Shown here: in pieces, positions 1 to 43,396 of the stretch
How the letters are laid out: each line of letters opens with the position of its first letter
Position numbering within the stretch: position 1 is the stretch's first letter
Assembly (NCBI GenBank): GCA_002841695.1
Contig: PHAN01000014.1
Location: forward strand, 1 to 43,396
Direction of reading: 5' to 3'
Length of the DNA stretch: 43,396 nucleotides
Source: Elusimicrobia bacterium HGW-Elusimicrobia-1
GTDB lineage: Bacteria > Elusimicrobiota > Endomicrobiia > PHAN01
Notes under the pieces: model-generated
What the model saw: only the letters and a program-made list of their open reading frames with translations
Told to the model about the DNA's origin: nothing
The model's database searches: none
Position numbers and translations under genes: made by a program

Positions 1-78
1 GAACAGGGTTTAAGATTCGCTATCCGCGAAGGCGGCCGCACTGTCGGCGCCGGCGTGGTTACCGAAATACTGGAATAA
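1..78 (+). CDS. tuf: Elongation factor Tu, C-terminal end (partial)
   Basis: The first 25 codons read in frame to a TAA stop and give the typical EF-Tu C-terminus (LRFAIREGGRTVGAGVVTEI, then LE). This is the end of the beta-barrel domain 3 of the GTPase that delivers aminoacyl-tRNA to the ribosome. The rest lies upstream of the window. It is followed closely by rpmG, tRNA-Trp, secE and nusG, the usual bacterial order, which supports the call. Confidence 0.95.
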   Translation, partial: EQGLRFAIREGGRTVGAGVVTEILE

Positions 79-96
79 CGATAAAAAGGAATACCA

Positions 97-255
97 ATGG
101 CCGAAAGACCCCGTCATATTATAACCCTCGCCTGCACCGTCTGCAAAGACAGGAACTACCACAATGCCGTAGGTAAGAAACGCGAGAAGAAGATAGAGTT
201 AAAAAAATACTGCCGCAAGTGCCGGAAACACACCCTGCACAAAGAATCTAAATAA
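97..255 (+). CDS. rpmG: 50S ribosomal protein L33
   Basis: The product is 52 residues, the usual L33 length. It contains a zinc-ribbon pair (CTVC near residues 13-16 and CRKC near 37-40), so this is the zinc-binding form, and it has the basic L33 pattern. An AAAAGGA ribosome site lies just before the ATG. It sits 18 nt after the tuf stop and is probably co-transcribed with tuf, tRNA-Trp and secE-nusG. Confidence 0.95.
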
Positions 256-264
256 ACTCAAAAA

Positions 265-336
265 GGGAGTGTCGGTTAACTGGTAAACCACCGGTCTCCA
301 AAACCGGGACTGAGGGTTCGAGTCCTTCCACTCCCG
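265..336 (+). tRNA. tRNA-Trp (CCA anticodon)
   Basis: The cloverleaf folds by eye. The 7-bp acceptor stem pairs GGGAGTG (265-271) with CACTCCC (329-335), with G336 as discriminator. The D stem is GGTT/AACC, the anticodon stem CCGGT/ACCGG encloses loop CTCCAAA (anticodon CCA), and the T stem GAGGG/CCTTC encloses loop TTCGAGT. No 3' CCA is encoded. It lies between rpmG and secE, the common location of trnW in bacteria. Confidence 0.96.
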
Positions 337-348
337 CATCCATTGACT

Positions 349-546
349 ATGAACAGTTTTGTCCATTCGCTTAAATCGTTCTTCATAGAGGCATACGAGG
401 AACTCAAGAAAGTTTCCTGGCTTTCGAAAAAAGAAGTTATCGCTTCGACGATAGGCATCATAATAATTGTCGTGGTGGCTTCACTCTACATAGGCGTGGT
501 TGATTTTCTGCTTTCGAAAACACTCGGAGTATTCATAATAAGGTAA
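349..546 (+). CDS. secE: Preprotein translocase subunit SecE
   Basis: The product is a 65-residue single-span SecE of the short bacterial type: an amphipathic stretch with the family pattern EELKKVSWLSKKEV (about residues 16-29), then one hydrophobic transmembrane segment (about 33-52). SecE clamps SecY in the membrane translocon. I chose ATG 349. A TTG at 343 is in frame, but the product already has normal length from 349. No Shine-Dalgarno is visible because the tRNA-Trp 3' end lies only 12 nt upstream. The ribosome site may be exposed only after tRNA processing. Confidence 0.95.
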   Translation: MNSFVHSLKSFFIEAYEELKKVSWLSKKEVIASTIGIIIIVVVASLYIGVVDFLLSKTLGVFIIR

Positions 547-575
547 ATCCCCCTCTAACTAAACCCGGAGATAAC

Positions 576-1106
576 ATGACGCAACATTGGTACGTAGTGC
601 AGACGCAGACGAATTTCGAGGATAAGGCAAAAACGGAACTTGAACGCCTTATGAAAAGCCCCGAGTACGCCGAAAAGATCGTCGAAGTCATTGTTCCGAC
701 CGAAGAAGTAATCAAAATAAGCAAAAACAAAAAGACCGTCAACAAGCGCAAGTTCTTTCCCGGCTATGTGATGGTAAAAATGGATCTCGACGAGGACACG
801 TACTGGGCGGTAAGAAAAATATCCGGCGTCAAGAGCTTTCTGAGCGACCGGAAAAAACCCATTCCCTTAAAAGAAGAAGAAGTGGCGGCGATAAAAGAAA
901 TTCTCGATGCCCCCAACCTTAGGCCCAGACCCGTGGTGATGTTTGAAAGGGACGAGACGCTCCGCATCGTCGATGGTCCGTTCAAACTTCTTATGGGCAT
1001 TGTTCAGGACATATATCCCGACAAAGCCCGCCTCAAACTTATGGTAACGATTTTCGGCCGGCCGACGCCCGTCGAACTGGACTTTACCCAAGTCGAAAAA
1101 ATGTAA
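576..1106 (+). CDS. nusG: Transcription termination/antitermination protein NusG
   Basis: The 176-residue product matches the normal NusG length. The N-terminal NGN domain starts with the typical WYVVQTQTNFEDKAK pattern and includes KRKFFPGYVMVKM. The C-terminal KOW domain (about 125-176) includes the pattern VRIVDGPFKLLMGIVQDI-like in the form LRIVDGPFKLLMGIVQDI. NusG binds RNA polymerase, promotes processive elongation and couples to Rho or to S10. A GGAG ribosome site precedes the ATG. It follows secE by 29 nt and precedes rplK. Confidence 0.97.
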   Translation: MTQHWYVVQTQTNFEDKAKTELERLMKSPEYAEKIVEVIVPTEEVIKISKNKKTVNKRKFFPGYVMVKMDLDEDTYWAVRKISGVKSFLSDRKKPIPLKEEEVAAIKEILDAPNLRPRPVVMFERDETLRIVDGPFKLLMGIVQDIYPDKARLKLMVTIFGRPTPVELDFTQVEKM

Positions 1107-1165
1107 CTCAACGCCGGAACACGGGCGTATATATCTTTTAAAATCGATACAAACCGGAGAATATT

Positions 1166-1603
1166 ATGGCACCCAAAGTAAAGAAAGTAAAAACACAAAT
1201 AAAACTGCAGATTCCCGCGGGCGCGGCAAATCCCGCGCCGCCCGTAGGTCCGGCGCTCGGACAGCACGGCGTCAACATAATGGATTTCTGCAAGCAGTTC
1301 AACGAAAAAACCAAGGCGATGGAAGCCGGAATGACGATACCCGTGGTTATAACGGTATTTGAAGACCGCTCCTTTACCTTTATATTAAAGATGCCGCCGG
1401 TCGCAGCGCTCATTAAAAAAGCGGTGGGACTGGCCAAGGCGTCGGGCGTGCCCAATAAGGACAAAGTCGGCAAACTTACGGCCAAACAGGTCGAAGAAAT
1501 CGCCAAAAAGAAAATGCCCGACTTAAACGCCAGAGATCTTGAAGCCGCCAAACAGATGGTGGCCGGAACAGCCCGTTCGATGGGCGTGGATGTTGAAGGA
1601 TAA
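1166..1603 (+). CDS. rplK: 50S ribosomal protein L11
   Basis: The 145-residue product has normal L11 length. The N-terminal domain contains [20 protein letters not shown], the proline-rich signature. The C-terminal rRNA-binding domain ends with the pattern [11 protein letters not shown]11 forms the GTPase-associated stalk base with 23S rRNA. A CCGGAG ribosome site precedes the ATG. The spacer after it, before rplA, carries a possible L1-binding hairpin. Confidence 0.97.
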
Positions 1604-1613
1604 AAAATAATTT

Positions 1614-1657
1614 GACGGTGGGAGGCCGACGCCGCGAAGCGGGGCCGTTAACACCAC
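1614..1657 (+). promoter_or_regulatory. Possible L1-binding autoregulatory hairpin before rplA
   Basis: The rplK-rplA spacer can fold as GGTG (1617-1620) with CACC (1652-1655), an asymmetric internal loop (GGA opposite GTTAA), GGCC (1624-1627) with GGCC (1643-1646), a small bulge, and CCGC (1632-1635) with GCGG (1639-1642) capped by GAA. A short helix, a purine-rich asymmetric loop and a second helix is the shape of L1-binding sites in rRNA and in L1-repressed mRNAs. It sits directly before the AAGGAG ribosome site of rplA, where bound L1 could block initiation. The fold is seen in the sequence; L1 binding is inferred. Confidence 0.45.
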
Positions 1658-1668
1658 AAGGAGACAAT

Positions 1669-2349
1669 ATGTCCAAGAGAATGAAAGAAGCGTCCAAAGT
1701 CGCAAGCGAAAATCTTTACAAAGTCGAAGACGGCATCGCGGTTTTAAAAAAGTTCCCCAAAGCCAAGTTCGACGAAACCGTCGAGGTGCACGTGCGGCTG
1801 GGGATTGATCCCAAGCAGGGCGACCAGATTATAAGAGGCGCGGTGGCCATGCCCCACGGACTCGGCAAGTCGCGCAAGGTAGCCGTGGTCGCCAAAGGCG
1901 AAAAGGTCAAGGAAGCCGAGGCGGCGGGCGCCGATACCGCGGGCTCCGACGACTTGATAGAAAAAATCGCCAAGGGCTGGATGGACTTCGACGTGCTGGT
2001 GGCCACGCCCGACGCTATGAAAGATCTGGCCAAGGTCGGAAAGACGCTGGGGCCCAAAGGTCTGATGCCGAATCCCAAAACCGGCACGGTCACTTTCGAT
2101 ATAGCCAAGACCGTAAAAGAACTCAAGGCCGGCCGCGTCGAGTATAAAAACGACGCCTACGGCATAATACACGCGGCCGTCGGCAAGTTATCTTTCGACG
2201 AAGCCAAACTTGCGGACAATATTAAGGCGCTGATGGACGCGATCGTGCGCGCAAAGCCGTCGACGGCAAAGGGCGTGTACTTAAAAAGCGTTACCATCGC
2301 CTCGACGATGAGCCCCGGCGTAAAACTCGATCCCGCCCAGAAGTTCTAA
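1669..2349 (+). CDS. rplA: 50S ribosomal protein L1
   Basis: The 226-residue product has normal L1 length. It contains the signature region GLMPNPKTGTVTFDIAKTV (about residues 136-154) and the closing TIASTMSPGVKLD. L1 binds the mobile L1 stalk of 23S rRNA and in many bacteria represses its own operon. An in-frame start at 1612 would add 19 residues read through the predicted hairpin. ATG 1669 with AAGGAG just upstream is preferred. A terminator follows at once, so rplJ/rplL/rpoB are not co-transcribed from here. Confidence 0.96.
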   Translation: MSKRMKEASKVASENLYKVEDGIAVLKKFPKAKFDETVEVHVRLGIDPKQGDQIIRGAVAMPHGLGKSRKVAVVAKGEKVKEAEAAGADTAGSDDLIEKIAKGWMDFDVLVATPDAMKDLAKVGKTLGPKGLMPNPKTGTVTFDIAKTVKELKAGRVEYKNDAYGIIHAAVGKLSFDEAKLADNIKALMDAIVRAKPSTAKGVYLKSVTIASTMSPGVKLDPAQKF

Positions 2350-2381
2350 AACGCAATTCGCAATCGAAATCGTTACAAAAT

Positions 2382-2410
2382 AAAAAAACGGCCTGATGGC
2401 CGTTTTTTTA
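2382..2410. terminator. Intrinsic terminator, bidirectional, after rplA
   Basis: A perfect stem (AAAAACGGCC / GGCCGTTTTT) around the loop TGAT is flanked by A-runs on the left and T-runs on the right. It can end the + strand rplK-rplA transcript and also the - strand transcript arriving from the ferritin-like gene. It marks the switch from + strand genes to the - strand genes that fill the rest of the window. Confidence 0.9.
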
Positions 2411-2563
2411 TTTCCCTCAAACCCGCCGGGTACGTAATCGCCTCGGCGGCTGTCGATTAACTAAACAGCGGCATGCCTTTCATAGCCGCCCCGCTTTGCG
2501 GAGCCGCAATATCAAAAGGTTGCCGTAAGACGTCGCGGCTACGATATCCTGCGGCGTCCGTTT

Positions 2564-2971
2564 CTATTTTATTTCCTTGATGAGTTTTTCGAGTATGTGG
2601 AGGTGGGTTTTTTCGTCTTCGATTACTTTATGGAGTTTTTTTGCGAAATCCTCGTTGTCGAGGGTTTCGGCGAACGTCTCGTAGAAGGTTATCGTATTTT
2701 CTTCGGAGGCCTTATGATAAAGCAGAATCTCTCTTAGCGTCCCGGCTCCCGACGGCGGAGCAAGTTCGATTGTGGGTTCGTCGGCAAGTTTTTTAAGCTC
2801 AACCGAAAACAAATCAAGGTGTGTTATCTCCTGATTGCCGAGCGCTTCGAAAATACCCCTGACTTTGCCGCTTAATCCCGGATTTTGTTTTTCTTTATGG
2901 TATAAAAATACGTCGTTGTACTCTAACTTGATGGCTTTTTTAAGAAACGCGACGGCTGATTTAACACCCAT
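2564..2971 (-). CDS. Ferritin-like / rubrerythrin-type diiron protein
   Basis: The 135-residue product is a four-helix ferritin-like protein. Candidate diiron ligands occur in the expected pattern: EY in helix 1 (about residue 17), EITH in helix 2 (about 48-51), E and E in the ASEENTITFYE region of helix 3 (about 90-100), and EDEKTH in helix 4 (about 116-121). There is no C-terminal rubredoxin domain, so it is the short erythrin type, usually linked to peroxide or iron handling in anaerobes. It lies downstream of the GNAT gene. Substrate and partners cannot be read from the sequence. Confidence 0.75.
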   Translation of the reverse strand: MGVKSAVAFLKKAIKLEYNDVFLYHKEKQNPGLSGKVRGIFEALGNQEITHLDLFSVELKKLADEPTIELAPPSGAGTLREILLYHKASEENTITFYETFAETLDNEDFAKKLHKVIEDEKTHLHILEKLIKEIK

Positions 2972-3014
2972 AATATCCGCTCCACAGGCCTGCCCGCTTG
3001 TCCGCGGACGCTCG

Positions 3015-3470
3015 CTATATTTGTTTTGACACGGCGACTTCGCCGCAGTCGGGGAACATCGGGCATTTTACGCACTCGCCCCAAACCTTGTGCGGCAGCG
3101 AATCGCGCTCGATTTTTTTATACCCGACTTTTTCAAAAAATTCCGGTTTGAACGTCAGCGCGAATATTTTGTTTATGCCGGATTCTTTCGCCTTCGCCTC
3201 GCAGGCGGCGACCAATTCCTTGCCCACACCCTTTCCCTGACAGTCCGGCGCCACGGCGAGGCCTTTGACTTCGGCAAGATCTTCCCACGAAACGTGAATG
3301 GCGGCGCAGCCCGCGAATTTTCCGTCGGGCGTCTCCGCCACAAAAAATTCGAATATGTTTTCGTAGAGGTCGTTAAGCGAGCGCGGGAGCATTTCTCTCT
3401 TGTCTGCGAAATATTTAATGGCCGACTGCATCGCTTTTACATCGCTGACTTTTGCGGGGCGGATTTTCAT
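3015..3470 (-). CDS. GNAT N-acetyltransferase (ArgA-like short N-acetylglutamate synthase type)
   Basis: The 151-residue product is one GNAT domain. The acetyl-CoA-binding motif A is visible as VAPDCQGKGVGKELV (about residues 72-86). The C-terminus carries a Cys-rich tail, GECVKCPMFPDCGEVAV, typical of the short stand-alone ArgA-like acetyltransferases that make N-acetylglutamate for arginine synthesis in several anaerobic lineages. No other arg gene is present here, so the substrate is an inference from the tail motif. It starts at ATG 3470. The repeat-filled gap to korC lies upstream. Confidence 0.7.
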   Translation of the reverse strand: MKIRPAKVSDVKAMQSAIKYFADKREMLPRSLNDLYENIFEFFVAETPDGKFAGCAAIHVSWEDLAEVKGLAVAPDCQGKGVGKELVAACEAKAKESGINKIFALTFKPEFFEKVGYKKIERDSLPHKVWGECVKCPMFPDCGEVAVSKQI

Positions 3471-3530
3471 AATATTGTTCTCCGGAAAACTTTATGGTTC
3501 TGTCGAAAATCTTTTTGACAATTCTTGTGT

Positions 3531-3618
3531 AACTTCCCCCTTAACAAAGGGGGTCGGGGGGTTGTCAAATTGCCGAGTAAAAACACAACCCCCTGTATCC
3601 CCCTTTTATAAGGGGGAA
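3531..3618. repeat. Palindromic intergenic repeat, CCCCTTAACAAAGGGG type
   Basis: The left hairpin CCCCCTTAACAAAGGGGG (about 3536-3553) and right hairpin CCCCCTTTTATAAGGGGG (about 3599-3616) surround inverted GGGGGGTTGT / ACAACCCCC arms. The left part recurs at 43353-43394, and related CCCCTTTGTTAAAGGGG hairpins occur in the long repeats at 26.8 and 29.4 kb. The right edge runs into the 3' end of the 2-oxoacid oxidoreductase gamma gene and supplies its TAA stop. Confidence 0.85.
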
Positions 3619-4139
3619 TTATTATAATTATACCCTATTTCAAGGGCTTTTTTGTTGAGCGCGGCGGCAGCGGAACCCTTTGAAACCGCATCGGCGGCTA
3701 TGATAAGATCGTCGAGCCGAAGAAGTTTTGAGAGTTTAATATAATGGCCTATCATTACGGCGTTGGCCGTTCTGACGTCTCCGATTTTTTCTATGGCCAG
3801 AGTGGAAGCCGGTATGCCGGCGAAGGTATCCGGAAATGCCGATTTTACCACGGATGTGTTGAGCACGGCAATGGAGCCGGGCCTCGATAGTGAACCGTAT
3901 TTCATAAAGGACACTTCGTTTAAAATTATAAGAGCGTCCGGCTTCTCGACCACGGGAGCGCCTATGTCATCGTCGGAAATAATAACGCTCGACATCGCCG
4001 CGCCTCCTCTGATTTCCGCGCCGTACGACGGGAAAAAAGTGGTGTGTTTACCGGCTTCAAGAGCGCCCTGCGCCAGAAGAACTCCGGCAAAAAGCACGCC
4101 CTGGCCTCCGGCTCCGGATATTATTATTTTGGTTTCCAT
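3606..4139 (-). CDS. korC: 2-oxoacid:ferredoxin oxidoreductase, gamma subunit
   Basis: The 177-residue product has the gamma-domain fold signature GAGGQGVLFAGVLLAQGA at the N-terminus and the family pattern PSYGAEIRGGAA (about residues 37-48). The subunit completes the TPP- and Fe-S-dependent enzyme that oxidatively decarboxylates a 2-oxoacid to an acyl-CoA and reduces ferredoxin. Its ATG overlaps the beta-subunit stop (TAATG). The last codons (SPL, then TAA) are read from the adjoining palindromic repeat, so the original C-terminus may have been altered by repeat insertion. Length is close to normal. Confidence 0.9.
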   Translation of the reverse strand: METKIIISGAGGQGVLFAGVLLAQGALEAGKHTTFFPSYGAEIRGGAAMSSVIISDDDIGAPVVEKPDALIILNEVSFMKYGSLSRPGSIAVLNTSVVKSAFPDTFAGIPASTLAIEKIGDVRTANAVMIGHYIKLSKLLRLDDLIIAADAVSKGSAAAALNKKALEIGYNYNNSPL

Positions 4140-4870
4140 TATTTTTTGATTATCCCCAAGGGGTAATATTTCATCATTTCGGATTCGACCCAGCCGACGG
4201 AATCACACGGTGTCATTCTCCAATCCACGGGACACTGTGAAAGCACTTCCACCAGAGAAAAACCTTTGCCCGCAAGCTGTGTTTCAAATGCCGTCTTTAT
4301 CGCCTTTTTCGCGCGGATAATGTTTTTGGGAGAGTTGACCGCCACGCGCTCGACGTATTTGGATCCTTCCAGGACGGATATAAGCTCCGCAACTCTGATG
4401 GAATTGCCGTGAATATCGGGCGACCTTCCGGCCGGAGTCGTGGTTGTGCGCTGGCCGGGCATCGTCGTTGGAGCCATCTGCCCGCCGGTCATTCCGTAGG
4501 TGGCGTTGTTGACGAAAATCACCGTTATTTTCTCGCCGCGGGCGGCGGCGTGAATTATTTCCGACGTGCCTATGGCGGCCAGATCGCCGTCGCCCTGATA
4601 CGTAAATACCACGCGATCGGGCAGCACTCTTTTTATGCCGGTCGCCACGGCGGGCGGGCGACCGTGCGGCGCTTCGGTGACGTCGAAGTTGAAATAGTCG
4701 TACGCGAACACGGCGCAGCCAACCGGCGCAATGCCGATGGTTTTTTCTCTTGCGCCGAGTTCGTCGATGACCTCGGCGACCAGGCGGTGAATTATCCCGT
4801 GGCCGCAGCCCGGACAGTACAGGTGCGGCGTTTCGCTCAGAGATTGCGGACGCGAAAATACCGTTTTCAT
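4139..4870 (-). CDS. korB: 2-oxoacid:ferredoxin oxidoreductase, beta (TPP-binding) subunit
   Basis: The 243-residue product has an N-terminal CPGCGHG motif and the TPP/Mg2+ motif GDGDLAAIG followed by [16 protein letters not shown]. This subunit binds thiamine diphosphate and carries out the decarboxylation. The overall pattern ([16 protein letters not shown]) resembles the branched-chain 2-oxoisovalerate (Vor) and 2-oxoglutarate (Kor) members, which cannot be told apart by eye. I start at ATG 4870, which overlaps the alpha-subunit stop (ATGA). A longer in-frame start upstream would read through korA in another frame. Confidence 0.9.
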
Positions 4871-5937
4871 AAAATTTTGCGGACAGCCGCAAGGATTTCT
4901 TCGGTTGTGGGAAGTCCTCCGCCGGGACGTCCCAGGAATTCCACGGGCGCCTTGCCGTCGACGGCGAGGCGGACGTCTTCGACCATCTGGCCCATATTCA
5001 GTTCGACCGTAAGGAACCCTTTGAGTTTCCCGCCCTTGTTCGCGGCGGACGCGCGTATGACTTCCTGCGGAAACGGCCACAGTGTGACGGGGCGGATGAG
5101 GCCGACTTTTGAGCCGCCGGAGCGCGCCGAATTCACCACGGCGCGGGCGATACGGGCGGCGATTCCGGCCGCGACGATTATTACTTCGGCGTCGTCGGTC
5201 AGATATGTCTCGCAGCGGGTCTCGTTTTTTTTGACGGTTTCGTATTTGTCGCGCAGCTTAAGATTATGTTTTTCGAGAGCCCCGTCGGCCATAAGAAGCG
5301 AGCGGGTCAGACGCGGCGCTCGTCCGCGGCATCCGTCAAGCGCCCACGAAGCGGTCGCGCGGGGGGGCGGGGATGTATCGGGCGGCAGCAAAACGGGTTC
5401 CATCATCTGGCCGGAAAAGCCGTCGGTCAGTATCATTACGGGATTGCGGTATTTTTCGGCGACGACAAAGGCCGAACGGGCAATCTCGTACATTTCCTGA
5501 ACACCCGACGGAGAATAAACTATAAGACGGTAATCGCCGTGGCCGCCGCCTTTGACGGCTTGAAAATAGTCCGACTGCGAACCCGCGATATTCCCCAGAC
5601 CGGGACCGCCGCGCTGAACGTTTACGATGAGACAGGGCAATTCGCAACCCGCAAGATAGGATATTCCCTCCTGCATAAGCGAGATACCCGGAGAAGACGA
5701 TGAAGTCATAGCGCGAAAGCCCGCTACGGCCGAACCCAGCACCATATTGATTGAGGCAAGTTCCGATTCGGCCTGTATGAAAACCTTGCCGCGCTCCGGG
5801 AGTTTGCGGGACATATATTCCGGGATTTCGTTCTGCGGCGTAATCGGGTATCCGTAATAGGCGTCCAAACCTCCGGCCAGAGCGCCCCGGCAAATTGCGA
5901 TGTTGCCCTTCATAAGTATGCGTTTGTCGCCGCGCAT
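4867..5937 (-). CDS. korA: 2-oxoacid:ferredoxin oxidoreductase, alpha subunit
   Basis: The 356-residue product begins [18 protein letters not shown] and contains [14 protein letters not shown], both typical of the alpha subunit, followed by a middle domain with [12 protein letters not shown] and a C-terminal domain. It forms the catalytic core with the beta subunit. The start is either ATG 5937, chosen because family members usually have a few residues before the MKGN motif, or ATG 5913. Neither has a strong ribosome site. The gene order D-A-B-C, with a stand-alone ferredoxin first, matches korDABC operons. Confidence 0.88.
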
Positions 5938-5962
5938 CGAAGGCGCGCAAGACAATGACGTC

Positions 5963-6187
5963 TTACTTGCGGATTTCAATGGCCACCTCCGGACAAACCA
6001 GATAACAGAACCCGCACGAGTTGCACGCCGCCTCGCCTGTTTCGTCGGTAAATACGGCGTAGCGAACCCCGTAGGCATTAAGCCCGGCGGACATACTTAT
6101 GCGCTTGCGAGGGCAAAAAATAACGCAAAGTTCGCACCCCTTGCAACGCTTTTTTTCTATGGTAACTTTATCGGCGGGCGAATTCAT
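5963..6187 (-). CDS. korD: 2-oxoacid:ferredoxin oxidoreductase, delta (8Fe-8S ferredoxin) subunit
   Basis: The 74-residue product is a two-cluster ferredoxin with CKGCELCVIFC (about residues 15-25) and CNSCGFCYLVC (about 55-65), each ready for a [4Fe-4S] cluster. It passes electrons from the TPP core to soluble ferredoxin. It is the first gene of the four-gene operon, 68 nt after recN, and 25 nt before the chosen alpha-subunit start. Confidence 0.9.
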   Translation of the reverse strand: MNSPADKVTIEKKRCKGCELCVIFCPRKRISMSAGLNAYGVRYAVFTDETGEAACNSCGFCYLVCPEVAIEIRK

Positions 6188-6255
6188 AGACGGATGTTTT
6201 ATTGTATCTCTTTTTTCCCTGGGAAATCAATAAAGACCGGTCGGCGGATCGGGAG

Positions 6256-7968
6256 CTATTTCGGCGGCGCAACCGATTTTGCCTGACGGATAAGTTCATC
6301 GGCGTGGCGAAGGGCGGTATCGGTCACTTTCCGTCCGGAAAGCATTCGGGCTATCTCCGGACGTATTTCTTCGACGGAAAGCCGTCGGACGCGCGTAACG
6401 GTGCGTCCGGCGGATTCGTATTTTTCTACGAAAAAGTGCCTTGCCGCAAAAGCGGCTATCTGGGCAAGATGTGTAATGGCTATCGTCTGGCCGGACAGCG
6501 ACAGCGACCGCAGTTTGGCGCCCACTATCTGTCCTGAGGGGCCGCTGAGTCCGGCGTCTATCTCGTCAAAAATCATTATGGGCGAAAATCCCGACGAGCC
6601 GGCGCCCACGGTCTTGAGCGCCAGCATAAAACGCGACATCTCTCCGCCGGAGATTATGTCTTTGAGCGGACGCAATCTTTCGCCGGAATTGGCGGAAAAC
6701 ATAAACTCGATTCTATCGGCTCCGTAAGACGTCCATTGAGCGGGAGAAATTTCGTCGCGCTCCACAAGAATCGAGAATTCGGCCTTCACGAGTCCGAGGT
6801 CATTTAGCTCCGAGGATACTTTCCCGACCAGTTGTCCGGCGGCGGACTTTCGTCTTTTGGAGAGCGCGGAGGCGGCGGTTTTGATTTTGTTTGTTTCCGC
6901 TGCAAGTTCGTTTTCGAGGTCCGTCTTTGTCTCTTCGCCGGTTTTGAGAGCGTCAAGACGTTCCGACGCGACACGCCGGAATGCGAGTATTTCTTCTATG
7001 GTCGCTCCGTATTTTTTTTTGAGGCGGTCTATTTTATCAAGCTTGGATATCAGTTCGTCGACTTTACTCTCGTCGAAAGAGGCCGCTCTGTCGAGAAAAT
7101 CGGTTACACTTTCGTTTATTCCGGCCAGCGCCGCTGACATAGTATCAAGAGCTGTAAGGTCGGATGCGAAAGGCGCGCCAAGTTCGGCGGATTTGGTCAA
7201 TTCGCGCGATAAACGCGCCAGTGACGACGATATGGAACCTTCGTCGGAATCTATGATTCCTTTTATTGTCGCGGCGGCCTCTTTGAGACGTCCCGCGTTT
7301 TTCATTTGCGGCAGTATTTCGGCTATGCGTTCTTCGTCGCCGGCGGCAAGATTCGCCGAATCGATATCTTTTATCTGATACTCGTATAAATCGATGAGGC
7401 GGGCTTTTTCCTTGATGTCCAGATCCAGCGACGCCAGACGCGATGTAATGTCGGCCACGCGCGAATGCGCCGCGCGGTAGGATTTGAGTTCGCGACCGGC
7501 GGAGGCGTAACCGTCGAGAAATTCTCTCTGGAAGGCGGGGTCAAGCAGCATCTGGTGCTCGTGCTGGCCGTGAATGTCTATGAGACGTCCGCCCAGTTCT
7601 TTAAGAAAAGCCACGGTCGAGGGTTTATCGTTGATATAGCATCTGGTGCGTCCCGACGAATCCAACTCCCGTCGGACAACGACCTCTTCGTCGGAAGAAT
7701 TCGTTTCGTGCGTATACCCTCGCTCCAAAAGCAACCGCACCGCGTCGGAAGCCGACGGCAGGGTGAAAATTCCGGTTATCGTGCAGGATTGCGCGCCGTC
7801 GCGGACGATCGAAGACGGCATTTTTTCGCCGACGAGAAATCCCGCGGCGTCGACAATTATGGATTTCCCCGCGCCGGTTTCGCCGGTGAATACGTTGAGG
7901 CCGTCGGAGAACTCTATGGTGAGTTCGTCGATCAGAACATAGTTTTTTACGGCAAGGGTCGTTATCAT
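6256..7968 (-). CDS. recN: DNA repair protein RecN
   Basis: The 570-residue product is an SMC-like ATPase. Walker A is GETGAGKS (residues 29-36), a long coiled-coil-rich centre follows, then the ABC signature ISGGEMSRFMLALK and Walker B MIFDEIDAGLSG near the C-terminus. RecN acts in double-strand break repair. Length is normal. It begins 6 nt after the alaS stop and is followed by the oxidoreductase operon. Confidence 0.95.
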   Translation of the reverse strand: MITTLAVKNYVLIDELTIEFSDGLNVFTGETGAGKSIIVDAAGFLVGEKMPSSIVRDGAQSCTITGIFTLPSASDAVRLLLERGYTHETNSSDEEVVVRRELDSSGRTRCYINDKPSTVAFLKELGGRLIDIHGQHEHQMLLDPAFQREFLDGYASAGRELKSYRAAHSRVADITSRLASLDLDIKEKARLIDLYEYQIKDIDSANLAAGDEERIAEILPQMKNAGRLKEAAATIKGIIDSDEGSISSSLARLSRELTKSAELGAPFASDLTALDTMSAALAGINESVTDFLDRAASFDESKVDELISKLDKIDRLKKKYGATIEEILAFRRVASERLDALKTGEETKTDLENELAAETNKIKTAASALSKRRKSAAGQLVGKVSSELNDLGLVKAEFSILVERDEISPAQWTSYGADRIEFMFSANSGERLRPLKDIISGGEMSRFMLALKTVGAGSSGFSPIMIFDEIDAGLSGPSGQIVGAKLRSLSLSGQTIAITHLAQIAAFAARHFFVEKYESAGRTVTRVRRLSVEEIRPEIARMLSGRKVTDTALRHADELIRQAKSVAPPK

Positions 7969-7974
7969 TGGAGA

Positions 7975-10590
7975 TTATTTCGTGATTTCCGCGAGGTATT
8001 CTTCGACGGAAGCTATGCCTTTTTTGATTCCCGCGACGTTTTTGCCGCCTCCGCGCGCGAAGGTCGGCTTGCCTCCGCCGCCGGCCGCCGAGGCCGCCGA
8101 GGCGAATCTTTTGGCGACGGCTGTCGCCGCCATGCGCGGGTCGTCGGCCGCCGAAGGAGACACCGCCACGGCGTAGGCGAAGGATTCGCCTCGCGCGGCC
8201 GCGGCGAGGGCCACGCCCTCGCCGCCGAGCGCTTTCAAAAGCTCGGCGGCGGCCGGCCCGGCCGCTGCGGCGTCGCGGTCTTCAAGAACGCAGAAAGCCA
8301 ACCTAACTCCGCCGAAGGCCTTCGCGCGCGAAGCGGCCGCGGCTATTTCCGCGGCGACGGCTCCCGCCGCCTCGCCCGACAGACGTTTTTCGAGTTCCCT
8401 GGCGTGCTCGAAGAGCTTAGCCGCGCGCAAAGCGACATCGGCGCGGGAGGCCTTCAATATACCGGCTATTTCATCCAGCAATTTCTGAGAGTCGCGCACG
8501 TAATCCTCGGCGTACTTTCCGCAGACAGCGGTTATCCTTCGCAGACCGCTGCCGACGGACGACTCCGAAATTATCTTAAAAAATCCGATTTCCCCCGTCG
8601 AACCTACGTGAGTTCCGCCGCAAAGTTCAAGCGAATGTTCGGCGCCGACCTCCACCATCCTGACTTTATTGCCATACTTCTCGCCGAAAAGCGCCATAGC
8701 CCCTTTTTTTCTTGCCGCATCCAGATCGTCGACGGTGGTACGCACGACGAAATCGGCGCGGACGGCTTCGTTGACTTTTCGCTCTATCTCGTCAAGTTGT
8801 TCTTTGGCGGGCGCCGCGGAATGCGCGAAGTCGAACCGCAGATAATCCGGAGCGACCAGCGAACCCGACTGCACAGCTCCCCTGCCAAGCGTCTCGCGCA
8901 ACGCCTTGTGGAGCAAATGCGTCGCGGTGTGATGTCGCGCTATATCTTTTCTGCGGACAGGATCCACCTCGGCCCGCACCTTTTGCCCGACGGAAAGTTC
9001 TCCCTTTGTAACTTTTATGCCGTGAGCCGAAAGACCGTCTACGGCCTTGCGGACATCCGCCACCACGGCTTCGCCGCCGGACCAAATCAAACGTCCGGAA
9101 TCGCCCGACTGACCGCCCGACTCGGCGTAAAAAGGCGTTTCTTTTAGGAATACCTCGCCGGCGTCTCCCGCCGAAATCTTATCGGACGGCCCCGCGGTCG
9201 ACAAAAGCGCGGCAACCGCCGTCTCGCGCGATAGTCCGTCGTAACCCGTAAAAACCGTAGCGCCGATGCGCGTCTTAATCTCCTCATAAACCGTTGTCTT
9301 TACCGCGTCTACGCCTTTCCACGACGCTCTGGCTATTTTCTTTGCCGCGTCCTCGGCCTCGGCGAATTCGCCGTCATCCACGGCTATGCCGCGCTCGGCG
9401 CAGATGTCTCTGGTCATATCGTACGGGAACCCGTAAGTTTCGTACAAATTGAAAGCGTCCTTGCCCGATAATTTTTTGTGCTTCGCGTTTTTAAGCATCT
9501 CTTCAAGAATTGCCAAGCCCGAATCGAGCGTCTCCAGAAATTTTTCTTCCTCTTTTTTCAGAAGCGCCGACACGTTTTCAAGCTGCGCGGCCGTCTCGGG
9601 ATAGGCGGACGACATAATTTCGCAAACCGCCGGAATGATTTCATAGAGAAACGGCTTGTCGCATCCGAGCGACTTGCCCGCTCTTTGCGCCCGGCGTATT
9701 ATCCTTCTTAAAACATAACCGCGGCCGTCGTTCGACGGAGAAATGCCGTCGGCCATAAGAAAAAGCGATGAGCGCGCATGGTCGGCGATTGTTCTGAGCG
9801 CGACGGAATTCTTGTCGAGCGGAACGCCCGTCAGCGAAGCCGCCTTAGCCATCAGCGGCAAAAACAAATCCGTGCCGAACACGTCGTCGGAGCCGGAAAC
9901 CACCATCGCCAGGCGCTCCAAACCCATTCCCGTATCTATATTTTTTTGAGGCAAAGGAGAGAGTTTTCCGTCGGACGAACGGTTGAATTGAGTAAATACA
10001 AGATTCCAGACCTCAAGCCACCGCGCGCAATCGCACCCGGGGTCGCAGCCCTTTTTTCCGCAGCCGTGCGACTCGCCCAAATCGTAGATTATCTCGGAGC
10101 ACGGCCCGCAAGGCCCTGTCGGACCCATATTCCAGAAATTCGTTTCATCTCCGAGCTTGTATATTCTGGACGGATCAATTATCTTTTTCCAGATTTCAAG
10201 CGCTTCGGTGTCGTCCTTGTAAACAGTGACGTATAGCCGCGATTCGCTCAGACGCATTTCTCCGACGAGAAACTCCCAGCTCCACGCTATCGCCTCTTTT
10301 TTGAAATAATCCCCGAAACCGAAATTCCCGAGCATTTCAAAAAAACTCAGATGCCTCGGCGTTTTTCCGATGCGGTCGATATCGGTAGTCCTGAAACATT
10401 TCTGGCTCGACACCGCCCGCTTTAAATCCTTGCGCTTCCCTGCGAAATAATCCTTAAACGGCACCATCCCCGCTGATGTGAACAGCATAGTCGGGTCGCT
10501 CGACGGTATAAGGGCGTCGGAAGGTTTTACGATATGGCCGCGCGATGCGAAAAAATCAATAAACTTTTTTCTTACGTCGGACGATTTCAT
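7975..10590 (-). CDS. alaS: Alanyl-tRNA synthetase
   Basis: The 871-residue product has the full domain order. The class II catalytic domain starts VRKKFIDFFASRGH, with motif 2 CFRTTDIDRIG (about 65-75). The editing domain has zinc ligands HTATH (554-558) and CGGTH (657-661). The C-terminal DHHA1 domain ends in GGGGKPTFARGGG. A cysteine-rich insert (HGCGKKGCDPGCDC, about 175-188) sits in the catalytic domain and may bind zinc. The Ala/Gly-rich C-terminal part makes a high-GC stretch near 8.0-8.4 kb. Its start overlaps the mazG end by 35 nt, which suggests translational coupling. Confidence 0.97.
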   Translation of the reverse strand: MKSSDVRKKFIDFFASRGHIVKPSDALIPSSDPTMLFTSAGMVPFKDYFAGKRKDLKRAVSSQKCFRTTDIDRIGKTPRHLSFFEMLGNFGFGDYFKKEAIAWSWEFLVGEMRLSESRLYVTVYKDDTEALEIWKKIIDPSRIYKLGDETNFWNMGPTGPCGPCSEIIYDLGESHGCGKKGCDPGCDCARWLEVWNLVFTQFNRSSDGKLSPLPQKNIDTGMGLERLAMVVSGSDDVFGTDLFLPLMAKAASLTGVPLDKNSVALRTIADHARSSLFLMADGISPSNDGRGYVLRRIIRRAQRAGKSLGCDKPFLYEIIPAVCEIMSSAYPETAAQLENVSALLKKEEEKFLETLDSGLAILEEMLKNAKHKKLSGKDAFNLYETYGFPYDMTRDICAERGIAVDDGEFAEAEDAAKKIARASWKGVDAVKTTVYEEIKTRIGATVFTGYDGLSRETAVAALLSTAGPSDKISAGDAGEVFLKETPFYAESGGQSGDSGRLIWSGGEAVVADVRKAVDGLSAHGIKVTKGELSVGQKVRAEVDPVRRKDIARHHTATHLLHKALRETLGRGAVQSGSLVAPDYLRFDFAHSAAPAKEQLDEIERKVNEAVRADFVVRTTVDDLDAARKKGAMALFGEKYGNKVRMVEVGAEHSLELCGGTHVGSTGEIGFFKIISESSVGSGLRRITAVCGKYAEDYVRDSQKLLDEIAGILKASRADVALRAAKLFEHARELEKRLSGEAAGAVAAEIAAAASRAKAFGGVRLAFCVLEDRDAAAAGPAAAELLKALGGEGVALAAAARGESFAYAVAVSPSAADDPRMAATAVAKRFASAASAAGGGGKPTFARGGGKNVAGIKKGIASVEEYLAEITK

Positions 10591-10960
10591 TTTTTTCTTT
10601 CCTTTTTATTTCGTTCCAGTTGGCGATAATTTCTCTCACCGAGCCGACCTTGCGGCGGGCGAATACGTGAGGATGTCTCCGCTTCAATTTTGCGATGAGG
10701 CCTTTTATCACATCGTCGATGGTGAACTCGGAACTCTTTTCGGCTATCTGCGCGTGGAACATTACCTGCAGCAATACGTCGCCGAGTTCATCGGCCATTT
10801 TCGACGGATTTCCGGACCCGACCGCCGAAGCGAATTCCGCCGTCTCCTCTCTGAGATATTTCAGGAGCGAACGGTGCGTCTGCTTCCTGTCCCAGGCGCA
10901 GCCCGTCGGAGAATTCAACTTTTGGAAGACCGCGCGGAGACGGTCGAAGTTTTTGGACAT
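10556..10960 (-). CDS. mazG: MazG-type nucleotide pyrophosphohydrolase, single domain
   Basis: The 134-residue product is one MazG domain: CAWDRKQTHRSLLKYLREE, then the metal-binding pairs EETAEF and ELGDVLLQ, ending with a Trp-Asn-Glu helix (NWNEIKRKEK). It hydrolyses NTPs or aberrant dNTPs to monophosphates. It is about half the length of the duplicated E. coli-type enzyme. The lysine/arginine-rich C-terminus overlaps the alaS start, so its last 12 codons share DNA with alaS. A repeat starts 10 nt upstream of its ATG, and no clear ribosome site is visible. Confidence 0.88.
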   Translation of the reverse strand: MSKNFDRLRAVFQKLNSPTGCAWDRKQTHRSLLKYLREETAEFASAVGSGNPSKMADELGDVLLQVMFHAQIAEKSSEFTIDDVIKGLIAKLKRRHPHVFARRKVGSVREIIANWNEIKRKEKNEIVRRKKKVY

Positions 10961-10969
10961 TGGTTAAAA

Positions 10970-11073
10970 TGTCATTGCGAGGAGTTGTAGGGGCGTATAA
11001 TTATACGCCCCTACTTGATGACCGTGTCAATCTCACAATAAGCGAGATTGCTTCGCTACGCTCGCAATGACAG
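10970..11073. repeat. Palindromic intergenic repeat, GTCATTGCGAG type, copy 1
   Basis: The element is bounded by inverted GTCATTGCGAG (left) and CTCGCAATGAC (right). Inside is a perfect palindrome whose arms are GTAGGGGCGTATAA / TTATACGCCCCTAC (about 10988-11015), and a second hairpin around AATCTC...GAGATT. The same ends recur at 19560-19653 and 37007-37196. It separates the purH operon end from mazG. Confidence 0.88.
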
Positions 11074-11102
11074 GCAAAGAATCCCGCTCCTCACAATAAC
11101 GG

Positions 11103-12647
11103 CTAATGTTTGAAATGCCTTACGCCCGTAAAGACCATGGATATGCCGGCCTCGTCGCAGGCGCGGACGGAATCGGCGTCGCGGATGGATCCGCCGGGCT
11201 GAATTATCGAGCTCACGCCGACGGCGGCGGCTTCGCGCGCGATGTCGTCAAACGGCAAAAACGCGTCGGAGGCCAGAACGATTTTTCCGTCGGGCATAGA
11301 CGGTCGCGCGCGCATCTTGGCCAGAGCGGCCCTGAAAGCGTCTATGCGCGAAACGCATCCGGACCCCACGCCCAGCGTCACGGAACCCGACGCCAAAACC
11401 ACGGCGTTCGACTTGGAATATTTGGCGACTGCCTCCGCGAACAAAAGCGATTTTTTCTCGTCGACGGACGGACGTTTTTTGGTAACGACTCTGAAAGCGC
11501 CGCCGCGGACGATGTCGGGTTTCTGCACAAGCGCCCCGCCGAAAATACTTCTGAATTCAAACTTCGCGCCGGCGGCCGCGGGTTTCGACTTTAATATCAA
11601 AAGATTTTTTTTCTTTTTCAGCATCGTCAAAGCGGACGCCGTAAACGACGGCGCTACGACGGAATCTGTAAATACTTTTACAATTTCAGAGGCGGCGGCC
11701 TCGTCTACCCCGCAATTAAAAACCACCGAACCGCCGAAAGAAGAAACAGGGTCGGTGGCGAAAGCATTTATGTAAGCGTCGACGGCTCGCCGCGCGACGG
11801 CGGCGCCGCAGGGATTTGTATGTTTAATGACGACGCACGCCGAGTGCCCGGCCAAATCCCCCGCGACGGCGAGCCCCGCGGCGGCGTCCAGAAGATTATT
11901 AAAGGAAATCTCCTTGCCGCCGAGACGCTCAGGCAGCGGCATCCCGCCCATAGCGGGGCACAGATAGAAAACCGCGGGCTGATGCGGATTTTCCCCGTAG
12001 CGCAGCGCGCCGACGAATTTAAGGGGCAGCGCGATTTTGGAGCGGACAAGGACTCCCGCCCCGTCGCTATCGACGGACAGACGGGATGATATTACGGAAT
12101 CGTAATAGGCCGAGGCGGCGAATGCTCTTGAAGCCAGACGCTTTCTGAAATTTTCGTTATTGCCGCCGGAGGACAAAGCGGTCAGAACATCGTGATAATC
12201 CTCGCTCGACGAAACGGCGATTACCCTCGCATAATTTTTTGCGGCGGCTCGCAGCATCGCAACACCGCCTACGTCTATATGCCCGGCAACGTCTCCGTCT
12301 TTTTTGGCGACGCGGGCGGCCTTTTCCTCGAACGGATAAAAATTGACCGCGACCAGGTCGACGGGCGCTATACCGGCCTTTTTAATTTCCGCAAAGTGCT
12401 TCTTGCCGGAAGCAAGCACTCCGCCGAAAACAGACGGATGAAGCGTCTTTACTCTGCCGTCGAGCATCTCCGGAATGCCCGTTAAGTCCGATACGTCGCG
12501 GACTTTAACGCCCATCTTCGACAAAAAACCGGCCGTGCCCGAAGTCGCTATAATTTCGTAACCCGCCTTGATAAGTCCGCGCGCAAAATCCGCCAGACCC
12601 GTTTTATCGCTGACACTCAAGATGGCTGTTTTTTTTGTTTTCATCAT
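11103..12647 (-). CDS. purH: Bifunctional AICAR formyltransferase / IMP cyclohydrolase
   Basis: The 514-residue product has an N-terminal IMP cyclohydrolase domain of the MGS type (SVSDKTGLADFARGL, then TSGTAGFLSKMG) and a C-terminal formyltransferase domain with RYGENPHQPAVFY and the catalytic IKHTNPCGA motif. It performs the last two steps of purine synthesis, AICAR to FAICAR to IMP. Two adjacent ATGs (12647 and 12644) overlap the recX stop, and either could be used. It is the last gene of the string that starts with ribD. No other purine gene is present nearby. Confidence 0.96.
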   Translation of the reverse strand: MMKTKKTAILSVSDKTGLADFARGLIKAGYEIIATSGTAGFLSKMGVKVRDVSDLTGIPEMLDGRVKTLHPSVFGGVLASGKKHFAEIKKAGIAPVDLVAVNFYPFEEKAARVAKKDGDVAGHIDVGGVAMLRAAAKNYARVIAVSSSEDYHDVLTALSSGGNNENFRKRLASRAFAASAYYDSVISSRLSVDSDGAGVLVRSKIALPLKFVGALRYGENPHQPAVFYLCPAMGGMPLPERLGGKEISFNNLLDAAAGLAVAGDLAGHSACVVIKHTNPCGAAVARRAVDAYINAFATDPVSSFGGSVVFNCGVDEAAASEIVKVFTDSVVAPSFTASALTMLKKKKNLLILKSKPAAAGAKFEFRSIFGGALVQKPDIVRGGAFRVVTKKRPSVDEKKSLLFAEAVAKYSKSNAVVLASGSVTLGVGSGCVSRIDAFRAALAKMRARPSMPDGKIVLASDAFLPFDDIAREAAAVGVSSIIQPGGSIRDADSVRACDEAGISMVFTGVRHFKH

Positions 12648-13144
12648 TCGATTGTTTCCTCCGGAGAAACGCGCAACACGGCTTTAAGAACCGCCGACAC
12701 CGCGTCCCACGAAAATCCGCGCCGCGAAAGCAGCCCCGCGATACGCGCCGCGGCTTTGTCGCGGGAAATATTTTTCGGCAATTTGCGTCCGACAAGCGCC
12801 AGAGCCGCTTTTACTTCATCCGAAGGCGATTGCTTAATTTCGCCGGCCACTTCGGCGGCAAGATCCCGCTCCACGCCTTTTCTGATAAGTTCCAGACGTA
12901 TCAGGCGGGCAGCGCGCCCCGACGCCAGACGGCTTGCCGCATAAGAACGCGCAAACTTTCCGTCGTTCACGTATCCGTATTCCGCGAGTTTGTCCAGCGC
13001 GGCGGCGATCTCGTCGGAAGAATATTTTTTCTTTTGAAGCCGCGCCGCGATGTCCTTTCGCGTGCGGTCGCGCATGGCCAGCAAATTCAGCGCGTAGTCG
13101 AATGCCGCCATACGAGGTTTTGTCTGCGTCGGGCGGCGATTCAT
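12644..13144 (-). CDS. recX: Regulatory protein RecX
   Basis: The 166-residue product shows three-helix RecX repeats, the clearest being FDYALNLLAMRDRTRKDI followed by LAEYGYVNDGKFARSYA (about residues 15-70). RecX binds and restrains RecA filaments. recA is not in the window; here recX sits between a DUF362 ferredoxin gene and purH, with ATGA-type overlaps on both sides. Length and motifs are normal for the family. Confidence 0.85.
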   Translation of the reverse strand: MNRRPTQTKPRMAAFDYALNLLAMRDRTRKDIAARLQKKKYSSDEIAAALDKLAEYGYVNDGKFARSYAASRLASGRAARLIRLELIRKGVERDLAAEVAGEIKQSPSDEVKAALALVGRKLPKNISRDKAAARIAGLLSRRGFSWDAVSAVLKAVLRVSPEETIE

Positions 13145-14187
13145 ACGTTGATAAGTTCGTACCTTCTCGTCCCAAGACCTATGCGCTCGGCATAGTCGAG
13201 CTGCACCGTGTAATCTATGGACGGAAAAATATGTCTGAAAAAATCTCCGCCGAACTCTTTGTTGACGGCTTCGGCGCAGGCAACATCCACGGCCACTGGA
13301 TCGGTGGAGACGGCAAGGCCTATCTCGTCGAAAAACGGCTTATCCTTGGTGGCATAGCAATCGCAGAATTTGGTGACGTAGTTGACAAAATTGATGTAAA
13401 TACATTTTTTGCCGCGAACGGCCCCGAAGGCGTACTCCATCATTTTTTCCTGCACGTCCGAAGCCGCGTCGCTCCACGGAATACTGAAAACTTCCGACGG
13501 ACACGAGAGAATACATTCGCCGCAACCGACGCATTTTGCCGGATCCAGAGTTATAAAGCCGTCGCTCCCGTCGATTTTAAGCGCGGACGAAGGACACCAC
13601 GACAGACACGCTCCGCAGGAAGTGCACGCTTCGCGCGCGACCTTGGGCACCACGGAATTGTGCTGCTTGTATTTCCCCTCGCGGGTGGCGCATCCCATTC
13701 CGGCATTTTTAAGGGCTCCGCCGAAACCGGAAATTTCGTGCCCCTTGAAATGGGAAATAAAAACCAGCGAATCCGCGTAATATACCGCATTGGCCACAGA
13801 TACGGTCTTGAAATGTTTAAGATCGACTTTAACGTCGACGCCGGCGTTGCCGCGAAGTCCGTCGGCGATTAGTACCGGCGCGCCCGCTTCTTCAACGGTA
13901 AAACCGTGTTTCAGAGCCACAAGCGCGTGATCGACGGCGTTCGCCCGGGCGCCGACGTAAATGGTATTGGCGTCGGTCAGAAAAGGTTTTGCGCCCAGCG
14001 CCTTAATTCTCTGCGACACCGTACGCGCGTACTTAGGCCGCACGTAGCCGAGATTTCCTTCTTCGCCGAAATGTATTTTAACAGCGGTCAGATGATTTTC
14101 GGACACGACGGAAGAAAGACCCGCCGCGTCGAGCAGCCGCCCGAGAGAGTGTTGGGATATTTCCCCGCTCCAGAACACTTTGCTCAT
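13141..14187 (-). CDS. DUF362 family protein with two [4Fe-4S] clusters
   Basis: The 348-residue product has a DUF362 core (VKIHFGEEGNLGYVRP, about residues 36-51; HFKGHEISGFGGALKNAGMG, about 146-165). Inserted into it is an 8Fe ferredoxin-like domain with CTSCGACLSWC (about 188-198) and CVGCGECILSC (about 219-229). Such proteins are common in anaerobes, but no reaction is established to my knowledge. Conserved His and acidic residues suggest a redox or metal-binding role. It overlaps recX by 4 nt and follows ligA. Confidence 0.82.
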   Translation of the reverse strand: MSKVFWSGEISQHSLGRLLDAAGLSSVVSENHLTAVKIHFGEEGNLGYVRPKYARTVSQRIKALGAKPFLTDANTIYVGARANAVDHALVALKHGFTVEEAGAPVLIADGLRGNAGVDVKVDLKHFKTVSVANAVYYADSLVFISHFKGHEISGFGGALKNAGMGCATREGKYKQHNSVVPKVAREACTSCGACLSWCPSSALKIDGSDGFITLDPAKCVGCGECILSCPSEVFSIPWSDAASDVQEKMMEYAFGAVRGKKCIYINFVNYVTKFCDCYATKDKPFFDEIGLAVSTDPVAVDVACAEAVNKEFGGDFFRHIFPSIDYTVQLDYAERIGLGTRRYELINV

Positions 14188-14227
14188 AATTTTACGGTAT
14201 CATCCCCGCGACGGTCACGCTCATATT

Positions 14228-16671
<2,444 letters not shown>

Positions 16672-16744
16672 ATTTTAGTGTCCGAAAAAAAAGCGTTGCC
16701 CCCGGGCCCCGTCCGTCGTGAAACGGGTCGGGAAGCATACACAT

Positions 16745-17215
16745 CTATTTTACCAAATTGGCATAAAGGTTCGCCATCTCAATGGCGGTTTCCGCCGCGT
16801 CTTTGCCTTTGTTGCCCGCTTTGGCTCCGGCGCGCTCCACGGCCTGTTCAAGATTGTCGGCCGTTATGACTCCGAAGATAACGGGAACGTCGGCGGACAT
16901 AGAAACCTGGGCTATGCCCTTGGCGGCTTCGGCGGCAACGTAGTCAAAATGCGGCGTATCGCCTCTGATAACACATCCCAGACAGATGACCGCGTCGAAC
17001 TTTTTGGAGGCCGCTATTCTTTTTGCCAGCGCGGGTATTTCAAAAGATCCGGGGACTTTCCATACCTCGATGTTTTTCTCGTCGGCTTCGTGTCTTATGA
17101 GAGTGTCGAGAGCGCCCTCGACGAGACGCGCCGTTATGAAATCGTTGAACCTTGACGCCACCACGGCGAATTTTTTATTTCTCGCCGTCAAATTTCCCTG
17201 ATGAACCGTTGTCAT
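16745..17215 (-). CDS. ribH: 6,7-dimethyl-8-ribityllumazine synthase
   Basis: The 156-residue product has SRFN (about residues 21-24), PGSFEIP (about 54-60) and the active-site region [13 protein letters not shown] (about 81-93), which includes the catalytic His. It condenses the ribD product with dihydroxybutanone phosphate. It is the last riboflavin gene of the operon and is separated from ribBA by a small membrane-protein gene. Confidence 0.96.
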
Positions 17216-17260
17216 AACTCCTCCTGTTTTATGCGGCGCGCGCTTTAAGCGGCGGCCGTT

Positions 17261-17692
17261 TCACTTGTAAACTTCGTAAAATCTCGCCTTCAAAATAAAA
17301 ATCCTGTATAACAGAAAATATCCCAGCGGTTTATTCGGATACTTGCGTATTTTATAAATCGCGTCCATAAACAAATGCGCCGCGAAACCCGCGAACGCGC
17401 CGCCCAGCACGGCGCTCCGCGTAAAATATGCCGCCGCAAGAAGCGCCGCCGCCAACTCGTAGGAATGAAGCAGAAGATACGCGGTGCTTAAAAGATGATT
17501 CTCGCATTTGTAAAACAAATCTTTGACGTCAAAACTGATTCTGCGGGACGTGAAAAAATAATCCAGGAGATGGTCGATGTCGACGAAAACGCCGGCCGCG
17601 AAAGCCGCGGCGGCGGCGCGCAGGGGAAACCCCGATGCCACAATCGCCGTCGAGATTGCCGCCGACACAACCACGTGTCTTGAAACTTTCAC
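17261..17692 (-). CDS. Small membrane protein, metal-dependent hydrolase-like (YdjM/DUF457 type)
   Basis: The 143-residue product has several hydrophobic helices and the pattern [10 protein letters not shown] (about residues 38-47) plus [10 protein letters not shown] (about 106-115). Paired D/H motifs in membrane segments are the hallmark of the YdjM-like membrane metal-dependent hydrolases. The start is GTG 17692, which overlaps the ribBA stop (GTGA) and implies coupling to ribBA. No role in riboflavin synthesis is known, so it may just be carried in the operon. Assignment rests on motifs only. Confidence 0.6.
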
Positions 17693-18933
17693 CGGAGACC
17701 TCCGGAGCGAACGCCTAACTTATGTCCCATTCGTCTCGCTTTGGTATCGAGATATTTTTTTGCCATCGGCGATTTAGCCGGTGTGACGAGAGGAACTCTG
17801 GCCGAGACCTTGAGCCCATACCCTTCGAGTCCCACAATTTTTCTGGGGTTATTGGTCAGAAGACGCACACTGCTCAACCCCAGATCCGAGAGTATCTGGG
17901 CTCCGATGCCGTAGTCCCTGAGGTCGGGCTCGAACCCCAAGGCAATGTTGGCGTCGACGGTATCGAGACCTTTTTTCTCCTGCAGATGGTACGCCATTAT
18001 TTTATTTTTCAGGCCGATGCCCCTGCCCTCCTGATGCATATACAACACGACACCGGAACCCTCTTTGTCTATGGCCTCGAGAGCGTGCTCAAGCTGGTCG
18101 CCGCAATCGCAGCGGAGCGAGTGAAAAATGTCTCCGGTCACGCACGAAGAATGGACACGCACCAGAATATTTTTGCCTCCGGATATATCGCCTTTTACCA
18201 GCGCTATGTGATGTTCTTTAAGCACTGTATCCTCGTAAAGATGCAGTTTGAAGTCGCCGTATCTGGTGGGCAGCTTGACCGCTATGAGTTTACTGACGAG
18301 CTTTTCGGTGCGGCGGCGGTATTCTATGAGGTCGGCGATGGTTATTATTTTAAGACCGTGGCGGCGGGCAAAACCGAATAACTGCTTCATACGCGCCATT
18401 GTTCCGTCGTCGTTCATTATTTCGCAAATGACACCGGCGGGATACAGCCCCGCCATACGCGCCAGATCGACAGCCGCCTCAGTGTGGCCGGCCCGCACAA
18501 GCACGCCACCTTCGCGATATTTAAGAGGGAATATATGCCCGGGTTTCACTAAATCCGACGGACGGGTTTTTTCCGATATGAGAACGCGGACGCTTTCCGC
18601 CCTGTCGTGAGCCGATATTCCCGTGGACACGCCTTTGCGCGCGTCGACGGAAACCGTAAACGCGGCGTCTCTTAATTCACCGGGATTTTCGACCATCGGG
18701 TCGAGTTTTAATTGCGACAGACGCGGCGAGAGCATGGGCACGCAGATGAGACCGCGGCCGTATTTGGCCATAAAATTTATGGCCGACGGCGTCGCGCGCG
18801 ATGCCGCGCAAACGAGATCGCCCTCGTTCTCCCTCGACGGGTCGTCGACTACGATGATAAGGCGCCCTTTTCTGATTTCGCCGAGCGCCTCGGGTATGGA
18901 CGCGAATTTATTTTTGTTTTTAGAAGCCGGCAT
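17689..18933 (-). CDS. ribBA: Bifunctional DHBP synthase / GTP cyclohydrolase II
   Basis: The 414-residue product fuses two enzymes. The N-terminal half (about 1-205) is 3,4-dihydroxy-2-butanone-4-phosphate synthase, with the acidic loop [12 protein letters not shown] and the pattern [21 protein letters not shown]. The C-terminal half is GTP cyclohydrolase II, with the zinc cysteines in [20 protein letters not shown] and [11 protein letters not shown]. Together they open both branches of riboflavin synthesis. It overlaps the ribE end by 14 nt. Confidence 0.96.
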
Positions 18934-19543
18934 TTTTCAATTTCTCCCTTGTAAGTTTTTGAGACGAAGGCGCGGCGTATTTGGCGGCGTATTTATCCAA
19001 ATATTTTGCGGTGATGTCGTATTCTATATTGACGCTCATCCCCGCGCGCAGATTTTTGAAAGTAGTCATTTCCAGCGTATGCGGCACGATGGCCGCAGTG
19101 AACCGGCGGCGTTTGCCGTCGAGCGAAGCGACGGTCAAACTGACTCCGTTGACGGCCACCGACCCCTTCTCGACTATGTATTCCACGGGCGCCCCGAAAG
19201 TCGCCAAAAGCGAATTGCCTTCGCGCCGCAAGAATGCGACCCTGCCGATATTGTCGACGTGGCCCTGCACAATGTGGCCGCCCAGACGTCCGTCGGGACG
19301 CGCCGCGCGCTCGATGTTCACCCGCGCTCCGGCGCGCAATTCGCCCAGCGTAGTGCGGCTGAGCGTTTCCGGCGACACGTCGAAAGCGACCGCTCCTCCG
19401 GCGACGGACGTCGCCGTAAGGCACACGCCGTCGACGGCGACGCTGTCTCCGTCGGCGATGCCGTCGAGCCGCGTGACGACGGCAAGACGTCGGAGCGAAG
19501 CGGATTTTATAGTTCCGATATCCTCGATTATTCCCGTAAACAT
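18920..19543 (-). CDS. ribE: Riboflavin synthase, alpha chain
   Basis: The 207-residue product begins [10 protein letters not shown] and has two lumazine-binding repeats. The first includes [10 protein letters not shown] and the second [20 protein letters not shown] links them. It dismutates two lumazines to riboflavin. Length is typical. The upstream gap is a palindromic repeat that separates it from the nuclease-like gene. Its 3' end overlaps ribBA by 14 nt. Confidence 0.96.
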
Positions 19544-19559
19544 TTTATTTTATTCGCTT

Positions 19560-19653
19560 GTCATTGCGAGGAGTCCCCCCTCAGGGGGAGGACGAAGCAA
19601 TCTCGCGAAAGACAGATTGCTTCGTCCCCGAGAAATCGGGGACTCGCAATGAC
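19560..19653. repeat. Palindromic intergenic repeat, GTCATTGCGAG type, copy 2
   Basis: The ends GTCATTGCGAG and CTCGCAATGAC match copy 1. Inside are further hairpins: CCCCCCTCAGGGGG, GACGAAGCAATCT paired with AGATTGCTTCGTC, and CCCCGAGAAATCGGGG. It sits inside the riboflavin operon between the nuclease-like gene and ribE, so it must be transcribed. Confidence 0.88.
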
Positions 19654-19665
19654 AGCGTTTGAAAA

Positions 19666-20115
19666 CTATCTGTCGAATAAATCCCTGGCCTTGCGTAATT
19701 CGTGAATCACATCCGCGGCATGGTAAAGAATTTCGTCCGTCGTGAACCGCAATACCGGAATGCCCGATAGAAGCAGTCTGCGGTCGCGTTTTTTGTCGTC
19801 CTTAATCGTCCTGGGATCCTTCTGATGACGCTCCCCGTCGCATTCCACTATCACCGATTTTTTGGTGTGCGGCAGCACCAGCAGAAAATCCACTATGCAC
19901 GGAAAACCCATCCCCGTGATGTCTTTCTGAGGGATTATCGCCACCTCTTCGGGAAGCCCTATGAGCATTTCGGCCAGCAGTATTCTTTCCACGGGCGACG
20001 ACTGGTCGCACGCCTGCGACAGCGCCAGAAATCTGCTCCGCACGGCGTTATTGATCCATTCGGCGGTTTCTTTCAGACGTTTGTCGAGATAGGTCTGTAT
20101 TTCCTGTTCTTTCAT
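19666..20115 (-). CDS. DUF559-like PD-(D/E)XK nuclease-fold protein
   Basis: The 149-residue product has a core typical of DUF559/Vsr-like nuclease folds: SPVERILLAEML (about residues 39-50, acidic helix), then CIVDFLLV (catalytic-type Asp), then VIVECDGERHQ (E-x-D-type strand plus His), then DDKKRDRRLLLSGIPVLRFTTDEI. Such proteins are predicted DNA endonucleases, often horizontally spread, but activity is unproven. Its ATG overlaps the ribD stop (ATGA), so it is translationally coupled inside the riboflavin operon, an odd place for a nuclease. Confidence 0.72.
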   Translation of the reverse strand: MKEQEIQTYLDKRLKETAEWINNAVRSRFLALSQACDQSSPVERILLAEMLIGLPEEVAIIPQKDITGMGFPCIVDFLLVLPHTKKSVIVECDGERHQKDPRTIKDDKKRDRRLLLSGIPVLRFTTDEILYHAADVIHELRKARDLFDR

Positions 20116-21263
20116 TGCGCGACCTCGCTTTTGTTTTTTACCGGCGCGGCTATCACGACAACGTCGGGACCGGACCGGAAAGTTTTTTTTATTCGCAGTT
20201 TCACCGCCGACGATATTTTCCGGAAACCCTCTCCTTCCACGGGAGTTTTCGCGTTTCTCCCTCCCGCGATTTTCGGCGCCACAAAAAACACATATTCGTC
20301 GACGACACCGCTTTTTATGGCGTTCCAGTTCGTCTCGCCACCGCCCTCGACCAGAACGCTTTTGATTCCGGCCTCGAACAGTTTTTTCATTATCTTTTTG
20401 AAATCGAAGCCACCGCCGCGCCGTTCAAGAATAAGCGTCCGCGGAGCGACAAACGGCCGGCGCACTTTCGCAAAATGTTTTGCGGATGCCGCCGTGGTCA
20501 CTACAATCGTTTTGGCCGAGGCGTCGAAAATATTTGAATCGACCGGAATCCTTCCCGACGGGTCTATGGCCACTCTTAGCGGATTTTCAGACGATGTTTT
20601 TTGCCGGCGCCCCAGCCGCACATTGAGCAGCGGGTTATCTTTTACCACCGTCCCCGCGCCAACCAGCACAGCGTCGTGCGACAAGCGAAGACGGTGCGCC
20701 ATGCGGCGCGACTCAACCGACGAAATCCATTTTGAATCTCCGCCGGAAGCCGCTATTTTTCCGTCGAGAGTCATTGCCGATTTTATCGTAACGTACGGCA
20801 GTCGACGGGATATATTTTTGACGTAAACTTTATTGAGATCGCAACATTCGTCTTGCAAAATTCCCGAAACCGTCGCAACTCCGGCGCGCCTTAAATCCGC
20901 CAGGCCTTTGCCCGATACCGACGGATTGGGGTCTTTCATTCCGGCGACGACTTTCTTTATTCCGCTCTTGATTATCAGAGGAACGCACGGCGGTGTTTTT
21001 TTGTTCGTATGGCGGCACGGTTCAAGATTCACGTAAAGAGCCGACCCGCGCAATTTTACCGCGCCCGACGGAGTTCCGGCGAGTTTGCCTATGGCGTCGG
21101 GCTCGGCGTGAGGTCCGCCGAAATACTTATGATAGCCGCTTGCGATGACGCGGCCGTTTTTGACTATAACGCAGCCGACCATCGGGTTCGGGGCGGCGCG
21201 GCCAGCGCCTTTGCGAGCCAGAGACAGCGCCATTTTCATATATTTTTCGTCGGTGTTACGCAT
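20112..21263 (-). CDS. ribD: Bifunctional riboflavin deaminase / reductase RibD
   Basis: The 383-residue product has an N-terminal cytidine-deaminase-like domain with zinc ligands HAE (H52, E54) and the pair C83 and C93 in LEPCRHTNKKTPPC, and a C-terminal reductase domain with SAMTLDGKIAASGGDSKWIS and VEGGGETNWNAI. It deaminates and reduces the pyrimidine intermediate of riboflavin synthesis. It is the first gene behind the FMN riboswitch, 78 nt from the terminator hairpin. Confidence 0.96.
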   Translation of the reverse strand: MRNTDEKYMKMALSLARKGAGRAAPNPMVGCVIVKNGRVIASGYHKYFGGPHAEPDAIGKLAGTPSGAVKLRGSALYVNLEPCRHTNKKTPPCVPLIIKSGIKKVVAGMKDPNPSVSGKGLADLRRAGVATVSGILQDECCDLNKVYVKNISRRLPYVTIKSAMTLDGKIAASGGDSKWISSVESRRMAHRLRLSHDAVLVGAGTVVKDNPLLNVRLGRRQKTSSENPLRVAIDPSGRIPVDSNIFDASAKTIVVTTAASAKHFAKVRRPFVAPRTLILERRGGGFDFKKIMKKLFEAGIKSVLVEGGGETNWNAIKSGVVDEYVFFVAPKIAGGRNAKTPVEGEGFRKISSAVKLRIKKTFRSGPDVVVIAAPVKNKSEVAQ

Positions 21264-21341
21264 ATTGTTTTTATCGGCTTTGCCCGATATTTGTTTTAAG
21301 CGTCTTGTATAAAAAATATTTCAAAAAACAAACTGTAAAAT

Positions 21342-21367
21342 AAAAAACCCGAAGATGTCTCTTCGGG
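21342..21367 (-). terminator. Riboswitch-controlled intrinsic terminator before ribD
   Basis: On the - strand CCCGAAGA / TCTTCGGG pairs around GACA (21348-21367) and is followed by a run of six T (21347-21342). It lies between the FMN riboswitch and ribD, so FMN binding most likely ends transcription here. Confidence 0.88.
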
Positions 21368-21408
21368 GAAAAACCGCAAACGCGCCTAAAAACAACCGGC
21401 GATTCGTC

Positions 21409-21554
21409 GCTCTTCTTTCATCCGGACTTTTACCGTCGGCATCCGAATTGCCGCGCCATAAAACTTGCGCGGCTCACGGATTCAGTCCCGCCGAAAATCG
21501 GAGGGACGAGTGGGCTTTACCACCGGTGGGGATTTTCACCCCGCCCCGAAGAGC
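21409..21554 (-). promoter_or_regulatory. FMN riboswitch (RFN element)
   Basis: On the - strand the conserved RFN sequence is clear: TCTTCGGGGCGGGGTG at the 5' side, then ATCCCCACCGGTGGTAAAGC, GACTGAATCCGTGAG, GCCGACGGTAAAAGTCCGGA and finally GATGAAAGAAGAG. The outer P1 helix pairs GCTCTTC (21554-21548) with GAAGAGC (21415-21409) perfectly. It senses FMN and controls the ribD operon through the terminator just downstream. Confidence 0.97.
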
Positions 21555-21560
21555 TACTAT

Positions 21561-21589
21561 ATTAAACAAAAATCTCGAACAAAAATCAA
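21561..21589 (-). promoter_or_regulatory. Candidate promoter of the riboflavin operon
   Basis: On the - strand TTGATT (21589-21584), a 17-nt spacer and TTTAAT (21566-21561) resemble a housekeeping promoter. A start about 7 nt further on falls at the first base of the riboswitch P1 helix, which supports the placement. Confidence 0.55.
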
Positions 21590-21603
21590 GCGCGCGGGCG
21601 ATT

Positions 21604-22194
21604 TCATTTTATTTCATCAATGATTATCGCGCCCTTATCATCGCGGCCTTTGACGCGCGCCACTACTTTCAAAAGACACCGTTCGCCCGAATTGATGTTA
21701 TCCCTCGATGATGCGGCATCTTTCACGACTACGGGCTTTTTCCAATCGCCCTCGTAATAGACGGCGTTTCCGTACACCAAGAGCCGCCATGACACTGCCG
21801 CGTTTTCGTAGGCGGACGGATTTTTCGCGACACGCTCGTAAGTGAGACCGAGTTTCGCGGCTTCATGCGAAGCGATGATGAAATCTTCCCTCCGTTCGCG
21901 CCAGTCGTCGGCAATCACCCAAAATAAGAATGTGGCGGCAGCGAGCGCGGCGGCGATTAAAAAATACCGCGCGGCGAGCGTTTTCCGTCGGGGGAATGCG
22001 GACGGCGCGATGCCGGCTCCGGAAGCGTCGCAGCTGGCGGGCGGCGACAACTCCGCGCCACAAGCGTCGCAGAAGAGCGAATCCGGCGGTAATACGGCGG
22101 AACACGCGGGGCAGATGACCGGCGCAATCGGCGGGGACGAAGCGGTATGCCAAGCGTCGGACTGATTTTGTGTCGAGAAATCATCTACGGTCAT
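21604..22194 (-). CDS. Zinc-ribbon single-span membrane protein, unknown function
   Basis: The 196-residue product has an N-terminal zinc ribbon with C28, C31, C42 and C45 (CPAC...CDACG), a Pro/Ser/Ala linker, one transmembrane helix (about residues 75-95) and a C-terminal domain of about 100 residues that may be a beta-rich extracytoplasmic domain (containing SWRLLVYGNAVYY and CLLKVVARVKG). I do not recognise the C-terminal domain. It is the last of four same-strand genes that begin with the small protein at 25.2 kb, though about 100 nt separate it from the ATP-grasp-like gene, so co-transcription is uncertain. Confidence 0.7.
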   Translation of the reverse strand: MTVDDFSTQNQSDAWHTASSPPIAPVICPACSAVLPPDSLFCDACGAELSPPASCDASGAGIAPSAFPRRKTLAARYFLIAAALAAATFLFWVIADDWRERREDFIIASHEAAKLGLTYERVAKNPSAYENAAVSWRLLVYGNAVYYEGDWKKPVVVKDAASSRDNINSGERCLLKVVARVKGRDDKGAIIIDEIK

Positions 22195-22293
22195 TGGCCC
22201 TCCTTAAACGCCGGGCGCAAGGCGGAAGGTGGTCTGTTTCTATCCCAATTCGTCGGGCACAATTCATCGGAATATCGCGCCGATATATTCATT

Positions 22294-23547
22294 CTACAAT
22301 TTTATTAATCGCGCGCCTTCTTCGGGCGAAATGGAAATCAGCACGGTTTTCGAATAAAATCTATCTTTTATTTTTTTAATTACTTTTGCATATTCTTCGA
22401 CGCGTCCGGATTTTTTTGCCGCCGAATCGTCACGCGAGGCGGTTCGCGCGTAAATATTTATAGCTGAATCTTCGGTAATCGGTGAGGTATCCGACAATGT
22501 CGCGGATAATTTATTTAATTCGAGGAATCGCGGTTTTCCGTCGCGCGGTATCATAAAGTCCAAAGTACACGCGCAGCCGCAAGCGGCAAAACCGTCAAAG
22601 CATTTGAATATGTCTTTAATTCCCGGCACGTTTGCGATATTGGCGTCCAGCCAAAAACAATCGGTTACGAGTTCTCCGAAACGAGTCGGGCGATGCGCGC
22701 TTAGTCGCCCGAAATCCATTCGACAGGCGATTTTTTTGCAACATCCGTTCAGAGGTGAAAAAACGGATTTGCCTCCGGTATTGAAAAGTCCGCAGCAATT
22801 GATTTTATGAACGACATTTTCCGCGCGGGACGCATAAGTATCATCGGTAACTATAAGTTCCGAAATAATTACGTCCTGCTTGAATTCACTTTCCACCGCC
22901 GCGGCAAGTTTCAATATCCACGAACCGAAAAGGCGTGTCGGAACAACGGCATATTCAAGGTTTGATGTTAGCCGCCCTGCGGCGCCGTAAGCGGATTTGA
23001 TGATTATGTATTCCGAATCGAAGAAACCGCGCAAACTTTCAAAACCCGCCGCTCCGGGTCTGACGCCTGAAGGTATTATAAGCGAACGGGGCAGATAAAC
23101 CGCGCCGCCTGCCGACGAGGCGAGGGCAAGCATTTGAAATGATTTCGAGGCGAATTCCGGCGGCGTCCAGCCCAATATATTACTGCCACGGTTTAACGCA
23201 GATATCACGGATTCAACGGAAGCGCTTGAAAAAAGTAAATCGAACGCAACACTGTCGCGGGAACCGTCGCCAAGTATCTCCGAAGCATCTGTCGCCGAAC
23301 GGATTTCGACGTCGTAACCGTAATCTAAATACAACTCAATCAACCCCCTCGATTTCCCGGATGCTTGCTGCCGGCCGAAAAGATATTTTGCCGGATACGG
23401 TTCCCCGCCGGTGAGGCGCGAAGATGATTCTTCAAAAAGCTTTTTCGTTTCGTCGGCGGAGTAGCAAACTTTGAGCGAAGTGTGAAACATTCCAAGCGCG
23501 GCGGCAAGAAAATCCTTTGCGGCGATAATACAGATTTTCTTCGCCAT
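22294..23547 (-). CDS. ATP-grasp-like ligase, substrate unknown
   Basis: The 417-residue product fits an ATP-grasp layout: an N-terminal pre-ATP-grasp region (about 1-140), then EYIIIKSAYGAAGRL (about 179-193; K184 in the place of the ATP-binding lysine and a Gly-rich loop), IISELIV (E230 as hinge acid), and LDFMIPRDGKPRFLELNKLS (about 329-348; D330, E343 and N345 as metal ligands). ATP-grasp enzymes join a carboxylate to an amine or thiol using ATP. It is unusually Cys-rich (NCCG, NGCCKK, CGCAC). It follows the secreted protein gene by 12 nt. Family membership is by motif only; a closest homologue is not recognised. Confidence 0.6.
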   Translation of the reverse strand: MAKKICIIAAKDFLAAALGMFHTSLKVCYSADETKKLFEESSSRLTGGEPYPAKYLFGRQQASGKSRGLIELYLDYGYDVEIRSATDASEILGDGSRDSVAFDLLFSSASVESVISALNRGSNILGWTPPEFASKSFQMLALASSAGGAVYLPRSLIIPSGVRPGAAGFESLRGFFDSEYIIIKSAYGAAGRLTSNLEYAVVPTRLFGSWILKLAAAVESEFKQDVIISELIVTDDTYASRAENVVHKINCCGLFNTGGKSVFSPLNGCCKKIACRMDFGRLSAHRPTRFGELVTDCFWLDANIANVPGIKDIFKCFDGFAACGCACTLDFMIPRDGKPRFLELNKLSATLSDTSPITEDSAINIYARTASRDDSAAKKSGRVEEYAKVIKKIKDRFYSKTVLISISPEEGARLIKL

Positions 23548-23559
23548 TTTAGACGGCCG

Positions 23560-24924
23560 TCACATGGAGCCCACGACTCTTTTTTTGGCTTTTTCGTCTA
23601 TGATGAGCACGGAGTTTTGTCCGCCGAAACCGTCGGGAACAAGTCCGTCGGCGTTTTCGTCAGTTATCCAGCGACTGTCGTCAACGACGAATTTATACTG
23701 ATATTTGCCCGTCGCAAGATTTACCGTCGTGTGCCACAGGCCTTTTTCGCGATCCACAAGTTTTAGATGATTGAACGGCGCCGTATGGTTCCATTTATTG
23801 AAATCGCCGCTCAAAGACACGGTTTTAGCGTCTTTCCATGTGAAGTAGAAATCCACTCTGCAAAAACGCTCTTTTGCAGCGACTGCGGCAAACCTTTTTT
23901 CCGAGAGTTTTTTCGCCGCCGCGTGGACATCCTCTGAATATTCGTAAATGGTAAGCAACGCCTGAAGAGCCGCCGCGGCGTCGAGGAAATGACGTCTCAG
24001 GAATTCGCTTTGCAGGCGGCCGCCGGCAAGATAAAGCGACGACACTTCGTTGTATCTTTCTCTGCGCAGGTCGAAGTCAGGCGTGTCGTAGACGGACACT
24101 TTTTCCCGCAGCCAACGACCCCATTCGTCTTCGATATCGTCGGTGGTTTTGCCGTAATATTTTTTCACGAGCGCGTTTACATTTTCACTGTTGGCGGTTT
24201 CGAGAAGTTTTTCGAATCGCTTCAAGCCGTATTTTTCGATTATGTAACCTCCGAAAGATACGAATTTGGGCGAAACGATATCCCACATATGTGCATCCCA
24301 TTTATTACCACTTTTCAACAGAGTGCTCATCGGATAATCCCTATTGCTCCGATGGTCGAGAATCCATCTTGCCGGCGAGTGTATATCGCGATCGCATAAG
24401 GCGGCGGACATCCCATAAATCGGTTTATTAAATTTTCGCGGCTCTTGTTGCGGTCTTAAATATTTCTGCACGAACAACGCTATCACAATTTCTTCTTCGA
24501 CGGCCCGTTCGACGCACTTTTCTATATCGGGCAGAAACGGCTTGATAAAACTAAAACTCTTATCCTTTTTCCAAGTGTTCATCGGAAAATATATATGGTA
24601 TATGGCCACTTTCCCTGAGTCGGTCATTGCCGCCCTGCCATAACCGTGGAGATGTTCTTCAAATAAAGGATTTACCGAATAGACCGGGATTTTTTCATCA
24701 AAGCGCATTTTGAGCCGTGACGCAATTTTTTCGTAAATCCGTTCGGTTAGTTCGGCGATTTGTTCGCGGTCTTTGTACGCATCGCTTTGAGAATCTTCGA
24801 AGTAAAAGACGAAGTGCGGCGTTTCATGTTTCGGCGGCACCGCTTCGGCAAACGTGATATGCGATGAAACGATTAACGAAACAACCGCAAAAAGAGAAAA
24901 CGGATTTTTATTGAAAATAAACAT
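23560..24924 (-). CDS. Secreted protein: degenerate peptidase MA-like region plus C-terminal glycogen-binding (CBM48/AMPK-type) domain
   Basis: From ATG 24924 (GGGGAGGGGG ribosome site) the 454-residue product begins with a signal peptide (about 1-28, ending FAEA). The central region (about 35-275) looks like the peptidase MA/gluzincin-type domain seen in secreted proteins, with the late helix SFGGYIIEKYGLKRFEKLL and IEDEWGRWL. Where HExxH would fall there is VEEEIVIAL (142-150), so no zinc site is visible. The C-terminus (about 356-442) matches E-set glycogen-binding domains: VSLSGDFNKWN, GLWHTTVNLATGKYQYKFVVDD, then GGQNSVLII. It may bind a polysaccharide outside the cytoplasm. A longer start at 24954 has no ribosome site and would put ten residues before the signal peptide. 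Confidence 0.65.
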   Translation of the reverse strand: MFIFNKNPFSLFAVVSLIVSSHITFAEAVPPKHETPHFVFYFEDSQSDAYKDREQIAELTERIYEKIASRLKMRFDEKIPVYSVNPLFEEHLHGYGRAAMTDSGKVAIYHIYFPMNTWKKDKSFSFIKPFLPDIEKCVERAVEEEIVIALFVQKYLRPQQEPRKFNKPIYGMSAALCDRDIHSPARWILDHRSNRDYPMSTLLKSGNKWDAHMWDIVSPKFVSFGGYIIEKYGLKRFEKLLETANSENVNALVKKYYGKTTDDIEDEWGRWLREKVSVYDTPDFDLRRERYNEVSSLYLAGGRLQSEFLRRHFLDAAAALQALLTIYEYSEDVHAAAKKLSEKRFAAVAAKERFCRVDFYFTWKDAKTVSLSGDFNKWNHTAPFNHLKLVDREKGLWHTTVNLATGKYQYKFVVDDSRWITDENADGLVPDGFGGQNSVLIIDEKAKKRVVGSM

Positions 24925-25011
24925 TTCCCCCTCCCCTTGTTTTATGGCTGGCATCCGACACGATGGCTCGCGCCGAAGTTTTTGACTTTTCCGATGAGCG
25001 AAAAACGGTTT

Positions 25012-25242
25012 TTATTTCTTGGGCGCAACCTTGCCGCGCGGCGTTGGCGCGCTTGTATCAAAATCATAATTGCTCGGCGCAGGCGGCGGATAATACGGCT
25101 CGGGCACAGGCAAGGCAGGCGGCTGGTAATGCGAATATTTATCGCCGGCGTTGGCCGTAGTGCCGCTGCCGCCGACACCGGTTCCAACCTTGAAATTCTC
25201 AAGCGACGACGGCGGGTTTTGAGGCAACTTCGTTGTGCCCAT
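25012..25242 (-). CDS. Small Pro/Tyr/Gly-rich protein, unknown function
   Basis: The 76-residue product has a perfect AAGGAGGT ribosome site 6 nt before its ATG and a TATAAT box further up. The N-terminal third is Ser/Thr/Gly/Asn-rich (VGTGVGGSGTTANAG), the middle is Pro/Tyr-rich (HYQPPALPVPEPYYPPPAP), and the tail is basic (PRGKVAPKK). It has no signal peptide, membrane segment, cysteine or recognised domain and is probably disordered. It heads a group containing a secreted glycogen-binding-type protein and an ATP-grasp-like ligase, so it could be a structural small protein or a substrate of the ligase. Both ideas are inference. Overlapping frames on both strands lack such signals. Confidence 0.6.
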   Translation of the reverse strand: MGTTKLPQNPPSSLENFKVGTGVGGSGTTANAGDKYSHYQPPALPVPEPYYPPPAPSNYDFDTSAPTPRGKVAPKK

Positions 25243-25248
25243 AAATTT

Positions 25249-25256
25249 ACCTCCTT
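25249..25256 (-). promoter_or_regulatory. Perfect Shine-Dalgarno of the small Pro/Tyr-rich protein
   Basis: AAGGAGGT on the - strand, ending 6 nt before ATG 25242. It is one of the strongest ribosome sites in the window and decides this frame over the overlapping ones. Confidence 0.85.
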
Positions 25257-25285
25257 GAATTTTTTATACACATCGGATTAAGAGT

Positions 25286-25318
25286 ATTATACAACATATT
25301 AAAGCAAGCCCCCCCCCC
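25286..25318 (-). promoter_or_regulatory. Promoter with TATAAT box and a G10 tract in the -35 region
   Basis: On the - strand a consensus TATAAT (25291-25286) lies about 45 nt before ATG 25242. The -35 region is occupied by ten consecutive G (25318-25309) followed by a 17-nt spacer. TTG stands immediately before the G run, so shortening the run to about four G would place TTGGGG 17 nt from TATAAT. Either the promoter depends mainly on its -10 box, or expression varies with tract length. Confidence 0.55.
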
Positions 25319-25328
25319 AACGACAAAA

Positions 25329-26795
25329 TCAGCGATTGGAAAGATATGTTTTGATCGCGACGGCCGCCGCGGCGGCGCGGGCTTCGGTGCGGAAAATCGA
25401 GGAAAGTTTTTCCTGAAGCGTCTGCTCCTCGGCGATAATCTTCATTGTCTCGTCGAGGATTTGCTTCTGTTCGGCTATAAAATGCGTAGAGAGTTCGCCG
25501 GAGAGGAATGTCTTATTGGCCAGCACGGCCTTGTGAAAAGGTATATTGGTCTTGGGCCCCACGATAATATACTCGTAAAGAGCGCGTTTCATTCTTTCCA
25601 CGGCCTCGTCTCTGGTGCGGCCCCAGACGATGAGTTTTGAAATCATAGGGTCGTAAAAAGTCGGTATCACGTACGACGAAAACACGCCCGAATCCACCCT
25701 CACGCCTATTCCCCCGGGCGAACGATACCCCTTGAGTTTCGCCGGCGACGGCGCGAAATTGTTAAGCGGGTCCTCGGCGTTTATCCGGCACTCTATGGCG
25801 TGCCCGTTAATTTTGACGTCTTCCTGCGAAAAAGGCAGTTTTTCTCCGGCGGCAATGAGAATCTGCTGCTTGACGACGTCGACGCCGGTTATCATTTCGG
25901 TTATGGGATGCTCCACTTGAACGCGCGTATTCATCTCCATAAAATAAAAACGTCCCTGCGTATAAATAAACTCGATAGTGCCCGCGTTGACGTAATTGAT
26001 GGCCCGCGCGATGTTCACCGCGACCTGTCCCATTTCTCTTCGGAGCTCCGGCGTCATTACCGGAGAGGGCGCCTCTTCTATGAGTTTCTGGTGACGTCGC
26101 TGGATGGAGCATTCCCTCTCGCCCAGATGCACCACGTTTCCGTGCTTGTCGGCCAGAATCTGTATTTCTATGTGCCTCGGATCGGCCACGTATTTTTCTA
26201 TGAACACCGACGGGTCGCCGAAAGCCGAACCGGCCGTCGCCTTGGCCTGTTCCACCGCTTCCTGGAGTTCCCCCGCGTCGCGGGCAATGCGCATTCCTAT
26301 GCCGCCGCCGCCCGCCGCGGCTTTTACTATTACGGGGTATCCTATTTCCGACGATATTTTAAGCGCCGGCTTTATGCCGCGCACTTCTCCGGTGGTGCCC
26401 GGAACAACGGGTCCGCCGGAGGCCGCCACCGTCTTGCGGGCAATTATTTTGTTGCCCATAAGCTCCATTACTTTCGACGACGGGCCTATGAAAGTTATTT
26501 TTTCTTTCTCACAGGCGTAGGCGAAGGAGGGATTTTCCGCTAAAAATCCGTAACCGGGATGTATTGCCTCGGCGCCGGAATCCTTGGCTATCTTTATTAT
26601 TTTTTTGATGTTAAGGTATGACTCTTTAGGATGGCTTCCGCCCAAAGGCCACGCTTCGTCGGCGTAGCGCGGATGGAGGGCTTTTTCGTCGGCATCCGAA
26701 TAAATAGCGGCTGTTTTTACCCCGAGTTCGCGGGCGGCGCGCATTACACGGATGGCAATTTCCGAACGATTTGCAATTAAAATTTTTTTGAACAT
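25329..26795 (-). CDS. pycA: Biotin carboxylase subunit (pyruvate carboxylase subunit A / AccC type)
   Basis: The 488-residue product is a full ATP-grasp biotin carboxylase: N-terminal KILIANRSEIAIRVMRAARELG, Gly-rich loop KAAAGGGGIGMR (about 156-167), ECSIQRRHQKLIEEAPSP, then FYFMEMNTRVQVEHPITEMITG (substrate and metal loop). The C-terminus runs about 40 residues beyond typical AccC (TMKIIAEEQTLQEKL...), as in two-subunit pyruvate carboxylases. It carboxylates biotin on the pycB product. pycB lies upstream in the same direction, separated by a 170-bp repeat; no acetyl-CoA carboxylase transferase genes are present, which favours pyruvate carboxylase. Confidence 0.85.
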   Translation of the reverse strand: MFKKILIANRSEIAIRVMRAARELGVKTAAIYSDADEKALHPRYADEAWPLGGSHPKESYLNIKKIIKIAKDSGAEAIHPGYGFLAENPSFAYACEKEKITFIGPSSKVMELMGNKIIARKTVAASGGPVVPGTTGEVRGIKPALKISSEIGYPVIVKAAAGGGGIGMRIARDAGELQEAVEQAKATAGSAFGDPSVFIEKYVADPRHIEIQILADKHGNVVHLGERECSIQRRHQKLIEEAPSPVMTPELRREMGQVAVNIARAINYVNAGTIEFIYTQGRFYFMEMNTRVQVEHPITEMITGVDVVKQQILIAAGEKLPFSQEDVKINGHAIECRINAEDPLNNFAPSPAKLKGYRSPGGIGVRVDSGVFSSYVIPTFYDPMISKLIVWGRTRDEAVERMKRALYEYIIVGPKTNIPFHKAVLANKTFLSGELSTHFIAEQKQILDETMKIIAEEQTLQEKLSSIFRTEARAAAAAVAIKTYLSNR

Positions 26796-26818
26796 AAAAA
26801 ATCAGCGGCGAGTAATGA

Positions 26819-26990
26819 GTAACGAGAATTAAACACCCCGTCCCGATAAATCGGGACACCCCTCTACAAGAGGGGAATAATTCCCCTTTGTTAAAGGGGT
26901 GTCAACGAAGTTGACGGGGCATTCCCCTTTTATAAAAGGGGTGGCTCGCCATAGGCGAGACGGGATATCCCCCATCATTACGCATTACTA
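26819..26990. repeat. Long multi-hairpin intergenic repeat, copy A
   Basis: About 170 bp that match copy B (29398-29567) almost base for base. Between heptad-like ends lie six small perfect hairpins in a row: GTCCCGA-TAAA-TCGGGAC (26840-26857), CCCCTC-TACAA-GAGGGG-like (26859-26875), CCCCTTTGTTAAAGGGG, GTCAAC-GAA-GTTGAC-like, CCCCTTTTATAAAAGGGG and CTCGCC-ATA-GGCGAG-like. It fills the gap between pycB and pycA and lies 4 bp past the pycB stop. Confidence 0.92.
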
Positions 26991-26993
26991 ACC

Positions 26994-28721
26994 CTAACCG
27001 ATTACCATCAATACGTCGCCGGCATCCACTATTTCCGTCTCAAAAGTGTATATCTGACGCACCACGCCGTCGTGGTCGGAATGTATCTGGGTCTGCATTT
27101 TCATGGCCTCAAGGACAATGACAGTATCGCCTTTTTTTACCGGCGAGCCGACCTTGACCTTTATGCTGACGACCATCCCCTGCATAGGCGATATAACGGC
27201 CCCCTCGGGGATTTCCTCTTTCCTGCCGACGGAATCAGTCGAGCCCGCCGAGGAAGCTCCGGCGGCGATGGGTTTTATCTTTATTCTGAATTCCTCGTCA
27301 TCGACCATAATCATAAACTCGTCTGACGACGCGGTCTCGGCGGGCGCAAGCGCGCGAGGGACTTCGCAGACACCGAGCGGCTCCGGTTTGGTTTCGCCCT
27401 TTAAAAACTTGACGGCTACCTGCGGATAGAGGGCGCAGCTCATTACGTCCTCGTCGGATTTTGCGGGCACGCCCTGCGCTTTTATCTCGCGGCGGACGTT
27501 TTCAAGCTCCGGCTCAAGCATATCGGCCGGACGCCTGTCGGAGGGTTTTTGTTTTCCTATGATCTTTGAAAGAATCTCTTTTTTAACCGGCGCGGGGGTG
27601 CGGCCGTAGAGGCCCAGACAATAATTTTTCACTTCTTCGGTGACTTTCTTGTAACGTTCGCCCAGAAGCACGTTGAGAACGGCCTGCGTTCCCACTATCT
27701 GGCTCGTCGGCGTGACCAGTGGCGGCCATCCCAAATCCTCGCGGACTCCGGGGACTTCCTTTAACACTTCGGAATATTTATCGAGCGCCTTTTGTTCTTT
27801 AAGCTGGGAATAGAGATTTGAAATCATCCCGCCCGGAATCTGGTGTATAAGAACGCTCACGTCGGATTTTTCTACGACGGGAGAGCACAGCGACTCGTAT
27901 TTGGTTTTGACTCCCAGAAAATAAAAACCTATGTCGAGAAGTTTTTCCAGATCGAGGTTGGTGTCGTACGGCGTTCCGCGAAGAGCCGCAACAAACGGCT
28001 CAAGCGGCGGCTGCGACGTACCGCCGGCAAACGGCGAAAAAGCGCAGTCAACTATATCGACCCCCGCCTGAGCGGCCGCGTAATAGCTCAAAGAGCCCAT
28101 TCCGCTCGTCATATGAGTGTGAAGATTTACGGGGAGTTTTACGGCTTTTTTCAGAGACGACACGAGGTCGGCCGCGGCGGCCGGCGTGATCAGACCCGCC
28201 ATATCTTTGATGCAAATCGAATCGCAGCCCATATCCGACAATTCTTTGGCGAGCGTGACAAACGCCGCCGTGGTATGCACGGGACTCGTGGTGTAGGAAA
28301 TAGTGCCCTGAACTTCGGCGCGGTATTTTTTGGCGGCCTTTATCGAAGCGGACATATTCCGCACGTCGTTAAGCGCGTCGAAAACTCTTATTATGTCTAT
28401 CCCGTTTTTCACGCTCAGTCGCACGAACTCATCGACTACGTCGTCGGCATAATGACGGTATCCGACCAGATTCTGCCCCCGCAAAAGCATCTGAAGTTTG
28501 GTTTTCTTTATTTTGGAGCGGATTCCCCTCAAGCGCTCCCACGGGTCCTCGGCCAGAAATCTCAAACACGCGTCGAAGGTCGCGCCGCCCCACACTTCCA
28601 GCGCGTGGAACCCTACGGCGTCGAGTTTTTCGAGTATCGGCTCCATATCCTCGGCGCGCATGCGCGTGGCGATAAGCGACTGGTGCGCGTCCCGCAGAGT
28701 GGTATCGACTATTTTAACCAT
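26994..28721 (-). CDS. pycB: Pyruvate carboxylase subunit B / oxaloacetate decarboxylase alpha-type carboxyltransferase with biotinyl domain
   Basis: The 575-residue product starts VDTTLRDAHQSLIATRMR (metal-binding carboxyltransferase domain, about 1-290), with CIKDMAGL and NLHTHMTSGMG. A conserved C-terminal domain follows, a low-complexity linker (about 465-505), and a biotinyl domain with the target lysine in VLEAMKMQTQ. With the biotin carboxylase gene next door it forms a two-subunit pyruvate carboxylase making oxaloacetate. Na+-pumping oxaloacetate decarboxylase is the alternative, but no beta or gamma membrane subunit is present here. The gene and the NuoI-like gene before it are bracketed by copies A and B of a long direct repeat. 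Confidence 0.9.
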   Translation of the reverse strand: MVKIVDTTLRDAHQSLIATRMRAEDMEPILEKLDAVGFHALEVWGGATFDACLRFLAEDPWERLRGIRSKIKKTKLQMLLRGQNLVGYRHYADDVVDEFVRLSVKNGIDIIRVFDALNDVRNMSASIKAAKKYRAEVQGTISYTTSPVHTTAAFVTLAKELSDMGCDSICIKDMAGLITPAAAADLVSSLKKAVKLPVNLHTHMTSGMGSLSYYAAAQAGVDIVDCAFSPFAGGTSQPPLEPFVAALRGTPYDTNLDLEKLLDIGFYFLGVKTKYESLCSPVVEKSDVSVLIHQIPGGMISNLYSQLKEQKALDKYSEVLKEVPGVREDLGWPPLVTPTSQIVGTQAVLNVLLGERYKKVTEEVKNYCLGLYGRTPAPVKKEILSKIIGKQKPSDRRPADMLEPELENVRREIKAQGVPAKSDEDVMSCALYPQVAVKFLKGETKPEPLGVCEVPRALAPAETASSDEFMIMVDDEEFRIKIKPIAAGASSAGSTDSVGRKEEIPEGAVISPMQGMVVSIKVKVGSPVKKGDTVIVLEAMKMQTQIHSDHDGVVRQIYTFETEIVDAGDVLMVIG

Positions 28722-28734
28722 ATTTCAAATCCTA

Positions 28735-29388
28735 TTATTTATTTTCCGCCTGATTTTTCCCCGTCTGATTGAACACAAGAATCGCGTGGCGGCACTTGGG
28801 GCAATTTACCTGAAATAAATCCTGACGGCGAACCGCTCCGGTGTCGATGGAAACGCCGGCTACGCCCTTGGTATTTAAAATATTCCGCCCCAAAAGTTCG
28901 TTGAGTCCGAAATTCGCCGACGATAGCGGGCCGAGACGCCCGGCTATCCATTCGAGATGACGGCGCGACGAGAGGATTTCGCCGCAGTTGTCGCAGACGA
29001 CAAGTTCCTTCTCGACGGAGGCGCGCATCTTGGAGCGGTCCACGCCCGATAGGTCGAACTCCAGGTTAAGTTTGACGCCGCAAACAGGGTCGTTGCGGGT
29101 TGTGCAGTAACGCTCGCACTGACCGCAAAAAATACATTCGTCATAGCGCCATTCCATCACACGCGAAGGTGTCTGTGCGCCGGACACTTTCTCTATGACT
29201 TTTATGGCTCCGGACGGACAGACCTCGGCGCACGCGCCGCAGGCGATGCAGCCCTCGTCGCTCGGCGCGGGACGGCCCCTGAAACCTTCGGGCGGGGTAT
29301 GCGGCTCCGCCGGAAATTTTGTGGTGACCGGACCCTTTATCAGGGCGGTTATCGCTTCTTTAAGTTCTCTGAGTTTTGGATATTTCAT
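28735..29388 (-). CDS. NuoI/MbhN-like 2[4Fe-4S] subunit of the membrane hydrogenase
   Basis: The 217-residue product carries two [4Fe-4S] motifs, CIACGACAEVC (47-57) and CIFCGQCERYC (85-95), as in NuoI, MbhN and HyfH. A C-terminal extension of about 100 residues has CDNCG (132-136) and CPKC (196-199), a zinc-ribbon-like pair seen in HyfH/HycF-type subunits. It would connect the ferredoxin side to the NuoB-like cluster. It lies far from the other hydrogenase-core genes, beyond mrpG and a 170-bp repeat, and just before pycB. Function in the complex is inferred from family and locus. Confidence 0.82.
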   Translation of the reverse strand: MKYPKLRELKEAITALIKGPVTTKFPAEPHTPPEGFRGRPAPSDEGCIACGACAEVCPSGAIKVIEKVSGAQTPSRVMEWRYDECIFCGQCERYCTTRNDPVCGVKLNLEFDLSGVDRSKMRASVEKELVVCDNCGEILSSRRHLEWIAGRLGPLSSANFGLNELLGRNILNTKGVAGVSIDTGAVRRQDLFQVNCPKCRHAILVFNQTGKNQAENK

Positions 29389-29397
29389 AGTTTATAA

Positions 29398-29567
29398 GTA
29401 ACGAGAATTAAACACCCCGTCCCGATAAATCGGGACACCCCTCTACAAGAGGGGAATATTCCCCTTTGTTAAAGGGGTGTCAACGAAGTTGACGGGGTAT
29501 TTCCCTTTTGTAAAAGGGGTGGCTCGCCATAGGCGAGACGGGGTATCCCCCTCATTACGCATTACTA
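29398..29567. repeat. Long multi-hairpin intergenic repeat, copy B
   Basis: Near-identical and in the same orientation to copy A at 26819-26990, with a few single-base differences. It includes the same string of hairpins and the same CATTACGCATTACTA end. That end supplies the TAG stop of the mrpG-like gene. Copies A and B bracket the pycB and NuoI-like genes. Confidence 0.92.
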
Positions 29568-29888
29568 ATTCTGTTTTTCATATTCATCGCAGACGGTTTT
29601 TTCCCAGAGTTTCACGCCGGACTTATGGGCGGCGCGGGCCATCGCGTGCGCCGTGACGGGCGCCGTCAAAAGAAGAAACACCAGACACAGAAGCGCCTTG
29701 ACCCCGGCGGCCGTAAAACCGCTCAGGATAAATACTCCCAGAAGAATGCCGCAAGTGCCCAGCGTGACAGATTTCGTCGACGCTTGCAGACGCGTGTAAT
29801 AGTCGGGGAAACGCATCAGCCCGAGGCAACCCAGCAGATTGAACATAACTCCGACGACTATAAAAAATTTGCCCAGAAACTCAAACAT
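29565..29888 (-). CDS. mrpG: MrpG/MnhG-like (MbhC-like) antiporter subunit
   Basis: The 107-residue product has three hydrophobic helices and the MrpG pattern LGCLGLMRFPDYYTRLQASTK (about residues 19-38), with KALLCLVFLLLTAPVTAHAMARAA in the third helix. It is a small subunit of the Na+/H+ antiporter module. An AGAGGGA ribosome site precedes the ATG. The stop codon lies within repeat copy B. Confidence 0.92.
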   Translation of the reverse strand: MFEFLGKFFIVVGVMFNLLGCLGLMRFPDYYTRLQASTKSVTLGTCGILLGVFILSGFTAAGVKALLCLVFLLLTAPVTAHAMARAAHKSGVKLWEKTVCDEYEKQN

Positions 29889-29941
29889 TGTTTTTCCCTC
29901 TGACGGACTTCGTTATTTGAAAACGTTGAAAAGCTGTCCAA

Positions 29942-29996
29942 ATGTCACCCTGAGCGAAGCGAAGGGTCTCGTTTGTCGTCGGAATCAGAATGACAA
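29942..29996. repeat. Short intergenic repeat, GTCACCCTGAGCGAAGCGAAGGGTCTC type
   Basis: The gap between the mrpF- and mrpG-like genes contains TGTCACCCTGAGCG followed by AAGCGAAGGGTCTCG and, further on, AATCAGAATGACA, giving imperfect inverted ends. The core ACCCTGAGCGAAGCGAAGGGT has pairing ends (ACCCT / AGGGT). It resembles the repeats at 10.97 and 19.56 kb in style but not in sequence. Confidence 0.6.
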
Positions 29997-30031
29997 ATGC
30001 CGCGACGCTTTCTAAAATATCCGGAGCGCCG

Positions 30032-30379
30032 TTACTCGTCGAACTTCTTGCCTTCCAGATATTTGGCCAGAGCCAGCATTCCTATGAAACTCTGCAGCGC
30101 CCACGCTATGGCTATGTCAAGATAAAAAGATTTGCGCGTGGTCACATACAGCATCGCGCAGAAACCGATTATGACAAGACCTATTATGTCGGTGGCCAGA
30201 GCTCTGTCGGGCGCGGTCGGACCCGCGATAACGCGCACAAGCGCAAGAAAACAGCAGAGCAAAAGCACTCCGGAGAATTTTGCGGCCAGGGTATAGGAAG
30301 GCATTACCCAGAAAACCGCGACAGCTATCACGGACGCATACATCAGAATAAGTTTAAGTCCCGCCAGACGGTCTTTCAT
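30032..30379 (-). CDS. mrpF: MrpF/MnhF-like (MbhB-like) antiporter subunit
   Basis: The 115-residue product has three hydrophobic helices and the MrpF signature VRVIAGPTAPDRALATDIIGL (about residues 47-67). The start is ATG 30379, overlapping the mrpE stop (ATGA). A longer in-frame opening that runs upstream lies inside mrpE and is not used. It is part of the small-subunit set of the antiporter module. Confidence 0.92.
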   Translation of the reverse strand: MKDRLAGLKLILMYASVIAVAVFWVMPSYTLAAKFSGVLLLCCFLALVRVIAGPTAPDRALATDIIGLVIIGFCAMLYVTTRKSFYLDIAIAWALQSFIGMLALAKYLEGKKFDE

Positions 30380-30870
30380 TCGAAGACCTCGATTATTATT
30401 TTCTCGAATTTTTCCACTACCCGACGGTACGCCTCTTGGCCGTCGCAGGACGGCGCGTTTATCCAGTGGATAAAAAGATGTCCCGCGTCCAAATCGGCGT
30501 CGACGGTAATAGTCCCCGGAGTCAGCGTTATAAAATTGGACAGGAACGTTATGCCCGTTTCCGTTTTGCATTTCGTGCGGACTTTCAGTATCGCGGGTTT
30601 AAGCGGCATTCCGGGATGAAGCACGCGCATGGCCATATCCAGATTGGCTTTTACGCACTCGAAAACGAAGACCGCCAGAAACTTGAAAAACATAGCGAAG
30701 CGCCGCCACTGCATGAACTTGGACGGATTTTTCGTCCAATCGGTCTTAAAGGTCAAAGAGACCGCGCCCGCCACCGCCGCTCCGACGGCCAAAGAAACCG
30801 GCGAGAGCGTAAACGTAAGCAGTATCCACGCGACGAAAAGTGTCAAGAATATTATTATTCTGTTTCCCAT
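30376..30870 (-). CDS. mrpE: MrpE/MnhE-like (MbhA-like) antiporter subunit
   Basis: The 164-residue product has two N-terminal hydrophobic helices, then the MrpE patterns ECVKANLDMAMRVLHPGMPLKPAI and TLTPGTITVDAD, and a C-terminal cytoplasmic domain (HLFIHWINAP). It is a Mrp-type antiporter subunit with a C-terminal soluble domain. It overlaps the mrpD stop (TAATG) and mrpF start. Confidence 0.92.
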   Translation of the reverse strand: MGNRIIIFLTLFVAWILLTFTLSPVSLAVGAAVAGAVSLTFKTDWTKNPSKFMQWRRFAMFFKFLAVFVFECVKANLDMAMRVLHPGMPLKPAILKVRTKCKTETGITFLSNFITLTPGTITVDADLDAGHLFIHWINAPSCDGQEAYRRVVEKFEKIIIEVFE

Positions 30871-32354
30871 TATTTTATCACGTCGGAAGCGTATCCGATT
30901 CCTCTTAAAAGAACGGCGGCGGCCGGTTGTATGAGCGCGTCGCGCACCACCGGATAGAAAACTCCCAAAAGCACGCAGGCCGAAGCCAGCGCCATCATCG
31001 GGAGCGTCATCGACAACGGCGCCTCTTTCACCGACGAAAGATTCTCTTTCGTCTTGCCCCAGAATATGTGCTTCTGGACTTTAAGAAAAATCGCCAGGGT
31101 AAACACGCTCACGACGGCCGCAATCGCTCCTGCAAAATATTTACCGGCCTGAAACGCCGCTATAATAATTATGAACTTTGACCAGAAACCGTTAAGCGGC
31201 GGCACGCCGGAAATTGCCAGCGAGGCCGTAAGGGACGTAGCGCCGGTTACGGGCATTTTGGCGGCCAGCCCTCCGGCGGATTTCAGGTCTCTCGTCGAAG
31301 CCGAGTATTCGACCGCGCCTGCGTTCAGAAAAAGAAGCGACTTGAACATCGCGTGGTTTACCAGATGATACAAACCGCCGACTATGCCAAGAGGCGTTCC
31401 CAGTCCCAGGCCAAGGGCGATATAGCCGACCTGGCTGATGGTCGAGTAAGCCAGCAGACGCTTAAAGTCCCACTGTCCCAGGGACATAAGGACGCCGACT
31501 ACCATCGAAAGCGGCCCGACAAAAAGCAGTATGTTCGACATAAATCCGGCGAAGGGCGCCACGACGGTGAATATCCTGGCCAGGGCATAGAGTCCGGTAA
31601 CTTTTATTATTACACCCGAAAGAAGCGCCGACACCGGAGCCGGCGCGGACGAGTGTACGTCCGGAAGCCACGCGTGGAACGGAACCATTCCGGCTTTAAG
31701 CAAAAGTCCCACGGCAAAAAGCGCGGCGGCGAAAGGCACGGCGGGCGAATATCCGCGCGCGGCCATAACCGCGGCGACGTCGGCCAGATTGAGCGTGCCG
31801 GAGTACGAATATATCACGGCAATGCCCATCAGTATAAAGGCGGAGGCGGTGGAGCCGAGCACGACGTACTTAAACGACGCTTCCAGTTGGTCGCGCTCCA
31901 ACCCGAAGGCCGTCAGCGCGTAGGTCGTTATCGACGCCAATTCGATGAACACGAACATATTAAACAAATCGCCGGAAAGAGCCAGCGCGTTTATGGCCCC
32001 GAGCATTACATTGAACAAAGCGTAATATTTGGCCGGCGCGGTGTAGGACTTCATGTAGCCGATGGAATAAACCGCCGCGGCAGCGGCCACGAAGTTGGCC
32101 GCAAGTATAATGAGCATGGAAAGTCCGTCGAGAACCCACACAACGCCCAGGGGCGCCGGCCATCCGCCGAAGGTATATACCACGGCTTCCGGACCACGGA
32201 CAAAAAAAACATAGACGGACAGCGCCAGCAGCGCCAGCGGAGACGACACGCCGATTATCTCGGCGAACTTTCTTCGCGCGCCGTGCGCGGCGGCAAGAAG
32301 AAACGCCGCGGCAAGAGGCGCCGCCAAAAACAGAGTGAGCAATCCGGGTTTCAT
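30870..32354 (-). CDS. mrpD: MrpD/MbhH-like large antiporter subunit (proton-conducting transporter family)
   Basis: The 494-residue polytopic product has the antiporter core: NMFVFIELASITTYALTAFG, LLKAGMVPFHAWLPDVHSSAPAPVSALLSG (channel helix with conserved Lys and His), KRLLAYSTISQVGYIALGLGLG, and AISGVPPLNGFWSKFII. It is homologous to NuoM/NuoN and MrpD. It is one of three large channel subunits in this locus; this one is closest in context to MbhH because it follows the mrpC-like gene. Confidence 0.92.
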   Translation of the reverse strand: MKPGLLTLFLAAPLAAAFLLAAAHGARRKFAEIIGVSSPLALLALSVYVFFVRGPEAVVYTFGGWPAPLGVVWVLDGLSMLIILAANFVAAAAAVYSIGYMKSYTAPAKYYALFNVMLGAINALALSGDLFNMFVFIELASITTYALTAFGLERDQLEASFKYVVLGSTASAFILMGIAVIYSYSGTLNLADVAAVMAARGYSPAVPFAAALFAVGLLLKAGMVPFHAWLPDVHSSAPAPVSALLSGVIIKVTGLYALARIFTVVAPFAGFMSNILLFVGPLSMVVGVLMSLGQWDFKRLLAYSTISQVGYIALGLGLGTPLGIVGGLYHLVNHAMFKSLLFLNAGAVEYSASTRDLKSAGGLAAKMPVTGATSLTASLAISGVPPLNGFWSKFIIIIAAFQAGKYFAGAIAAVVSVFTLAIFLKVQKHIFWGKTKENLSSVKEAPLSMTLPMMALASACVLLGVFYPVVRDALIQPAAAVLLRGIGYASDVIK

Positions 32355-32363
32355 CGTAACGCG

Positions 32364-32699
32364 CTATCCTTTGAGGTTTTTTATTTCGGTAATGTCGAAA
32401 GTTCCGTGCTTTTCGTAAATTCTTAATGCAATCGCGGCGGCCATCGCCAAAACTCCCAGATCAATGACAATGGCCGTAAGCACAATGGCCTGCGGAAGCG
32501 GGTCCACAAAGTTCGCCGCTTCTCCGGCGGAAAAAATCGGAGCCGTGGCGCCGGTTTTATATCCTATCAATACAAAAAACAGATTGACCGCGTACGTAAA
32601 TATCGCCAGGCCTATGATTTTTTTTACGATATTCTTTTTTATCAGGACTCCGTAAAGCCCTATGCCGAAAAGAATGAAAACGAGTATGTAGTTTATCAT
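32364..32699 (-). CDS. mrpC: MrpC/MbhG-like (NuoK-like) antiporter subunit
   Basis: The 111-residue product has three hydrophobic helices and the family pattern LFGIGLYGVLIKKNIVKKIIGL, then DPLPQAIVLTAIVIDLGVLAMA (about residues 67-88). The NuoK/MrpC fold provides part of the ion path. It overlaps mrpB (ATGA) and precedes mrpD by 9 nt. Confidence 0.93.
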   Translation of the reverse strand: MINYILVFILFGIGLYGVLIKKNIVKKIIGLAIFTYAVNLFFVLIGYKTGATAPIFSAGEAANFVDPLPQAIVLTAIVIDLGVLAMAAAIALRIYEKHGTFDITEIKNLKG

Positions 32700-33145
32700 T
32701 TTTTATTCGCGCCTTCGCCGGCAAAAAAAGTCATGGCGGTAAATATCGCAAAAAGCCCGCCCATCACTTTAAGCCCGATGGCCATATTGTTTATTATCAC
32801 CGTGCCGCCGCTCATAAACTCAAAAGGCGTTCCCGCGGCCAGATAATTTTTGAAAAAATAACCCGCGGCAAGTCCCGAAATACCAACCGCAAGAAATGCC
32901 AAAGCGCCCGCGCCTTCCAGAACTTGCGCGCCGGCAAACGTCAACTCTTTTACGGCGGTTTCGCGGCCGTAGGCCAGCATCAAATGAACCACGGCAAGGG
33001 CCAGCATTACACCTCCGGCGAAACCTCCGCCGGGCGTAAGATGTCCGTGCAGAATGATGTAGACGCCGAACAGAAAAATAAGGCGCACCGTCAGGCGGGT
33101 GATGGTTTTTACGATAACCGACATTCCGGCCGATTTGGGCTCCAT
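32696..33145 (-). CDS. mrpB: MrpB/MbhF-like antiporter subunit
   Basis: The 149-residue product has four hydrophobic helices and the MrpB pattern HGHLTPGGGFAGGVMLALAVVHLMLAYG (positions about 29-56). It is the stand-alone MrpB domain. It starts at ATG 33145, which overlaps the upstream stop (TGATG). Confidence 0.93.
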   Translation of the reverse strand: MEPKSAGMSVIVKTITRLTVRLIFLFGVYIILHGHLTPGGGFAGGVMLALAVVHLMLAYGRETAVKELTFAGAQVLEGAGALAFLAVGISGLAAGYFFKNYLAAGTPFEFMSGGTVIINNMAIGLKVMGGLFAIFTAMTFFAGEGANKK

Positions 33146-33681
33146 CAGTCCTTCTCCTGGCGCGGTTTCATTCCGGTTTTGCGCATTATGGCCGCGACGG
33201 CCACGGCGGCGGTAAAAAGCACGGTCGCTTCGCCGAGTGTGTCTATCGCCCTGAAATCAAGAATTATGGCCGAAACAGCGTTGGCCGCGCCGACTTTATC
33301 CAGCGTGGATGCGATATATTCCGAAGATACTTTCATAAGCGGCGAGCCGAAAGCGGGAAGATGAGCCAAAGCTATGGCCGCAAAATATATAAGCGTGCCT
33401 ATGGAAAATACGGCCACAAGAACCAGAGCGGCGGCGCGGGTTCCCGTCATCCTGGTTGTGTCTCTTTGCACGGTGGCTCTTATAAGAATGATGAGGGCCA
33501 GAATCTCGACGACTATCTGTGTGATGGCCAAATCGGGAGCGCCCAGCAGCAGGAATATCACACTGAGTCCGTAACCGGCCACGCCGACGGCAATCACGCA
33601 CGAGAGGAGGTCTTTGAGCTCAAGCGCTACGATGCTTCCTATGGCTATAAGAGCGATAATCAGCGTTATTTCCATATTCAT
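33145..33681 (-). CDS. MrpA C-terminal-like subunit (MbhD plus MbhE fused)
   Basis: The 178-residue product has about five hydrophobic helices. The first half is MbhD-like (LLSCVIAVGVAGYGLSVIFLLLGAPDLAITQIVVEIL), and the second half is MbhE-like (AIILDFRAIDTLGEATVLFTAAVAV), the pair that in classical Mrp sits in the C-terminal part of MrpA and in Mbh is two proteins. In this locus it is one separate gene between the 629-residue channel subunit and mrpB. Confidence 0.85.
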   Translation of the reverse strand: MNMEITLIIALIAIGSIVALELKDLLSCVIAVGVAGYGLSVIFLLLGAPDLAITQIVVEILALIILIRATVQRDTTRMTGTRAAALVLVAVFSIGTLIYFAAIALAHLPAFGSPLMKVSSEYIASTLDKVGAANAVSAIILDFRAIDTLGEATVLFTAAVAVAAIMRKTGMKPRQEKD

Positions 33682-33706
33682 AATTTTTATGCTCCGGCAA
33701 CGGCGG

Positions 33707-35596
33707 TTATCTTACCAGAATCCACAATATGGCCGCGGCTCCGACGAGGTACCACGACAGATAAACGTAAAGGTCTCCGGTATGCGCCAGACGAAAAACG
33801 AATATTATTCCTTCTACGGCCTTGACGAAGAAAAGCTGCAAAAGATATATGACTCGCTCCACGCCGTAGTAAACGGCCGACGAAACCGCCGCGATGGTTT
33901 TCATTATCAAAGAGTAAAAACCGCCGTCGCGGCCCGACGGAGAATAGACGGCGGAAAGCCCGCTAAGTTTCTCGACGGTCTTATAGAAATCCCCGCCGCC
34001 GAACACGTACTCGGGGCGATATTCTTCGCCGCCGAAAAATATGTCGGTGCGACGGATGCGTCCGGAAATCTTAAACTGGTAAAGCGCGACGCCCGCAAGA
34101 ACCGCGGCTATTGCCATAAGCAGCGCGGCGAATGACGTCTCCACGAGCATGGGCAACCCTATGTAAAACGTGGCTCCCACACCAAGAAACACCGAGGCCG
34201 CCGCAAGGGTTATCTGAGGAATCCGCAGGGCCAATTCCGAGTCGACACGGCGTTCGACGCTTTTTGGGGCGGGTTCGCCGTCGTCTTTTACGGCGGGGCG
34301 GGCCAAAAATACGGAGTGAATCACTTTAAGAAAACTCGCAAGGGTAAGAGACGAACCGGCCATCGCGACAAACAGCGCTATGAGCACGTAACGGTTTCCC
34401 GCGAGCGTGGATGCCGTAAGTAGCCCTTGAAATATCAGCCACTTCGACACGAACCCGTTGAGCGGCGGAACGCCCGATATGGCCAGAGACGATACAAGCA
34501 TAGAGCCGAAAGTCGCGGGCATCTTCGACGACAAAGAGCCCAGACGCGACATTTCCGTGGTGCCCTTGGCTTTTTCAACAACGCCTGCGCCCATAAAAAG
34601 TCCCGACTTATACACCACGTTGTTGAACATATGGAACACGCCGCCCAATATGCCTATGGGGTTGAAAGTCGCCACGCCCAGAATCATATAGCCGACCTGC
34701 GAAACGCTGTGATAGGCAAAAAGTTTTTTCAGGTCGTGCTGGGCAAGCGCTTTAAGAACCGAGATAATAAGTGTAAGAGCTCCGGCGATCATAAGCGCCG
34801 GCTGAAAAAATTCCGCGCGGTCGCGCAGGGCGGGAAGCACCCGCATTAACAGATAAATTCCCAGCGCCTTGTCTATTATCGCCGGAAATAATATGAGCGT
34901 TTCCACCGACGACGTCGAGGACGCGCGTATAATCCAGTTGTGAAACGGCATTGCGCCGGTCTTGGCCACCGCGCCGAAAACTATAAGCGCCAGAGAAATC
35001 ATTGCCAGTTTGCCTTCGGGCAGACGGGCTACGGCCAAAGTGACGTCGTAAGTCCCCGACAAGCGCGCGATGAGAGCCACGCCCAGAAGCATCGCAAAAT
35101 CCGACAGTCCCAGCACAATCAAAGCCCGCTGCGCCGTGGGCTCGTCGGTATCCTGAAGAACCAGATAGAGCACCGCCAGCACCGCGCCCCAGAAAACCAG
35201 CATCGTGAAAAAATCACCGGCGGCTAGCGCGCCCGAAGCGGCCGACGCGGCGAGAAGATACAGCGCCATACTTTTCTTGCCGGCGACGGCGGAGGCGTAA
35301 ATGAAGAACACGAAGAATGCCGCCGACATAAGAACGCCGAATATGGCCGCAAGAGAATCTATCCGCATACTGAAACCGCCCGCTACCGGCAGCGGATGCG
35401 CCGACGGCGGAAGCCATCCGGACGCAAACTCAAAGACCGTCGGTGTGGCGGCGAATATCACGGCGGCGGCAAGAGCCAGAAATGAGGCGTAGACGGCCGT
35501 TATGCCTCGGGCTTTGCGCCACGAAGATGGCATAAGAGCCGCAGCCAGAGCCGCCACGGCGGTGACCGTCGGTATTATAAGAACGTATCCGCTCAT
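33707..35596 (-). CDS. NuoL/HyfB-like large antiporter subunit with long C-terminal extension
   Basis: The 629-residue polytopic product has the channel motifs FGAVAKTGAMPFHNWIIRASSTSSVETLI, KKLFAYHSVSQVGYMILGVA, FHMFNNVVYKSGLFMGAGVVEKA and AISGVPPLNGFVSKWLIF. A C-terminal extension of about 150 residues follows residue 480. It includes a polar stretch with Gly/Tyr-rich sequence (FGGGDFYKTVEKLSGL) and at least two more hydrophobic helices, of the kind that forms lateral helices in NuoL-type proteins. It is the second large channel subunit and has no counterpart in P. furiosus Mbh. Confidence 0.87.
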   Translation of the reverse strand: MSGYVLIIPTVTAVAALAAALMPSSWRKARGITAVYASFLALAAAVIFAATPTVFEFASGWLPPSAHPLPVAGGFSMRIDSLAAIFGVLMSAAFFVFFIYASAVAGKKSMALYLLAASAASGALAAGDFFTMLVFWGAVLAVLYLVLQDTDEPTAQRALIVLGLSDFAMLLGVALIARLSGTYDVTLAVARLPEGKLAMISLALIVFGAVAKTGAMPFHNWIIRASSTSSVETLILFPAIIDKALGIYLLMRVLPALRDRAEFFQPALMIAGALTLIISVLKALAQHDLKKLFAYHSVSQVGYMILGVATFNPIGILGGVFHMFNNVVYKSGLFMGAGVVEKAKGTTEMSRLGSLSSKMPATFGSMLVSSLAISGVPPLNGFVSKWLIFQGLLTASTLAGNRYVLIALFVAMAGSSLTLASFLKVIHSVFLARPAVKDDGEPAPKSVERRVDSELALRIPQITLAAASVFLGVGATFYIGLPMLVETSFAALLMAIAAVLAGVALYQFKISGRIRRTDIFFGGEEYRPEYVFGGGDFYKTVEKLSGLSAVYSPSGRDGGFYSLIMKTIAAVSSAVYYGVERVIYLLQLFFVKAVEGIIFVFRLAHTGDLYVYLSWYLVGAAAILWILVR

Positions 35597-36993
35597 AATA
35601 TCCTTGAGAGTATTCCGGTCGGAAACTTAATCAGCAATCCGAGCGCCAGCGATATTACGCCGAAAACCGCCACGACAAAAACCATCGAGGCGGAACCTTC
35701 GCGGGCGCTCGTTGCGGCTTCGCCGGCCTCGCCGGTGAATACCTGTCTGTAGAACCTGAATATGTAATACATCGTCATTACGGCGGCGGCAAGAAGAAAT
35801 ACCGCCGAATAAAATCTGTGGGAATCAAGCGCGGCGGATATCACGGCATACTTGGCAAAGAATCCGACCGTAGGAGGAATGCCCGCCACCGATAGAGCGC
35901 AAATTATGAAAGACGCGTCCGTGTAAGGCATTGTTTTCTTCAATCCCCCCAGACGTCTTATGTCCTTGACGCCGAGAGTGTGCTCGACGACGCCGGCGGC
36001 AAGAAACAGTCCCGCCTTGGCAAAGGAATGAGCCATTATATATATGAAACCCGCGGCGACGGCGGTTACCGTGTTAAGCGAAAAAGCAAAGATAATGTAG
36101 GCAAGCTGCGACATAGTGGAATATGCCAGTATTCTTTTTATGTCATTCTCTTTGGCGGCGGCGGCGGCCGCTACGATGGCCGTGACCACCGATGCAATCG
36201 AGACGAAAGACGCCACGGCGGGATCAAGAGTCATAGAGGCGTTGAAAAATCTCCAGAATGCGTAGGCGCCTATCTTAACCAGCACGGCCGCGTGGAGCAG
36301 CGCGGTAACCGGAGTCGGCGCGACGCCCGCGTCGGGAAGCCACAAGTGCAGAGGCAGCTGCGCCGATTTGGAAAAAATACCCGCTATTATCAAAAGGGAA
36401 GCCGCCGTGCCTACGCGGTAATCCCTCAGAGCCGCCAGAGAAAACGTTCCGGTTGCCGCGTATATCAGCGCTATACCCGCAAGCATAGCCACGGCTCCGA
36501 CGGAGGTTATCATAAACGCCTGATTGGCCGCGACAAGGTGCTTTTCCTGTCTGCGTATGCCTATGAGCCGCCAGGAACACACGGCGGTCAACTCCCAGAA
36601 AACGTAGAGCGCAACCAGATGGTCGGAAAATACGAGCCCCATCATAGAACCCACAAAAACCAGAAATAAGAAGTAGAACTCGCCGAGGTCGTCGGCGCCG
36701 GCCATATATCCGTGCGAATACAAGGCGATGAGCAAACTCACCGTTAATACCGTCAGCGCCATAAAAAACGCGAAGCCGTCGACGGCAAAAACCGCAGAGG
36801 CGCCGAGACGGGAAGCAATCGAGGAAGATACGACAAAACTTTCCGTGGAAAACAGCCGCACACCCATCGCCAAAGCGGCGGCGAGCGAAACGAAGGCGGC
36901 GGCGCTCTTCAGCGAGCGCGGAAGCGCGGCCGCAAGTATCGCGCCGGCAAAAGGAATCGCCAGCCAGAGTAGGAAAATATTACCGTTTATCAT
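35593..36993 (-). CDS. NuoL/NuoM/MrpD-like large antiporter subunit
   Basis: The 466-residue polytopic product has LYVFWELTAVCSWRLIG, GIFSKSAQLPLHLWLPDAGVAPTPVTALLHAAVLVKIGAY (channel helix), KRILAYSTMSQLAYIIFAF, MAHSFAKAGLFLAAGVVEH and VAGIPPTVGFFAKYAVI. It is the first large channel subunit after the hydrogenase core, which ends about 210 bp upstream across a nested repeat. It overlaps the 629-residue subunit gene by 4 nt. Confidence 0.88.
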   Translation of the reverse strand: MINGNIFLLWLAIPFAGAILAAALPRSLKSAAAFVSLAAALAMGVRLFSTESFVVSSSIASRLGASAVFAVDGFAFFMALTVLTVSLLIALYSHGYMAGADDLGEFYFLFLVFVGSMMGLVFSDHLVALYVFWELTAVCSWRLIGIRRQEKHLVAANQAFMITSVGAVAMLAGIALIYAATGTFSLAALRDYRVGTAASLLIIAGIFSKSAQLPLHLWLPDAGVAPTPVTALLHAAVLVKIGAYAFWRFFNASMTLDPAVASFVSIASVVTAIVAAAAAAKENDIKRILAYSTMSQLAYIIFAFSLNTVTAVAAGFIYIMAHSFAKAGLFLAAGVVEHTLGVKDIRRLGGLKKTMPYTDASFIICALSVAGIPPTVGFFAKYAVISAALDSHRFYSAVFLLAAAVMTMYYIFRFYRQVFTGEAGEAATSAREGSASMVFVVAVFGVISLALGLLIKFPTGILSRIL

Positions 36994-37006
36994 AATTTAC
37001 AAATAT

Positions 37007-37196
37007 GTCATTGCGAACTCGCCCCACTCTTGTCATTGCGAGAATCTCACAGAAATCGTCATTCCCGTGTAAACGGGAATCCAGAAATTTTTGCAACATG
37101 TTGAAATACTGGATTCCCGATAAAAGCATTCGGGAATGACAAACCAAAAAACGAGATTGCCACGGTCAAAGGCAAGCCCTTGACCTCGCAATGACA
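37007..37196. repeat. Palindromic intergenic repeat, GTCATTGCGAG type, copy 3, with a nested element
   Basis: The outer ends GTCATTGCGAAC (37007) and CTCGCAATGAC (to about 37196) match copies 1 and 2, with an additional internal GTCATTGCGAG near 37032. Inside, at about 37058-37140, sits a second palindrome, GTCATTCCCG...CGGGAATGAC with GGGAATCCAG / CTGGATTCCC arms, so one repeat family has been inserted in another. It separates the hydrogenase core genes from the antiporter genes. Confidence 0.9.
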
Positions 37197-37205
37197 AAAT
37201 AAAAA

Positions 37206-38411
37206 TCATCGTGAGCCGTTTTCTTCAAGAATCCTGAATGTCTTTTCCTGCGACAACTTTACGAGGTCGTCGCCGTTGAAAATTTTCGTGCCGCCGCGGA
37301 CGACCGACACGCGCTCGGTGCAGCAATAGCAAGGGTCTACGGCCGCAAGACACAGCGCGGCGTCTGAAATCGTCTGCTGGAGCGCGGATTTTTCGTTCGT
37401 GGGCACGTTCATAAAACTCGGAGCGCGTATCTTGTGCCTCACGGGACGGTTCGTGCCGTCGGAGCGGATGTAATGGAATACCTCGCCGCGCGGCGCCTCG
37501 TGACGGCCTATGCCTTCGCCCGGAGGAACGTTTTTAACTTCCGTCTCGACAGGTCCGGCTTCGGTTTTGAGGCGTTCGAGACATTGATTTATTATTTTGA
37601 CCGACTCGTACATCTCAAGAACTCTGACGACGAGTTTGTCGAATATATCGCCGTTTTGGCATACGATAACCTTAAAGTCCACCATCCCGTAAGCCGCGTA
37701 GGGGTCGTCGCGGCGCACGTCGATGTCGACGCCGGAAGCGCGGGCAGTCGGTCCGACGGCGGAATAATTTATGATGTCCTCTTTCGTAAGAATTCCCACG
37801 CCTTTGGTGCGAAGGTGAATCGTGGGGTCGTCCATAACCGCGCCCTTGAACATATCCAGCACGGGCACAAGGCCTTTGAGCGCGCTAATAAACTCGTCTA
37901 TTTTGGCCGGCGGGATGTCGCGCCTTACGCCGCCTACTTTAAACATAGCGTAATGCTGACGGTTTCCCGATATCATCTCAAGAATATCGCAGACGGTCTC
38001 GCGGTGTTTCCACGACCACATCCACACGGTGTTGTATCCCAGAAAATGTCCGGCCAGGCCCAGCCACAGAAGGTGCGAGTGAATTCTTTCGAGTTCCCCT
38101 ATGACGGTGCGGATAAGTTTGGCTCTCGTCGGGACGTCGAGACCCATCGCGTCTTCGACGGTATTTACAAAAGCGAACGGATGGCTCGTGGAACATATCC
38201 CGCAGATTCTCTCGACCAGAAACACCGCCTGGTCGAAGGTTTTGGACTCGGAGAGTTTTTCTATCCCGCGATGGTTGTAACCTATCTCGATGTCGAGCTG
38301 CTTGACTATTTCGCCCTCGACGTGCAGACGGAAAAACTCCGGCTCCTCTTGCAGAGGATGATAGGGGCCTATGGGAACTACGGTTCTGAGGCAATCTTTA
38401 TTTTGAGTCAT
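37206..38411 (-). CDS. mbhL: Group 4 [NiFe] hydrogenase large subunit (MbhL/NuoD-like)
   Basis: The 401-residue product retains all four [NiFe] ligands: RICGIC (C70 and C73) and DPCYCC (C361 and C364). It also has the NuoD/MbhL patterns EIGYNHRGIEKL, RTVIGELERIHSHLLWLG and APRGEVFHYIRSDG. It ends with 37 residues after the last ligand, resembling Mbh-type large subunits (VSVVRGGTKIFNGDDLVKLS). It catalyses reversible H2 formation. It overlaps the NuoC-like gene by 14 nt. Subgroup (4d-like or other) is inferred from motif and context, not from a tree. Confidence 0.93.
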   Translation of the reverse strand: MTQNKDCLRTVVPIGPYHPLQEEPEFFRLHVEGEIVKQLDIEIGYNHRGIEKLSESKTFDQAVFLVERICGICSTSHPFAFVNTVEDAMGLDVPTRAKLIRTVIGELERIHSHLLWLGLAGHFLGYNTVWMWSWKHRETVCDILEMISGNRQHYAMFKVGGVRRDIPPAKIDEFISALKGLVPVLDMFKGAVMDDPTIHLRTKGVGILTKEDIINYSAVGPTARASGVDIDVRRDDPYAAYGMVDFKVIVCQNGDIFDKLVVRVLEMYESVKIINQCLERLKTEAGPVETEVKNVPPGEGIGRHEAPRGEVFHYIRSDGTNRPVRHKIRAPSFMNVPTNEKSALQQTISDAALCLAAVDPCYCCTERVSVVRGGTKIFNGDDLVKLSQEKTFRILEENGSR

Positions 38412-38844
38412 TTTGGTTCTGCCTTAATGGATATTCGCCCTGCGGCCAGTCGTCGGCAAGAAGCAACCGCTTCAAATCCGGATGGCCTTTGAAATCCACG
38501 CCGAACATCTCGCAAATCTCGCGCTCTATCCATTCAAACGCTTTGGCCACCGGAGCCAGCGACGGCATTTCGGGTTTTTCCCTAGAACCGGCGAATACCC
38601 TGAGCGTTATGACGTCGCCGGTTTTATCGTCGGAAAAATGGTACAGAATCTCTATGTCGTGTCTCGTGTCTATGGCGGTTGCTATGGAAAATCTCAAGCC
38701 CAGAGAGGAGAACATATAACGCGCCATATCCTCAAGCGACGCTTTGTCTATGTCGATGTACCAGCGCCGGGCGTTCTTTTTAAACGTCTTCTTTATCAAA
38801 GACGCCTTTTGGGCCAGTATCGTATCAAGCGCTCGTTCGCTCAT
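38398..38844 (-). CDS. mbhK: NuoC/MbhK-like hydrogenase subunit
   Basis: The 148-residue product has the NuoC signature WIEREICEMFGVDFKGHPDLKRLLLADDWPQGEYPLR in its last 40 residues (about 106-143). The subunit supports the NuoD-like subunit at the quinone or catalytic cavity. It overlaps the neighbours on both sides (ATGA with the NuoB-like gene, 14 nt with mbhL), consistent with a tightly coupled core operon. Confidence 0.92.
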   Translation of the reverse strand: MSERALDTILAQKASLIKKTFKKNARRWYIDIDKASLEDMARYMFSSLGLRFSIATAIDTRHDIEILYHFSDDKTGDVITLRVFAGSREKPEMPSLAPVAKAFEWIEREICEMFGVDFKGHPDLKRLLLADDWPQGEYPLRQNQNDSK

Positions 38845-39260
38845 TTTTTTCCTTCCAAAGCGGCTATCAGTTTGGCGACGCCCGCGATCATCGCTTCCGG
38901 CTTGGGCGGACAGCCGGGGATGTAAGCGTCCACGGGGATTATTCCGTCGAGCGGGCCCACTACATTATAAGAATCGTGGAACATCCCCAGTCCGCAGGCG
39001 CAAGTTCCCACCGCCACCACGAAACACGGCTTGGCCGCGGCGTCGTAAAGTTTTTTTATCCGCGGCGCGGTCTTTCTGTTGGGAACGCCCGTAACCAGAA
39101 GAACGTCGGCGTGGCGCGGACTGCCCACGAGCTGAATGCCGAACCGCTCCAGGTCAAAACGCGGCGTGAGGCAGTCGAGTATCTCGATGTCGCAGTTATT
39201 GCACGGGCTTGTAGCCGCGTGAAAAACAAAAAGTGATTTGGTAAGGTGCTGCGGTTTCAT
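38841..39260 (-). CDS. mbhJ: [NiFe] hydrogenase small subunit (NuoB/MbhJ-like)
   Basis: The 139-residue product keeps the four ligands of the proximal [4Fe-4S] cluster: CNNC (C20 and C23), GTCACG (C87) and PGCPPKPE (C117), as in NuoB and MbhJ. It passes electrons to the NiFe centre. No Shine-Dalgarno is visible upstream of ATG 39260 because a heptad repeat abuts the start, so initiation may rely on upstream translation. Confidence 0.93.
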   Translation of the reverse strand: MKPQHLTKSLFVFHAATSPCNNCDIEILDCLTPRFDLERFGIQLVGSPRHADVLLVTGVPNRKTAPRIKKLYDAAAKPCFVVAVGTCACGLGMFHDSYNVVGPLDGIIPVDAYIPGCPPKPEAMIAGVAKLIAALEGKK

Positions 39261-39264
39261 AGTT

Positions 39265-39338
39265 AAAGTGGTTAGTGATTAGTGGATAGTGATTAGTGGT
39301 CTTTACTATCCACTATCCACTCGCCACTATCCACTGTC
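39265..39338. repeat. Inverted heptad-repeat element 1 (AGTGGNN units)
   Basis: On the - strand the region reads as 7-bp units: AGTGGAT AGTGGCG, AGTGGAT AGTGGAT, then inverted units ACCACTA ATCACTA, TCCACTA ATCACTA, ACCACTT. Two opposed arrays of heptads meet in a short centre. It lies between the NuoH-like gene and mbhJ and abuts the mbhJ start. Confidence 0.85.
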
Positions 39339-39343
39339 CTTGC

Positions 39344-40249
39344 TCAATATCCCGCCAGCGCAAGCATTACCGCGACGGCGCCGGTTCCTATTCCTATCGT
39401 CCACATAAGCTTTATCGCGTGGTCTATGCGGAAGCGCGGATTGGTATTCCTGACCAGAGTAAGCAGGAGAACAACCAGCGGATATTTTACCAAAAGCCAA
39501 AGATTTCTCGACGGGAAAAATAACGCCACGGCAAAAATCGGAAGCGCGGACAAAAGAATCGTCTTTGAGAGTTTATGAAAAGCAAGAAGCGGCCCTGAGT
39601 ACTCCATATAAATGCCGCCGGCCAGTTCGGTTTCGGCCTCGGCCATATCGAAAGGAACCATACCGAGTTTGGCCATAATTACAACCAGAAAAGCCGCGAA
39701 AGCCAGTATTCCCGACGGAGAGGATATGATGGCGCCCGATTCGACCTGGCGCGCGACCATACCGGCCAGTGAAACCGACCCCGTCTTTATAATGGCCGTT
39801 ATCAGCGCTAAAATAAACAGCGCTTCGTAGGCGAGCATTAATTTGATTTCGCGCGACGCACCGACCGACGACAGCGGATTTTCCGACGCCAGCGAACCGG
39901 CCACTGTCGCTATCGACGGTATCATAAGAATATAGAGCAAAAGTATTACGTCGCCGGTAAAGCCGCGCTGCAACAAAAGAGCCGAACCGATAAGGGTTGC
40001 GGCCGTTACGGAAGCGGCCAGAGCCGCCACAGGGGCGGCGACAAAAAGCCACGCCGCCTGAACGCGCGGGATGGTTATTTCCTTGGCGAAAAGTTTTCTT
40101 AAGTCGTAGTAGGGCTGAAGAAAAGGCGGCCCGACGCGATACTGCACGCGGGCGGTCACTTTTCTGTCGAACCACGACGCGAGCATTCCCAGGGCTGACG
40201 AGAAAATAAAACCCGGAAATACGATAAGAGCAAACAGCATTTCGGCCAT
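39344..40249 (-). CDS. mbhM: NuoH/MbhM/EchB-like membrane subunit
   Basis: The 301-residue product has about eight hydrophobic helices and the family signature RKVTARVQYRVGPPFLQPYYDLRKLFAKE (about residues 29-57), followed later by the acidic loop FDMAEAETELAGGIYMEYSG (about 199-218). It anchors the hydrogenase core to the membrane and couples catalysis to ion movement. It begins the core cluster M-J-K-L here. Confidence 0.92.
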   Translation of the reverse strand: MAEMLFALIVFPGFIFSSALGMLASWFDRKVTARVQYRVGPPFLQPYYDLRKLFAKEITIPRVQAAWLFVAAPVAALAASVTAATLIGSALLLQRGFTGDVILLLYILMIPSIATVAGSLASENPLSSVGASREIKLMLAYEALFILALITAIIKTGSVSLAGMVARQVESGAIISSPSGILAFAAFLVVIMAKLGMVPFDMAEAETELAGGIYMEYSGPLLAFHKLSKTILLSALPIFAVALFFPSRNLWLLVKYPLVVLLLTLVRNTNPRFRIDHAIKLMWTIGIGTGAVAVMLALAGY

Positions 40250-40308
40250 GTTTATATACCTTGCGGTCTATTTCCTGCTTATTCCTCTACTATTCGCCAG
40301 CGGCATTA

Positions 40309-40382
40309 AGAAGTGGTTAGTGGCGAGTGGATAGTGGTTAGTTTTTTTCTGCTATTCACTCGCCACTATCCACTAACCACTG
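40309..40382. repeat. Inverted heptad-repeat element 2 (AGTGGNN units)
   Basis: On the - strand AGTGGTT AGTGGAT, AGTGGCG AGTGAAT, AGCAGAA form one array, and after an A-rich centre AACCACT ATCCACT, CGCCACT AACCACT form the opposed one. The first array starts inside the 3' end of the ferredoxin gene: its Ser-Gly codons and TAG stop are read from AGTGGTTAG. Confidence 0.87.
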
Positions 40383-40864
40383 CTTTTCTCCCACACGACC
40401 GTTCTGACGGCCAGATAATCATTTATCACATAGAGATTTTTCATGGGGTCGTCGGCGGGCACTTCGGCCCACGACAATGCGTGTGACGGGCAAGCGCCCA
40501 CGCAAAAAGGCGGTTTCTCGTCGGAAGTCCTTCCGGCGCACCAGTCGCAGCCGGATGTCTTAAACGGCAGAATCTCTTCGTAAATCACGCCGAACGGGCA
40601 GGCCATGGCGCAGGATTTGCAGGACGTGCAGAGCATCGAATGGCGTTCGAGTATGCCCGACGCGTTTCTTTCGAGCGCTTTGTTCGGGCAGGATTTTATA
40701 CAGGACGCTTCCTGGCACCGGCGGCACACCAAAAACTGGCAGGCCTTGGCCATAGCGCGTTCAATGCCGTTGTTGACGGGGCTCGAGTGATAAAAATAAG
40801 AGCATCCCGCCTCGCACTTGGCGCAGGCATAGCATTTTTCGAGGTCGACAACCAGTTTTTTCAT
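40373..40864 (-). CDS. Four-cluster ferredoxin subunit (HycB/CooF/DmsB-like)
   Basis: The 163-residue product has sixteen cysteines in four groups: C11/C14/C17/C21, C47/C50/C55/C59, C79/C82/C85/C89 and C106/C109/C121/C125. This fits four [4Fe-4S] clusters, as in HycB-type electron carriers. It would ferry electrons between the HydB/HydG module and the hydrogenase core, or from soluble ferredoxin. The stop codon is provided by a heptad repeat. Partner assignment is inferred from position. Confidence 0.82.
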   Translation of the reverse strand: MKKLVVDLEKCYACAKCEAGCSYFYHSSPVNNGIERAMAKACQFLVCRRCQEASCIKSCPNKALERNASGILERHSMLCTSCKSCAMACPFGVIYEEILPFKTSGCDWCAGRTSDEKPPFCVGACPSHALSWAEVPADDPMKNLYVINDYLAVRTVVWEKSSG

Positions 40865-40876
40865 ATCAACCCTTTT

Positions 40877-40909
40877 TCACTTCCCACTTTCTGCTTTCCA
40901 CTCACGACT
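40877..40909. repeat. Half heptad-repeat element 3
   Basis: On the - strand this reads AGTCGTG AGTGGAA, AGCAGAA AGTGGGA, AGTGAAA: one array of 7-bp units with no inverted partner. AGCAGAA also occurs in element 2. It begins in the last codons of the CBS gene, whose TGA stop is read from it (AGTCGTGAGTGG). Confidence 0.7.
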
Positions 40910-41288
40910 TGTCCAATATTATCCTTATTATATCGTGGCGGCTGACTATGCCCACAACCTTATTGTCGGTGTCCGTTATGATGACACGGCGATATTTTTT
41001 CTCGGAAATCGTAAGAGAAATCTTGTCCACTTCGGAATCCGGCGAAAAAGTGACCACATTTTTTGTCATCACGTCGGAAACCTTGGTCGAACGCGCGCTG
41101 CCGGAAAAAACAAGGTTCAAAATATCATTTTCGCTGATTATCCCCACGAGTTTGCCGCTATCATCCACGACCGGCAGACCGCTGACTCTTTTGTTGTAAA
41201 GAAGATTTACGGCGTCGTATATCGTGGCGTCGGGTTGTATCGTGGTAATGTTGGTCGACATTATGTCTTTGGCTTTAAGCATATCCAT
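40902..41288 (-). CDS. CBS-domain pair protein
   Basis: The 128-residue product (from ATG 41288, with AAGGAGG just before it) consists of two CBS domains: IMSTNITTIQPDATIYDAVNLLYNKRVSGLPVVDDSGKLVGIISENDIL, then VMTKNVVTFSPDSEVDKISLTISEKKYRRVIITDTDNKVVGIVSRHDII in 20-residue-scale repeats of the same pattern. Such pairs bind AMP, ATP, NAD(H) or SAM and act as sensors. It sits between HydG-like and ferredoxin genes of the hydrogenase operon and may adjust the complex to adenylate or NAD state. The extra N-terminal residues of a longer start would overlap the HydG gene and are not needed. Confidence 0.88.
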   Translation of the reverse strand: MDMLKAKDIMSTNITTIQPDATIYDAVNLLYNKRVSGLPVVDDSGKLVGIISENDILNLVFSGSARSTKVSDVMTKNVVTFSPDSEVDKISLTISEKKYRRVIITDTDNKVVGIVSRHDIIRIILDKS

Positions 41289-41307
41289 ATCGCCTCCTTG
41301 TGGCCGG

Positions 41308-42138
41308 TCACACAAACGGGTCGCCGATGTGTTTAAGTTTGTCGTAAGTAAAAACCGGGCCGTCTTTACAGATGAAATATTCGCCTATCTGGCAATGTCC
41401 GCACTTGCCCAGACCGCAGGACATATTGGCTTCCATCGACAGATATATATCTTTAGGGTCAAAGCCCAGCGAAATCAGTTTCATCGTCGAAAACTTCATC
41501 ATTACCGGCGGGCCGCAAACCACGGCCGCGGTTTTTTGCGGATCGAATTTGGCCTTGTCAAGAAGACAGGTAACCAGTCCGACCTCGCCTTCCCAATCCA
41601 TATCGACGGGGCAAACGTCCACGCTTTTTAGAATCTCTAATCCCCTGGTCTTGTTCCATTCAGGGAAAAGATATTTATAGACGACGTCGCCGGGGGTCTT
41701 GGAGCCGTACGCCAGAATTATTTTTGTGAATTTGGAAACATCGGAAAGCAGGGTATAAAGCAAACTTCTCAACGGAGCCAGACCCACGCCGCCGCCGAGT
41801 ATGAGAACCTCTTTGCCGTGAAAAGATTCCACGGGATACGATGTTCCGTACGGCCCTCTGATGCCGAGTTTTTCGCCGCCCTTCATAGCGTGCAGACGGT
41901 CCGTGACGAAACCGGCTTTCATTATTGTGATTTCAATTTTATCGGTTTTCAGGGGAGATGAAGAAGGCGTGAACGGCGCTTCGCCGACACCCGGCACAAC
42001 CAATTCCACGAACTGTCCCGTCTTGAACGAAAACGGCTCAAGCGGTTTGATAACGAACGTTTTTATGTTGGGCGTCTCGTCGATAACACGCTCAAGCAAC
42101 GCTTCGATGGGCCGGTATATATGTTTTTTCATTTTCAT
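41308..42138 (-). CDS. hydG: HydG-like FAD/NAD(P)-binding diaphorase subunit (sulfhydrogenase gamma type)
   Basis: The 276-residue product is an FNR-superfamily protein: the FAD site has GEAPFTPSSS (52-61), the NAD(P) site LGGGVGLAPLR (114-124), and CGPPVMM (208-214) closes the fold. A C-terminal [2Fe-2S] motif has C241, C246, C249 and C257 (CGLGKCGHC...C), as in HydG of sulfhydrogenases and in PyrK. It exchanges electrons between NAD(P)H and Fe-S clusters. The start ATG 42138 overlaps the HydB stop (ATGA). Here it is attached to a group 4 hydrogenase rather than to the group 3b enzyme it usually serves. Confidence 0.87.
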   Translation of the reverse strand: MKMKKHIYRPIEALLERVIDETPNIKTFVIKPLEPFSFKTGQFVELVVPGVGEAPFTPSSSPLKTDKIEITIMKAGFVTDRLHAMKGGEKLGIRGPYGTSYPVESFHGKEVLILGGGVGLAPLRSLLYTLLSDVSKFTKIILAYGSKTPGDVVYKYLFPEWNKTRGLEILKSVDVCPVDMDWEGEVGLVTCLLDKAKFDPQKTAAVVCGPPVMMKFSTMKLISLGFDPKDIYLSMEANMSCGLGKCGHCQIGEYFICKDGPVFTYDKLKHIGDPFV

Positions 42139-43142
42139 TTCCGCGGAATGGCGCCGGAGAGTTTCTGAAGCGATTCTCTTATGTCTATTTTGCCCGGGCA
42201 AACCTCAATGCATCTGCCGCAGCCGGAACAGGCCAAAAGCCCGAAATTCTTGGGGCGATAAACAAGTTTGCACATATAATAATTTCTTAACCGCTGATAT
42301 TTCTCGCGTCGCGGGTTCGAGCCGCCGGCTACGCGTGCGTATCCGGCAGATTGGCAGGAATCCCACGTGCGCGTTTTATCCCAGAAGCCCTGCGTCTCTC
42401 CCAGAAGAAAACAATAACAACTGCCGCAGACCCAGCGACAGCCGTCGCACTCCACGCAGGTTTTGGAAATCGAGCCGTCTTTCCACAGGGTCGAGTTCTC
42501 CGAGGCGGCGACGATTTCAGAAGGTTCGCGCCAGTCAAAGCGCGAATTTTGGGCGGCGACTTTCTCGGCCACGGCGCGGCGGTTTTTTTCTTTTTCGCGC
42601 GTCTGCTGGTCGATAGCTTTCTGAAACAGGTTGGGCGACTGTCTTACGAGGTCCTCGCCGATGTTTGAGCCGCATTCCACGACGAATCCTTCGGCTATGG
42701 GCGAGAGATTGATGTCGAAGTTTTTTTCCGGCCAGGGATTAAGTCCCATTTTTACGCAAAAGCAGGTATCCTTGCAGTCGGTGCAGTCGGCGGATATCAA
42801 AAGAGTGTCGGCGCGCTTGCGCTTGTAAAAATCGTCCTCGGCGGAGCCGCCCAGAAATATGCCGTCGGAGGTGTGCAGAAGACGGATGTCGCAGGATTTG
42901 ACGCCCAAAACAGCCGAGGGAAACGGCTCGGGACTGTCGAGGACTTCCGACGGAGGAAAGAAAAACATCTTGGGCGGAATAGCGGCTCGATAACGGCCTG
43001 TCACGACATGTTCCACGGTGTCGGTGGAAAATTTGGCCCATTCGTAATCCGCGGATTTTTCCTTAAGCGCGAATAAAGACCTCGCGCTCAGCACTTTAAG
43101 GAGGAATCTCGATAGGTTTTGTCTGTTTATGAAATATTGCAT
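42135..43142 (-). CDS. hydB: HydB-like Fe-S subunit (sulfhydrogenase beta / AsrA type)
   Basis: The 335-residue product (from ATG 43142) has the HydB/AsrA layout: PPKMFFFPPSEVL (about 56-68), GVKSCDIRLLH (about 80-90), CTDCKDTCFC (120-129), CVECDGCRWVCGSCYC (229-244), and a C-terminal CSGCGRCIEVCP (305-316). The last two regions fit two [4Fe-4S] clusters. It relays electrons between the HydG-like flavoprotein and a hydrogenase. It is the first gene of the locus. Longer in-frame starts exist upstream, but HydB proteins usually begin near here. Confidence 0.87.
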   Translation of the reverse strand: MQYFINRQNLSRFLLKVLSARSLFALKEKSADYEWAKFSTDTVEHVVTGRYRAAIPPKMFFFPPSEVLDSPEPFPSAVLGVKSCDIRLLHTSDGIFLGGSAEDDFYKRKRADTLLISADCTDCKDTCFCVKMGLNPWPEKNFDINLSPIAEGFVVECGSNIGEDLVRQSPNLFQKAIDQQTREKEKNRRAVAEKVAAQNSRFDWREPSEIVAASENSTLWKDGSISKTCVECDGCRWVCGSCYCFLLGETQGFWDKTRTWDSCQSAGYARVAGGSNPRREKYQRLRNYYMCKLVYRPKNFGLLACSGCGRCIEVCPGKIDIRESLQKLSGAIPRK

Positions 43143-43240
43143 TCGGATGCGCGCCGTTCTTAAAGAGCTCGGCACAAAAAGGCGGCGCGGCTCGACGGGC
43201 GGGTAAAAAAAATCAAAAATTATCGCTAAACTTCGCGGAG

Positions 43241-43268
43241 AGTATACAAAATTTGGCGGGTCAAGCAA
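43241..43268 (-). promoter_or_regulatory. Weak candidate promoter of the hydrogenase locus
   Basis: On the - strand TTGCTT (43268-43263), a 16-nt spacer and TATACT (43246-43241) precede the HydB-like start by about 100 nt. The match at -35 is weak and alternatives such as GATAAT just downstream exist. Confidence 0.35.
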
Positions 43269-43352
43269 AATCGGGACGGGGGATTAAAAGAGAGTGAATA
43301 TTAAAAACAAAAACTGTGGCGACGAATGGAAGGCGCGGCGTCGGACAATGGT

Positions 43353-43394
43353 AAATTCCCCCTTAACAAAGGGGGTACGGGGGTTGTAAAATCG
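43353..43394. repeat. Palindromic repeat, CCCCTTAACAAAGGGG type, second copy (may continue beyond the window)
   Basis: AATTCCCCCTTAACAAAGGGGGT followed by a G-run and GGGTTGT repeats the left part of the element at 3531-3618 almost exactly (stated here in pieces: CCCCCTTAACAAAGGGGG, then GGGGGTTGT). The right half would lie beyond the window edge. Confidence 0.85.
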
Positions 43395-43396
43395 CC

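Follow-up and report, generated by a model that had tools for sequence, protein, structure and literature searches.

A group 4 [NiFe] hydrogenase operon with a predicted NADH dehydrogenase arm and, in many of its relatives, an apparent link to Rex

The minus-strand operon at 43142–28735 of the window (the whole stretch of 43,396 nucleotides analysed here, from Elusimicrobia bacterium HGW-Elusimicrobia-1) on balance probably specifies a group 4 [NiFe] hydrogenase that moves ions and carries, as a fixed component, an NADH dehydrogenase (diaphorase) arm. Enzymes of group 4 are viewed as pumps driven by ferredoxin, formate or CO, and as akin to the ancestor of complex I. Gene order and phylogeny support the HydB- and HydG-like proteins (HydBG) as a standing part of the group 4 complex; what appears to be new here is the operon's tie to the repressor Rex, together with maturation genes that go undetected despite strong purifying selection on the large subunit.

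Profile searches confirmed every part that an earlier note on this DNA had named, all on the minus strand. The locus opens, as that note had claimed, with a HydB/AsrA-like iron–sulphur subunit (42135..43142, 335 aa; Pfam Fer4_22, 1.2e-22, 81 bits), a HydG/AsrB-like FAD/NAD(P)-binding subunit with a [2Fe-2S] site (41308..42138; Pfam NAD_binding_1 and DHODB_Fe-S_bind; start codon inferred), and a four-cluster ferredoxin of CooF/HycB/HydN-like type (40373..40864, 163 aa; Fer4_11 and Fer4_7), in which four 4-Cys motifs supply 16 cysteines. Between the latter two lies a two-CBS-domain protein (40902..41282; Pfam CBS twice), possibly an adenine-nucleotide sensor, which is found only in some Endomicrobia-type loci (L023, L025, L028) and is missing from most others. 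The core follows: a NuoH/MbhM-like membrane anchor (39344..40249; Pfam NADHdh, 7e-60), a NuoB/MbhJ-like small subunit with the proximal [4Fe-4S] site (38841..39260; Pfam Oxidored_q6), a NuoC/MbhK-like subunit (38398..38844; Pfam Complex1_30kDa), and a NuoD/MbhL-like [NiFe] large subunit (37206..38411; Complex1_49kDa and NiFeSe_Hases).

Most of the remainder is Mrp-like: as in Mbh, Mrp-derived subunits and antiporters share an operon with the core genes. It comprises an MrpA-N/NuoL-like antiporter subunit (35593..36993; Proton_antipo_M) that is missing from most relatives, a second antiporter-like subunit of 629 aa with conserved Lys/His (33707..35596; Proton_antipo_M), an MbhD+MbhE fusion corresponding to the MrpA C-terminal part (33145..33681; Pfam MbhD, MbhE), MnhB/MbhF (32696..33145; Pfam MnhB), an MnhC/MbhG/NuoK-like protein (32364..32699; Pfam Oxidored_q2), an MrpD/MbhH-like antiporter subunit (30870..32354; Proton_antipo_M), MnhE/MbhA (30376..30870; Pfam MNHE), MrpF/MbhB (30032..30304; Pfam MrpF_PhaF; start inferred from the domain), and MnhG/MbhC (29565..29888; Pfam PhaG_MnhG_YufB). 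A HycF/NuoI/MbhN-like two-cluster subunit with extra CxxC pairs closes the operon (28735..29388; NCBIfam PRK12387, 92 bits against a cut-off of 204). The earlier inventory of Mrp subunits and NuoI-like ferredoxin is thus borne out, with the correction that the antiporter-like subunits number three (466, 629 and 494 aa).

The predicted redox ligands of the core, described as intact in the earlier note, are conserved throughout. Both CxxC motifs of the Ni-Fe site are present in the NuoD-like subunit (RICGICSTSH and DPCYCCTER, the latter followed by a C-terminal extension), and its C70, C73, C361, and C364 are 100% conserved across 79 aligned sequences; the loss of these cysteines that marks Mbx/Ehr has therefore not occurred. 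The best PDB match of this subunit is P. furiosus MbhL (6CFW_L), and a dN/dS of 0.058 against the genus mate indicates that it is under strong purifying selection. Likewise, C20, C23, C87, and C117 of the NuoB-like subunit are 100% conserved (74 aligned sequences), as are the eight cluster cysteines of the NuoI-like subunit, with four more at 98–100% (46 sequences). Within the four-cluster ferredoxin, which may link HydB to the core, the middle two clusters are 100% conserved and the outer two are kept in 66–94% of 65 sequences. On the membrane side, E138, K220, K251, K338, and K393 of the MrpD/MbhH-like subunit are invariant (53 sequences).

The closest solved chains to the HydB- and HydG-like subunits are the beta and gamma subunits of P. 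furiosus sulfhydrogenase I (9NEZ_B, 2.5e-32; 9NEZ_C, 6.1e-52). Fifteen cysteines of HydB are conserved in 55/55 aligned sequences, and the four cluster cysteines of HydG in all 60, of which 57 carry the signature PFTPSS; in group 4-linked HydG this replaces the PIS-type motif of group 3b gamma subunits. Both proteins score about equally on sulfhydrogenase and anaerobic sulfite reductase models and fall below both curated cut-offs (AsrA, 127 bits against 323; AsrB, 200 against 289), so '-like' is the right label. In a tree rebuilt without PyrK, the long branch of which broke the grouping when it served as outgroup, the HydG proteins of group 4-linked loci separate as a single clade from the gamma subunits of group 3b (support 100/99). 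No alpha and delta subunits of a group 3b enzyme accompany HydBG, and a search of the genome detected no group 3b hydrogenase of any kind, the earlier note having named one that lacks its own hydBG as grounds for rejecting its proposal; the sole NiFe large subunit found is the group 4 one and the HydB-family gene is single, and HydBG was thus rejected as part of a group 3b enzyme elsewhere.

The arrangement recurs widely: related loci number 80, and their record titles span 13 phyla. HydB, HydG, the ferredoxin, and NuoH/B/C jointly precede NuoD in 52 of the 53 loci for which 5 kb or more of upstream sequence is available (the count covers the closer relatives, some 500 remoter ones lying beyond it), the sole exception being a scaffold interrupted by a stretch of N; in readable loci the figure is 52/52. 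HydBG was not found apart from the core genes within the clade, although the earlier note had named such independence as its other ground for rejection, and the absence of a diaphorase arm that characterises Mbh does not apply. In the large-subunit tree, HydBG-linked sequences group together to the exclusion of group 4 enzymes that lack HydBG (SH-aLRT 99). The large subunit falls on the side of Mbh/Hyc-type sequences, across a branch with support of 100, albeit with long reference branches and no supported placement within a group 4 subgroup. Taken together, the synteny, the single clade, and the conserved ligand cysteines argue for a recurrent complex, and a chance neighbourhood or assembly join is ruled out by the 52/52 synteny. 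A viral contig scan returned no matches.

Rex is a repressor that senses NADH/NAD+, and high NADH lifts its repression. In 16/50 loci a rex gene is found no more than 2 kb from hydB, and a Rex box (up to one mismatch, within 300 bp of hydB) occurs in 16/50 promoters against 0/4,557 control windows; with up to two mismatches allowed over the same distance, a box is lacking at 31/50 loci. Perfect boxes within the class are confined to genomes with rex, and in the three class genomes that have an [FeFe] hydrogenase, rex sits about 3 kb from the [FeFe] gene and hydB has no box. A CRP-like site was considered instead; given that the TTGTGA...TCACAA flanks are kept and rex is often nearby, Rex is preferred, with the two core motifs overlapping and a CRP-like site possible where rex is not nearby. 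Many relatives thus appear to place the operon in a Rex regulon. In the window genome Rex was not detected, nor was a Rex box in the 254 bp readable between hydB and the contig end. The boxes and neighbouring rex genes point to NADH as the partner and to H2 production, with consumption of NADH, as the direction. The earlier proposal of an exchange between NAD(P)H, H2, and ferredoxin accordingly stands as regards a HydBG diaphorase arm with its ligands kept, and gives way, as regards general exchange, to an NADH-linked, H2-evolving role.

From these sequence comparisons we infer the assembly of the complex, its electron path, direction, and ion coupling, and the maturation of the window copy; our search found no biochemistry for any member of the HydBG-linked clade. 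Electrons would pass from NADH to the FAD and [2Fe-2S] cluster of HydG, to the HydB clusters, and onward through the four-cluster ferredoxin, the NuoI-like clusters, and the NuoB cluster to Ni-Fe, where protons would be reduced to H2; NuoH and the Mrp-type arm would couple this flow to Na+/H+ movement. Under standard conditions the transfer of electrons from NADH to H2 runs uphill (about -320 against -414 mV); at low H2 it is nearly at equilibrium. For this reason the membrane arm would probably draw on the ion gradient to drive electrons from NADH to protons, or the complex would work close to equilibrium. Rnf, which is complete in the window genome, could supply that gradient from ferredoxin, and the two complexes would together replace a confurcating [FeFe] hydrogenase, none of which was detected in this genome.

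Among the alternatives, a ferredoxin-driven Mbh-type pump with HydBG as a side branch, its shared cluster wire forming a three-way ferredoxin/NAD(H)/H2 hub, is possible if rather unlikely. The NuoI-like subunit, thought to be the ferredoxin docking site in Mbh, is kept with all its ligands, and genes of the pyruvate:ferredoxin oxidoreductase (POR) family in the window would make reduced ferredoxin; however, several class genomes possess a further group 4 enzyme that lacks HydBG, a pairing suggestive of divided roles, and Rex control points to NADH.

A second doubt attaches to the window's own lineage. Neither in the window genome nor in that of its genus mate could HypD, HypE, HypF, or the HycI protease be detected. 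The three Hyp proteins go undetected together in six genomes, these two and all three of family f2 in the same class included, and HycI goes undetected in G000, G001, G004, and G014. By comparison, 11 class relatives have HypD and HypE, and 10 of these have HycI. In a cultured carrier of the operon, Labilibacter sediminis CG51 (L116), hyp genes lie next to it. Hyp proteins are described as making the cofactor of all [NiFe]-hydrogenases (PMC12130793, PMC12134894), and the window lineage may thus not make the Ni-Fe centre, nor need the window copy be an active hydrogenase. It is conceivable, though we would not expect it, that in the window genus and family f2 a conserved-site [NiFe] hydrogenase works without HypDEF/HycI by an unknown cofactor route, or that something other than Ni-Fe occupies the four cysteines, in which case the complex would pump ions as an NADH:ferredoxin enzyme. 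That the lineage's complex is no hydrogenase at all, lacking Fe(CN)2CO and acting as an ion-pumping NADH:ferredoxin oxidoreductase somewhat like Mbx, or holding another metal, we regard as improbable: the Ni-Fe cysteines and C-terminal extension are kept, selection on the large subunit is strong, and no residue in it distinguishes Hyp-minus from Hyp-plus genomes. Moreover, hyp genes sit in one or two clusters in most relatives, so that a single gap in each assembly could be enough to conceal them; the window assembly is possibly incomplete, and its contig stops just upstream of hydB.

An H2-uptake enzyme, in which H2 oxidation reduces NAD(P)+ and the released energy pumps ions, is decidedly unlikely: the chemistry is reversible and downhill from H2 to NAD+ at high H2, but derepression at high NADH fits a consumer of NADH, not a producer, and the genome, with Rnf and POR, looks fermentative. 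That HydBG merely shares the operon, as an independent soluble enzyme such as the arm of a sulphur or sulphite reductase, is very improbable: although it is about as similar to AsrAB as to sulfhydrogenase beta/gamma, it is always first in the operon, no AsrC-like gene is present there, no second HydB-family protein exceeds the cut-off in 17 class genomes, and the HydG clade tracks that of the large subunit.

If the NADH-linked reading is true, a complex I-like machine under Rex control, with an NADH module different from that of complex I, couples NADH directly both to H2 and to an ion gradient, and many uncultured fermenters could shed NADH as H2 with no need for a confurcating [FeFe] hydrogenase. 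The universality of the known cofactor pathway would be put to a sharp test by the genomes in which Hyp genes went undetected.

Of the known systems, Mbh takes its electrons from ferredoxin, has one antiporter of the MrpD kind against three in the window operon, and, to our knowledge, has neither HydBG nor a four-cluster linker. The likeness to P. furiosus Mbh (group 4d; PDB 6CFW) lies in the NuoH/B/C/D/I-like core and the Mrp-derived antiporter arm. Closer in gene content is the 'enigmatic' group 4 hydrogenase of Saganbacteria RX5A, in which asrA, asrB, cooF, Mrp, and group 4 core genes occur together, with relatives in Zixibacteria and Omnitrophica (Matheus Carnevali et al. 2019, PMC6349859). 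That paper noted the gene set without Rex or its distribution; with the set already published and the clade widespread, the architecture is no peculiarity of this locus, a point on which the earlier note was overstated. The RX5A locus adds a molybdopterin oxidoreductase, whereas the window genome has no PF00384 protein over threshold, and formate dehydrogenase was on that ground rejected as its partner. PF00384 proteins are encoded in loci L044 and L046, and upstream in some loci. Group 4g hydrogenases of Omnitrophota and Cloacimonadota share phyla and Mrp linkage with the present clade, and in the available part of their description they are treated as ordinary Mbh for redox balance, with no HydBG arm or Rex control mentioned there (PMC8542988). 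P. furiosus soluble hydrogenase I (group 3b; PDB 9NEZ), which provides the closest solved relatives of HydB and HydG, is soluble and NADPH-linked and has a group 3b alpha/delta pair in place of the operon's group 4 core. Finally, E. coli FHL-1 (PDB 7Z0S) likewise uses a four-cluster HycB-like protein to join a peripheral oxidoreductase to its group 4 core, the peripheral arm being a formate dehydrogenase there and a predicted NADH diaphorase in the window operon.

The feature is an operon-like cluster of 18 genes running from 43142 to 28735 on the minus strand, with its members confirmed by Pfam and NCBIfam. It opens with HydB-like and HydG-like subunits, a two-CBS protein, a four-cluster ferredoxin, NuoH, NuoB, NuoC, and NuoD, and continues with three antiporter-like subunits, MbhDE, MnhB, MnhC, MnhE, MrpF, MnhG, and a HycF/NuoI-like protein; the earlier note's claim that HydB/HydG-like subunits, such a ferredoxin, a Nuo-like core, and Mrp subunits share one locus was matched throughout. 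The window is one entire contig (43,396 bp) of a 2.06-Mb genome that is 96.9% complete, and 254 bp separate hydB from the contig end on the upstream side. The two-CBS protein lies between hydG and the core genes in the window (40902-41282) and in related loci L023, L025, and L028—only some Endomicrobia-type loci have it—and is a possible energy-state regulator. Elsewhere in the window, an FMN riboswitch (21406-21557) precedes the riboflavin operon ribD-ribE-ribBA-ribH (whole region 16745-21557).

Among solved structures, HydB and HydG come closest to the beta and gamma subunits, respectively, of Pyrococcus furiosus sulfhydrogenase I, and the large subunit to P. furiosus MbhL. Alignment of relatives shows invariance of 15 cysteines in HydB, the four [2Fe-2S] cysteines in HydG, the NuoB cluster ligands, all four Ni-Fe cysteines, and all eight cluster cysteines of the NuoI-like subunit, as well as lysine and glutamate residues in the MrpD-like subunit. 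The middle eight cysteines of the four-cluster ferredoxin are likewise invariant, with the outer clusters variable.

Among the best 80 of 579 relatives (named records; more distant members may differ), all six upstream genes are present in 52 of the 53 loci with at least 5 kb of upstream sequence, the sole exception being an N run in the scaffold. In these loci, hydBG accompanies the core and does not sort independently of it, the alternative that the earlier note had raised. Record titles place the 80 loci in 13 phyla, including Omnitrophota, Bacteroidota, Elusimicrobiota, Bacillota, Nitrospirota, Fibrobacterota, and Auribacterota, although titles of metagenome-assembled genomes (MAGs) are possibly wrong in places. 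Some same-class relatives bear the record titles uncultured Endomicrobia and Elusimicrobia, and within the class, loci of the large-subunit clade uncut by a contig end carry HydB-HydG-ferredoxin-NuoHBCD, with the CBS gene in some. The number of antiporter-like subunits varies: two at most loci, three in the window and its near relatives, and one or none at a few; L027, L029, L066, and L119 have compact operons, with one or no antiporter subunit before NuoI and without Mrp small subunits. Two chromosome-level Omnitrophota records look misjoined at the operon: L107 has a 100-base N run within hydG (7450-7550), and in L093, the operon ends abruptly after NuoD.

The HydBG-group 4 set is more than a gene neighbourhood. 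Large subunits linked to HydBG group together in one clade (support 99), apart from the group 4 enzymes of the class that lack HydBG. Group 4-linked HydG proteins separate as one clade (100/99) from the gamma subunits of group 3b, and 57 of 60 share the signature PFTPSS. Pairwise distances in HydB, HydG, the ferredoxin, and the core subunits track one another, with matrix correlations of 0.62-0.82 before any correction for organism phylogeny. The HydBG-less type (L037-L041 and L148-L154) carries the motif DPCFSC, DPCISC, DPCLSC, or DPCVCC, and several genomes hold both types.

When genes upstream of hydB were clustered, 17 loci proved to carry a gene for a Rex-family repressor. The 50 loci with enough flank account for 16 of these, and rex mostly adjoins hydB (immediately upstream in L044, L046, L049, L060, L075, L078, L082, and others). 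The canonical Rex box (TTGTGAA-N4-TTCACAA, at most one mismatch, within 300 bp of hydB) was found in 16 of the 50 loci and in none of 4,557 control windows taken from these loci. Boxes lie upstream of hydB in L042, L044, L046, L049, L050, L051, L061, L070, L081, L095, L096, and others; in L060, L078, and L121, which have rex immediately before hydB, the box precedes rex. Within the class, where numbers are small, the four genomes with a perfect box all encode Rex, and the four that lack rex but whose sequence upstream of hydB is readable have no such box. In the three class genomes that encode an [FeFe] hydrogenase, rex sits some 3 kb from the [FeFe] gene, and hydB has no Rex box.

Rex is an NADH/NAD+ sensor that leaves DNA at high NADH, and its boxes and genes at hydB therefore support NADH as the electron partner and NADH consumption as the direction. 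The evidence comes from relatives: the earlier note's NAD(P)H partner would be narrowed to NADH there, whereas neither Rex nor a Rex box was detected in the window genome, with 254 bp readable upstream of hydB.

Under standard conditions, forming H2 from NADH costs energy; at low H2, the reaction is close to equilibrium. In the simplest reading, the Mrp arm would spend an ion gradient to drive it. The window genome holds a complete Rnf operon, no [FeFe] hydrogenase was detected in it, and genes for POR, TPP-binding, and POR_N subunits (3606-6078) share the hydrogenase's contig. Ferredoxin could feed Rnf, yielding gradient and NADH, and both would then be consumed to form H2; together, these steps would be a two-step equivalent of a one-step confurcating hydrogenase.

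HypD, HypE, and full-length HypF were together undetected in six class genomes: the window genome, its genus mate, all three genomes of family f2, and G004 (in all, G000, G001, G002, G004, G005, and G014). Another 11 genomes have HypD and HypE together with all or part of HypF. HycI was undetected in four of the six and adjoins a second group 4 enzyme in the other two; the search covered HypD, HypE, HypF, and HycI. According to the abstracts of PMC12130793 and PMC12134894, the cofactor of every [NiFe]-hydrogenase is built by the Hyp proteins. All six genomes nevertheless hold intact [NiFe] large subunits, whose Ni-Fe site and C-terminal extension do not differ from those of Hyp-plus genomes, and dN/dS of the window's large subunit against that of the genus mate is 0.058 (rough, with synonymous sites near saturation). 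Because hyp genes cluster, incomplete assembly is conceivable in any single genome, but it is less likely across six related ones, and the cofactor pathway is possibly absent from the window's lineage.

The combination of HydBG, group 4 hydrogenase, and Mrp is already partly noted in the literature. Matheus Carnevali et al. 2019 (PMC6349859) describe an enigmatic group 4 hydrogenase in Saganbacteria RX5A, with relatives in Zixibacteria and Omnitrophica, at a locus with Mrp subunits, cooF, asrA, asrB, and a molybdopterin oxidoreductase, whereas none of the latter was detected in the window genome. Loci L044 (588-5134), L046 (786-5176), and L049 (358-4901) carry genes for an FdhA-like molybdopterin protein, a MobA-like protein, and FdhD just upstream of rex-hydB, which suggests a formate-linked version of the operon; L044 and L049 also have a second HydB there. 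Group 4g Mrp-linked enzymes have been reported from Omnitrophota and Cloacimonadota (PMC8542988). A published NPL-UPA2 genome was described as without known hydrogenases but with Mrp genes and a HydB (PMC6305446); L047, an NPL-UPA2 MAG, carries the core of a HydBG-type group 4 hydrogenase. Within the parts of the literature covered, Rex control, clade-wide distribution, and a maturation gap were not found for such hydrogenases.

The NADH-arm group 4 hydrogenase complex is real and recurrent; of most interest are its link to Rex and the possibility that the window's lineage lacks the cofactor pathway. In formate hydrogenlyase, a four-cluster protein couples the peripheral oxidoreductase to the core; the predicted wiring of the window complex is similar, with its four-cluster protein linking the peripheral arm and the core.
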